NCBI GenBank assembly: GCA_023634235.1
Contig: JAMKCF010000079.1
Location: 315,001-379,000, forward strand
DNA from: Pisaster brevispinus
Taxonomy: Eukaryota; Echinodermata; Asteroidea; Forcipulatida; Asteriidae
Direction of reading: 5' to 3'
Length of the DNA: 64,000 nt
Under the pieces are notes generated by a model that had not been told where the DNA came from, did not search any database, and saw only the letters and a list, made by a program, of their open reading frames with translations. Made by a program: the position numbers and the translations under genes. This document shows, one piece after another, positions 1 through 64,000 of the stretch. Position 1 is the first letter of the stretch. Each line of letters opens with the position of its first letter.

Positions 1-655
1 CCCATCTCAAAAAGTCTGAAAGGTGCCAAGAGAAAAAAATTATAGACCACCATTTGAAATAATCAGGAGAGAAATGGATTCAGTTTTAATCACTCTCCTC
101 CAGAGAAATGTTTCCATCTGACAAACAGTCACAAGGCCAAGGAAGTAATGTTTACACTTTCTTGACATTTTCCTGCAAGTTGACCAACCATTTGAAGCCA
201 TCCCATGGTGGTGCAGATGCGAACAGAGCTGTACAACATTCACAGTGCAGATGCATTCACCACATGATATCTTGGTTCAGGCTGGAATAGTTTATTTACC
301 ATTCATAAATACCTGGGACAGTTTGTCCATTCTGATTGATCAAGAAGAGATCCAGAGAGATCACACGGCCGTGTTGAAAATTGTGATACAAACACAGTCA
401 GAGTGTTTAAACATAGACTTTCTAACAAATGAGGGGCGCTACCAGTGTGATTGTGCAGAGCACGCAAGTTTCATGACGCGAACTGAAGTTAAATACTTCT
501 TAGAGATCATCTATTAAGGCCGGTGCTGCAAGTTCAGCACTGAACTTCCATGATCTATGCTGGAGGCAACACCTCACCCGACGCCGTCGCAACAACCTGG
601 CAGAGAATCAGATCATCACACAGTGATGGGAGCCATGATCATGATGATGATGACT
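1..655. other. Unassigned sequence with a short open frame
   Basis: No recognisable gene was found here. The longest open frame, 245-517 on the plus strand (90 codons), contains no motif I can assign and has no obvious splice partners. A shorter plus-strand frame near 560-625 reads through an Arg-rich stretch (RRRRNNLAENQ) and ends before a GAT repeat at about 639-651. That could be the tail of a degraded mobile element, but this is a guess. Further DDX54 exons would be expected here on the minus strand if that gene were complete, and none was seen. Confidence 0.3.
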
Positions 656-800
656 TCTTAAGGCATTGCATGGTGAGGTATCAATGTAGACTCAGTTTGC
701 GGTAAACGCCATGTGTATATCTACTTCGCTGTGTAGATTTGTTCTATGAGAACTAGGTTCCAATCCTTAGCAGCGGGTACTGCAACAATTTAATAGATGT
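656..800 (+). repeat. Solo end of the foldback family
   Basis: This stretch shares the long terminal sequence of the foldback elements at 42676-43770 and 61151-61861. It runs from GGCATTGCATGGTGAGGTATC through CAGTTTGCGGTAAAC and ATGTGTATATCTAC to GAACTAGGTT. Only one end is present. It abuts the broken end of DDX54 exon 5 at about 843, so its insertion, or a deletion beside it, may have removed the rest of that exon. A weaker copy lies at 1166-1225. Confidence 0.6.
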
Positions 801-1223
801 TAAATGCAATTAATGACCTTACTGTTCTGAGCAGACGTTAAATTCTGCTTCGTCAAACACAACGTACTCAATGTACTTCAACTTCATCTCCATCTCAACC
901 AGAACGTGGAGCAGACTGATCATCAAGTTTGTCCCCACCGAGGATTACTTCCGCCTTCAGGGATGTGAAACGACCTAGCTGCCAAGATACACAAAGAAAT
1001 AAACCCATCATTTTCAAGCCGTAAATTGATGTTACTTCTGGCTTGAAATAGCTTTAAAACCCTAAACGGCAGGGAACAATTTCATTCAGCAATGGGAGAC
1101 TTTTGGGGACACTAGGTGGCAGCAGACTAACCAGGTAAACCCATTGTTCAGTAGGATTTGAAACTTTGCATGGTGGAAGTATAACTAAGAGAGGTTTGCG
1201 GTAACACCATGTGAAAATCTTTT

Positions 1224-1640
1224 TAGAGTAGTGTGTGTGTGTGTGCCTTCATATTCACTACCTTATGGAGACCGAGAACAAAACAGAAAAGGGAAAACAA
1301 AGGGTCTCCATAGGGAAATTCTAAAGACTGGATTGCTCCACAAGGAATTTTGTGTACAAAGTCTATGGGAGGTTCTTAACTACAGGGACAAAGGAAAGAA
1401 GAAAAGATGTCTCCACAAGGATGCAAAAACAGGAATATATGTGTGTGTGTGTGTGTGTGCCCTTACACATGCCAACTTACGGGGTATTTTTAACAGTAGA
1501 ACAATGCTACCCCACAAGGTTTTCTTTGTTCAAGTGGTACCCCACAGAGGATTTCTTTAGAAAAGGGAATAATAGAACAATGAAAGTACCCCGTAACTGC
1601 CAAGGTTGGGTGTGTGTATGTGTGTTGGAGACAATCAGAG
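1224..1640. repeat. GT microsatellites flanking a dispersed repeat
   Basis: Three (GT)n runs (about 1230-1243, 1440-1458 and 1610-1624) surround a block at 1253-1430. That block has a clear second copy at 25069-25246 (shared words: CTTATGGAGACC, GGGAAAACAAA, TCTCCACAAGGATGC). The second copy also adjoins a CA-type microsatellite. The block lies in a DDX54 intron. The encoded frames are shadows with no domain. Confidence 0.6.
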
Positions 1641-2796
1641 CAAAAAGGAAAATAAACAAAACCCTAGAAGTTACCTTTTTTGAAAACTTCAAAGTCTGAA
1701 GCGGAAGCTCTCTGGTAGGAGAGAGGATGAGGGCTCTTGCTCCGGACTTTGCCGACCTCTGATGGAGTCTCTCAAACATGGGCAGGAGGAAAGCCGCCGT
1801 TTTACCACTGCCTGTCCTTGCCATGGCAACAACATCTTTACCCTCCATAATCACCGGGATACACTGAAACATTCAACAAAGTATGTCAATCAAACGATGC
1901 CAACTTAAAGGTATTATACAGGATTGGTAAGGATAAGTTTCATTTCAGTCTGAAAGCTTACTGATTAGGATAAATAGATAGATAGATCAAAATGGTTTAA
2001 TTAACCCAAAAAAGGCTAATTTATACTTAATAAAAACTTAAGAACCTTTAGGGGAGGTATGAAGACATCAAACAATACAACTAAAAATAAAAAAAATTAA
2101 CATCAAGAAAATGTAAAGAAAGGTCAATAAAAACTTAAGCAGCAATGAATAAACAAATTATTGTGTGTACGTATACGGAACAAATTTAAAATGGAGAAAC
2201 ATGAAGTTCATAAGCATTTTTATCTGTGAAATATTTCCCTCTGAAATGAAGTCATATTCATGAAAACTGTATCTGAAAACCTAAAAATACTTCACAGCTG
2301 ATTTCAGTTATTTCACAACCAAAATTAAGGACAATGTGTTTACAAGCTGGAAGTTGTGAGTGGTTTTTCATTATTTTCTCCTGACTCACACAATGGATTA
2401 AGCCCAAATTGTCACAGGTTCGTTGTTTCATGTACATGTACACAGATTATCACACAAAACTTGAGCACTGTCTGTGACTATTTTGTCAGGTCAACCAGCT
2501 CTGTATAATACATTGATGTACCTTTACCAAGTATTTTTGCTGATTTTCTTTATAATGAAAACCTACTACACACTGACTGTAAAATGTCATCCATTGTGGT
2601 TTGGAATGATAAATAAACTACACCAGACTGAATTATGATATCATGCAATGAATGGTTGTACACAGTACACAGTCAACCCTCCTACTGTCTGACCATTTTG
2701 ATATCGTCCACTGCGGTTTGGAAAGATAGATGGCTGATGCACTACATGTATGCCAGCCTCCAGCATGATATCTTGTGATGAATTCATTTACAATAA

Positions 2797-3049
2797 TTTG
2801 GGACTGAACAAAGAAAAATTGACTAGGGGCTCAGGCCTTGAACCTGTGACCTCTGAATTAATGTGTCGGCGCTCGACCAACTGAGCTACGTAGCCCTGAT
2901 ATTGGTGGTCTCCCTATTTGGACAATATCTTTGTTCAGGGGTGCCAGTCAGAGGCCATTCAACCTGTAACTGCTGTAAAGCTAGGGATCACACCCAAATT
3001 TCAATGCAACCTTGGAAGCTGCAGGAGAGGGATCACCTTAAGGGGATGA
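2797..3049 (-). mobile_element. tRNA-derived SINE, copy 1
   Basis: On the minus strand this copy contains a tRNA-like head (TAGCTCAGTTGGTCGAGC as the A-box region, GGTTCAAGGC as the B-box region), a TTTTTCTTTGTTCAG tail, and an upstream arm running from CCTTAAGG through TGGCACCCC. It aligns with copies at 4232-4489, 10866-10999, 11672-11752 and 25927-26060. It starts about 4-5 bp inside the intron after DDX54 exon 3, so it sits almost on the 5' splice site of that exon. Confidence 0.75.
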
Positions 3050-4114
3050 CTAACCTTTCTCAGGATTGGTGTTGGAATCTTGTAACCTTTCTTCATAATT
3101 CCGTTAAACACTGGATTACTTAAACCTACAAAGACACAAATCAGCTCCAACAATTAATATTTGACCTCTTATCACAAAATGTGGATAAGACCCTAACTGA
3201 ATAGGTTGCTACAGCTACGGCTACGACTGTTGCTAAGTGTTCTGCTAAAAACGCCCTCTACTTCAATGCATGATGACGCTGCAATCCAGCCTTAGCCGTA
3301 TCAGTAGCCCATAATTTGTTTGTTGACAAAGTTTGTTGACAAAATCCACACTATGAATCGTTTCTCAGATTTCTGAGGGTTGGTGTCTGTTCACGAATGC
3401 TGCAGCAAGAGATGCGATTAGTAGTTGGTACCCGCTGTCACCTTGCTAAACAAGGATGGATTCGACATCATCACAGTACAAATACAGTGACATTTTTTTT
3501 ATTTTTTTATTTCTAAGCAAATAGACACTGTGTTCAGCTGAAAATTTCACATGTAACTTTTATTGTATCTTTCGTTAAAATGTTGCCTGTAAATTAGCAT
3601 TACGATGACAAAAACCAATCAGTGACCCTACATTTAAAGAAAGAAATGTCTCACCCATTGACTGGAAACCTTCAGACTTCTTCTTCCTGTTCATCTGTTT
3701 AACAAGTTCTCTTGTATCGAGCTCTGCATCTGAAGTGTAACCGTCTAGCTTGGGAAAACCAATGGACACTCTTCCAGGCTGGGGGGGGGGGTAAGAACAA
3801 GAATTTGAATTCTCTACTGTTGACTAGTGTTGTACACAATTATGATATTTTGAGTTTCACTGAAAAACTAAATAGTTTGTACATAGAACATGCTGTCCAT
3901 TGGCAGTTTTTCAATTATTGTAACTTTGGTAAACTGTGTATGTATCAGCAGCAACTTGTATGACATGAGCATGTATGATGTACATGTACTGTAGCCAAAC
4001 TTGTTGGACTGTTGCTATGGCTCTCTTTTAACTTTGGTATTATCATAGTCACCATTACAACTATGAGTATGACAAGACCTATGTTAAAAAGAGCCATAAC
4101 ACTCTTGGAAACCA

Positions 4115-5445
4115 GTCATCTCGCCCCCCAGAAAAGTCGCCCACTACAAAGTCGACCCCTAGCAAAGTCGTAAAATGATAGAGTCGCCCACCGAAAAAGT
4201 CGCCCCCTACTTTATTCGCTACTTTATTGGGGTAATTTGGGTTTGAACAAAGAAAAATTGACTGGAGAGAGACTTGAACCAACGACCTCCGGATTAACGT
4301 ACCAGCGCTCTACCAACTGAGCTATCCAGCCCTATGTTGGCGGTCTCCCTATAAGTCAATATCTTTGTTCGGGGTGCCAGTCAGAAGCCATGCAACTGTG
4401 AGCTGCCGTGCAGCCAGGGATCACACTCAAGTTTACGATACATCCTGGGAAGCGGCACCCATGGGATCACCTTAAGGGGATGTGACTTTTTAATAATAAA
4501 TATCAAGTAATAAGCCACAATGTTTTGGGGTGATAGGAAATGTGTATTTACTTTATTTACTTCTTTTGTTGTTTTCAGTCATCTTTCCAAGGAGTCCTGA
4601 AAGTACTTGTTGCCAGAACTAAGGGCCTTTGCTTTTGCATCCCCAAATTGTGTGTGATTGGCAGAAAGAAACGCTTCGCCCTATTGGCTAAAAATTGCTC
4701 AATTCATTACACTGATTGAGTGGTGGCCTTCAACAACCAGTTGACAAGCCAAGCCTGTTACAGAGAACAGACAGCTGAACAGATTGTTTCACTTATCAGA
4801 GGGTTAGATCCGTGTAGCTCTGTACTTATGTGCGCTGGTATACCAGATTTTGTGTACATTTGTATGCAAGGAAAACATTTCACAGCCCATAATTTCTTTT
4901 TTATACAACTCTGGGAACTAACCCCCCATCTAAGATATTTGTGGAATGGTCCTGTTTAGGATCTCCTGGATGATGAAATCCCTCGGGGCTTTTAAAGTGA
5001 TACAAAACAAGAAACATTTAAATTTTACCATCCAACGCCGGTAGACCCCCTCCCACAAAGGTTGCAATCAAATGTATTACTTGGTTTTGGTGTACGTGCT
5101 TGGAACATAGTTTATGTGTTGAAATTTTCATTAAATTGTGTACCTTTTTTAAACTTGTTTATTATTTACTTTTAAATAAGGGTAGGCACCCCATTGTTTT
5201 TTACCAACTTGTTAACAACTCTAGCAGATTAAACTTGGAGCCTCTCTTGGAAGCTAAAGCAAAGCCTTCATGAAAGACTTGAAACATAACTTGAAACGTC
5301 AGGCCTAAAAGAAAAAGAAAATTGGCACAGTCACTTTGTAAAATGACTTTATCACTCAAACTTTTACACGGGGCAGCTTTGTCGGGGGCGACTCTGTCGT
5401 CAGGGGGTGGCTTTGCTAGGGGCGACTTAGGCCATAGCTACCTAA
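4115..5445. mobile_element. Candidate element with AAGTCGCCCC-rich inverted ends
   Basis: The left end (4115-4215) is a run of degenerate AAAGTCGCCC motifs. The right end (5360-5445) carries the same motifs in inverted orientation, including AAGTCGCCCCTAGCAAAG when read on the minus strand. A SINE (4232-4489) is nested inside. No transposase frame was seen between the ends, and I could not define a target-site duplication. It lies in the first DDX54 intron. Confidence 0.45.
4232..4489 (-). mobile_element. tRNA-derived SINE, copy 2 (most complete)
   Basis: The minus strand reads GGATAGCTCAGTTGGTAGAG (tRNA D-arm/A box) then TCGTTGGTTCAAGTC (B box), followed by TTTTTCTTTGTTCAAACCC. About 150 bp upstream of the tRNA head (CCTTAAGGTGATCCCA to GGCACCCCGAAC) is shared with copy 1, so the family has a conserved leader as well as a tail. 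Confidence 0.8.
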
Positions 5446-6334
5446 TGTCATGAACATTTGACATCCACTGTTCAGTCATTAATTGCAAGTATATATCTCT
5501 TCAACAAATTGTTGACACCTTCCATCGAACTACAGAAGCTGTTAAAAACATTTTTTAAAGGAGTACAGCGCCCCAGTTAGCCGGCCCGGTATGCCTGGGG
5601 TCCTTTTTTAAAATACTATTTTAGTATTTTTATTATAATAAAAGTGAAAGCTGGTTAAAAACGGGTTAGCTTAATACGATTGTTCTTAATCTTACACATA
5701 TGTACACTGCCTAAATACTAGTTATGTATATGACCACTGGTCATTGAAGGAAAAAGTAATAAATAGTACCCAGTGCTGGTGATATCATTTTACCTGTCTC
5801 TCTGTGGGAGCAACCGGCGAGTCCGTCTCCATATCCGACTCCATTCCTGATTCCATTCCACTGTCATCAATTTGTTTTGGTTTAACGTCGGTGTCTTTCT
5901 TTCCATTGGTTTCATACCGCCTGGCAGACCTGCCTTTATTCTGTTTGCCCATGACTTATTACAGCAATACTTTATGCTTAACGTGTATTTAATGTCAATA
6001 AAGGATTCCAGACGGATCATTATAAATTTTTAAAGTTGAAAATCTACGGCAGGTTTTCAGTCGATCTGCGGTCTGTGATTCCATCTACAAAGGCCCACAC
6101 AGACCAGACTGGAGTCGGCACTACATTTAGTGCCAGCACAAAATTTCAAAAAACCTTGTTAACGACCGTCATTGACAGTGCGAACGTAACCCTGAACCTG
6201 TAAAATCGTCAAATCTGAAATTGTTTCTACTCGCATGTCTTTCGTACATCCCAAATCATAATCCATATGCGTCCCGATTAAATAATTGTTTAATAAAATA
6301 CATGAAGCTGTTCGGGATTTGAAATTTTTTGTTA

Positions 6335-6765
6335 AAGCCTGGTAATTCCAGTCCACCGTTTCGAAAATACCCACATTAGAATATGTTCGAAACGCAGGCT
6401 TACCCTTTTCAGGCTTTGGAAAAGCTAAAAGCCTGGTAATTACAGTCCGCCGTTTCGAAAATACCCTGGTGGGTATTTTCGAAACGCAGGCTTTCCTTCT
6501 TCAGGCTTTGTGAAAAACCTAAGAGCCTGGACATTCTGATCCCATATCGGGTATTTTCGAAACGCAGGCTTTTCCTCTTCAAGCTTTGAAAGACCTAAAA
6601 ACCTGGTAATTCGTCCGCTGTTTCGAAAATACGCACAGTAGGGTATTTTCGAAACGCAGGCTTTCCCTGTTTAGGCATAGAAAAACAAATTTAACTTGTT
6701 TATTCCAGTCCGCCGTTTTAAAAATACCAAGTTAGGGATTTTTTCAAAATGCAGGCTTTCTCTCG
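6335..6765. repeat. About 88-bp tandem repeat with TTCGAAAA hairpins, 5 units
   Basis: Five degenerate units begin near 6335, 6421, 6511, 6589 and 6681. Each carries GCCTGGTAATT, an inverted repeat built on CGTTTCGAAAATACCC, and GCAGGCTTTCC. In unit 2 the arms at 6451-6466 and 6471-6486 are perfect 16-bp inverted repeats around a 4-base loop. No coding potential is evident. Confidence 0.75.
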
Positions 6766-7464
6766 GGGAAAAAATCTGTACTCTGTACTGTGTATGCTGT
6801 TTGGAAAATAAGAACCTTGAAGAGGTAGAATTTAAATGAGCCAACAACAATCGTGCAGAGCCAGCCAGCGAAAGAGCCGAGACATCATCAAAAAGACATA
6901 AGACTTCAGAGAGCATAGAGTTCCTTGTTCCTATGGTCAGAGCATAGAGCAAGGAACAGCAGAGAAACCCCCAGCAAAATAGTGTTTAACATTTAAATAT
7001 ATATCTCATCGCATTCTTTAAAACGATTGCTTATAAGTTACAATAATATCGAAATTTAGAATGAGATCTTACTACATTTAGTTTACAAACTTGCTTTTTG
7101 TGAGGAGTCTTTGTTTATGATGAAGTAGACCAGACTGAAGTCAGCACCAACTTTAGTGCCGGCACCAAATTTGGTGCTGGCACCAAATTTTTAAAACCCT
7201 TGTCAACGACCGTCTTTGACAGAGCGAACGGAATACTGAATTCCCAACTAATTAAACTAGTGCATAAAAAAAACCCGTGTGCAAATTTACTGTAAGAAAT
7301 ACACCATTTTCACTTGAAAAGTAGTCATTAAAAAATCTTCCGATAACCCCCCTCTTACATAAGGGTTAGGGTTAAGGTCTGTCGGAATTAGAGTACAGCG
7401 GTGTGGGGGGGGGGCACAATCCCCCTTCAACTGTCTGTTAGCATGAGTGAGTGTACTAGACCTG

Positions 7465-7625
7465 ATGCACATGACGTCATTCGAGATGGGCTCCCTCGCC
7501 TAGAGGTCAAATGGAGGTTGTTCATTGGTCAATCCTGAGCACCACGCGTACAAAACTGTGCATTTCCATTGTTTCGTCATCGGTTTACCTCTGAATGGCG
7601 GCTGTATGATGCCGATGCAAAAGGT
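7465..7625. promoter_or_regulatory. Possible promoter-like segment
   Basis: Within 150 bp there is a CRE-like TGACGTCA (7472-7479), an inverted CCAAT box overlapping a forward one (ATTGGTCAAT, about 7523) and AATGGCGGC, which resembles a YY1 site (about 7596). No exon with a convincing donor follows on either strand, so this is only a cluster of motifs seen by eye. It could equally be the start of a decayed gene or chance. Confidence 0.25.
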
Positions 7626-8129
7626 CTATTAGCATATTTCATAGGAAGGGCTCAATAGTGTCAAGTGCCTAGTTTAAGGAAGTGCCTAGCTCAAGGACAC
7701 TCACTTAACAAGTGACCTTGAATCGAACCCACACTCCATTGGTTCAGACATATAAACACGCCTCTTTGGTACGAAGATAAATTAATCAAATATGATAAGA
7801 AACGGGGCAATTTGTGAACTTTTTTTTTTAATTACAGTGCTGTGTTTAATGAATAAAGTTGGAATGTGTCAACAGCTAAAAAGCAAAACCATGTATAAAT
7901 TGAATCATAGTATAACATCGGGATAACAAACCTTTAAAAAAATTATAAATTTACAAATAAGTAGAGTTCGTGAAAAGCCTTAAAATTACAAGTTAATACC
8001 TGAATTAACTAAGTCATACACAGAATCTGAGTAAAAAGCAGGACAGCTAGACTGTTACCACCAAAATAAAACACCAATTCTTAAGGTTTGTTGAAATACA
8101 GAAAGAAGATGTGCATGCCAGGAGTTAAG

Positions 8130-8535
8130 ACTGGTTCATACTTCCAAATGTTTGCGTCAGAACTCTGTTTTCGCTGCAAACGTTTTGCAAGAGCTCAACT
8201 CTTGAGAAATCGTTTTCACAGAAAGTATGAGCCGGGCTTTTCATAGAGGCCACAAAGCGTGAGGCCTTCAGTGTTGCCCTGGTCTTGGCCTTGATGCCTA
8301 ACAATTTCCAATAGACTTTATTATTGTTGGGAATGCCCTTTGCAAAATGAAAATGGCCGTGCTCATTTCAAGGTAGAATTCCAGATCTTGATTTCACAAA
8401 GTACTTAGATTCATCTTAAGATGTTTTGACAAGAATTACAGTAAAGTGATTTGTTTTACGACACTTTGCTTGGCAACTGAGATTGATACACAGTTAAGAT
8501 CAATCTTAGCTTATTGTGAAACCTGCTCCAGGCCT
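8130..8535. mobile_element. Two short inverted-repeat (MITE-like) elements
   Basis: At 8130-8245 the ends GACTGGTTCATACTTCC and AAAGTATGAGCCGG are inverted copies. A related left end occurs at about 26105-26125 (AGACCGGTTCATACTTCC). At 8385-8530 the ends GATTTCACAAAG and TTATTGTGAAACC are inverted around AGATTCATCTTAAG and related words. Neither codes for protein. Confidence 0.45.
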
Positions 8536-8860
8536 TGATGTGTCACCCTAACAGTCTATATGTTATAACCATTGAATATATTTATATATAGTCTATATAT
8601 AGTCTGACATATTATAACCAATTAAAATGACACTGTTGATTTGTCAAAATGTTGTCAAATAGCTACAAAAGAAATTGTGTTTTGCTAAAAGCAACTGAAA
8701 AAGTACTGGTGAACATATGAGCTCAAACTCCTCGGTTAAGTTTAAACTTCATACTTTTTGGACAATTGTAGTCACAAAACAGTTATTAAGAATATATTAC
8801 ACAAGTTGTATACAAAGGTGTGTGTCAATCAATATGACTAGTGCTGGAGGGCTCCCCCTC

Positions 8861-9006
8861 GGGGGGGGGGGGGGGCACTGTGCCTCAGACTCGGGCAACA
8901 TGGACTCGCCTACAGCACTGAATACTGCAAAAAAAGTAGTCAATAGTTGTTAATGTTTTCGGTTCCAATGATGGATAGACATCCCCCCTATCCCCCCCCC
9001 CCCCCC
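8861..9006. repeat. G15 tract and C15 tract 116 bp apart
   Basis: Fifteen consecutive G lie at 8861-8875 and fifteen consecutive C at 8992-9006 on the same strand. The two tracts are fully complementary. Slippage in either homopolymer may make the exact lengths unreliable. Confidence 0.85.
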
Positions 9007-9108
9007 ACACACAACCTCCTGTTGTCCCTCTTTAGTTTTATACACACTTTCCAACTGGGGATCTTTACCCAAGCAGGAACCCTATTGTCCTCTTTTGTTA
9101 TAGGTCCC

Positions 9109-9520
9109 CAGGGCTCAAAATTAACACTAGAACGCAGGCCCCAGGCCAGTGATTTAAGCTTTGTGGGACAGTAAATTAATGACCGGGCAGGTCCCGCAGT
9201 CTTGTGTTTTTCAATTGAATAATTATTGATACTACACTGTGGATTATCTTCTTTTTTTTAAAAGTAATGTTCAAATGTTGACTTTGAGGCTGATAAATAT
9301 GTTTCACTGCTGTTGAGTATTGAAAATTACTTACCTAGATAAAAAGACAAATGAGATAAATTTTCTCACAGTGTCTGTTCAAATAAAAACAGTTTAAACT
9401 GTGAAAATAACTTTTTTTCTCGATTTTGTTCTGGACTTGTAAACAAATTTCTAGTCCAGTAAAAGTTTTGAGGTACAAGCCCCGCAGTGTTTAGGGTTTT
9501 CTTCTCAAACTCAAGCCCTG
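9109..9520. mobile_element. hAT-like MITE family with CAGGGCTYGA ends
   Basis: The element starts CAGGGCTCAAAATTAACAC and ends with the inverse of CAGGGCTTGAGTTTGAG, a typical short hAT-type terminal repeat. Flanks are TAGGTCCC and GTCCCTAG, which share only five bases, so the duplication is unclear. Internal words (GGCCAGTAATTT, CAGTAAACTAATGACCAGA, CAAGCCCTGCA) recur at 20645-20890 and in every unit of the 49.6-57.2 kb array, which shows one family seeded in all three places. Confidence 0.55.
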
Positions 9521-9757
9521 GTCCCTAGTTTGAATGTGAATACCTACCAACACACACACACACAAGCCCTCTACTTTGTTCTTGAGGGCAACACAGTTCT
9601 TCCTCTGTAAAAAAGGGCACCTCTATGAGAGAAATGAACAATTTGTACAAGAATATTTCAAGATCCACCAAGGCAAAAACCAGGGCATGGAGGTAATCAC
9701 CCTTAAATTGTAACTGAATACTTCTTTCATAACTGGGCATTTACCACTTGCCAAGGG

Positions 9758-10178
9758 CCCAATTTCACGGTGCCTCTTTCTACAGAATTCCATGCTTACA
9801 GTGCTTAAAGATGGGCAATTTGTTAATGGTAAGCAGAGTTTCGAAACTGGGTCCTGTTGTTGATGGAATGGTTGAATTATATTAACCCATGAATTGACCC
9901 CTTTCTACCAATATCACACATGGTTACTGTTGGCCATGCTCACATTTTGGGAGTCAAAATGGAAGTAAAAATGTGCGGTAAGCATGTAAACGCCCTGTCG
10001 CCTGGGCCAAATTTTATAGAGCTGCTTAAGCGCAAAAAGTAGCTAAGAATAATAACATCATGCTTACAAGAATAAGGTGATCAGCCAAAATAGCATTCCA
10101 CATGTACCATTTATGACTGGGGGTATCCTGCTTCTTTTTGCTTAGCAGAAAATCAAGCAGCTTTATTAAATTGGCCCT
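9758..10178. mobile_element. GGGCCAATTT-type MITEs, two copies
   Basis: At 10003-10178 the ends CTGGGCCAAATTTTATAGAG and the inverse of CCAGGGCCAATTTAATAAAG enclose paired GCTGCTTAAGC and GCTTAGCAG words. A degraded relative occupies about 9758-9852 (AGGGCCCAATTTCACGG to GAAACTGGGTCC). Further relatives lie at 33181-33345 and 40937-41188. None has an open frame of note. Confidence 0.6.
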
Positions 10179-10273
10179 GGAATTGGCACTACACTATACA
10201 CTGTAGAACACAAGGACATTGACACCCAGAATGGAGCAACCAAGATGATTGTGATAATGACATCAGGTGAATT

Positions 10274-10660
10274 GGTTTAGTGGTGTTAAACCATGTGTGG
10301 TCGTCCCTTGTTAGTTTACTCTCGTTGGTAAACTGAAACCGGCCCACTTGACATGGTTTAGTGGTGTTAAACCATGTGTGATCGTCCCTAGTTAGTTTAC
10401 TCTCATTGGTAAACTGAAACCGGCCCACTTGACATGGTTTAGTGGTGTTAAACCATGTGTGATCGTCCCTAGTTAGTTTACTCTCGTTGGTAAACTGAAA
10501 CCGGCCCACTTGGCATGGTTTAGTGGTGTTAAACCATGTGTGATCGTCCCTAGTTAGTTTACTCTCGATGGTAAACTGAAACCATCCAACGTTACATGGT
10601 TTAGTGGTGTTAAACAATGTGTGTGTGATCGTCCCTAGTTAGTTTACACAAGCTGACCTA
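10274..10660. repeat. 81-bp minisatellite, about 4.8 copies, two hairpins per unit
   Basis: GGTTTAGTGGTGTTAAACC recurs at 10274, 10355, 10436, 10517 and 10598, an exact 81-bp period. Each unit contains two inverted repeats: GGTTTA/TAAACC, and AGTTTAC/GTAAACT around an 8-base loop. Because 81 is divisible by 3, the minus strand stays open for 142 codons as a 27-residue repeat. I treat that as a by-product of the period and not as a gene. Confidence 0.85.
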
Positions 10661-10865
10661 GGCAAGGTTAGTTTTTAACAACCTGCCCAACAGGACAGCA
10701 ACAACACTTTAAATTGTTATGGTGTGACGTGGTTTTACCTAAACATTTTTAACCAGTTAAACTTACATTTCAGGTCATAAACAATCCAAACACCAACATT
10801 TTCCCCACCCCCGATCCTCTGTTTTGAAAAGTCCACACACAAAATTACACTCATTACTCTATTTA

Positions 10866-10999
10866 AATAATTTGGGTTTGAACAAAGAAAAATTAAATGG
10901 AACGGGACTTGAACCAACGACCTCCGGATTAACGTACCGGCGCTCTACCAACTGAGCTATCCAGCACTATGTTGGCGGTCTCCCTATTAGTCAATATCT
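10866..10999 (-). mobile_element. tRNA-derived SINE, copy 3 (truncated)
   Basis: This copy has the same tRNA-like head and TTTTTCTTTGTTC tail as copy 2 on the minus strand, but it is cut off just upstream of the tRNA head at about AGTCAATATCTT. The leader arm is missing. Confidence 0.75.
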
Positions 11000-11403
11000 T
11001 ACTCTATTTAAAGTCTGTTAAAAATCTTTTTAAAAATCGATTAAATACCATACATGTTTTTCTGTATACTTTTTGTAAGTGTTGGGTGAAAGGATTCAGA
11101 TTTGGTCAAAATAGCAAGACACTAGATTTAATACTTGTTCATACTGAGTACTCAAACAGGTTTAAATTCCATACCATTTACATTGGAAACCTTTTCTTCT
11201 AAGCTGAACTACTTCTTGGGAGGTATGTTCTTAACATTTTTTCTTCATGTCTGCCCCACACCCCTGCATAATCTTGTAATTAGTTTCAAAATTTGTGAAT
11301 ACGTCACTCGTTTTGCTTGATATGAATTTTCGAGTTGTAAGGTTACTCGTGCTACCTGTTGTCAGTCTGCTGCCCCCTATGGCTATCTCTTGACAGTCCA
11401 TCT

Positions 11404-12483
11404 TTATGCCTGTGGTTCAGGCAAGGTGGTTCCCGATTTTTCCTCTAACTGGTAGTATGGAGGCGGAACTGCAGGGTGTTGGTTCCCACCTAAGGCAAGC
11501 TGGGGCGCCATGTTGGAGAGTGGAACATGGTAGGCCTGCAGCGGTGAAATGGCATAGCCCTGCATCTGTTGTGGATGTCCAGGCTGCTGAATGTAGGCTG
11601 AAGAGGGAAAAAGATGTTACGACTTATCTGTCATTTGAGTATTCAATAGAGGTGCAGATTCCTCTTCCTCTTTAGTGCAAGACTGTTAATGCGGAGGTCT
11701 CAGGTTCAAGTCCGGCTCTAGTCAAATTTTCTTTGTTCAACCCAAAAACTATTGAAAACTTAACCAGTCAGTTTCATTTGTGGTTTATTGCTTGACTTGC
11801 AGCCTGAACACCAATTTGGTTGCCAGTGCTGAATATGCCAAAGGAGTTGAGATGGTTTCAGGAATGCTTAAGGAAGGCTTGATGAACTGTAGCCTTGATC
11901 AAGGCGCGTCAGCTGCATGGAATGATTAAAGTCGCATTTTGCACCGTTTGTGGGTATATGAGCTTGCATATACAGTACAATGTGAGTGACTATTTGTTGA
12001 CGCGCCTTGATCCTTTTGTTCAAGGCGGAGCTAACTACACTAATGTCCGTAATAACTTTATTCTTATTGGTTCTGGTTTGACTTTGTAACTTTTTGCTAC
12101 GACACCAATCACAGGATGTAGCTTACACTGTGTACATATGGTCATGTTCATCAACACAAGATGAGCACACACTCATGGAGGTCAAAGTTATGAGCCAGTG
12201 TGTGGCCATCATATAAAATGACCATGTGTACAATATTTGCCATATCCTGTGATTACACAAAATGTTTGCAAGTTTGCCTCTTTCAAGAAACTCTGAAGCC
12301 CAAGGGATGTCAATGGAAAATCCTGAAACCAGGAAAAAGCCTGAGAAATCACAGGCCTAGGTTCGGAATTCTTCTGCAACTCAACGGTTCGAGCTGACCC
12401 TGCTGCATTGGCATGGCCTGGTCGTATGGTTGAGGAGATGTCATGATAGTTACGTTGCCTTGGTTCAGAACATAGTGGTGAAC
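11404..12483 (-). CDS. Gln/Pro-rich protein, last two exons, unidentified
   Basis: I do not recognise this gene. Exon 12399-12483 (minus) has acceptor TGTGCAG and encodes VHHYVLNQGNVTIMTS, then QPYDQAMPMQQ. It can end at GG|GTCAGC. The next exon, 11404-11597, follows a TCTTCAG acceptor and encodes YIQQPGHPQQMQGYAISP, then QAYHVPLSNMAP and PAVPPPYYQ. It stops at TAA (11404-11406) after LPEPQA. With these bounds the two exons join in phase (85 nt, then 194 nt including the stop). The Gln/Pro/Tyr-rich composition resembles C-terminal tails of RNA-binding proteins such as the Boule/DAZ type. That is only a resemblance of composition. Unlike the other genes in this window, no lesion is visible. 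Upstream exons were not found. Confidence 0.5.
11672..11752 (+). mobile_element. tRNA-derived SINE, copy 4 (fragment)
   Basis: The plus strand carries a fragment with the 3' half of the tRNA-like head (GGTTCAAGTCC B box) and the TTTCTTTGTTCAACCC tail. It is the only copy of this family in plus orientation. Confidence 0.6.
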
Positions 12484-12649
12484 CTGCACAAAATGATAAA
12501 ACAAACGTCCTTGTCATTCAAAAATACAAGATGAAAATGACTGAACTAGTTATTCAATCATTCATTTTAACAGTATTTAATACAGGATTGTTAAGGCTTA
12601 AAAACATCATTGTTTTATTTAACTCTGAAATGAAGTCATATTCCACAAA

Positions 12650-13823
12650 CAGGCCTCGACAATTTTTTTTCTTCTTAATTGCCCGATCGGGCAGGCTCCG
12701 GTCGCAGACTGCTTGCCCGAACTTGCCCGGCAAAAAGAGACACATTGAGACATGCATTTTGAGGAATTTAAATCAGAAAATTAAGTGTCAACTCTCAACA
12801 TTGCCAGACCTCAACTTACATGTATGTATGTTTTTATTTTATTGGCAATGTAGGCTTACTATCGTAGAATAAATAAACATTTTGTTTTGTACTTGCGTTC
12901 GTTTCGTACAATGTTAACTCCGTCATCGGTATGCACGCACCACTCACACAGAACCAGCGCGCTGATGACATGGACATTGCTTGCTTGCACTGTGTGTACA
13001 CGTGATGCCGAGTACCCGCGATGTATTTCTTCCTAGCGTTTACTGACTGCCTGGTAAAGTGTTCACCGTCACCAGCGACGTATTAAATACCGGCGATGAA
13101 CTAAAAATCTGTGCAAATCTTCAGCACACTTTTACGTGGAATATTTCACTAAATTTTGGAAACGAAAGGCATGTGGGTAAACATTATTTGTCTATGAGTA
13201 CAAGATTGTTTCCTTGGCTCCCCTCGTTTGTACATACAAGTATCAGTTAAGATGGCACAACACGACATCCATGCACAACAATAAATACAATCGACCGATC
13301 GCGCAAAACCATTCTTGCACGATCGGTCAATCGCGCAAAACCATTCCAGCACGGTCAATCAATCGCGCAAAACCATACCAGCACGATTGGTCGATCGCGC
13401 AACATCAATCCTGCACAATCGATCGATCATGCAAAAAATATTCGTAGCGCGATCAATCAATGTTCGTTGCGCGATGGACCGATTGCTGCGCGATCAATAG
13501 ATCTTTCAATAGCACAGCATGATTGGTCGATAGTGCAGCGCTATCGTATAGGACGTTGATCGTGAAGATTGACCGATCGCGCCAAACATATACACGTCAA
13601 CTTCAGTGGATTTTTTAATGCTTAGATTTTGTTAATGCTTGGAACACTTTGTAGGAAATCACCAGTGGAATAAAACGGTATTTTATTTTATTAATTAATA
13701 TATAACTCATTAGTTTTTCAATAAGAGCACTTGCCCGATCGAGCAGAGCGATCAGGCGTCCAGGTTGCCCGACAAAGTTTTACCGTGTCCCGGGCAATCG
13801 GACAGGCGATTTGTCGAGGCCTG
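12650..13823. mobile_element. hAT-like non-autonomous DNA transposon, 1174 bp
   Basis: The element begins CAGGCCTCGACAAT and ends with its inverse (ATTTGTCGAGGCCTG). It is flanked on both sides by the exact 7-mer CCACAAA (12643-12649 and 13824-13830), consistent with a target-site duplication. If the true length is 8 bp, as hAT elements make, one base has changed. Sub-terminal sequence is rich in GCCCGATCGGGC-like and CCGGGCAAT-like palindromes on both ends. No transposase frame is visible, so it is non-autonomous. A GATC-rich minisatellite (13275-13590) fills much of its right half. Confidence 0.75.
13275..13590. repeat. GATCG-rich minisatellite inside the hAT-like element
   Basis: A degenerate unit of roughly 30-31 bp combines CGATCGCGCAAAACCAT with CCAGCACGATCGGT and recurs about ten times. 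It becomes more diverged to the right (GCGCGATCAATCAATG and similar). CGATCG is self-complementary, so each unit offers a small palindrome. The enclosing TIRs carry the same GATCGGGC flavour, so the array may have grown from the element's own sub-terminal sequence. Confidence 0.7.
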
Positions 13824-13918
13824 CCACAAAACTGTAACTAAAAACCTAAAATTAGTGACAATTAGTTGACATGTTCACATGCTGAAATTTGTGCCTGAAA
13901 TTAGTGTCATATTTTATG

Positions 13919-14032
13919 GCACATCAAGATTAAAACTGTATTACTATGGACTGTGCAAGTCTTGCGCGTATATGGCACATCAAGATTAAAACTGTATTTA
14001 CTATGGACTGTGCAAGTCTCATGCGTATACGA
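13919..14032. repeat. 57-bp tandem duplication
   Basis: Two near-identical copies of GGCACATCAAGATTAAAACT ... GGACTGTGCAAGTCT lie head to tail. They differ by a one-base length change in TATTACTA/TATTTACTA and by the last few bases. This looks like a recent local duplication. Confidence 0.8.
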
Positions 14033-14419
14033 ACATTGGGACCTGTTTAATGTTTTAAGTTTGTTTTATGCATTAAGGCAATGTACGTTGGACCAAAGCA
14101 GTCCCAAAAATGTTTGAAAATACGCCAGACTTGCAGGGTCTATTAACCAATTCAAGTCGGATGACATGTACATTGGCCAAATCTTTCCCATCTGGCATAT
14201 GGTGGTAGGTTTATTTGACCCGGAAAAATGTCGGAGCGCTCTGAAGTTAATATCCACCAGAACATTCCGTGCTTGTAAATTCCCTTTTTTCAGGGGTTAT
14301 TGTCAAAAATTCATGGGACTGCTTAATGGGTAATCCGCTTTTACAACCCATTAAAACCATGCACTTCATTGAGCACCAGATGCGCAGAATTCTTTGGTAA
14401 AGGAGTTAAAAAAATAAGA

Positions 14420-17400
14420 CCAAGACTTGTGTACATAAAATGTCAACAATTTTGGAACCAAATTTTGAAATTTTGACCATGCTGGTATGGTCGATTTTTG
14501 TTGGTTCTTTAGACCCAAAACTAAACTCACCAAATTCTGGTATATCTCAAACTATGCATTGTTTTTCCAGTTGGCACCAGATAACTGTGGCAAAAAAATG
14601 GCAAAAAACATTTCGAACCAAAATCTTCAAATTTTGACCATGCAGCTATGGTCGATTTTTCTTGGTTTTTCGGACCCATAACTAAACTTACAAAATTCCT
14701 GATACATCTCAAACTATGAATCATTTTTCCAGTCTGCACAAGTAAACTGTCTTCAGGAGTCCGTTCTATATCATTTAAAACCATACAATTGCCCCCAAAA
14801 ATTTGACCCAAATCTTGAAATTTTGACCATGCCGGCATGGTAGATTTTTTTGTTTTTCGGTCCCATAACTAAACTCACAAAATTCCTGATACATCTCATA
14901 CTATGAATTATTTTTACAACCTGCACCAGTAAACTATCTTCAGGAATCCGTGCTCTATCATTTGAAACCATAAAATTGAATAAAAATAAATTGACCCAAA
15001 ATCTTGAAATTTTGACCATACCGACATGGTCGATTTTTTTATTTTTCGGACCCATAACTAAACTCACAAAATTCTCAATATCTGAAAAAATATGCATCAT
15101 TTTAATAGTCTGCACCAGTAAACTGTCTTCAGGAGTCTGTTCTGTATCATATGAAACCATAACACTGCCCAAAAATGTTCAAAAAAAATCTTAAAATTTT
15201 GACCATGCAGCTATGGTCGTTTATTTATTTTTTCTTCGGATGCAAAACTAAACTCACAAAACTCCTGATACATCTGAAACTATGATTTATTTTTTACAAT
15301 CTGCACCAGTAAACTGTCTTCAGGAGTCTGTTCTGTATCATTTAAAACCATAAAATTGCCAAAACAAATTTGACCCAAATCTTGAAATTTTGACCATGCC
15401 GGCATGGTTGATTTTTTTGTTTTTCGGACCCATAACTAAACTCACAAAATTCTCAATATCTGACAAACTATGCATCATTTTTATAGTCTGCACCAGTAAA
15501 CTGTCTTCAGGAGTCCAAGCTGTATCATTTGAAACTATAAAAATGCCAAAACATTTTTGACCCAACAGCTTGAAATTTTGACCATGCTGGCATGGTCTTT
15601 TGTTTTGGTTTTTCGGACCCATAACTGAACTAAACTTTCAGGAGTCCGTTCTGTATCATTTGAAACCATAAAATTGGCAAAAAAAATTCAACCCAAATCT
15701 TGAAATATTGACTATGCCGGCATGGTCAATTTTGGGTTTTTCGGACCAATAACTAAACTCAACAAAATTCACAACATCTGACAAACTATGCATCATTTTT
15801 ATAGTCAGCACCGGTAAACTGTCTTCAGGAGTCCGAGCTGTATCATTTGAAAGTAAAAAATGCCAAAACATTTTTGACCAAAAAGCTTGAAATTTTGACC
15901 ATGCCGGCATGGTCATTTTTGGGGGGTTTTCGGACCCATAACTAAACTAAACTTTCAGGAGTCCATTCTGTATCATTTGAAACCATAAAATTGCCCCCCA
16001 AAAATTGACCCAAATCTTGAAATTTTGACCATGCTGGCATGCTCGATTTTTTGTTTTTTGGACCCATAACTAAACTCACAAAATTCTCAATATCTGAAAA
16101 TCTATGCATCATTTTAATAGTCTGCACCAGTAAACTGTCTTCAGGAGTCAATGCTCTATCATTTGAAACCATAAAATTGCCAAAAGATTTTTGACCCCAA
16201 ATCTTGAAATTTTGACCACGCCGGCATGGTCGATTTTTTGGTTTTTCGGACCCATAACTAAATTCACAAAATTCTCAATATCTGACAAACTATGCATTAT
16301 TGTTACAGTTTGCACCAGTAAACTGTTTTGAGGAGTCCGTGCTCTATCATTTGAAACCATAAAATTTCAAAAAGAATTTTGACCCAAAATCTTGAAATTT
16401 TGACCATGCCGGCATGGTAGATTTTTTTGTTTTTCGAACCCATAACTAAACTCACAAAATTCTCAATATCTCACAAACTATGCATCATTTTCATAGTCTG
16501 CACCAGTAAACTGTTTTCAGGAGTCAGTGCTCTATCATTTGAAACCATAAAAATGCAAAAAAGAATTGGCCCCAAATCTTGAAATTTTTACCATGCCGGC
16601 ATGGTAATTTTTTTTGGTTTCTCGGAACAATAACTAAACTTTAAAAATTCCTGTTAAATCTCAAACTTTAAAGTATTTTTCCAGTCTGCACCAGTAAACT
16701 GTCTTCAGGAGTCGGTTCTATATCATTAAAAACCATAAATTTTCCAAAACAAATTTGACCCAAATTTTGACCATGTCGGCATGGTCGATTTTTTTGTTTT
16801 TCGGACCCAAAACTAAACTCATAAAATTTTCAATATGTGAAAATCTATGCATCATTTTTATAGTCTGCACCAGTAAACTGTCTTCTGGAGTCCGTTCTTT
16901 ATCATTCAAAAAAATAAAATTGCCCCCAAAAAATTTACCCGAATCTTGAAATTTTTAACATGCCGGCATGGTCGATTTTTTGCTTTTCTGACCCAAAACT
17001 AAACTCACAAAATTCTCAATATGTGAAAATCTATGCATCATTTTTATAGTCTGCACCAGTAAACTGTCTTCTGGAGTCCGTGCTCTATCATTTGAAACCA
17101 TAAAATTTCAAAAAGAATTTTGACCCAAAATCTTGATACTTTAACCATGCCGGCATGGTCGATTTTTTTGTTATTCGGACCCAAAACTAAACTCACAAAA
17201 TTCTCAATATGTGAAAATCTATGCATCATTTTTATAGTCTGCACCAGTAAACTGTCTTCTGGAGTCCGTGCTCTATCATTTGAAACCATAAAATTTCAAA
17301 AAGAATTTTGACCCAAAATCTTGATACTTTAACCATGCCGGCATGGTCGATTTTTTTGTTATTCGGACCCAAAACTAAACTCACAAAATTCTCAATATGT

Positions 17401-17645
17401 GAAAATCTATGCATCATTTTTATAGTCTGCACCAGTAAACTGTCTTCAGGAGTCCGTTCTTTATCATTCAAAACAATAAAATTGCCCCCAAAAAATTTAC
17501 CCAAATCTTGAAATTTAGACCATGCCAGTATTGTCGTTATTTTGTTGTTCTTCGAACCCAAAACTTAACTCAAAAAATTCCCGATACATCTCATTCTATG
17601 AAGTATTTTTTCAGTCTACACCAGTAAACTGTGTTCAGGAAAAAA
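14420..17645. repeat. About 185-bp satellite array, about 18 units, palindromic core
   Basis: Units recur at roughly 185-bp spacing. Their cores lie near 14475, 14637, 14826, 15012, 15202, 15389, 15575, 15711, 15898, 16028, 16213, 16402, 16590, 16770, 16962, 17145, 17333 and 17520, with some shortened units. Consensus words are AATCTTGAAATTTTGACC, GACCATGCCGGCATGGTC, TTTTTCGGACCCATAACTAA, CTGCACCAGTAAACTGTCTT and GAAACCATAAAATTG. The core is a perfect 18-bp palindrome in many units. Variants keep GACCAT and ATGGTC more often than the centre. Frames of up to 133 codons on the minus strand are shadows of the repeat. Two inverted units lie at 22715-23060. Confidence 0.9.
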
Positions 17646-17649
17646 ATCT

Positions 17650-18345
17650 TGACAAAACCTGTTCCGACAGTAAGTCGGAACAGCTAAAAGGGGGCCTAAT
17701 AATAAAGTAAAAAATCCTACTGAAAACAAAGGTGGTTTCAGCGGATGGCTGAAACCCCCAATAATAATAATAATAATTTGCAAGGCTAATAATCCTTACT
17801 CACAGCTGACAATGTGGTTGAGCTACAGACATGTAAAGGTGCCTTTGGCAGCCTACCACATTGACTCATGTATGACATAGGAGCACAGCCAGAGATCCAA
17901 AGTGTTTGATTTTTCCTGAGGGAAGAAGACTAGAGGGCCAGTAGATAACACTTCGCGGCATAAGTGAGAACACAGCCACAACTCTACTCACATATGGCCT
18001 TAGGCAGGAATCAAACCAGGGTCACAGTGGTGAGAGGTGAGTGCTTCATGCACAGGCCTCCCATGCCATCCAAAGTCATACATATTAAATCAATACGCAA
18101 GTTGGAACACGGGGCTCTTTCAATTCTCACAAAATTTGGGGATGCAAAAGCAAAGGCCCTTAGTTCTGGCAACAAGTACATTCAGGACCCCTTGGAAAGA
18201 CAACTGTAGTGATATTTGGAATGAGTATAGACACACTAGTTCATTTGGGGTCAATTGGAGCAAATCCATTAAAGATCAACTTGAACAAAATTCACATTGT
18301 TGTTCTGTTGTTCTGGAAAGATAAAACAAAAGATTATATTTTTAC
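17650..18345. other. Repeat-derived spacer with an ATA/AAT microsatellite
   Basis: After the satellite there is an (AAT)n run at 17760-17776. Next comes a tRNA-SINE-like remnant near 17985-18060 (CATATGGCCTTAGGCAGGAATCAAACC), whose words recur at 26515-26560. The rest, to 18345, shows no gene or other feature I can name. Confidence 0.4.
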
Positions 18346-20266
18346 CTGCTTCCTGATTAAGCCAGCCATGAACTTCTTGATGGGTTTGATGAACTGAGCC
18401 TCCGATACGAGAGCTGTCTGGACATCTGTTCTGTCATCTTGACATCCTGAAGGGGAAAAAGACCTCTTGAAAATATAAATCTTTCTAGCTTCCAACCAAC
18501 AATCTGGCTGAGCATCAATGTCAACTTTTAAGCTTATTGCAGATGCGAAGCTGCCAATATTTGCATGTTGCAATCAGTGAGATTTTGTACAAGAATCAAA
18601 GAGATATTTGGAATTACATTCAACATAATAGGGACAAAGTTTTTTATGATCAGGGAGAATTTCAAAATTGTTCATCACAACATAGAAAGATTGGTTTATT
18701 TTCAGGGAACTTCCTGCAGAGTCATGGAGAGTCGACAGCTTTAAAGATGCTCAGGAACAGATTTTATGGTGTCACTTTACCACAAATTTGTGCCCTTACA
18801 GTGCACTGTAAAATGCTTATTTCTTTTGGTTGCAAGCACAAAAATCTATCGAGAGGAGTGCCATTAGCCCTTTTTAGATATGGCAGTCACTTTACGAGGA
18901 GAGGACCAGGTTGCCCTCAAACCAGTTGGGTCAACAACTTGACACAGTGGAGTGATCTTTCAGTTGCTGAACTAAAAGGGCGCTGGGCTGCGCAGAATTG
19001 AAATAAGAGCTATTTCACAGAAGTGGGCGCCTACAGGCCAGACAACAACTCTTGGCAGTGTGATGTGATGAGAGACAAAGGATGAACCCTGTAAACATTC
19101 TCTACTGACCCCTTGCACCAATGTCACCTGCAGCTACTGTCTGCCATGCTCACCATTTTGGAAGTCAAAATGCACGTCCAAATTGTAGTAAGTGTGCCTT
19201 AAATGCACACTACACTGTATAACACACAGGGACTCCCAAAATGGCACAAGCAAGATGATTATTATGATGACGTCTGGTGAATTGGGTCAATTTGACTGTC
19301 TGTAAAATACCACTAAAAACTAAGGGTGACAGAGAGGGCTACGGACAAAATAATGATAGGAGTAACAATGAAAGACAGGGTGACAAATGAGGACTTAAGA
19401 ATGAAATCAAGAGTGCAGAATATTATTAAGACCATTAAATAAAAGAAGTGGAGAGGGGCAGGTCACCAAGCAAGAAGGTATGACAACAGCTGGACATGCT
19501 AAACAACCAAATGGACTCCAGAAACCAAACCTGAAAAAGAGGGGGATAAAAACAGAAGATGGAGGGATGAACTAGAAACATGTAAGGGCATCGCAAGGCA
19601 ACAGACGCTCAGGATAGAGTGACATGGAGAATTGGTGAAGAGGCTTTCCTCCTGCAGTGAAATAGGCTAGAAAGAAAGAAAGAAGAGAAAACACCACTGT
19701 GTAGCTCAAGAGTAGCTAAAAAAATTTCTTTTGTTGGTGTGTTTTTGTTTTGTTGGTGTGTTTTTATTGAAGAAGGGGGGGGGGCTGAATTGCTGGAAGT
19801 CAAATTGCTGTGATGAAGAAGCAATGTTTTTTATCAACCAATATTCTTGAAACTCTGAATTTTGTTTCTGGTAACCGAACGGTTCAAAAACGGTTACACA
19901 TTTACAAAAGTAACTGTAAACACACAGACTTAATTGCGTGGTTGCAGGCCTCCTTTTTAGGAAGGGGTTTTCCACTTTTTAATAAAGTTCTTTACATTCA
20001 AATCTTTACCTGCAAGCTTTTAGGTTCTTGGATCACGTCCACTTTCCACCACTGTGTCGGCACTACCAACTGCTCCATCTTGAGTATAAACTCAGCAATG
20101 CTGGCCTCAACCTTGGCAAAGGGTGCGCTGATCAACGCCAGAAGGACCTGCCCCTGGGTGTTTGGTGTCTGACCTGTCTCTGCAGGGTCGGTGGTCGGTG
20201 GATTCGCAGGAGGGCGCTGTACTTGGTCCGCAGGTCATCTAAGATATTGGCCGAGACCAAATCACC
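18346..20266 (-). pseudogene. Two exons of an unidentified conserved-looking protein
   Basis: Exon 20010-20266 (minus) has a CCTCCCCCAG acceptor and a CAG|GTAAAG donor. It starts GDLVSANILDDLRTKYSALL. After about 60 nt the sensible frame switches to one encoding TPNTQGQVLLALISAPF, then KVEASIAEFILKMEQLVVP and QWWKVDVIQEP. Exon 18346-18446 follows a TTCAG acceptor, ends CAG|GTAAAA, and encodes TALVSEAQFIKPIKKFMAGL, then IRKQ. The mixed hydrophobic/charged pattern looks like a helical repeat or scaffold protein, but I cannot name the family. The frame switch inside the first exon is either a real frameshift or a mis-called acceptor. Confidence 0.4.
18537..19010 (+). mobile_element. Remnant of the 1.7-kb unit family plus a LINE-like tail
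   Basis: 18540-18780 aligns with part of the unit tandemly repeated at 49.6-57.2 kb (GCTGCCAATATTTGCATGTTGC, GGTTTATTTTCAGGGAACT, GGAGAGTCGACAGC). 18880-19005 encodes GCPQTSWVNNLTQWSDLSV, which resembles the basic/aromatic C-terminus of LINE reverse transcriptases. The open frame of 154 codons spans both pieces and is probably fortuitous. Confidence 0.4.
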
Positions 20267-20639
20267 CTGGGGGAGGTAAAGATTAGAATAGATTAGATTC
20301 AAACCTTGTTATCCCTCAAAGGAAATTAAAATGGCCTTGAAAAATAACAGTTTACATAAGCAATACAGCCGACAAGTAACAAAAGGGACAACAAGTACAA
20401 AAAATACTTTTACATGTTTAAACGCAAACATATATTTAGTACAACTTTTACATAAAGGATCAGAGTCAGCCACATGACAGCCCATCGCTCCAGCCACTCA
20501 TCGCACCATTTGATAGCTACCGGAACAAATCTTTGTTAAAAATGAGTACTTCTGTAGTTGGTTCGGAATTTCGCATGTGGTGGAATATCAGTATTTAAAT
20601 AACAATTGACAAACTACGAAAGAACCTAAATTCAAAATT

Positions 20640-20895
20640 TACAGTGTGGCGCTGGCCCGAGACCAGTGATATTTGAGCCGGCCAGTAAACTAATGACCAG
20701 ACAAGTCCAGTGTGGTCTTGTGTTTTAAAATTGAACAATAATACCTCATAATGGAGACTTATAAATGTAAAAAAAAAGTTGACTTCGAGTCTTGTGAATA
20801 TCTTTCAATTTTTGATGAGTAAACTCACAGATATGAATGAGGTAAATCTTTTCTTAGTGCTTCTTTAAATAAAAAGATGTTAAATGTGACCTGCT
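20640..20895. mobile_element. hAT-like family fragment
   Basis: Words GGCCAGTAAACTAATGACCAG and GACAAGTCCAG, followed by GTGGTCTTGTGTTTTAAAATTGAA, match the element at 9109-9520 and the repeated units of the 49.6-57.2 kb array. The right end is not clear. An A-rich stretch after CAATAAAGATG (21050-21070) lies just beyond. Confidence 0.5.
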
Positions 20896-21289
20896 CTGCA
20901 AAAAAGGCTATGCCTTTTCACGTAATGGGCTCGTCAATGTTGAAAGGGTGATAAATTTTTCATTGGTGTGATTTTTTTATTATCCCATTTTTGACATCGT
21001 TGATATCCACTCTTTTATAATTTGTAAGATTGAATGTCTATTTTGACCAATAAAGATGAAAAAAAAAAGTGTTTTGTGTACATTTTGTTGGTGGTTTGCG
21101 CGATCGGTGTCCGCGGATTCAGTGGAAAGTCGCATCACTTTCAACATCTGGCAGCACATTATTTGGAACCCCCCTATTATAAATTTAGTATCATCTGAAA
21201 GCTGAGGACTTTGCCTCTCTGTATGTAGACATAGAAAAGGTTAAAGGTCAAATGCAAAAGTATACAAAGGGCGCTTGTTACTAGGAGCG

Positions 21290-21470
21290 TGGATCTTTTC
21301 GGTCACGTGTATACAGTGTAGTGCAACGATTGGTCAATGGGCGCACGGTCGGGCGCGCGCATGCGCCGTGAATGGGATTGGTTGTTTATTCATTGTCAGG
21401 TGACTGCCACGTGACTGTTTATAGAGTGCGTGCAACGCGAAAACACAGCACAATACCTTTCAATTCTGTC
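21290..21470 (+). promoter_or_regulatory. GC-rich promoter-like segment
   Basis: The segment combines two CACGTG E-boxes (about 21303 and 21410), inverted CCAAT boxes (ATTGG at about 21331 and 21378), a GCGCGCGCATGCGC stretch (NRF1-like, 21352-21366) and a TATA-like TTTATAGAG at about 21419. It lies about 125-305 bp upstream of a short plus-strand reading frame. This base composition is unlike the AT-rich surroundings. Function is inferred from motif density only. Confidence 0.35.
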
Positions 21471-21594
21471 CAACTCAACTGACTTGTCTTGCTCCGAGCG
21501 TAAATATTTTTATAATTATTTACTATTTTAGCCAACATATTTTGTTTTAAGCAACAGGTTTTCTATATTGTTTCGTTTAATTATTTGCTTCAGT

Positions 21595-21804
21595 ATGGGT
21601 TCGAAGGATCAGTGTCTGGCTGAAGCTTTGAATGATCTCCGTGAAGAGAGAGACACGATTGGTTTCTTGGAACAGAAGATTACTTTGTTAACTTCCGATG
21701 TGAAAATGACGGTGTTGAATCAGAAACCGATTCGGAATCTGATTCCACATCGCCATTTTCAGCAGGAGATAACAAAAAGATCGACACTGACAGCAAAATG
21801 TTAA
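21595..21804 (+). CDS. Small open frame below the promoter-like segment
   Basis: From the ATG at 21595 the frame runs MGSKDQCLAEALNDLREERD, then a coiled-coil-like stretch (TIGFLEQKITLLTSDVKM), and stops at 21804, giving 69 codons. An upstream in-frame ATG at 21568 is possible. The charged heptad-like start resembles N-termini of retroelement gag or small coiled-coil proteins, but no family is recognised. It could be a first exon, a small gene, or the beginning of a degraded retroelement whose promoter is the GC-rich block upstream. Confidence 0.3.
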   Translation: MGSKDQCLAEALNDLREERDTIGFLEQKITLLTSDVKMTVLNQKPIRNLIPHRHFQQEITKRSTLTAKC

Positions 21805-22714
21805 CCCAAAGATTATTTCAAAATTGATTAAATAACTTTAGTTTGATCTTAGAAGGTAAAACATGTTGACTGTGCTAGATTTAATAGAAGGAAAAATTAA
21901 ATTTGTAAACTTTTTTTCTTTTTTTAAACTTTAAATTTGTAGCCCGAAAGTAGTTTTAATCCTGAAAAGCGAGCTGATTTAAGAGTTTTGTTAAACAACT
22001 CACACTGATAATTGTTAAAATACAAATGTGAAATACATTTTTTTCATTTTGTTTTCCAAAAAGCTCTTGTTTTCACACACAAAATACATATTTGAAATCA
22101 TAAGGTTTATATAGCCAGTGTTCATTTGTTTAACTTGAAGAAAAAGCTAAATTCACCAAAAAAGGTTTAAACTCTTCAAAATAATTCTCAAGTGTGTGTT
22201 TGCTATTTTAAAATTTGCAAAAAAATGATAAGAAATAGCACAGTATGCAAATTAATTTTTAAAAATAGGGATATACTGCATTAAATGAAATGCAAAATAT
22301 GTTGTACTTGAAAAGTCATAACAAACACTTGGTGAAATTTTCAGACGAATAGTCTAACGGGAACGTACTCGTTGCTAGGGACTTTCACAAGAACTTGGTA
22401 TTAAAATACTTTAAAATACACTGTAAAGTTTAAAAGGCTGTTTCTCCATAACCTATTTTGACAAAAATGGCAAGTATTTGTAAGCAAATTAGAGTATATT
22501 TCTGGATTGCGAAATGCTACAGACTTCTAAAATACACCAAATTAAAGCTGAGAGAAAGACCTTTCTATCCCTGTATCTAACCCCAAAATGATTTGTTGAG
22601 ACCATAAGGGCCATTTTTGCAAAGCCAGTCACAAATAGTGTATGGTCTTTTCTCATTTTGATCTTTTTCTGCACACTGGGTAAAGGTGCTTAAGTTTAAG
22701 ATATATTGAGAAAT

Positions 22715-23060
22715 TTGTGGGTTTTATTTTTTGGTCTGAAAAACCAACAAAATCGACCATGCCGGCACGGTCAAAATTTCATAATTTTTTGGCAATTTTA
22801 TGGTTTCAAATAATACAGAACAGACTACTGAAGGCAGTTTAATTGAGCGGACTGGGTAAATTAGCAATAGTTTGAGATAAATTGAGAAATTTGTGAGTTT
22901 TATTTTTTGGTCTGAAAAACCAACAAAATCGACCATGCCGTCATGGTCAAAATTGGGTCAAAAATGTGGCAGAATTATGGTTTCAAATGATACTGAACAG
23001 ACTACTGGAAAAAGTTTACTCATGGAGACTGGATAAATTAGCCATAGTTTTAGATGTATT
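22715..23060. repeat. Two inverted units of the 185-bp satellite
   Basis: Two adjacent units occur in reverse orientation to the main array: CGACCATGCCGGCACGGTC near 22754 and CGACCATGCCGTCATGGTC near 22930, with TTATGGTTTCAAAT and GGTCTGAAAAACC in the expected places. They are more diverged than most of the main array, so they are probably older. Confidence 0.8.
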
Positions 23061-23394
23061 GAGAATCTAGCAAAATTTTATTTAGGCCTGAGGCCGATCC
23101 ATTCTACGCGTGTGCTCAAGTATGGTAACCTGCAAAAGAGGCATCGAGTCAAAAAGCAACTGGTCCTCTGTCATTCTTCTTTGATTTTGTGATAAATCTA
23201 ACTGTATGGAGTTTAGGGTGACCGTGCAAAAACATGACTCATTTAAAATAGACTCGCATCCAAATACTTGCATATTAGAGAAGATTTATCTCATTTGTAT
23301 TATGGGCGAGAGTGTTTCCTCACTCAACAGAATTGAAAGATATTTATCAGACTCAAAAGTTAACATTTGAACTTCGATTTGTTTATTACCGTAA

Positions 23395-23475
23395 TCTTTG
23401 GCATATTAGCTGCCCGGTGTATAAGCCGCAATGCCCAGAAATTGTCAAAACAACTGTCAGTTTCAGTGTATAAGC
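23395..23475. repeat. GTGTATAAGCCGCA repeat
   Basis: GTGTATAAGCCGCAATG, GTGTATAAGCCACCC and GCGTATAAGCCGCAGTGG recur within 80 bp. This resembles the sub-terminal repeats of a common DNA-transposon family. Only this end was recognised. Confidence 0.4.
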
Positions 23476-24658
23476 CACCCAGCGTATAAGCCGCAGTGGC
23501 GACCGCTTACACAGAGGGGCTGTGCGTGTTTGCAGTCCTTTGTGGAGATGTACAGTGACTGGCGGGCGGCACATCAGTCATTGTACATCGCCACAAAGTG
23601 CAAGTTGCATTGCATTGAAGTCAAAATCTATTTGATGTTAACACCATCGATCGTTATTGAAATCGTTTACAATGATCTGCAGTCAAGTGGGCCTATTTCC
23701 TTTTTTTAAGTGATTGGCCGGCGCATTACTCCCTGAACTGATGGTCCGTGTGGAAACACGCGGGCCACTTCTTAGACCACCCGACGGGTCTTGGGAGGGT
23801 GGGCCGCCCTCCTTAAATTTCCGGCCGCCCTGCCAAAGAATTGGCCGCCCTGCCAAAATAGTTAACCACCCAGCTCGGAACACTGATACAAGTTTCCTTC
23901 GACACAGACTTTCTTCCGCCAGGCCTCACTCAAACGAGTAGCCGTGTTGGGAAGCTTGCTGACGCGCAAAACCGCTGCATTGCGATCACCTTAAACCAAT
24001 CGGCCGGCCGTGACACACAGCCAGTTGACAGCCACGGTGTACAGTACATGTGTGGCATGCATCAATGGAGCCTAAATCGGCACCTGATTGGTCCGCTTCC
24101 GCCAAAGGTTATTATGTTGTAAAATATCCTACAGTTAAGATTCTACAATAAACACATACAAAAATAATAATTAACTAACATTAGAAAGAAGACCAGCTGC
24201 AACCATTAAAAATGATGATAAAACACAGGAAAAGGTGAGCCCCTTTAACTAAAAATACGCATATAACTGCAATCATGTGCACGAAACCACTTCCAAGACG
24301 AGTGGGAATGACATCATTCATGCTATAATGTACACTTTGAGGAATGTCAAATAGAAACAGAAACATTAACTCAATGAAGATCAATCCCTCCACACACATT
24401 AAACCAGGAGCATAATTATGAGCAACTAAAAAAGTAAATTATCAGAAGTTAAAACTATGGAATGAAATCTATTTTCAAAAATTTTGGTAAACATGTGAGT
24501 GTAAACAAAAAAATTACCCAAAATATAATAAAATATAAATCAGGGGTGAGAGTCAATGCTGATGAAAAAAGTCTGAAACTGGGATCCAGATCTTAGGAGG
24601 TACATTGAAATGGTGGCATTTCCACCTTTGGGTAACACCTGGAGTTATAGATTCCAAC

Positions 24659-25583
24659 ACCGCGTTTACCCTAGATCCAGAAAGGTGGATTGAGATCCGG
24701 CAGATCAAGATCCTGTGTCGCGTTTACACCAGCGCTTGATCCGGCTCCGATCCCACTTTTGAACCGGATGTATATTGGTCACGAAGTCACCGCTCCTCGC
24801 AAAGAGCTCAAGGGTTACGTGGCAAAGATCAAAGGTCACGATTACAACGCGCCACTTCTAGAAATATTAACAATGCGAAGGTAGAATGCAAAAAATACAG
24901 TACAGCAAATGATATGGATAACAACGACCATGCAGGTAGAAATATTTTGTAGATGGGAATTAACAAAATACACCAACAAGGCAAGCTCCGAACGTAACGA
25001 TGAATGTATAAGGACGCTGAAAACAACAAAACGTTTCAAACACGCACAGTCCACATGGGCTCATATTCGGTACCTTATGGAGACCAAGGACAAAACAAAA
25101 AAGGGAAAACAAAAGGTCTCCACATGGAAATTCTAAAGACCGGGGTGCTCCACAAGGAAATTTGTGTACAAAGTCTATGGGAAACTGTTAAGTGCAGGGA
25201 CAAAGGACTGAACAAAAGAATGCTCCACAAGGATGCATTTTTGTGAATGTGTGCACACAGCGCACACACACACAAATATAAACAGCGACGGATGACCCAC
25301 CAAAGCACAAGCAAAAAGCGCGCCATTCGTAGCGAAACCGGAAATGACCACATCGAATTGCGGTGTCTGATCCACCTTTGCGTTTACACTTGTATTTGGA
25401 ATCCACTTTGCCAGATCTGATCCACCAATTGCCGGATTCAACCCTCCTCGAAAGGTGGATTAAAATTGCCGGATCTTGAACCGGGTCTGATCCTGCTTGT
25501 TTGCGTTTACACTAGCCGTTAATCCACATTGCCGGATCAGACCCGGGTCTGATCCACCTTTCTGGATCTAGTGTAAACGGGGT
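24659..25583. mobile_element. Candidate DNA transposon with GTTTACACTAGATCC ends
   Basis: The left end CGCGTTTACCCTAGATCC continues AGAAAGGTGGAT. The right end, read on the minus strand, is CCCCGTTTACACTAGATCC and continues identically. Sub-terminal GATCCGGCA motifs repeat on both sides (24690-24770 and 25400-25560). No transposase frame was seen. The interior carries the dispersed block shared with 1253-1430 (here 25069-25246) and a CA microsatellite. Target-site duplication could not be fixed. Confidence 0.55.
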
Positions 25584-25926
25584 CCATGGAGCTTTTGGGA
25601 ACAGTATCCTCAGTGCTAGAGAATAAGATCAAGGAGGCTGACTCGTTTTTATTTGGAGAAAAATACAGCATTTAGTTTAGCAGGCAGACTTAAGAAAGTC
25701 TGAAATCAGATAACAGGTTGAATTTTCTCATCCCTGATAAATAGGTCAGGGAAAGAAATGTCTCACAAAAATTCATTAAAAATTGACGAATTAAAATAAA
25801 TGACGTTACCTTGAGTAGAGATTGTTTGCATTCCTTGAGCTTTCCAGCTTTGGGGTACGTTCTAGCTAGGTACGTCAGTACGTCAAGTAATATACCACAA
25901 GGGAAACTGACTGAGTAAATAAACAA

Positions 25927-26060
25927 TTATTTGGGGTTGAACAAAGAACAATTGATTAGAGCTGGATTTTGAACCTGCCACCTCCAGATGAATGTGCTGG
26001 CGCTCTACCCTTGTCTACCAACTGAGCTATCTAGCCCCTAATGTTGTCGGTCTCTTAACA
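25927..26060 (-). mobile_element. tRNA-derived SINE, copy 5
   Basis: On the minus strand this is the same tRNA-like head and CAATTGTTCTTTGTTCAACCCC tail as the other copies. It contains a short local duplication (CTCTACCCTTGTCTACCAACTG) in the D-arm region. It lies in the CTR9 intron just upstream of exon H. Confidence 0.7.
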
Positions 26061-28729
26061 CAATAATTATTACATCTTTCTTCCTTTGTCTGTTTTTTCC
26101 TTGTAAAGACCGGTTCATACTTCCTGCCAATGCAAATGCGAAGCCAATTTTTAGTGACGCAATAATCAGAACGCGCTTTTTTTCCAAATGTGACGTGGAT
26201 AAAGCCAGTATTATTTTTTTTGCCACGCACTAACTAAATGTATCTCCGACCAGAGATGTTAATAAACTAGACATGGTGAGGTTTTCTTACCATCTGAATA
26301 GCACTGATATATTGTTTCTGCTCCACTTAGATAAGAGCAAGATTCAACCACACGTCCGACATATCAGCTGTAGCTTCACGAACCTGCCGAAAAGAAAAAA
26401 AGACAAGAAAAATTATATTTTATCTGGAATGAGATTTGAAGAAAGTGCCAACCCACCCCCCCCCTCGAGGTCAACCAGAGAAAAATTATCGTGGCATAGG
26501 AGAGAACCAACGTACAACTCTACTCACCTATGGCCTTAGTCGGGAATCGAACCTGGGCCATTTTTGAGAGGTGAACGGTAAATCTCTGAAGGGAGTTGGG
26601 GTTTATATACAAATTATCAGGTGCATCAACTAGCCAGTCCAGAATCCATTGAAGTTGGAGTGACACACCCTTTTGGTGAGTGTTTTATTTCACTTTTGTC
26701 TTTCTCCTAGGCAGCCCATCTTTTGTTTTGTCTGTTGCTCCCTGGTTTGTTGTCCAGTTTCTTTTTCCTTTGTTTTTGTGGCCCTTTTCTGTGTTCTCTC
26801 TTTGCCTTGTTTTGGGGAGGGGGGGGGGGGTTCGGGGTTTTTTTCAGTTGATTTCAATCCATGCCATATATTGGGATAGGGGTGGTATTCATATTTTTAA
26901 TATTTTGTATGTATTGTGATTTGCCTGAATAAAGTATCATTATTATTATTATAAGTTGCCCACTCACCTGAGAGAAGACGTCCTTAGATTCTCGGATGTA
27001 GCCCTTCATAGCAAAAATTGCACCAATTCCATTGGCTGCAAACAGATTGCAGCCATCGTTGCGTAATACTTGTTTGTACATGGCCAGCGCTCTGTCCTGG
27101 TGACGTTTAATGTCAGGATGATACCCAGTTATACCCAATTGTTCCTGTTTTAAACCCTGCCCCACAAATACTATTGCCACAAACACAAATAAAGCTTCCA
27201 GTTGTACCCACAAAATCCCTCAAATGCAATTATAAAAGATTCCAGATTTGAAATCCCTGTCCATATGATACAACTCCTTAAAACACCCAATTATCACCCA
27301 AATGAACCCAAACACCTTCATGTAGTTGTAGCAATAATCCTTTCTGGTACTAAAATCTGGTCCACCCTTTCCTACTGAAACCCATGACACACCCACTTAT
27401 GCCCGTAACAATCTTTCTAACACCCAAAACATACCGACTTGACACATTATTTCCAGAAACACCCATGCAATTCCCACTCACACCCATCATATTCCTACTA
27501 ACACCAATAACATACCAACTTACACCCTTTATACCCAAACTCGTTGTACCTTTTCCTTGTCTCTTGTGGGTTGATACAGCGTCTGTAGCCAAACATTACC
27601 CAGTGACAGCAGAGAGTAGGTATCATTCTGGGTGGCGGTCTGTTTGAGGATTCGTTCAAACTTCCTCTGCCCCGGTCCCCATTCTTGTTTAGCAAGATGG
27701 AGGTTACCGATGAGGGACCAAGCATCTGGATGATCCTATGGTACAAACACCAAGAGGGAAAAATGCAGAATTAAACAAACTGTAAGTCAAGATAACTCGA
27801 GGCTGAACCCCGGATAACCCAGGTAAACCTACAAAAAACCTCAAGGCTTTATATAGAGCCCCAAAAAAAGAGCCTGTAAAAATGAGAGTCTATAAAATGA
27901 ACCAGACTTCAAGATAATTGTGTTCATTGGCAGAGGAGAGTACAAAATATTTTTCCCAAAGCAAAATAATCAAACCAGCCTAGAATCTAGGTGGGCTAGA
28001 CTTGGAAATCATCATTTTACCAGAAGGAAGTGTAAAAAAAATTGAAGTCATTTTGAGGTACGGTGGACAGGGTTCTCCCCAGATTTGTTCAAAGCTGTGG
28101 GGCATTCTTGACCAAAATTTTGAGATGTTTGGCCAAAGCACGCTAAATTGAAACAACATCTTTGGATTGTTTTCTACTTTCAAAGCTCTACTGTTTTAAA
28201 ACCTCTACAGTGCAATCTGCAGCATTCTTCATGCTTTTCTGTCCATTTTTTTTTTTAGAATGAAGGGACAAAAAATAAATATTAATAATTATTTCTTGTT
28301 TTCCTTATCAGCCGAAATTCAGTCATATTGGCACGCAAACCATGCGTATCGGCCCGATACTCAAGCAGGGGGAGAACCCTTGTGGACCCGCTACTAGAGC
28401 ACTACTTAGTTTGGGTAAGTTTGTCTGTACCCACCCATACTAAACAGTGCACTCCTACAGTGTCTACCATAGCTCAAAAAGGCTATGAGTGGGGGAACAA
28501 AAGAGTGCCCTCGGTGTTCAAGTTCTTAGCAACGTTTTTGGTCACTTTAGGGAGATTTGCATAACCAAGAGTATTGGAGAAACACAAGGAATATGAACAA
28601 TTGGTGTACAATACCTGGTTGATTTGCAGAGCTTCTTTGAACCAATCAGATGCCTCGTAGATCTGTCCCCGATCCCGAGCCATGCAGCCCAGACGCAAGT
28701 AGCCTAAAAAGAAAATATTCATTTGATCG

Positions 28730-29235
28730 ATAATAATCAATTTCTAATAAGCAATAATCAATGAACAAGTGAGACTTGCAGTTATGTTCATTGCTTAGGG
28801 TGTGTGGCAAGTCAATAGTATACAAATAATGAATGTTTATGAGTGCAATGGTGCGAATATTTTCATGAGTTGAAAGATGGAATGTTCTATTCAACGAGGC
28901 GGAGCCGAGTTGATTGGAACATTCCATCTTTCAACGAATGCAAATATTTGCACTGTTGCACGAATGAAAAACATTCATTATTTGTTTTATATAACATCCA
29001 AGTAGACTAGTAACACTGCTGCATTACCAAAGACACGCGCACACAGTGATGTTTTACGCACCGTGCAATAGTACTTTTCGGATGGAACGAAAAATGCACG
29101 GTGAATGGAACGAAAAATGCACGGTGAGTGACGTAGCGTGCAATAGTACTTTTATTTGCAATCACGTGACGGACAATCCTTCAATCAAATGGCAAGGATC
29201 TGCTTGGGTGTTATATAATAATCAATAGTTGATTT
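28730..29235. mobile_element. Inverted-repeat element in CTR9 intron
   Basis: A perfect 16-bp inverted repeat, GAAAGATGGAATGTTC and GAACATTCCATCTTTC, encloses a GC-rich core (GAGGCGGAGCCGAG). Further outward GCAATGGTGCGAATATT pairs loosely with AATATTTGCACTGTTGC. To the right GGAACGAAAAATGCACGGTGA occurs twice in tandem (29087-29126). This is probably a MITE. The outer limits are uncertain because of the surrounding AATCAAT-rich sequence. Confidence 0.5.
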
Positions 29236-29830
29236 TCATTATTCATTAGTCAATAACCAAATGATCAAGTGAGAGCTGCAGAGTTAAGGTGATCAATAAT
29301 CAATTTATAACTACTCAACAACCTATAATCAATATATAACCACTCAATAATTGATAATAGTTAAATGCACAAGACTTGATGCTTGGAAAAAAGCAGGGCA
29401 ATTTTGAGTAGTACAAGGGCTGACCTACATACAGTACATGTTTAGGCTTGTATAGAATTTTGTTCAGGCTACTTAATAACAGTTTTACTGATTTTTCTGG
29501 AGGCAAAACAATTGGAAATCAGATTAAAGTAGGAAGAACATCACCTGTAATTAGCAACAGTCAATAACAAATGATTAAGTAGTTATTAACATTCCATGAG
29601 CTGGCTATTGGAATAGTCTTTTTAAATTCATTCTGTAATCAATAACAAAGTAATCAAGTTCGAGCGCAATGTTAAAGTAATCAATACTCAATCTGTGACA
29701 ACTGAATAGTGTATAATTAATCTAAAACCACCTAATAATCAATAATTAATAATAAACAAAAGTCAATAATCAATCAACAATCGTTAACCTTCCGTAAGCT
29801 GACTCGGGAATAGTATTTTAAATTCACCCA
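29235..29830. repeat. AATCAATAA-rich degenerate repeats
   Basis: Words such as ATCAATAATCAAT, CAATAACAAATGAT and CTATTGGAATAGT/CTCGGGAATAGT followed by TTTTAAATTCA recur at irregular spacing. This suggests an old tandem duplication of a unit of about 200 bp next to exon C. No coding potential is seen. Confidence 0.4.
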
Positions 29831-31004
29831 CCTGTTTCATCTCCCCACCCAAAAAAGAAGAAGTAATTTACAAGTTTTTGTTTTTAATCGGGTCCCATCA
29901 CAGTATTTCCGCACCCCCCACCCCCGGCACCAAGACCAACTTACAATCAACGTAGTTAGGATGCTCTCTCAGGACGTCTTTATAGAATTTCTCGGCCTTG
30001 TCGAATTGAAACATGCTCTCAAAGAGACCAAGCGAGGTTGTAAGACATCAAGACTGAGATGGCGCCGTAGTATGTCTCATCATGCTCCGCCTCAAAATGG
30101 CACGCTTGAGAGAGGCTTCGTAGTAGCGCTACAGGAGAACAAGAATCAGATTTTAAAAAGGACTGATTGACAAGATCTTTGTGTTTCAAAAGAAAGGAAG
30201 TCCTTAGATGAAATCCGCCCACAAGAAAAAAAAAAAAAATGAAATGGGTTGAAACTTTTGAAGGTTGGTTCGCTCCAGGTTTTCAATTTTTCAATATTAA
30301 TGTAAAGGGCAGTCAGGATGGGCTAAGTGGTTTCTTCCCTGTCTTTCACCTCTGTGGATCCCAATTTGATTCCCGGACCAAAGCCTTGCATGTGGATTGG
30401 GTTTTCAGTCCCCGTCCGACAACGTGGGTTTTCATCCCACTTCTACAACTGAAACTTCTTGATTGTCTTCTTCACAAAAGTTAGTGTGATGTTTCCATTA
30501 GGATGCGTTGCAGACTATATAATTCAGAGTCAGATTCAGGATGTATATAAAAGAAGTTAATACAAAAATTCACACAATCCTTTTCCAAGCCAAATAGACC
30601 TTTGTCAAAATGCGACCATCTTGATGTGTCTCCCATTCATATCAAGAACACCAAACCGAGGCTGGAAGGAGAAATAGTCTGGTTCCTTTACGCACGATGC
30701 ATAGCACATTCCATTAATGTTATTGGATACAGGGAACATGACCAAGATGGCAGCAGCATGATGAAGATCTACCGCTTTTTTTTCCTACCTTTGCCTCTGG
30801 CTGGTTGCCAGGATGGAAATGCAAAGCTCCAACATTGTTCAAAATTTCTGGTGGTGCGTCTGCCTGGACCTTTTCTTTAAAAATACGAGTTGCTGTGCCA
30901 TAAGCAGTCAGGGCTCCCTAAAACATGTTACAAAAGAAAACAAAAACAAGCCAATATTTGTGAATAGTCATTACAGATCTGTTGGAATGATTCTGAAGAA
31001 AAAG

Positions 31005-33040
31005 AACTGTTACTGCACTGGTTCGGGTGCACAACGACTTTCTCTCCAACACTGACCAGGGTATGGTAACTGTTCTTGTGCTTTTGGACCTCAGCGCTGC
31101 CTTTGATACACTGGATCATGGGATATTGCTCAGTAGACTGAAGTCACATGTTGGCGTGACTGGAAAAACATTAGACTGGTTTTCATCATATCTCAGTAAC
31201 CGTCGTCAAACGGTTGTAGTCACTGGTGCTTCTCGCAGCGACTGTCTTCAATCTGGAACAGCTGCTTCATATCCCCTGCGTTATGGTGTCCCACAGGGGT
31301 CAGTTCTGGGTCCCATTTTGTTCAGCATCTACCTTCGACCACTTGGTGATGTCATTCGCAAACATGGTCTCAAGTGCCATTTTTATGCAGATGACACTCA
31401 GTTGTACATCTCTGCTCGACCAAACTCTGCTGATGTGACATCTCAGATTGATGTACTGGAGGCCTGTTGCCGCGACATTCGATCTTGGTTGACGTTCAAT
31501 TACTTGAAGTTGAACGATGGCAAGACGGAAATCATCATCTTGGGATCGCCTGCATCATTGAAGAAAGTTCCATCAGTAACTGTAAATGTCGGCACACATA
31601 ACATCAACCCCATAACTCAAGTCAGGACCCTCGGTGTCAACTTAGAGACAAACATGAGCATGCACTGTCACATCCGTGCAGTGTCTCGCACTGCCATGTA
31701 TCATCTTCACAACATCAGCAAAATTAAGTGTTACCTTGGTCGATCTGTTACTGAACAGGTCATTCACATGCTTGTTACGTCACGTCTGGACTACTGCAAT
31801 GCAGTGCTGGCTGGGCTACCTGCTTCCACTCTTGCTCCACTGCAAAGAGTCCAGAATTCTGCTGCTAGACTCTTAACTGGAACTAAGAAGCATGAGCATA
31901 TTACACCTGTGTTAATGCAATTGCATTGGCTACCTGTGAGATACAGAGTCATCTTCAAGATCTGTCTGCTGATTTTCAAATGTCAGCATGGTCAAGCACC
32001 AGATTACCTCTGTGAACTGCTCCATACTTGCAAACCAGTTAGGACCACACGGTTGTCTGCTGATGGATCCAGGTTGATGTGCCCACGGACCAGGTTAGCC
32101 TCAGCTGGTGGCAGAATGTTTTCTGCTGTTGGCCCACTGCTTTGGAACAAACTGAACATCAGCCTTAGGGAAGCTGACACTCTTAGCACATTCAAATCTG
32201 GCTTAAAAACACATCTGTTTCGGGAAGCATTTGGTGCAGTGTAATCTCTCTCAACTATGTACATTGCTCCCAATGATGATTAATTTTTAATTCTCTGAGT
32301 AGTGTTTAGCAGTTTGTAGCTGCATATCATTATCTTCTATTTGTATCTTTTGTATTTTATTGTGTATATAATTTTATGTCTGCTTTTTTTTAAATAATAC
32401 ATAGTTTTATAATAACAGGTTTTCATATTCATTTTTTACTTGTCGATTGGATGGATATATAATAATGTTCTGTGTCTTGGTGTGGCATTTTATATCCCAT
32501 TGGGATTTGTTTTTAAGTCATATATTTAGTACCATGTCAATTTTATATGGTTTGTTAAAAGCAGCTAGGAGCATATATATATTGTTTGAGGTTGCTGGGT
32601 CTGGTTGTGGTGAGGGTGGGTTGGATGGGGAGGTTAGTTCACCCGTCAGGTTCTGGGGTATCTATATTCAATTGTTTTGTATTCGGTTTATGTGTGTTCT
32701 TTGTACTATTTTACCTAGTCTTGCTTTCCTTAATTCCTTCCTTGGACAGATAGATTGATTGATTGATCATTATATAGGGGTGTTTACTGTTCACTTATTT
32801 CTATTGTGTAATGTTTTGTATTTATGTTTATTCAACTGTGCTTGTTTATATTATTATCTCATTTTTATAATTGCATCGTTTGGTTAGTTTGACTAGCTTA
32901 TTTTTTAACTTATCGTTTGATTAGGCTATATTACTATATTATTTTATGTATATCGTTGGATTGTAAAGCGCCAGGGAGCATTTTCTAAAATGGATTTGGC
33001 GCTATAGAAATGTCCATTATTATTATTATTATTATTATTG
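31005..33040 (+). mobile_element. 5'-truncated L2/CR1-type LINE with intact RT frame
   Basis: An open frame from 31027 (entered without a native start) to 32244 encodes about 405 residues of a non-LTR reverse transcriptase: LLDLSAAFDTLDHGILL, YGVPQGSVLGPILFSIYL, then the catalytic FYADDTQLY, and the C-terminal region LDYCNAVLAGLP and AARLLTG. There is no frameshift. The 3' UTR runs to a GCGCTATAGAAATG box followed by (ATT)n at about 33018-33040, a tail typical of L2/CR1-like elements. The 5' part (endonuclease) is missing. It sits in the plus orientation inside the CTR9-like intron between exons A and B. Confidence 0.9.
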
Positions 33041-33180
33041 TTACGGGAGCATCTCAAAAGTCGGGTATGTTTTTGGCTTCGAAGAACGTTTCCGTTGGCA
33101 CAGAGCCCGAAATCCATTAGACCCCAGAACATTCTGATTAACCGGATCATTGAATGTTTCAGCAGCTCAACAGACCAAGG

Positions 33181-33345
33181 CCCAATTTCATATAGCCTGT
33201 AATCACAAAAACTGGCTCAGCAGAAACAGGTTACCAACCAACATTCCATAAAGTTTACAATGTTGCCACTGGTACCCAACTCATTTCGTACTAAGTAAAG
33301 AAATTTGCTTATTTTCTGCTTAACGGCTTTATGAAGAATGAGCAC
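33181..33345. mobile_element. GGCCCAATTT-type MITE
   Basis: The left end AAGGCCCAATTTCATATAGCC and an inner right end TGCTTAACGGCTTTATGAAG pair imperfectly, as in the relatives at 10003-10178. It lies between the LINE tail and CTR9-like exon A. Confidence 0.45.
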
Positions 33346-34039
33346 GTGCTGGAATGCGTATCCAATCTCATTAGAGACTGTACATAGAATTATGACTTCT
33401 CACAGAGTTAATACACGTGCACGCACTCCCTCCTTCTTTACTGAACCAGAAATTTTTGTTACAAGACCAGAATCAAAATAAGAAAAACCTTCCTGACCCA
33501 GTTTAACGTGCATTTAAGTTAACTGCATTTATTTGAACTTAAGTGCTATTGACATGTAAGAGATGATTGATTTTTATTTGTCTTCATGGGTATTAAGTAT
33601 ACTTCATGATGTCAGTACTCAGTAGAATTGAAAAGTATTTTAACAGACTCAAAGTCAACATTTGAACATACCGGTACTTTGGTGAGTTCCAAGATCTGAG
33701 CCAATTCAATCAATCCATGCCTCAACATCTTCCGGGAACTGATCGACGACCTTCTGGAGGTGACCCTTGGCAGTCTCCCTATTGGTCTCATCACTGGATG
33801 TCGCATAGAGAGACCCAAGAATCTTCATGGTCTCATAGTTACCTGGTTGGGCTTTCAGTACATTTTTCGAAGCACTGGGCAGCCTGGTTTGAAACAAGAG
33901 GAGTGCATTTGGTTTTGGTCAACATAGTGCTGATTTACAGGCAAAATTATCAAGAAAGAAACAATCAAAGTCACCTTTCAGCTGACTAATGTCAACTTTT
34001 TGAGAAAACGAAAAGAAAAACAAATTAATTAATTTCAAC

Positions 34040-34108
34040 AATAAACTTTTTGAGGCTTTGCATGGTGAGATATAAATGTATATTCGGTTTGCGGTAACAC
34101 CACAATGT
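34040..34108 (+). repeat. Solo end of the foldback family
   Basis: TTTTTGAGGCTTTGCATGGTG continues through TATATTCGGTTTGCGGTAAC, matching the long terminus of the foldback elements at 42.7 and 61.8 kb. It ends where a LINE fragment begins. Confidence 0.65.
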
Positions 34109-34835
34109 AATAGGCTTCTTACTTTACAAAAGCGAGCTGTTAGGATAATTTGTAATGCTGGTTTTCTTGATCATACTGCTGCATTATTTTGTAATCTTAA
34201 ATTGTTAAAATGTAATGATCTTTATCATTTGAAATTAGGTAAATTTATGTACAAGTACATGAGTAATGCATTACCACCTTGTTTTAGCTCATTCTTTACT
34301 CTAACTATTAGCATTCATTCATACAAAACTCGAAGCACTTCAAAGAAAAATCTTTTTGTTTCTCGCAACCGAACCTCAATGTATAAAAACAGCCTTGTTC
34401 AACGTGGTGTTACATACTGGAATAATTTGGATGGTTCTGTTAAATCTGCAATCACTCTACCTATATTTTCAACAAAACTAAAACAATTACTTCTCAGTGC
34501 ATATTCATTATAATTATTTCATGACATTGATAGTATGAGTCAATTCAAGATGGCTTGCTTTTTGGTATATTGTTGGTACACCTACATTTGTTGGTCTGTC
34601 CTTGTAGTCCCTTGTCTTTGTGAGTCTTGTGCAGTGTTAGTCTGTCAATAGGTTAGGGTACAAAAGCCAAGGCTTCACCCAATCCTAAGTTTTGCCCCTC
34701 TGACTTGTTCATAATTTTGGCTACTGTTTATAACTGTCATCCACTATTAATATTTATGAAACACTAATGATGTATTATATCATGTGAGGGCAATACCGAA
34801 ATAAATGTTTATTGAATTGAATTGAATTGAGCTGG
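34109..34835 (+). mobile_element. LINE 3' fragment (RT C-terminus)
   Basis: The frame to 34513 encodes NRLLTLQKRAVRIICNAGF, DLYHLKLGKFMYKYM, RGVTYWNNLDGSVK and TKLKQLLLSAY, the characteristic C-terminal region of a CR1/Jockey-group LINE reverse transcriptase. The 3' UTR ends in (TTGAA)n at 34817-34830. It is truncated 5' of this region. No frame break was seen. Confidence 0.85.
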
Positions 34836-35352
34836 GTGCACTCTGTTCTGTACTTTATTCTGGCTGGAAAGGAGAGGGAATGGAGAAACAGCGGTTGGAG
34901 TTGGTGCGATATAACAGCACTTTGATTAATTAAAGAAACAAACAACTAACCAAATACATTCACAGCTATTACTGTAGAAATGTGTCCATCCATAATCACA
35001 TTACACTAAACCATAAAGGTTCAAGAAGATGAAGGGTTTAAAAAGTAAACACTTAATTGTTGATCTCACTTTAGTTCAGAATAAAAGATAGATAAATTAA
35101 AACAAAAGATACAAAAAAATTAAAAGCAAACTTATCCCCAAATGAACAATCTCTATAAAAGAAATAATGAGAAACTTTGCTATTGTAAAGAAACACTTGG
35201 TAATTCAACACTGCAGCTAATCGGTTTACTGTTAGACCCAAAAAATAAACCTCTCTTATAATAAATAAGAATGAGCAGTTCTCGCCCTCTCTCTGGTCAC
35301 TTTATCTACACTAGACTAAAATAAAGAAAGACAAAGACAAGCAAAGAAAAAC

Positions 35353-36420
35353 TTAACAGAGATAAAAACCACTAAAATAAACAACAGGCCAGAGCCAGGC
35401 CTTCTGCATGTTAAGGTATTGTAGTTTCAATAAATGTAGGGCATGCTGGTATGATTCGTAATCATTGACTAAAATAATCCTACAAGCTCTTTTTTGAATG
35501 CGTTCCAGTGGATTGTGTTGTTTTGTAGTAAGACCAGGATGCCAGACGGGGACTGCATATTCTAAAAGTGGTGGAATGAAACCAACATAAATGGTGACGA
35601 GGTCTTTGATTGCTAGTCCAAACCTTCTCAGGGTGGTTAACATAAATAACCCTCCACTGGCTTTACAGATAATGTCATTGATATGCATGTCCCATTTAAG
35701 ATTATTGGCCACCTTAATACCAAGTATTTTGAGGACTTCACTTGATTGAAGTTCTTGACCAGACAATTGAAGTGGATCTCGGGGAACAGGGTTCTTAGCA
35801 AATGTAATGTTCATAGAAAAACATTTTGCTGGGTTTATCAGTATGTTGTTTTCTGATGCCCATAAATCAAGTTGATCAAGAGTTCCTTGCATGATGCTGG
35901 TACTGCTAGTTGTTGTGTTCTCTATCAAGGTCATATCATCAACATACTTGAGGGTGAGATTACAACTCTCATTAGGCATTGCTGCATCATTTATCATGCT
36001 GAGAAAGGAGGCAGGGCCTGCCAGAGTTCCTCGTGGCACGCCAGCTTTGAGTACTGACCAGCTAGAGAGGGAGTCGTGATATTTAACGTACTGAATTCTG
36101 TTCGAGAGAAAGTCGGCGATCCATGGATCTATACATGGTCTAGCACCCATATTGAGTAGTTTAGTGATAGCTATATTATGGTCCACTCGATCAAAGGCTT
36201 TGCTAAAATCTGTTACAACTATACATGTGAGGCTTTTTGAATTATCGGTGTGTAGAAACACGTTGTTAAGGAGTTTGACCAAGTAGTGTGTGGTAGAATG
36301 ACCCTTACGGGCTCCGAACTGGTTGGGGTCAATGAGAGGTTCAATGTCTTCCGTGAGCCAACTAACAATAAAAGACTCTGGGACTTTGGCAAAATGGTCT
36401 GTTAAAGGAAGAGGAAAATT
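35353..36420 (-). mobile_element. LINE fragment with YVDD reverse transcriptase
   Basis: A 358-codon minus-strand frame encodes a non-LTR reverse transcriptase core: NQFGARKGHSTTHYL, VTDFSKAFDRVDH, AGVPRGTLAGPASF (usual form GVPQGT), catalytic YVDDMTLI, then LKILGIKV and PLLEYAVPVWHP. It differs in family from the LINE at 31 kb, with a YVDD instead of a YADD box. It is 5'-truncated near 36420 and the 3' end is not clear (about 34850-35350). Confidence 0.88.
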
Positions 36421-36429
36421 GGAAACCAA

Positions 36430-37160
36430 GAAACTTAAATTTCTTGATGCTGTATAACTGAAGTTTTAATATGCAGTTTTGATTAAAAGGGAAAACAAAG
36501 AACAAGTTTTGCAATTGTCTTGATTCTGTATAACTTAAATTATAACATGCACCTTTGATTAAAAGGGAAAATTATTTTGTTTGATTTTTTTAAAGATCAT
36601 CTCAACCAAATGTCCATATCATTGCTTTGTGACCTTTTGCGCTAGTGCTCTACACTCTCTCTTTATTTTCCAATTTTGTGCTAGCAGTTTGCTCGATTGT
36701 CATGGCAATGCAAACAGTGATGAATCAATTTGTTTACACCCATTTCCCTTGAAACACAGATGCAAAGTGCTACCCAAACTAAATAAGTATTATTAACAAA
36801 GTGAAAAACCTCAATTGTATTAACTTTCGTAGAACAAAGATGTGACATCAAGAAATGATATGCCACAAAATATGTAACTATAATCAATCAATGAATCAAA
36901 TCATAATAAACCTATCCACATAATTTCAGATGTTCATATGTAAACAGCTTAATAAGCAATAATTGTGGGAAATGAGAAATGAATAGTGACCATCTTGCTC
37001 ATGAAAAATTGGGGACAAATACAACTTTTTTCATCATTTTTCTGTAAACTTAGGATCTAAGTTGCCTTTAGAAAATAAATATTCTTGTTTAAAAAACCTT
37101 GGCTTTATGTATATGTTGATTATGATTGAAATGCTTAAAGCCAAGTAAAAGTAAAAAAAC
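36430..37160. other. Spacer, no gene seen
   Basis: AT-rich sequence. A direct duplication of about 75 bp (GATGCTGTATAACTGAAGTTTTAAT ... GATTAAAAGGGAAAA, repeated as GATTCTGTATAACTTAAATT ...) lies at 36447-36570. Nothing else supports a gene. Later exons of the THAP gene would be expected here on the minus strand but were not recognised. Confidence 0.4.
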
Positions 37161-37230
37161 ATACCTGCTGGAGATGGAATGGAAAGTCAAATACTGTCGG
37201 TTCTGCATGGGCTCTTAGTCACGTTGTTAA

Positions 37231-37975
37231 ACCGGGTCCTACTAAATACCATCAACATGAATTGCACCATCTACACACCGTCAACACGCTGTCAACATAT
37301 CCAAAAAACGTTATAATTCAGCAGAAGCAGTATTGGAACCTGAAATACTGGTCAATACGACATTTGGCTTAACAACAGGAGGTTAAATGTCGAAAATTTG
37401 CCATTTTCAGTTCACAAAAAACTCTCCTTATGAGCAGCTCTACGAAATCAGCAGCTATTTTGCCTCGGAGGAGGGCGGACCATACCATTACACTAAAGGG
37501 ACACTAATATCACACAACACACCGATACAGGGCAGTGGTTACGTGTGAGTCTGGCAAAAGGATACCCGGGGCAAGAAATAAAATAATACACAGGACGTGA
37601 GGGGCCCCAGAAGATCAGGACTTAGGGCCTACATTTGAACGATGAGGTTAGCCATTTTGAATAACTACAAAATCTCCTGCCACACCAGATTGGGATTTTT
37701 TTCATTCCCATACATGAATGGTACAGTCCAAGCTCAGTTAGAAGGCAAGATGGTGGCCAACGTCTACTCTGCTTAGAAATAATTTTTGTGCGTGAAGAAA
37801 AACCTCCATTTTCATAAATGAAATGTAACCTAAACTAATGGAACTTCTCCTTTAGCCCAAAGTTAACAGTTCTATGCCTCTTTTGTTGAATTAGAACTTA
37901 TTTTGGGTGTTTTGATGGTACTGATTGTGTTGTGTTGACGGTATTAGGTGTGTTGACGGTATTTAGTAGGACCGG
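37231..37975. mobile_element. TTAA-flanked non-autonomous transposon, 745 bp
   Basis: The ends ACCGGGTCCTACTAAATACC and, inverted, CCGGTCCTACTAAATACC are nearly identical. GTCAACA/GTTGACGG motifs repeat just inside each end. Both sides are flanked by TTAA (37227-37230, 37976-37979), the target used by piggyBac and Kolobok families. No transposase frame is visible. It interrupts the second exon of the THAP gene, whose reading resumes across the TTAA when one copy is ignored. Confidence 0.85.
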
Positions 37976-38555
37976 TTAAACCAGTCTTATCAAAACAAGA
38001 CTCTTCAAAATGATTTGAGCAGAGAACAGATCTCTTGGATGGCTTCCATGTCACGCTTCATATTTACAACCCATCTCTGAGTGAAAGCAAGATGACGAAC
38101 AGGAAAACTGAAATAAATGGACAGAAGACACTTTACTAACGATTCCTGGCTACAACTTACATAGGCCCTACTTTGTTTGAAAAAATTATAAAATAAATCA
38201 ATAAACAAATAGGTATTAAAAATAAATATGCACTTCAAGAATGTGTTGAGACATCGGATTTAGTTTTTGACTGAGGGTTACTTCATAATGAACTAGAAGA
38301 GGATAAATCGTGTAAGCAGATGAGGCTATCTCTCTTTTCTACACCAAGTTTTGTAGACAGATTTTAGTTTGTTCCAAAACCCACATTGATATGAATGATT
38401 TTTACACTCTCATTTTACACTTTTCACTAAAACACAGGGCCACAAACAATCTGAATGTATAGCATGCACAGAGTCTATATAATCAACCACCAATCACTGA
38501 TCAAGCCTTTGAATGCCTAGGCCTACTAAACTATAGTATTAATTTCAAAAAAAAT

Positions 38556-38615
38556 ATGGTACACAATACTATTGTGTACCATTTCCCTAACTATTGTCAA
38601 TAGTTAGGGAAATGG
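38556..38615. repeat. Two overlapping perfect hairpins
   Basis: Hairpin 1 (38556-38582) is ATGGTACACAATA, one base, TATTGTGTACCAT: 13-bp perfect arms. Hairpin 2 (38579-38615) is CCATTTCCCTAACTATTG, one base, and its exact complement: 18-bp perfect arms. They share the bases CCAT, so the two full stems cannot form at once. They lie in the intron of the THAP pseudogene. Confidence 0.9.
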
Positions 38616-40149
38616 TTAAAAATGGTGGAAAACCAAAAACACCCGGAAGGGCAAGTTTCATTTTCAGACAGATAGCTATATTAATGTGCTTGTAACCCCA
38701 AACATAAAGCCTGCCATGGCGAATACTAACTTGATCCATGGTCTAAAAACTCTAAAGTTACATGACTTTCCAGTGTAATGCTGTGGACAAGTTCATATGA
38801 ATTTGTCATGTACAAAAATGAATTTGTGTTCATATGAATTTGTCGTGTACAAAAATGTAAACTTATTTTCCCACGTAAATAACTCATACCATACAGAGTA
38901 CACACACAGCAAGTGTGGTTCGCGCGCGCTTGAACAGTTTCGAGGTAGATACCATTGAGCAAACAGGGGTGTTTTAATTCCGTGTAACTTAAAACTCTCA
39001 CGTTATTAATGCAACAAATTTGATGCAGAAAGGAACTTGCGACGTGTTACTATTTTGTTTATTATGAATAAATCACTCATGAAATTAACTTTCAAGAACA
39101 TTTTAAACACAACAAAAGAGCCACGCTCTGGCTAAATAATGGTACTCAGACAATTCCACCCTGTACCAATGGTGGTACCGTCCATGTCATCGCCACACAC
39201 ACAAAACGTACACGCAGCAAGTGAACAATTTTCAAGAGAAGCAAAACATATCTTGCGATTCTTAAAATGTGTGACACTATCTTAGAACAAAATGTTTACA
39301 TTATTGATTCTGTTCATATAAGTTTTTCCAGTTAAACCTTCAGAAAAAAAAGTGCATGAATTTACCATTTTAGAAACATGCGTTGGAGTTTTAGAGTTGA
39401 CACTGCGGAAGTTTTGACACGGACGTTTAATACTAACTATAGCAACGGCTGTTTTGAAGCTGTGAAATAACTTTTCATTGGTCTGAATTTCAACTTAAAA
39501 TGACGTTGGAAAAATTTGTCCAATCAGAAAATTTGTTAGAGCAGTGTGTTGGTCAGGATGTACACTTCCCAAATCCATTTTGAACTAAGCAATTAGCCAT
39601 CGGGTTGCTGAAATAAGTTAACATAAGAGCCCTCATGTGGCTAGATTAGGTAGACTTTAGGAATTTCTCCATACAAAATTGACTAAGACTGGACGTAAAT
39701 CCATCAAAATGACGTGGCAAAATGTGTTCTGAATGTAAAATAAATATGACATGACAAAGGAGTAGATATTCAAGATTATTTTACCGTTTTGAACTAGTTT
39801 GTACGATAAAGGGTTCCAGAGATATGATTGCATAATATCCACCAAACTTGTGTTTTCCTGTAAATTTGTACACGTAACGAATGCGCGCGCGAACCGGCGA
39901 ATGTATTCAACAGAAAGTTTACATGACAAATTCATATGTCAGCCTGAAATTCCCCTAAAATAAACATTCACGAAAAAAAGATAGATACTTACAGATGGTA
40001 TGTCTTTCCACATCCACGGGAGTATCTGTTAGTGCAGTTTAATGCCGCACAAGTAGGCATTTTGCTGAATAATTTCGGCTAAAAACAGGATTGTATGCAC
40101 AGATGTGCATGCCCCACGCTGTTTGTGTGGTTGTTACGGGTGTTTCAAA

Positions 40150-40169
40150 ATGGCGTCTACCGAGCTGCG
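40150..40169 (+). CDS. Possible first exon of a divergent gene
   Basis: About 90 bp upstream of the THAP start, on the opposite strand, CAAAATGGCGTCTACCGAG begins with a good translation-start context (M A S T E L R) and can end at a CG|GTGACT donor. A head-to-head arrangement would imply a shared promoter at 40060-40150. No downstream exon was found, so this is speculative. Confidence 0.2.
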
Positions 40170-40936
40170 GTGACTTCAATAAGAAAATTAAAACACATGC
40201 AGTACAGGGAGGTGAAAAAACTCTCATTTGGCTACTTTCTGTCGGTGAATCCCTTATTTTATCCGAACGAAAACTGAAAAACTGATTATAAATTAACAAT
40301 TTTTATTTGAGAATATTGACATTCTATAGCTATAAAATCATTCCAAAACTTTAAACAAAGAAAACAACATCGGTGAATGCTAGAAAAAAAGCCAGAGACA
40401 ATATGCGTATGCGGATGTCTTCTCGTTATGTACTTGATTGATAGGCTTTAAATAATACTAAAACATATTTTGAAAAGAATTTGTAGCCTACTCTTCGTTT
40501 TGAGTTAAAGTGTAAGTTAAAGCCCAGAGTCTTGAAGACTGTTACACTGGGCACACCAAAGTTTTGAGCTGTCTAATTTGGTCTTCTAATCAGTGGTTTA
40601 TTACGCACAGTTATAACAACCCCATTTCTATAAACTCGAACGTTGACGATCACCACATGGTAAATCTGTTCGTAAAACACCTGGATTTTATATCCCTCTA
40701 TAAAACATTTTTACTTTCAAGTGTTGGTTTTCCCATTTTTTCTATCAACAACCCTCCAGCCAACCCATTCACTCTTTTATCTTCATAGGGCCTACACCTC
40801 TTCTTACCTATTAGTCAGGTGGCTTAATGAAAAAATCGTGACACGCCGGATTAAAGCACCAAACTTTGCACACTTGTTTTAGGGGTCCCATAGAAGCATA
40901 ATTATTAGATAGGGGGGTTCCTGGTCTGTCATCTCC

Positions 40937-41188
40937 AGGGCCCAAATTCATGGCTCTGCTTACCGCCGAACTCAGCGCTTACAATCACCATTCTCCGCTT
41001 ACTGTGCAGGCACCAAATTTCTCCGCTAGCTGTGTAAGCCAAGAATGTCTTGAAATGTGGAGTACGCACGCGCACAAGCAAAAATTCTCTGCTAACCCGT
41101 GAAATATGCTTGACGTAAGCAAAGAATTCCCTGCTTCCATAAGCGCCAATTCTTTGCTTACGGTAAGCAGAGCTAGAAATTGGGCCTA
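40937..41188. mobile_element. GGGCCCAATT-type MITE, 252 bp
   Basis: GGGCCCAAATTCATGGCTCTGC at the left pairs with GCAGAGCTAGAAATTGGGCC at the right. Inner words CGCTTACAATC, CCGCTTACTGTGCAG and CTTACGGTAAGC continue the fold. It is related to the copies at 10003-10178 and 33181-33345. Confidence 0.7.
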
Positions 41189-41607
41189 GGTCAGTAAACT
41201 AAAGGGATCAACTTTTTCCACATATAGCTCTGCCAGTGAGTGTCTGAAATAGAAGCTAAATGGTCATTCGTTATCAGTTTTAATGATTTGCGGAAGCAGC
41301 CCTCTATTGGTGAAAAATTGACAGGCAGTATTATAATACCACATGAACTTTGAAGTCATTCAGACCTTGATCTAGGTCACCCAAACCGGGCTTCCGTTTC
41401 TCTCTCCCTATACCAACCTCCCACCCCCATTCTCCGCTTCGTAACCACTGTTTAACCTGACCATCGGCTCCAAGTTTGTCAAAAACATGACCTGACCTTG
41501 CCTACTATTCTACACAATCAGCAGACTTCAACCCGTGGCAGTGTCAAAACACATGCGCAGGCGCATGGCATCATGTTGGTCGATGGTCCGTTAGACGTGG
41601 CATGTCG

Positions 41608-42016
41608 TGGCCGAGCGGATAAGAGCACCGGACTCAAGCTCTGGTGTTTCCGACTCAGCAGAGTGTGGGTTCGAGTCCCGGTTGTGACACTTGTGTCCTT
41701 AACCAAGACACTTAACCATTATTGCTTCGTCCTTCGGATGGGACATAGGCCGTTGGCCCCGTGTGTTGTGTAATGCACGTAAAAGAACCCAGTACACTTA
41801 TCGAAAAGAGAAGGGGTCCGCCCCGGTGTTCCTGGTTTGATTGGCTGCATATTGCGCCACAGCACCTTGTAAACCATTACATGGTGCTATGTAAAAGAGT
41901 AGGTCTCATACTTCGAACGAAGCCCCACATACCTTGCAGGAAATTAATGTTGAAACGCCTTGAGCGTCACTGACTGACGGATATGAGCGCTATATAAGAA
42001 GCCATTATTATTAGAT
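41608..42016 (+). mobile_element. Full-length tRNA-Leu-derived SINE, about 408 bp
   Basis: It starts GTCGTGGCCGAGCGG (A box), has CTCAAG in the anticodon position of a Leu(CAA)-like tRNA with a long variable arm, and GGTTCGAGTCC as B box. The acceptor arms pair only with several G-U pairs and the sequence continues for about 300 bp, so it is a SINE, not a tRNA gene. The 3' end CGCCTTGAGCG ... GAGCGCTATATAAG followed by (ATT)n resembles the tails of CR1/L2-type LINEs, including the one at 33.0 kb here, which suggests that type of LINE mobilised it. Confidence 0.85.
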
Positions 42017-42114
42017 GTCGAGTACTTACACGCTTGCAAACCACAAACGATCATTGCAACTCTATCGTGCTTACTGCAAAAACATCATACTAAAACGGCT
42101 CAGGACTTTATTGT

Positions 42115-45100
42115 TGCAACTAGAGACACGGGAAGGAGGCTGGACCTCTATTTAAATAGGACGAGCACCACCAGAACACACCAAAAACAAAATACCACGA
42201 TGACGTCACAAATTATAAAACAATCTCCTGTACTATTTTTAATCCTCCAGCACACAATACACAATACACAGCAATGACTTATTATTAATGGCAATACAAC
42301 AATATCTAAAAACAAATAATTATGCGAGGATAAAATATCATCAGCAAAAACTTATTACAAGTTGGCTCTAAAAATCATGGATGAACTACTACATTAAAAA
42401 AATAGTTAGTGGCCTGACGTTTTGACCTCAGCAGAGTCTTTCTCGAAGGCTAAATGACAAGACTACAAACATAAACAGAAAACAACTTAAACAATACAGG
42501 TGTAAAAAAAAGCAGTCGAGTGGACATAGATGTTAGAAATGAAAGCAAACAGAGAGAGAGGCAGGATGAACAGAGAGGAGGAAAACAAAAAGGGGGGTTG
42601 GGGGAGGGGCTGGTTTGACCACAAAAGGTAAGGAATACAAAGGACATAATAAATGATTTGAAGAGGGAGAGAAAACTTTTTAAGGCTTTGCATGTGTGAA
42701 GTATCAATATTTGTTCGGTTTGCGTTAACACCATGTGTATATCTACTAGCTATGTAGATTTCTTCTTAAAGAACTAGGTCTCGCTTTTTATTCTACTGCA
42801 GCGGAGTAGATTTTGGAAATCGGGAGACTACTTCAGGAGACTACTTAGTTCTCAAAAGAACTGTCCAGCTTATTAGCTACTACCTGGGCGGAGGGTAGGA
42901 AATCGGCCGGGACTACTACTTTAGCTTGATAGTGGATCGGATCAAGGGGACTTCTCGTTATTAATTTTACTGCCGCGGAATGAGTTCTTATTTGGTCTCA
43001 ACGTTTCGACTAGCTTGCTCTAATCATTGTCATCGCAGTTGAGACCAAATAAGAACTCACTCCGCGGCAGTGAAGTTAATAACGAGAAGTCCCCTTGATC
43101 CGATCCACTATCAAGCTAAAGTAGTAGTCCCGGCCTATTTCCTACCCTCCGCCCGGGTAGTAGCTAATAAGCTGGACAGTTCTTTTGAGAGCTAAGTAGT
43201 CTCTTGTAGAACTAGGTCTTGCTTTTTATTGTACTGCCGCGGAGTAGATTTTGGAAATCGGGAGACTACTTCAGGAGACTACTTAGTTCTCAAAAGAACT
43301 GTCCAGCTTATTAGCTAATACCTGGGCGGAGGGTAGGAAATCGGCCGGGACTACTACTTTAGCTTGATAGTGGATCGGATCAAGGGGACTTTTCGTTATT
43401 AACTTCACTGCCGCGAAGTGAGTTCTTATTTGGTCTCAACAGCGATGACGATGACTAGAGATAGCTAGTCGAAACGTTGAGACCAAATAAGAACTCACTC
43501 CGCGGCAGTAAAGTTAATAACAAGAAGTCCCCTTGATACGATCCACTATTAAGCTAAAGTAGTAGTCCTGGCTGATTTCCTACCGTCCGCCCAGGTAGTA
43601 GCTAATAAGCTGGACAGTTCTTTTGAGAACTAAGTAGTCTCCTAAAGTAGTCTCCCGATTTCCAAAATCTACTCCGCGGCAGTAGAATAAAAAGCAAGAC
43701 GTAGTTCTACAAGAACAAATCTACGTAGATAGTAGATATACACATGGTGTTACCTGAAACCGAATATACAGGGAGAGAAAAGTAATTGATTAGTGAATGA
43801 GGCAGACTGGAGAGGAGAATCTGTGGTAAAAAGGAGAAAGCAAAGACAAAAAGTTATAAGACGCATTATCCATAGCTTCTCCCTACTCAGACGAACAGTC
43901 TCTGTGGTTTCCTAGTGCCTCATAAAGCCCTGTAAAATCATGACAGATATGGAGTGATTAGGAACATTGAAGTGACGTCCCACACGGGTGTATCCAGCTA
44001 GTGGATGTTGACTCTGGATCTGTAAACACCTGCAAAAAACTGTTGAGAGTTGTGCAGGCAGAAAATAAAACACATACATGTACAATTAATTATCTTATAC
44101 AATGCAAGTATGTCAATAAAATGTCAATACAAATGAAGGCAACTCCTAAATATTCTGTCTCTAGCAAATAACAATTATCTCAAAGAAAGCAAATGCATGA
44201 GTGCGTGATCGAAGAACATATAATATAAAGCATGACACTGGATGGGCAAGAAGGCATAAGTTACCTAACACACAGGGCCCACTAATCATCATCATTCACA
44301 CAACAAACTCACAAACCTATGCCTCCAAGTCGAATCCCACCAGCCAAACCGCAGTCAACACCCCCATGCATTCCATTTCAAGTATTACACATAATTATTA
44401 TTATTATTATTAATATTAATATTAAAATATGAACCTGGTCGGACGACAAGCAGATAATAAATTATACAGAAATAAATACATTTAGTTTATACATAGAAAA
44501 AAGCTGCCGTCCAACCACCCTGATCTCCGACACTTTACAGGAAAATGTCTTTTTCTCTCAGGCTCTCTGCAACCTTGGAAACACTCGTCGTCGGCAGTTT
44601 GGGATTTTCGATGACTTCACTCCCCTCCGAGATCCAAGTGAAAGTGTTTGCATCCCCACAGAAGACAGACGCTTCTTGGGTTATCACATCCAGTGTCTGA
44701 ACACACACAAAAAAGACAAGATTTCACTATGTCAGTGGAGCCAGGTTGCGATTTAATTTTTTGAGTAGTGCAATAAGTGAACGCAAACAAAAATTAAGTG
44801 AAATACGACGTTATCCCGCGCAGCAAATTGTGTGCTTGCTATAGTGTGTTAGATATGAACTTTCGACCTATCAAGTTACGACCCTGTGTTTTTGTATAAC
44901 TTTAATGCACGTTTGCCTAAAACATATGGCTAAAAGCCACTCTTGGTAACAGGTTACGTACAAGATGAGAATAACTCAGGGAACTAAAGGTAGGAATTGC
45001 ATCTGAAATCAGTTTAGATTGTAGGATGGAGAAATTTGTTGATGTTAAAGGCAAGGAGTTACAAAGACATGTACATGGAATAAAGCTGTTGGAGTGGGTT

Positions 45101-45400
45101 TTTGTTGTACATCTCAGCCAAGCAAGATTAACAAGCAGAAAGCCTGGTTTAACGCTCAAACATCCTGATAGGAGGAACCAGGTTGGACACACTGGTAGCA
45201 CGTTTACCTTAATGATAGACGAAAAATACCTGAATATCACAGGGATGATAAACAGTTAGGTACAGTTAGGTACCAGGCGTAACAACCTAATTAAGTAGGA
45301 CGTTATGGCTGATAATCTATTTCTGCTCAGTAATTTTATACTGCGCGCATATCATTTTTTTTGTCTTTTTTGTTTGTGCTAATAGGCAAATAAAGGTCCA
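42115..45400. repeat. Segmental duplication, copy 1
   Basis: Blocks at 42115-42160, 42345-42662, 43782-45207 and about 45265-45370 align in the same order and orientation with 59530-59570, 60860-61137, 61875-63453 and about 63910-63995. Shared words include GACACGGGAAGGAGGC, TGGCTCTAAAAATCATGGA, GCATGACACTGGATGGGCAAG, TCACTATGTCAGTGGAGCC. Relative to copy 2 it lacks about 450 bp that in copy 2 contain a CUB exon, and each copy has a different insertion. Confidence 0.85.
42676..43770. mobile_element. Foldback element F1, 1095 bp, double palindrome
   Basis: The element consists of two successive long inverted repeats built of the same arms (GAACTAGGTCTTGC, GCCGCGGAGTAGATTTTGG, GGGAGACTACTT, GGACAGTTCTTTTGAGA, GATCGGATCAAGGGGACT, GAGACCAAATAAGAACTCAC). 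It is flanked by the 11-mer GGGAGAGAAAA (42665-42675, 43771-43781). The left end carries the long terminus (TTTTTAAGGCTTTGCATG). The right end is short and stops at TATTCGGTTT (minus strand). No protein is encoded. Confidence 0.85.
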
Positions 45401-46680
45401 ATCTCATGTACAGCTGCTTACCTTAAAACTACACTTAACCCCTAAAAAATACACTTCATAACTACACACTGCGTTATTTTAAATAATATGACAACATTAC
45501 CTGAGCAAATAAAAGGCTTATTTCACAGGATAAGTTTCATTTTCCCACAGTTATCATCACAATGATCTATAGTGATACCAGATAAGGCCCATCAATAGTT
45601 AAGAGGCAGTGATTTTTGTTGAACATTTGGAGTCAGATAAGCCGCGTCATGCATGAAGGAAAATAATGTACGTTAACTGCATACACACATTAACACCCAT
45701 TTCTCAACAAACCTGGAGAGTCAGGGATCCATGGCAACACTGTATGATTAGCTGAGTATCCTGGGAAATAGTTCGATTCATCAGAGACAAACTCCAGCAG
45801 GACTTCACTCCCGATGGATGACCGGTCCATAGGGCCAAGCTGGCTGCACAGGTTGACGTTCTGGCCTGTCCTCAAATCACTCGGCTGTAATTCAGACAAT
45901 AAAATCAAGAATTGTCAAAAATACATCTGAAGATCTTTTAAAAAACATTTTTAAGAAGTGGGGGAAAAAAGGAAAATTGTTTCACCATTAGTGGATTTGC
46001 CAAATAAATATTTGCATTTTTTATGATTAAAAATATAAGATCTTTCATCAGCAATGTGATGTCTCCAAAAACAAATTGATTGAAAATTGCTTTATGAAAA
46101 AAAAAAATAGTAGGCAGGTTATTGAAGATTGATCTCTTGAACCTAAGCATGAACAAAGAATCAGCCAATCAATTTCAATGGGAAATAATTGGAAAGTATT
46201 TCAAAAGTTGTTGAAATGTTGAGGAGTTAGATTCTGACCTTGAGGTAGTCAGTTGTGAAGCTTCCCACCATGTTTCTCCAACTCCAACTTGCTGAAAAAA
46301 TCTGAACCCTGACGTCTGGTTGCGAGTGTATCAATAGAATTATTAAGAGAAGATTTATTTCCAGTTTACATAATTGGAACTCTAGGTGGCAGCAAACTTA
46401 CTGTGATATCTTCTACTGTTGACAGTACTGAGCATGCACACATCTTTAAGACATTGAATGACCTGGTAAGTCTACTGACCCATGCCTCAGGGAATGCTCC
46501 GCTCTGTGCAAAAAATCAGAAGGCTGTACACTAAAATATATAACGAATGACATTAACAGGAACTTGATGAATAGTACCTCAAATAATGTCGCTCTCAGTC
46601 AGCATCGGGTATCACAGGCCCATGAATGTCAAGAAGCGCAAAATCTGGTGGAGGAGTAAAGAGGATCTGACAGCCGCAGT
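43955..46680 (-). pseudogene. CUB-domain secreted protein exons, copy 1, damaged
   Basis: CUB domains are about 110-residue beta-sandwich modules of extracellular proteins. Minus-strand exons: 46578-46680 (DCGCQILFTPPPDFALLD, then a stop before its donor), 46239-46301 (SASWSWRNMVGSFTTDYLK), 45713-45884 (GSEVLLEFVSDESNYFPGYS, the C-terminal half of a CUB domain) and about 44535-44696 (TLDVITQEASVFCGDANTF, TWISEGSEVI, then a shift). The middle two are intact with GT/AG sites. The last one changes frame near 44600 relative to the paralogue at 62.8 kb. The N-terminal CUB half present at 63654-63842 is absent here. Additional possible exonic pieces lie at 43960-44040. The likely first exon is at 57447-57559. 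Confidence 0.65.
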
Positions 46681-46740
46681 CTGCTTGGAGGAGAGGTAGT
46701 GTAGGCAGGCTTTTGGTTGAACTAGAAACTAAAATCTGAG

Positions 46741-49452
46741 ACTACAACTGAGACTACAACTGAGACTACAACTGAGACTACAACTGAGACTACAACTGAG
46801 ACTACAACTGAGACTACAACTGAGACTACAACTGAGACTACAACTGAGACTACAACTGAGACTACAACTGAGACTACAACTGAGACTACAACTGAGACTA
46901 CAACTGAGACTACAACTGAGACTACAACTGAGACTACAACTGAGACTACAACTGAGACTACAACTGAGACTACAACTGAGACTACAACTGAGACTACAAC
47001 TGAGACTACAACTGAGACTACAACTGAGACTACAACTGAGACTACAACTGGGACTACAACTGGGACTACAACTGGGACTACAACTGGGACTACAACTGGG
47101 ACTACAACTGGGACTACAACTGGGACTACAACTGGGACTACAACTGGGACTACAACTGGGACTACAACTGGGACTACAACTGGGACTACAACTGGGACTA
47201 CAACTGGGACTACAACTGGGACTACAACTGGGACTACAACTGGGACTACAACTGGGACTACATCTGGGACTACATCTGGGACTACATCTGGGACTACATC
47301 TGGGACTACATCTGGGACTACATCTGGGACTACAACTGGGACTACAACTGGGACTACAACTGGGACTACAACTGGGGCTACAACTGGGGCTACAACTGGG
47401 GCTACAACTGGGGCTACAACTGGGGCTACAACTGGGGCTACAACTGGGGCTACAACTGGGGCTACAACTGGGGCTACAACTGGGGCTACAACTGGGGCTA
47501 CAACTGGGGCTACAACTGGGGCTACAACTGGGGCTACAACTGGGGCTACAACTGGGGCTACAACTGGGGCTACAACTGGGGCTACAACTGGGGCTACAAC
47601 TGGGGCTACAACTGGGGCTACAACTGGGGCTACAACTGGGGCTACAACTGGGGCTACAACTGGGGCTACAACTGGGGCTACAACTGGGGCTACAACTGGG
47701 GCTACAACTGGGGCTACAACTGGGGCTACAACTGGGGCTACAACTGGGGCTACAACTGGGGCTACAACTGGGGCTACAACTGGGGCTACAACTGGGGCTA
47801 CAACTGGGGCTACAACTGGGGCTACAACTGGGGCTACAACTGGGGCTACAACTGGGGCTACAACTGGGGCTACAACTGGGGCTACAACTGGGGCTACAAC
47901 TGGGGCTACAACTGGGGCTACAACTGGGGCTACAACTGGGGCTACAACTGGGGCTACAACTGGGGCTACAACTGGGGCTACAACTGGGGCTACATCTGAG
48001 ACTACATCTGAGACTACAACTGAGACTACAACTGAGACTACATCTGAGACTACAACTGAGACTACAACTGAGACTACAACTGAGACTACAACTGAGACTA
48101 CAACTGAGACTACAACTGAGACTACAACTGAGACTACAACTGAGACTACATCTGAGACTACATCTGAGACTACATCTGAGACTACATCTGAGACTACAAC
48201 TGAGACTACAACTGAGACTACAACTGAGACTACAACTGAGACTACAACTGAGACTACAACTGAGACTACAACTGAGACTACATCTGAGACTACATCTGAG
48301 ACTACATCTGAGACTACATCTGAGACTACATCTGAGACTACATCTGAGACTACATCTGAGACTACATCTGAGACTACAACTGAGACTACAACTGAGACTA
48401 CAACTGAGACTACAACTGAGACTACAACTGAGACTACAACTGAGACTACAACTGAGACTACAACTGAGACTACAACTGAGACTACAACTGAGACTACAAC
48501 TGAGACTACAACTGAGACTACAACTGAGACTACAACTGAGACTACAACTGAGACTACATCTGAGACTACAACTGAGACTACAACTGAGACTACAACTGAG
48601 ACTACAACTGAGACTACAACTGAGACTACAACTGAGACTACAACTGAGACTACATCTGAGACTACATCTGAGACTACATCTGGGACTACAACTGGGGCTA
48701 CAACTGGGGCTACAACTGGGGCTACAACTGGGGCTACAACTGGGGCTACAACTGGGGCTACAACTGGGGCTACAACTGGGGCTACAACTGGGGCTACAAC
48801 TGGGGCTACAACTGGGGCTACAACTGGGGCTACAACTGGGGCTACAACTGGGGCTACAACTGGGGCTACAACTGGGGCTACAACTGGGGCTACAACTGGG
48901 GCTACAACTGGGGCTACAACTGGGGCTACAACTGGGGCTACAACTGGGGCTACAACTGGGGCTACAACTGGGGCTACAACTGGGGCTACAACTGGGGCTA
49001 CAACTGGGGCTACAACTGGGGCTACAACTGGGGCTACAACTGGGGCTACAACTGGGGCTACAACTGGGGCTACAACTGGGGCTACAACTGGGGCTACAAC
49101 TGGGGCTACAACTGGGGCTACAACTGGGGCTACAACTGAGGCTACAACTGGGGCTACAACTGGGGCTACAACTGGGGCTACAACTGGGGCTACAACTGGG
49201 GCTACAACTGGGGCTACAACTGGGGCTACAACTGGGGCTACAACTGGGGCTACAACTGGGGCTACAACTGGGGCTACAACTGGGGCTACATCTGGGGCTA
49301 CAACTGGGGCTACAACTGGGGCTACAACTGGGGCTACAACTGGGGCTACAACTGGGGCTACAACTGGGGCTACAACTGGGGCTACAAATGGGGCTACAAC
49401 TGAGACTACAACTGAGACTTCAACTGCGACTACAACTGAGACTACAACTGGA
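46741..49452. repeat. 12-bp minisatellite, about 226 phase-perfect units
   Basis: The unit is (A/G)CTACA(A/T)CTG(A/G)G with no insertion or deletion over 2.7 kb. Variants are grouped in blocks: ACTACAACTGAG (46741 to about 47045), ACTACAACTGGG (to about 47375, with a short ACTACATCTGGG block), GCTACAACTGGG (to about 47990), mixed ACTACAACTGAG/ACTACATCTGAG (to about 48675), GCTACAACTGGG (to about 49395), then a few ACTGAG units. On the plus strand one frame is open throughout as Thr-Thr-Thr-Glu, Thr-Thr-Thr-Gly or Ala-Thr-Thr-Gly from about 46726 to 49561, without any ATG. It begins about 60 bp from the acceptor of the CUB exon at 46680 on the opposite strand. Confidence 0.95.
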
Positions 49453-49484
49453 AGCTATCAACCAGATGCCTCAATCTCAAAACA

Positions 49485-49562
49485 CCAACCTCAAATCTCC
49501 AATTTCCAAACTCCAAACTCCAAACCCCAAACTCCAACCTCCGAACTCCACACTCCAATCTG
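49485..49562. repeat. CTCCAAA/CTCCAAC 7-mer array
   Basis: About ten degenerate copies of a CTCCAAA-type heptamer directly follow the 12-bp array, separated by about 30 bp. This is a short independent minisatellite. Confidence 0.7.
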
Positions 49563-49604
49563 AAAATGGTTGGTACAACCAAAATAAAGGACAAGGTAAT
49601 AACA

Positions 49605-52600
49605 TGCTGAAAATATTGATAGGGTTTAACAAGCGCCAAGAATTTAGTTAGGAAGTGTACGATTTCAAGAGAAGATCTAATACGCGAACAACCACTCTAA
49701 AAGGTGAAGCTGCCAACATTTTCATCTTGCAGTCAAGGAAATTTTCTACAATAATCTGGGCGATATGAAGAACATGGGGGAAAACCTAAAATAATTGGGG
49801 AAATTTTCAAATTTGTTTATCTGAACCAGGAAAGATGGATTTATTTTCAGGAAACTATCCGCAGAAACACGGAGAGTTGGCTGCTCTAAGGATGGCAAAA
49901 AAAACAGTTTCTTGACAATGTATATGAGCTGGATTGCGGGGCAAATTCACCTCCAACAAACAGCTAGATATAGATGAAAGTGTTTATTCGGAAATTAAAT
50001 TCAGCTCTCACACACTAAATTCTGACAAGTGGCAAGCAACATCAAAACCCTGCAGTTGCAAAAGCCATCATTTCGAGTTGAAACACAGACTCGAGGCCAG
50101 TAATTTTAGAGTCTGGCCAGTAAACTGATGACCAGACCAGTCCAAAGGTCTTATAAAATTTGTACCTTTTCATGAGCCGTGGGATGAAGAGGCGACACAG
50201 ACAGCACAAACTCATGAAGAAATAGCTGTGCCTACTGGACAAAGACAATTCAAAAGAACACATATGAAAAGTTTGGAAATAATCAAGTTCTGGGAAGAAA
50301 TTGCAGACAAATGAAATCACTCTTGTGTCAGTGCTTGTTCAGATAAAAAAAAAGTTTACACGTTAAACTGAGTAGATAATGGATTTCTCTCTTTATTTCT
50401 GGTCTTGTAACAGAAATTCTTGTCTAGTGCATATTTTAAGCAACATGCAAGCCCTGCATTCTTGTGGATTTCCCCATCAAATTCAAGCCCTGGAACAAGG
50501 GGCGAATTCCATAGGGCTTTTCAGGCTGACTACCGTCAGAAAAAAATATGGGGAAGAAGAAACCTCCTAAAAACTGAACTGTTGATTTAATTCACAAACT
50601 CTCTCTTCTACCAGATCTACTAATCCCGTATTATACCTTTAATAATACTCAATCGTACCTTTTCATGAGCCGTGGGAGAAGAGCTGACACAGACAGCACA
50701 AACTCATGAAGAAATAGCTGTGCCTACTGGACAAAGACAATTCAAAAGAACGCATATGAAAAGTTTGGAAATAATTAAGTTCTGGGAAGAAACTGCAGAC
50801 ACAGATTTTGCAAGTGTAACTTTTTTGTTTAGGACTGTGTCAAGTCAAGATAGAATGGAATATGCACACACAAGTGGCAAGTGGGCAATTGGTAGCAGGA
50901 GGGACTGACCAGAGATAAGTGACGACGTCTGACCAAATCAAGTTTTTTTTACACTTGGTCACTTAACTCCAACGGATTTTGAAATTATAAGTTTGCCTCC
51001 GCTGCTCAAAATCCAATCTGGATTGAGCCTGACCCATAATCTGACTATGCATTCATCCCTTGTTCTGATCTACAATAATTAGTGGAGTGTTGTGGCCTAG
51101 CGGTCCAGTGATGCAGACCTCACAGAACAGACTGGGCTTGTTATCAGAACACAAAAGGACACTTTAAATGTGGTTCCATTAGCCTGCATCACCTGCATAT
51201 GTTATGATCTGAAAGTCTTCAAACTATAAGTGAATGGCAAAAACTCAAAAAGCCTGAACTTTCTCAGGTGCAATCAAGAGTTCAAACAAGATCCCACTGA
51301 TGTAAGACTTGATTAATTAAAGAAATTATCAATAAACTTCAAATATTGATAGGGTTAAACAAGCGTCAAGAATTAAGTTTGGAAGTGTACGATTTCAAGA
51401 GAAGATCTTATACGCAAACAACCACTCTAAGGTCAAGCTGCCAACATTTTCATCTTGCAGACTAGGAAATTTTCTACAATAATCTGGGCGATATGAAGAA
51501 CATGGGGGAAACCTAAAATAATTCGGGAGACTTTCAAATTTGTTTATCTGAACATGGAAAGATGGATTTATTTTTAAGGCAACTATCTGCAGACAGGGAG
51601 AGTTGGCTGCTCTAAGGATGGCAAAAAAACAGTTCTTTGACAATGTATATGAGCTGGATTGCGAGGCAAATTCACCTCCAACAAACAGCTAGACACAGAT
51701 GAAAGTGTTTATTCAAAAATTTAATTCAGTTCTCACACACTAAATTCTGACTAGTGGCAAGCTATGTCACTACCCTGCAGGAGCAAAGGCCATTATTTTG
51801 AGTTGGAACGCAGACCCGAGGCCAGTATTTTTAGAGTTTGGCCAGTAAACTAATGACCAGACCAGTCCGAAGGTCTTAAAAATTTTGTCACTTGCAAATT
51901 ATACAAAATGTACATGTATATCACTAGGTAGTAACTTGAGAAAGAAAGATATAAACCCACTATTAACTTTGAGTCAATCTGCTAAGTATCTTTTAACTCT
52001 GTTATTGAACTACCCACCCCAAAAGACAAATGAAATCACTCTTGTGTCAGTGCTTGTTCAGATAAAAACAGTTTACATGTTAAACTGTGTGGATAATGGA
52101 TTTCTCTCTTTGATTCTGGTCTTGTTACATAAATTCTTGTCTAGTGCATATTTTAAGCAACATGCAAGCCCTGCATTCTTGTGGATTTCCCCAACAAGTT
52201 CAAGCCCTGGAACAGGGGCGAATTCCATAGGGCTTTTCAAATTGACTACCGTCAGAAAAAAAATATGGGGAAGAAGAAACCTGAAAACTGAACTGTTGAT
52301 TTAGTTCACAAACTCTCTCTTCTACCAGATCTACTAATCCTGTATTATACCTTTAATAATACTCAATCGTACCTTTTCTTGAGCCATGGGATGAAGAGCT
52401 GACACAGACAGCACAAACTCATGAAGAAATAGCTGTGCCTACTGGACAAAGACAATTCAAAAGAACACATATGAAAACTTTGGAAATAATTAAGTTCTGG
52501 GAAGAAACTGCAGACACAGATTTTGCAAGTGTAACTTTTTTGTTTAGGACTGTGTCAAGTCAAGATAGAATGAAATATGCACACACAAGTGGCAAGTGGG

Positions 52601-55600
52601 CAATTGGTAGCAGGAGGGACTGACCAGAGATAAGTGACGACGTCTGACCAAATCAAGTTTTTTTTACACTTAGTCACTTACCTCCAATGGATTTTCAAAT
52701 TATAAGTTTGCCTCCGCTGCTCAAAATCCAACCTGGATTGAGCCTGACCCATAATCTGACTATGCATTCATCCCTTGTTCTGTTCTACAATAATTAGTGG
52801 AGTGTTGTGGCCTAGGGTCCAGTGATGCAGACCTCACAGAACAGACTGGGCTTGTTATCAGAACAACACAAAAGGACACTTTAAATGTGGTTCCATTAGC
52901 CTGCATCGCCTGCATATGTTATGATCTGAAAGTCTCCAAACTATAAGTGAATGTCAAAAACTCAAAAAGCCTGAACTTTCTCAGGTGTAATCAAGAGTTC
53001 AAACAAGATACCACTGATGTAAGACTTGATTCATTAAAGCAATTATCAATAACTTCAAATATTGATAGGGTTAAACAAGCGTCAAGAATTAAGTTCGGAA
53101 GTGTACGATTTCAAGAGAAGATCTTATACGCAAACAACCACTCTAAGGTCAAGCTGCCAACATTTTCATCTTGCAGACTAGGAAATTTTCTACAATAATC
53201 TGGGCGATATGAGGAACATGGGGGAAACCTAAAACAATTCGGGAGATTTTCAAATTTGTTTATCTGAACATGGAAAGATGGATTTATTTTTAAGGGAACT
53301 ATCTGCAGACAGGGAGAGTTGGCTGCTCTAAGGATGGCAAAAAACAGTTCTTTGACAATGTATATGAGCTGGATTGCGGGGCAAATTCACCTCCAACAAA
53401 CAGCTAGACATAGATGAAAGTGTTTATTCGGAAATTAAATTCAGCTCTCACACACTATATTCTGACGAGTGGCAAGCAACATCATAACCCTGCAGGAGCA
53501 AAGACCATCATTTCGAGTTGGAACGCAGACCCGAGGCCAGTTATTTTAGAGTCTGGCCAGTAAACTAATGACCAGTAATTAAAGGCCAGTAGTTTTAGAG
53601 TCTGGCCAGTAAACTAATGACCAGACCAGTCCAAAGGTCTTATAAAATTTGTCAGTTACTTATACAAAATGTACATGTACGTCACTTAGGAGTAACTTGA
53701 GGAAGAAAGATATAAATCCACTGTTAACTTTGACTCAATCTGCTAAGTATCTTCTAACTCTGTTATTGAACTACCCACCCCATAAGACAAATGAAATCAC
53801 TCGTGTCAGTGCTTGTTCAGATAAAAACAGTTTACGTGTTAAACTGTGTAGATGATGGATTTCTCTTTTTGATTCTGGTCTTGTAACAGAAATTTTGTCT
53901 AGTGCATACTTTAAGCAACATGCAAGCCCTGCATTCTTGTGGATTTCCACAACAAATTCAAGCCCTGGAACAAGGGGCGAATTCTATAGGGCTTTTCAAG
54001 CTGACTACCGTCAGAAAAAAATATGGAGAAGAAACCTCCCGAAAACTGAACTTTTGATTTAGTTCACAAATTCTCTCTTCTACCAGGTCTACCACTCCTG
54101 TATTATACCTTTAATAATACTCAATCGTACCTTTTCATGAGCCGTGGGATGAAGAGCTGACACAGACAGCACAAACTCATGAAGAAATAGCTGTGCCTAC
54201 TGGACAAAGACAATTCAAAAGAACACATATGAAAAGTTTGGAAATAATTAAGTTCTGGAAAGAAACTGCACACATAGATTTTGCAAGTGTACATTTTTTG
54301 TTTAGGACTGTGGCAAGTCAGGATAGAATGGTATATGAACTTTCTCAGGTGCAATCAAGAATTCAAACAAGATCCCACTGATGTAAGACTTGATTCATTA
54401 AGGCAATTATCAATAAACTTCAAATATTGATAGGGTTTAACATGCGTCAAGAATTAAGTTAGGAAGTGTACGATTTCAAGAGAAGATCTTATACGCGAAC
54501 AACCACTCTAAGGTCAAGCTGGCAACATTTTCATCTTGCAGTCAAAGAAATTTTGTACAATAATCTGGGCGATATGAAGAACATGGGGGAAAACCTAAAA
54601 TAATTGGGGAGATTTTCAAATTTCTTTATCTGAACATGAAAATATGGATTTATTTTCAGGAAACTATCCGTAGAAACAGGGAGAGTTCTCTAAGGATGGC
54701 AAAAACCAGTTCTTTGACAATGTACAGTCGATACTCGTTAATACGAGTTCGGAAGATACGAGACGCCGGTTAATACGAGAACACGGATAATACGAGGTAT
54801 TTTTGCGGCCCCATGATGACAAAATGTATTGTTTTTCGTACTTTTAAAGCGAGATCGGAAAAATATTGTTGCGTAAAAGCTTACCGTTCAGCCAGATAAG
54901 TTTCTGAAATTACATGCTTGTTGCCAAACTATTTATCGGATCGGACCGGCTACACGGTTTCATCCGATCCGAAAATCAGAAACATTACGCTGGTAACATA
55001 TGCTTGAAATACTACTTCGCCTACAGGCCTAGCGGCTACCAGCGAAAGCAACGTTCAGCATAGGCGCTACGCAGTATCGAATCTGTCACATCATGGACAC
55101 ATGAACGGCAAGTTTGACATGACTTTGCTATGATTTTTATTTTGAGTTATACAAAATATTCAATTTCTATGATCGTAGTCAACAAAATTGCATTTATCAT
55201 TAATATTTTCGTGTACAGGATGCTCGTAAGAACTGTAGCCAACCGCTCCGTTCTAGCCTAGACACGTGTGTAGTGCATGCACTATGACGACGTGTGTATA
55301 CAGTACATGTTATTGTACGTGTAAATAGTGCGCTGCGTTTAAGACGAGGTTCGGATAATACGAGGAAAACGGGCCAGTCCAGCGGACCTCGTATTAACGG
55401 GAGTCGACTGTATATGAGCTAAATTGCGGGGCAAATTCACCTCCAACAAACAGCTAGACACAGATGAAAGTGTCTATTCGGAAATTAAATTCAGCTCTCA
55501 CACACTATATTCTGACAAGTGGCAAGCAACATCAAAACCCTGCAGGAGGAAAGGCCATCATTTCGAGTTGGAACGCAGACCCGAGGCCAGTAATTTTAGA

Positions 55601-57165
55601 GTCTGGCCAGTAAACTAATGACTAGACCAGTCAGAATGTCTTAAAAAATTTGTCAGTTGCAAATTATACAAAAAGTACATGTACATCACTAAGTAGTAAC
55701 TTGAGGAAGAAAGATATAAATCCACTGTTAACTTTGAGTCAATCTGCTAAGTATCTTCTAACTCTGTTATTGAACTACCCACCCCATAAGACAAATGAAA
55801 TCACTCTTGTGTCAGTGCTTGTTCAGATAAAAACAGTTTACATGTTAAACTGTGAAGATAATGGATTTCTCTCTTTATTTCTGGTCTTGTCATAGAAATT
55901 CTTGTCTAGTGCATATTTTAAGCAACATGCAAGCCCTGCATTCTTCTGGATTTCACCAACAAATTCAAGCCCTGGAACAAGGGGCAAATTCCATAGGGCT
56001 TTTCAAGCTGACTACCGTCAGAAAAAAATATGGGGAAGAAGAAACCTCCTGAAAACTGAACTGTTGATTTAGGTCACAAACTCTCTCTTCTACAAGATCT
56101 ACCGATCCTGTATTATACCTTTAATAATACTCAATCGTACCTTTTCATGAGCCATGGGATGAAGAGCCGACTCAGACAGCACAAACCCATGAAGAAATAG
56201 CTGTGCCTACTGGACAAAGACAATTCAAAAGAACACATATGAAAAGTTTGGAAATAATTAAGTTCTGGGAAGAAACTGCAGACACAGATTTTGTAAGTGT
56301 AACTTTTTTGTTTAGGACTGTGGCAAGTCAAGATAGAATGGTAAATGCACACACAAGTGGCAAGTGGGCAATTGGTAGCAAGAGGGACTGACCAGAGATC
56401 AGTGATGACGTCTGACCAAATCAAGTTTTTTTTACACTTGGTCACTTAACTCCAACGGATTTTGAAATTATAAGTTTGCCTCCGCTGCTCAAAATCCAAA
56501 CTGGATTGAGCCTGACCCATAATCTGACTATGCATTCATCTCTTGTTCTGTTCTACAATAATTAGTGGAGTGTTGTGGCCTAGCGGTCCAGTGATGCAGA
56601 CCTCACAGAACAGACTGGGCTTGTTATCAGAACACAAAAGGACACTTTAAATGTGGTTCCATTAGCCTGCATCGCCTGCATATATGATCTGAAAGTCTCC
56701 AAACTATAAGTGAATGTCAAAAACTCAAAAAGCCTGAGTTTTCTCAGGTGCAATCAAGGAAATTATCAATAAACTTCAAATATTGATAGGGTTCAACAAG
56801 CGTCAAGAATTAAGTTAGGAAGTGTTATACCTTTTATAATACTCAATTGTACCTTTTCATGGGCCATGGGATGTAGAGGCGACACACACAGCACAAACTC
56901 ATGAAGAAATAGCTGTGCCAATAGGCATGACTGGACAAAGACAATTCAGAAGAACACATATAAAAAGTTTGGAAATAATTATGTTCTAGGAAGAAACTGT
57001 ATAACTTTTTCTTTAGGACTGTGGCAAGTCAATGTAGAATGGTATATGCACACAAGCGGCAAGTTGGCAATTGGTAGCAGGAGGGACTGACCAGAGCAGA
57101 GTCAGCGATCAGAAGAAACCTACCGAAAACTGAACTGTTGATTTAGTTCACAAAATGTCTGAGAA
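49605..57165. repeat. Tandem array of a 1.7-kb unit, 4 copies plus remnant
   Basis: The landmark AATATTGATAGGGTT recurs at about 49612, 51343, 53059, 54424 and 56780. Units 1 and 2 are about 1.72 kb. Unit 3 has lost about 390 bp near 54335. Unit 4 carries a 686-bp insertion (54725-55410). The fifth is reduced by about 1.3 kb near 56825. Every complete unit contains a hAT-like segment (GGCCAGTAAACTAATGACCAG to TCAAGCCCTGG), a tRNA-like GTGGCCTAGCGGTCCAGTG segment in units 1, 2 and 4, and a 62-codon frame (TGQRQFKRTHMKSLEIIKFW) that drifts among copies without clear selection. It occupies the presumed first intron of the CUB gene. Confidence 0.88.
54725..55410. mobile_element. pogo/Tigger-like MITE, 686 bp, clean TA insertion
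   Basis: The ends are CAGTCGATACTCGTTAATACG and, inverted, CAGTCGACTCCCGTTAATACG, with repeated ATAATACGAGG inside. Both flanks are TA (54723-54724, 55411-55412). Sister units of the array carry the uninterrupted site GACAATGTATATGAGCT, which proves the insertion limits. No transposase is present. The TIR sequence and TA target are typical of the pogo/Tigger branch of Tc1/mariner. Confidence 0.88.
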
Positions 57166-57446
57166 CTGGAATTCATAGATGATAATAGAGATGAATAAAG
57201 TTATATTATTCCGTGCTGCAGACATAATTTCCAAACCAGACTAAACCAGAATGAGTGCTCCCGACTTGACTAATATTAGCATTCTCGCCACTGTCTTCAC
57301 TGACAAACGTTGCTGCCGTCACTGTTTAGTGTTTCTTTTCTCCCAAAAGTTGTAATGATCGTAACCTTGTCCGCAGAGAAACAAACCTAACTGCACAAAC
57401 GAACATGATAAACCGTAGAATAAGAGTAGAATAAAGTGAAATTTAC

Positions 57447-57559
57447 CTGAACATTCGCACACATGCAGTGCCTACATCTTCAATCATTCGAAGGCTGCAT
57501 TCAAAATGAAGAAGAAGAACAACAACAGCAAAAACGTAGACAGAAACCCGAGGTGTCAT
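57447..57559 (-). CDS. Signal-peptide first exon, probably of the CUB gene
   Basis: The ATG at 57559 (minus) opens a 113-nt exon, MTPRVSVYVFAVVVLLLHF followed by ECSLRMIEDVGTACVRMF, ending AG|GTAAAT. A hydrophobic core of about 14 residues behind Arg-4 and a Cys/Ser end make a plausible secretory signal peptide. The next coding sequence on this strand is the CUB exon set at 46.7-44.5 kb, about 11 kb away across the 1.7-kb array and the 12-bp array. The phase (two bases left over) does not cleanly match the first CUB exon, so an exon may be missing or damaged. Confidence 0.5.
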
Positions 57560-57599
57560 CTTGTCTTCAAAAAGCAAAATAATGCTGGAGAAACCCCGC

Positions 57600-59525
57600 G
57601 AAAATTCCAAACGCTAGTTTTTTGCTGTGAGGGCGCTGTACAATAAAACAAGCTACATGACCATTAAAAATTACGTCACTAGAATGCGACGTCAGCAACG
57701 TCATCAAAGTAAGCGCAAAATGAAGGGGGGGGGGGGTACTTCAAACATTTGAGAAACTAGTCATCCTTGATCTTTCAACTTTTCTGAATTCAGTAATGAA
57801 GATTAAATAAGTAAAAGTAAAATAATATGCATGTTATCGTAATCTGAAAACTGCATACGTTTACACAAAGACAAATTTAACCACTTTCGTCATTCAAGAA
57901 CTAATAATTGTTTTTATGCAGATGAAAATATGTTGTCAATCTTAAATTTGTAATCGACAACCTTTACGTTAATTAAATTAACAAATTAAATTGGAAGTGT
58001 CCAAATTCAACTACTCTTGCAATGATACTCTCAGAGCGGGTTTCTTTTTCACTATTGCCATGATGGGGACTTCTGAACTTATCAAAAAGTTGTTTTCCTT
58101 TTTCTAGTTTTTCGTTGGAATAACAATAATAAATTTAATATTAACATCAATATTTTTTTCCCAACAATTAATATTTTTCTTTTAACCACTTGTCGTACCT
58201 TTTAATTATTTTTGTATGGACGCATCCAATTGTGTATGTGTTCAATAAACTATCAAATATCGAAAAGAAAAGTAGTTTACTCAACCTCGTTATGTAATTG
58301 TGCGTGTTATGGATGAAAAATGGCGTATGTAACTGTGCTACTAACCACTAATCAATGGACCAAATTTGCCAGCTCAAAAATTTGGTATGTTCAGTTTGAC
58401 AGTTTTCAAGATTCTGAGCTTAAACTTACACTTTTACCAATAACGAAGAGTACATTCTTAGAGGTAGTTATTACTCAACCGCATAAGGCAAATGTACGTG
58501 AGACGCAAATGACATCTGCATAGATGTGATTAATTAACAGCCGATTAGTGGACCCAAATGTTAACCAACTCCAAAATTTGGTACCCAGTGTAACACTCGT
58601 TTAATGAGATTGAACCGGCTGCTTCAGAATACCCATTTGTCTTAGTCAGAATTCATGTCAGAGCATTTTGAGCAGTTTGAATATTGTTCGTCTCCGATCG
58701 AACTCAGATTGAACCAGCAGTTCAAAGAGGCAGTTGACTAATTAAAGTGCATGGGCCATTTTGCGTGTTATAGATGGAGAACGGCGTCTGTATAACTGTA
58801 CTTAATTAACCACTGATTACTGGACCAATTAAGCTACTTCAAAAAAGTGGTGTGCCCAGCTGGTTATAACAGTCTTCAAGAACCTGGGCTTATTTTTTTT
58901 TCACTGATAGTGAAGGATACAATTTTTTTAAAGGTAGTCTACTCAACCGCATGTGCATTGTACTTGCTAATGATGGAAAATGGCATCTGTAAAACTGTAT
59001 TTAACCACTAATTAGTGAACCAAATAAGGCAGCTCAAAAATAGCCACAACTATATACAGACACCATTTCCATTTATAATGCCTGTGCTTTTGAGTCAACT
59101 ACCTTTCTGAAAAGAATTTGTACCCTTCATTATGAATAGAAGCTGGCTAATTTGGCTCACGAATTAGTGGTTAATTAACTACAGTTTTTCAGATGCCATT
59201 TTTACTCTTTGCCTATTTATGCAGGGATTATACTTTTTTGCAAAAGAATCTTTAAAAGGATGTAAGAGCTATAAAAAGTGGCTCAACGTATTGTAAGAGC
59301 TCATCCCTATCTGCCAGAAGGGGAGCGGACTACCCGCTAAACTCAGAGACAAACAAATTACTCCAAAATGGAAACAGAAATGCAGGTACTCGCTCATCTT
59401 GTAATTCTCCCCCAAAGGGAACATAACAAAAGACAATATTATAAATATAAAGTCAATTAATAAAGCAAAACAAAGCAATTGGCAGAGATGAGGGAATTTA
59501 TGAGGACTCTCCTCACTTAATTAAC
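57600..59525. other. Spacer, diverged repeats, no gene seen
   Basis: AT-rich sequence. A degenerate tandem repeat lies at about 58290-59180, where TGTGCTACTAACCACTAATCA, GTACTTAATTAACCACTGATTA and GTATTTAACCACTAATTAGTG recur with GGACCAAAT and CAGCTCAAAA nearby (about 230-bp spacing, 4 units, the last inverted). A G11 run lies at 57725-57735. No exon was recognised. Confidence 0.45.
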
Positions 59526-60257
59526 AGTTAATGTAGAGACAAGGGAAGGAGGCCGGCCTCTATTTAAAATTATTTCTGGAATAAAGTTATGATTTGATAC
59601 AGATACTCACAAATAGCTCTATGACCCTATCCCTCCCTACTGAAATGCATTTGGAGCATGGCTAGAGTCATGCTTCGTACAAAATAAAGAAAAATAACAA
59701 GAGAAAATAAATGTGCTCTTGATCTCACTTGCTTAAAGCTAAAATGAAAAAGAGAATGAGCCTTAAGGTCGAGACTTCAAAATAAACTTTTCACTATAAA
59801 TATTCTAACAACCAAGTTGGAGGAGACAATTGAGCATTGAGGATGCACTTGGGTTCCCTACTTTATGACCACGCGACCCGAGTGGTCCATAAAAACAAAC
59901 AAGTGCGACCTAGAAAGGATTTATGAAAATGACATTTATATATGATTAAGATTTTAAGATTTATTAAAATTGACAAACTTCGTGACTTGAAGGTCAAATT
60001 ACAGAGTCATTACAATAGTAAAAATCGATAAGACATACTTTTTTTTTAAGGACACCTGAATAGCAAAAAATAGATAAGAAAAACAGATTGCACACTCGCC
60101 TTTAAAACAAAAACAGAACCACATAAACAAAAGAAACACCTCACTGTAGTTTAAAAGGGAAATGGAATAATTAAAAGGGACATAAATGTTTCAATAAAAC
60201 ATAAAATTAAATAAGAACCTCACTCAGACCACCACACACAATAAAATGGAGAAATAA

Positions 60258-60662
60258 TTAAGAATGAATTAAACCTATAAAATAAGGAACAGGGCTATTT
60301 TTAAAACGACTGGATCTGGTGGGGATGGTTGAAACATGATGACTATTTCGGAGGTTTCGACCATGACTCTCATGCCTGGTAGGGGGAAGGAGGTCTTTAG
60401 TGTGAGGGTTATTAGCAAGTTCATTAGCAAAACGCCTGCAGTGTGCCTCTCTCCTACCAGCCAGAGAGTCAAGGCCAAGCGATGAAAGAGCAGAGTCATA
60501 CCAATAATAACTATTACCTAACATAATTTGACGGTCAAAAATATTTATGTGAAGTGTAAGCCAAGGCTTGTCATTAACATGGCTCTTGTAGCTTTTCAAG
60601 GGAAAATAAGAAACCATGGCTGAATCAAGCAAATTGTCAAAAATATCAACCTTGATTTTCAT
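60258..60662 (-). mobile_element. Internally deleted LINE fragment
   Basis: An open frame of 134 codons begins with a stretch like the linker upstream of a LINE RT domain (VSYFPLKSYKSHVNDKPWLT). It passes directly to one like the extreme C-terminus of such proteins (LGNSYYWYDSALSSLGLDSL, AGRREAHCRRFANEL, KNSPVPYFIGLIHS). The reverse transcriptase core is absent. This is an internal deletion derivative, not a functional gene. Confidence 0.65.
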
Positions 60663-61150
60663 TGATTTACACCTTTAAACTATATATGCACCTCAAACTC
60701 ACAATTTGACTTACTTGTGAGATTCATACACAAGAAAATTATACATAAACAGTCCCTCACACTTAAGGAAAATACACTGTATATAATTATATGCACTGAA
60801 AGTAACAATATGACCAGACATTAAATCAGTTCTTCTAAATACAAATATGCATGAATAAAACATTCTCAGCAAAAAACTTACTACAAATTGGCTCTAAAAA
60901 TCATGGAGAAACTACTACACACAAAAAAATAGATAGTGGCCTGACATTTCGACCCTAGCAGACTCTTTCTTGAAGGCTAAATGACAAGACTACAAACAGA
61001 AAAAGTGGAGTGGAGATAGACATTAGAGATGAAAGCACACAGAGAAAGCAGGAGGATGAACAAAAAGGAGGGTAACAAAAGGGGGTGGGGGTGGGGGAGG
61101 GGCTGGTTTGACCACAAGAGGAACGAATACAAAAGACAAAATAAATGATG

Positions 61151-61861
61151 TATATTCGGTTTGCGGTAATCACCGTGTGTATATCTACTAGCTGTGTAGA
61201 TTTGTTCTTAAAGAACTAGGTCTTGCTTTTTATTTTATTTTTATTCTACTGCCGCAGAAAAGATTTGGAAATCGGGAGACTACTTTGGGAGACTACTTAG
61301 TTCTGAAAAGAACTGTCCAGCTTAAAAGCTACTACATGGGCGGTGGGTAGGAAATCGGCCGGGACTACTACTTTGGCTTCATAGTGGATCGGATCAAGGG
61401 GAATTCTCAGTATTAACTTCATTGCCGCGGAGTGAGTTCTTAATTGGTCTCAACATTTAGACTAGCTTGCTCTAATCATTGTCTCATCCTCAGGAGACGA
61501 TGACTAGAGCAAGCTAGTCTAAACGTTGAGACCAATTAAGAACTCACTCCGTGGCAGTGAAGTTAATAACGAGAAGTTCCCTTGATCCGATCCACTATTA
61601 AGCTAAAGTAGTAGTCCCGGCCGATTTCCTACCCACCGCCCAGGTAGTAGCTAATAAGCTGGACAGTTCTTTTCAGAACTAAGTAGTCTCCCGAAATAGT
61701 CTCCCGATTTCCAAATCTACTCTGCGGCAGTAGAATAAAAATGTTAAAAAAGCAAGACCTAGTTCATTAGAACAAATCTACATAGCTAGTAGATATACAT
61801 ACGGTGTTAATGCAAACTGAATATACATTGATACCTCATCATGCAAAGCCTCAAAAAGTAT
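61151..61861. mobile_element. Foldback element F2, 711 bp
   Basis: A single long inverted repeat with the same arms as F1 meets at a short loop near 61492 (CATCCTCAG). The 13-mer AAAATAAATGATG flanks it (61138-61150, 61862-61874). The long terminus (TTTTGAGGCTTTGCATGATG on the minus strand) is on the right and the short one (TATATTCGGTTTGCGG) on the left, the opposite orientation to F1. No protein is encoded. Confidence 0.85.
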
Positions 61862-62139
61862 AAAATAAATGATGGGAAGAGGGAGAGAAAAGTAAATGAT
61901 TAGTGAATGAGGCAGACTAGAGGGGTCTTATCTGTGGTAAAAAGGAGAAGGCAAAGACAAAAGGTTATTAGACATTTCCTTCTTGGATGTTTAGACCATG
62001 GGGTTGAATGGTCTGGAGACGCCTTATCCATAGCTTCTCCCTACTCAGACGAACAATCTTGTGGTTTCCTAGTGCCTCAAAGCCCTGTAAAAACATGAGA
62101 GAAATGGAGTGATTAGAAAGATTAAAGTGACGTCCTACA

Positions 62140-63842
62140 CAGGTGTATCCAGCTTTTGGATGTTGACTGTGGATCTGGCTGGGATTTAGTCTCTCTGTAA
62201 ACACCTGCACAAACTGTTGAGAGTTGTGCAGGCGGTCAATAAACACATACATGTACAATTAATTATCTTATACAATGCAAGTATGTCGATAAAATGTCAA
62301 TACAAATGAAGGCAACTCCTAGATATTCAGTCTCTACAAAATAATTATTATCTCGAAGAAAGCAAATGCATGAGTGCGTGATCGGAGAACATGAAATATA
62401 TAGCATGACACTGGATGGGCAAGAAGGCATAAGTTACCTAACACACAGGGTCCACTAATCATCATCATTCACACAACAAACTCACAAACCTATGCCTCCA
62501 AGTCGAATCCCACCAGCCAAACCGCAGTCAACACCCCCATGCATTCCATTTCAAGTATTACACATAATTATTATTATTATTATTATTACAATATGAACCT
62601 GGTTTGACGACAAGCAGATAATAATAATATAATATATAATAATATATACAAAAAATAAAGACATGTAGGCTGACCACTACCTGTACTAGTAGTAATTTTG
62701 TACTGATAGCCATAATTCAGTTCATACATGGAAAAAGCCACCGTCCAACCACTCTGATGTCCAACACTTTACAGGAAAATGTCTCTTTCTCTCGAGCTCT
62801 CTGCAACCTTGGAAGCACTACTCGTCGTCTGTTTGGAATTTTGCGATGACTTCACTCCCCTCGGTGATCCAAGTGAAAGTATTTGCATCCCCACAGAAGA
62901 CAGACGCTTCTTGGGTATCACGTCCTGAATCTGAACACACACAAAAAAAGAAAAGATTTCACTATGTCAGTGGAGCCAGGTTGCAATTGAAAGTTTTGTT
63001 GGTGGTGCAATAAGTGAAGGCAAAAAACAATTAAAAGAGATACGACCTTATTGCGTGGAGCAAAATGTGTGCTTGCTATAGCGTGTTAGATATGACCTTG
63101 CGACCTATCAAGTTACGACCTTGTGGTTTTTTTTTTAACTTTAAAGCACGTTTGCCCAAAACAAGGCTAAAAGCCAGTCTTGGTTTTGGGGGTTACGTAC
63201 AAGACAAAAAACATTCAATATGAGAATAACTCAGGGAGCTAAAGGAGGATTTGCGTCTGAAATCAGTAGGATGGAGAGAAATGTTGATTTAACAGGTAAG
63301 GAGTTCCAAAGAGATGTACATGGAATAAAGCTGTTGATTGCTTTTTGTTCTACATCTCAGCCAAGCAAGATTAACAAGCAGAAAGCCTGGTTTAACACTC
63401 AAACATCCTGATAGGAGGAACCAGGTCGGACACACAGGTAGCACGTTTACCTTGCAAACATCCGTGTAAAAGATAGAGGCTGGCTACAGACCTTCTGTGG
63501 GAAAGCAGTTGTAGTTTTGATCCCATGCCTTCACCAACAAGATTAACAAATACAGTGCGCTTCTGATTCTATCTTAATAATTGAAATCGAAAGACATTTT
63601 TTTCAGCAGTCAAATCAGTTGGAGACAAATTAACGGTAAAACCCTGTTCTTACCTCAATGAAGTCCTTCGTGCATTGCAGATTGGACTCAAGTTTGAGTT
63701 GACTAAAGGAAAGCATCACGTACTGCCATGGGACGTCAGTTTGACAATGATTGTTGAAAGCACAGAAGGGAGTTGTTTTATAATGGGTGCTGGAAGCGTT
63801 GTTCGGTGATTGGATGATTCCAGTCTCTGATGTCAGCGTTAT
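62140..63842 (-). pseudogene. CUB-domain exons, copy 2, partly intact
   Basis: Exon 63654-63842 (AG acceptor, GAG|GTAAGA donor, exactly 63 codons) encodes the first half of a CUB domain: SETGIIQSPNNASSTHY, PFCAFN, WQYVMLSFSQLKLESNL, CTKDFIE. The next exon (about 62765-62930) encodes the second half (ASVFCGDANTFTWITEGSEV, IAKFQTDDE) but has lost one T near its start relative to copy 1, which puts it out of phase, and has a TAG after DDE. Smaller exon-like pieces with acceptors follow at about 62150-62210 and 62000-62090. Copy 1 has the opposite pattern of damage, so each copy decayed separately. Confidence 0.6.
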
Positions 63843-64000
63843 CTTTAATTACGACTTTTATGTAGACGAAAAAAAAGAAGAAGAGAACATCACAGTGATG
63901 ATAAGTACAATATAAGTTAGGTACCAGTCGTCATGACGTTTTGGTGGATCATAACTTGAGTCTACTCAGCATTTTTATACTGCAGATAGCATTTTTTGTG

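Follow-up and report, generated by a model that had tools for sequence, protein, structure and literature searches.

We conclude, with a probability of roughly 0.7, that the 64-kb stretch of DNA analysed here (hereafter the window) is repeat-rich DNA in which interspersed segmental duplications form a mosaic, whose gene pieces are decaying as unprocessed pseudogenes of parents that we infer to lie elsewhere. The window is sea-star DNA, its top protein matches coming from Asterias. The copies are partial, contain introns and are truncated, in one case inside an exon, and those of CTR9 and DDX54 are disabled (Table 1). A preliminary description of the window had reported unrelated genes gathered in one place and undergoing a young decay; we find the same, with at least two genes (CTR9 and DDX54) broken and a decay that looks recent. 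Most simply, the phenomenon is an already known kind of genomic rubble, made of pieces copied from elsewhere.

Table 1. Features located in the window (coordinates in nucleotides of the window)
Feature	Position	Strand	Basis
DDX54 exon 1 with ATG; frame intact, donor GT	5794..5952	-	tblastn
DDX54 exon 2; frame intact	3652..3780	-	tblastn
DDX54 exon 3; Q-motif glutamine replaced by leucine	3053..3128	-	tblastn, alignment
DDX54 exon 4; frame intact, PF00270	1675..1865	-	Pfam, tblastn
DDX54 exon 5; 50-bp frameshifting deletion, similarity stops inside exon at ~843	843..981	-	tblastn
MS4A-like last exon with stop; open	11405..11601	-	similarity search, splice inspection
MS4A-like penultimate exon; donor unclear	12380..12487	-	similarity search, splice inspection
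Putative later SMG1 exon; collinear, no support on its own	18346..18447	-	position, splice inspection
SMG1 exon; upstream part out of frame	20010..20276	-	similarity search
CTR9 exon h; first ~14 codons and acceptor gone, last CTR9 exon detected	25807..25905	-	tblastn
CTR9 exon g; premature stop	26291..26384	-	tblastn
CTR9 exon f; open, no AG at expected acceptor	26966..27109	-	tblastn
CTR9 exon e; open	27550..27735	-	tblastn
CTR9 exon d; intact, 100% identity with A. rubens protein over 29 codons	28613..28706	-	tblastn
CTR9 exon c; two frameshifts	29943..30128	-	tblastn
CTR9 exon b; open, four window-only changes, each at a site of agreement among the other references	30789..30917	-	tblastn, alignment
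LINE-type reverse-transcriptase ORF, 415 aa; open	30997..32244	+	within CTR9 intron, exons a-b
CTR9 exon a; two frameshifts	33675..33883	-	tblastn
Second retrotransposon reverse-transcriptase ORF, 370 aa; open	35353..36465	-	Pfam/ORF
CUB domain second half; in phase, no lesion seen	45710..45886	-	PDB match
CUB domain first half; no lesion seen, acceptor uncertain	63648..63842	-	Pfam and PDB match

The exons of DDX54 were mapped by tblastn with the A. amurensis protein (P0123) as the query. Only codons 1-242 of 884 are present, on the minus strand between 5.95 and 0.84 kb, and a disabling lesion stands beside intact exons, as had been proposed: at the deletion in exon 5, a single base remains where the relative has 17 codons. 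The glutamine replaced in exon 3 belongs to what we take to be the Q motif. Amino-acid changes found only in the window show no clear excess over those found only in Asterias (six versus five, p=1); at sites where all other references agree, the counts are four and two. Weak Pfam matches to Nucleoside_tran and ResIII at 1.5-1.9 kb lay under the cut-off and were set aside.

The CTR9 piece spans ~8 kb of the minus strand (33.88-25.81 kb) and comprises only codons ~361-746 of 1255. Here too the preliminary description proved right, with intact exons interspersed with four frameshifts, one stop and two lost splice acceptors, as judged by tblastn and splice inspection. Window-only amino-acid changes outnumber Asterias-only ones by 17 to three (p=0.0026), a count that also takes in changes that arose in the lineage of the window species, and by 11 to one when restricted to sites where all other references agree; pooled with DDX54, the numbers are 23 and eight (p=0.011). 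TPR families within CTR9 scored under the curated Pfam cut-off and were set aside, and the alignment that tblastn placed at 62.9-63.2 kb for codons 210-284 of A. rubens CTR9, interrupted by stops and with E=2.5, was taken as chance. Because other sea stars have CTR9 and DDX54 genes of normal length, it is very unlikely that the partial copies are the working ones.

Small indels are many in CTR9 given the few substitutions (four per ~1.1 kb of exon), which would suit an assembly or base-calling error that combined chimeric joins with false indels. We consider this explanation highly improbable, since the 50-bp deletion, the changes at conserved sites and the stop are atypical of base calling, the pieces are structurally truncated, and the 64 kb contain no N. 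In addition, the two reverse-transcriptase ORFs, one of them within a CTR9 intron, are open over 785 aa together, where the CTR9 density would predict 8.5 indels, which makes gross base error unlikely even though ORFs chosen for being open are an imperfect control.

Introns are present in the copies, which rules out processed pseudogenes and upholds the earlier exclusion of retroposition. Read by eye, AG stands at 15 of the 17 positions where an acceptor is expected, and GT at 16 of the 17 expected for a donor; with introns and most splice sites retained, the copies are therefore unprocessed. The same retention would fit native genes decaying in place after replacement, or a degenerate haplotype that survived in the assembly, but this is distinctly improbable: CTR9, DDX54 and the MS4A-like gene described below each lack the greater part of their codons, one break falls inside an exon, and A. 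rubens CTR9 and the A. rubens MS4A-like gene are listed with different contigs (10,582,139 and 14,301,440 bp, respectively). In Asterias these two genes thus appear to sit apart. The collapsed haplotype offered in the preliminary description fits badly for the first of these reasons, the loss of most codons going beyond mere mutation.

The MS4A-like gene (PF04103), which the preliminary description had missed, is represented by its last two exons (codons 209-293 of 293). Codons 1-208 were not found in the window, and neither exon carries a frameshift, truncation being the sole damage. In A. amurensis, the contig given for DDX54 has the same length, 17,744,229 bp, as the one given for the MS4A-like gene (P0002); judging from this equal size, the two genes seem to share one contig in Asterias, so the stretch with the MS4A-like 3' end and the DDX54 5' part may be a single piece, which would measure ~12 kb. 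The chromosomes of A. rubens and A. amurensis correspond almost one to one (PMC11090083); MS4A-like genes may form a family, however, and chromosome placement by best match may therefore mislead. A weak Pfam match to Cys_rich_FGFR at 11-12.6 kb was under the cut-off and was set aside.

An exon at 20.0-20.3 kb, previously reported as frame-shifted and unidentified, is SMG1 (E=3e-4): the best five of the eight matches listed were to SMG1, the remaining three having E values of at least 1. Its out-of-frame upstream part matched nothing in the PDB, so the frameshift is only a possible one.

Two exons described as CUB-type and decayed encode one domain split between 63.84-63.65 and 45.89-45.71 kb on the minus strand. 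The match is real, and no lesion is visible. With Pfam PF00431 the domain reaches 22.5 bits (E=1.5e-4; cut-off, 21.4 bits) but falls below the cut-off with a longer query, the second half queried alone gives an empty Pfam result, and the best PDB match is cubilin, with E=1.6e-7 overall and 0.0024 for its strongest single stretch. These exons may be part of a living gene. The earlier view that each set has its own lesions consequently applies to CTR9 and DDX54, which are disabled, and not to the CUB exons, in which no lesion was seen, or the MS4A-like exons, which show no frameshift. THAP-type exons, also reported earlier, were not found by Pfam in the minus-strand parts scanned, namely three frames of 1-14.5 and 17.5-35.9 kb (on either side of a satellite at 14.5-17.5 kb), 36.5-46.5 and 49.5-64 kb and a single frame of 46.5-49.4 and 35.9-36.5 kb; a short THAP exon might have escaped, because the same scans missed the SMG1 and MS4A exons. 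Spec3 matches at 49.5-55 kb (Pfam E=0.009 and 0.02) were under the curated cut-off and were set aside.

Every host-gene fragment found lies on the minus strand, in agreement with the preliminary description; on the plus strand, Pfam scans of ~29.8 of the 64 kb yielded nothing but one retrotransposon reverse transcriptase. Chance alone would give such one-strandedness in 12.5% of cases for four independent pieces, and in 6.25% for five; at 12.5% it is not significant, we rejected it as statistical evidence, and the common strand is probably chance. That several unrelated fragments bear introns and share a strand could also be expected from a rolling-circle or other DNA transposon that captured gene pieces and brought them in one orientation, comparable to maize Helitrons, which likewise hold unrelated fragments together (0-12 gene fragments; PMC3288121), and partial copies of a palindromic repeat lie ~85 bp past the DDX54 break and ~160 bp from the first CTR9 exon. 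Such capture is nevertheless quite unlikely: the CTR9 piece and the possible joint MS4A/DDX54 piece, in a set spread over 60 kb, exceed the 28 bp-7.6 kb reported for Helitron fragments (PMC3288121), and the Pfam scans, which covered most of the minus strand and ~29.8 kb of the plus strand, brought up neither a transposase nor a Rep/helicase family.

The repeat load of the window (a 187-bp satellite, a 12-bp minisatellite of 226 copies and a 1.7-kb tandem array) would be in keeping with a degenerating or non-recombining compartment, such as a W/Y-like region, a B chromosome or a pericentromere, that gathers fragments from many chromosomes, a reading that keeps these duplications but requires a special place as well; a candidate ZZ/ZW region has been described on A. 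amurensis chromosome 10 (PMC11757944). We regard a compartment of this kind as unlikely, given that base composition is ordinary (36-43% GC per 4 kb, against 39.09% for the A. amurensis genome), that the CUB exons appear intact and that repeats are common in this relative, making up 61.64% of its genome (PMC11090083). Its more specific form is very unlikely; here the segment would be young and either supernumerary or sex-limited (W-linked, for instance), with gene pieces imported one after another from several chromosomes and now within ~1-2% neutral divergence of their arrival.

Under the preferred reading of interspersed segmental duplication, pieces of genomic DNA from several places would have been copied into a repeat-rich sea-star chromosome, one perhaps carrying the MS4A-like 3' end with the DDX54 5' part, and others the middle of CTR9 and part of SMG1. 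The pieces, presumably non-functional on arrival, would have no job and would since have decayed neutrally, with intact parents probably persisting elsewhere.

Human pericentromeres and the Y of Bactrocera oleae have been proposed to contain interspersed segmental duplications (PMC3049792). Like these interchromosomal, often pericentromeric duplications, the window holds partial intron-bearing genes, apparently from different source chromosomes, that are embedded in repeats and decaying. It shares retained introns, disabling lesions and, in CTR9, what may be relaxed constraint with duplicated (unprocessed) pseudogenes, but contains gene parts only, of parents that we infer. Gene fragments are mixed with repeats on B chromosomes as well (PMC7509943), although supernumerary status of the window is unlikely. 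Judged by title, none of the papers retrieved on echinoderm B chromosomes dealt with those of sea stars, and the papers retrieved on starfish pseudogenes and segmental duplication were unrelated, judged by title and abstract opening; genomes of the order Forcipulatida are described as remarkably conserved in synteny (PMC9270726).

The window documents unrelated sea-star genes that appear to have undergone interspersed duplication recently, and it cautions against annotating as genes the partial models of CTR9, DDX54 and SMG1 in this place. Were its place sex-limited, it would offer a molecular handle on sea-star sex chromosomes. Among non-coding RNAs, the whole Rfam yield was two tRNA-like matches at its gathering scores, and ARAGORN returned a single tRNA-Leu-like match.

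Several unrelated genes appear to have been duplicated into the window recently, in part and as interspersed pieces, a real feature but one of an ordinary kind, and at least two of the copies are disabled. In a protein search, sea-star proteins were the best matches of the gene fragments: among the 120 best matches listed, those for DDX54 came from Asterias amurensis, Patiria and Acanthaster, and that for CTR9 from A. rubens. A further fragment, missing from the preliminary description, matched an MS4A-like (PF04103) protein of A. rubens and A. amurensis; of the 141 candidates, 2 fell below the threshold. Across aligned columns, CTR9 shares 93.7% identity with Asterias, 90.6% with Patiria and 89.8% with Acanthaster, and DDX54 91.9%, 83.0% and 79.4%, respectively, figures in which pseudogene decay and species divergence are inseparable. 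We therefore regard the DNA as that of a forcipulate sea star. The 64 kb contain no N, GC content per 4 kb ranges from 36 to 43%, and tandem repeats are plentiful.

Features of the window
Feature	Position	Strand	Remarks
DDX54 fragment, five exons	5.95-0.84 kb	minus	match to codons 1-242 of 884
MS4A-like gene, last two exons	12.48 and 11.60 kb	minus	69-79% identity to A. rubens
CTR9 fragment, eight exons	33.88-25.81 kb	minus	match to codons 361-746 of A. rubens CTR9 (1255 codons)
LINE-type RT ORF	within a CTR9 intron		415 aa, still open
Single CUB domain over two exons	63.84-63.65 and 45.89-45.71 kb	minus	cubilin match
187/188-bp satellite array	14434-17641
Same satellite, short inverted block	22667-23066		5 kb from main array
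Direct duplication	42305-45210 and 60834-63453		76-79% identity
Palindromic element, one per duplication copy	42.7-43.8 and 61.1-61.8 kb		1.05 and 0.68 kb, ~90% self-complementary
Partial copies of the palindromic element's end	653-758, 1164-1220, 34043-34102
Tandem array, ~1.7-kb unit	49611-57096		at least 3 successive copies plus partial ones, ~89-93% alike

The CTR9 copy, whose exons we letter a to h from 5' to 3', carries several lesions. Two frameshifts each lie in exons a and c, a premature stop interrupts exon g, both the beginning and the acceptor of exon h are gone, and AG is absent at the expected start of exon f; exons b, d and e are open throughout. Over 363 aligned columns, with Patiria and Acanthaster as outgroups, 17 changes are private to the window copy and 3 to A. 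rubens (p=0.0026), and at sites where all other references agree the counts are 11 and 1. Eight reference proteins share 260 invariant columns, of which 11 are changed in the window. From these counts, neutral nucleotide divergence since the loss of constraint would very roughly be 1-2%, including change on the species' own branch. With A. rubens CTR9 as query, tblastn found nothing credible in the window for codons 1-360 and 747-1255; one further match, with stops (E=2.5), was taken as chance.

In DDX54, exons 1-4 are open with splice sites judged good by eye, and a 50-bp deletion shifts the frame of exon 5, within which similarity stops at about 843; tblastn found no further DDX54 in the remaining 842 bases. 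There is no excess of changes (6 in the window versus 5 in Asterias). Four of the six, versus two of the five, fall where all other references agree, and two of these four alter the Q-motif glutamine and the PTRELA alanine.

Since 15 of 17 expected splice acceptors and 16 of 17 donors are present (counted by eye), the copies are unprocessed, which bears out the earlier view that retained introns exclude retroposition. Its suggestion of a collapsed haplotype fares less well, because the gene copies are partial and therefore more than a decaying haplotype; a search with the A. rubens MS4A-like protein, for instance, found none of codons 1-208 in the window. On the minus strand the MS4A-like 3' end precedes the DDX54 5' start, the order that one random piece spanning two adjacent genes would give, their adjacency in Asterias being hypothetical. 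Both genes are listed with a 17,744,229-bp contig in A. amurensis, seemingly the same one; given 22 chromosomes (PMC11090083), two genes would share one by chance in about 5% of cases. The contig listed for CTR9 in A. rubens differs in length from that listed for the MS4A-like gene. The gene pieces found do all lie on the minus strand, as described, but four independent pieces would share one strand with a chance of 12.5%. Nothing in the data points to sex linkage, a reading that is not absurd because PMC11757944 reports a candidate ZZ/ZW region for A. amurensis chromosome 10.

The exon at 20.0-20.3 kb, left unnamed in the preliminary description, is SMG1 (E=3e-4 alone; the top five among the eight PDB sequences listed are all SMG1); its upstream, out-of-frame part matched nothing in the PDB, so that the claimed frameshift is a putative one. 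At 18.4 kb, a putative later SMG1 exon agrees in order and on visual comparison, and searched alone it found no support. The CUB-type exons are present, but no lesion was seen in them; the two halves of the domain are in phase when joined, and the exons may be part of a functional gene whose 17.8-kb intron is filled with repeats. No THAP domain emerged from Pfam scans over most of the minus strand; because the SMG1 and MS4A exons escaped these scans as well, a short THAP exon could have slipped through.

Two of the three partial palindromic-element copies lie near the DDX54 and CTR9 fragment breaks. Repeats are common in a related genome, making up 61.64% of that of A. amurensis (PMC11090083), and their presence alone is no sign of a special compartment. 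Within a 146-bp repeat, to which sequences near 2.8 and 25.9 kb are related, Rfam tRNA matches at 4259-4331 and 10894-10966 are probably heads of tRNA-derived SINEs. ARAGORN gave a tRNA-Leu-like match at 41599-41690, absent from the Rfam matches, which may be either a genuine gene or the head of a SINE. The open frame at 61968-62258 (minus strand), which has no Pfam match, resembles the C-terminal part of a retroelement. A plus-strand open frame of 79-87 aa recurs in the 1.7-kb array, and the 12-bp minisatellite at 46736-49451 (226 copies, 98% match) gives rise, as a by-product, to long open frames on either strand.
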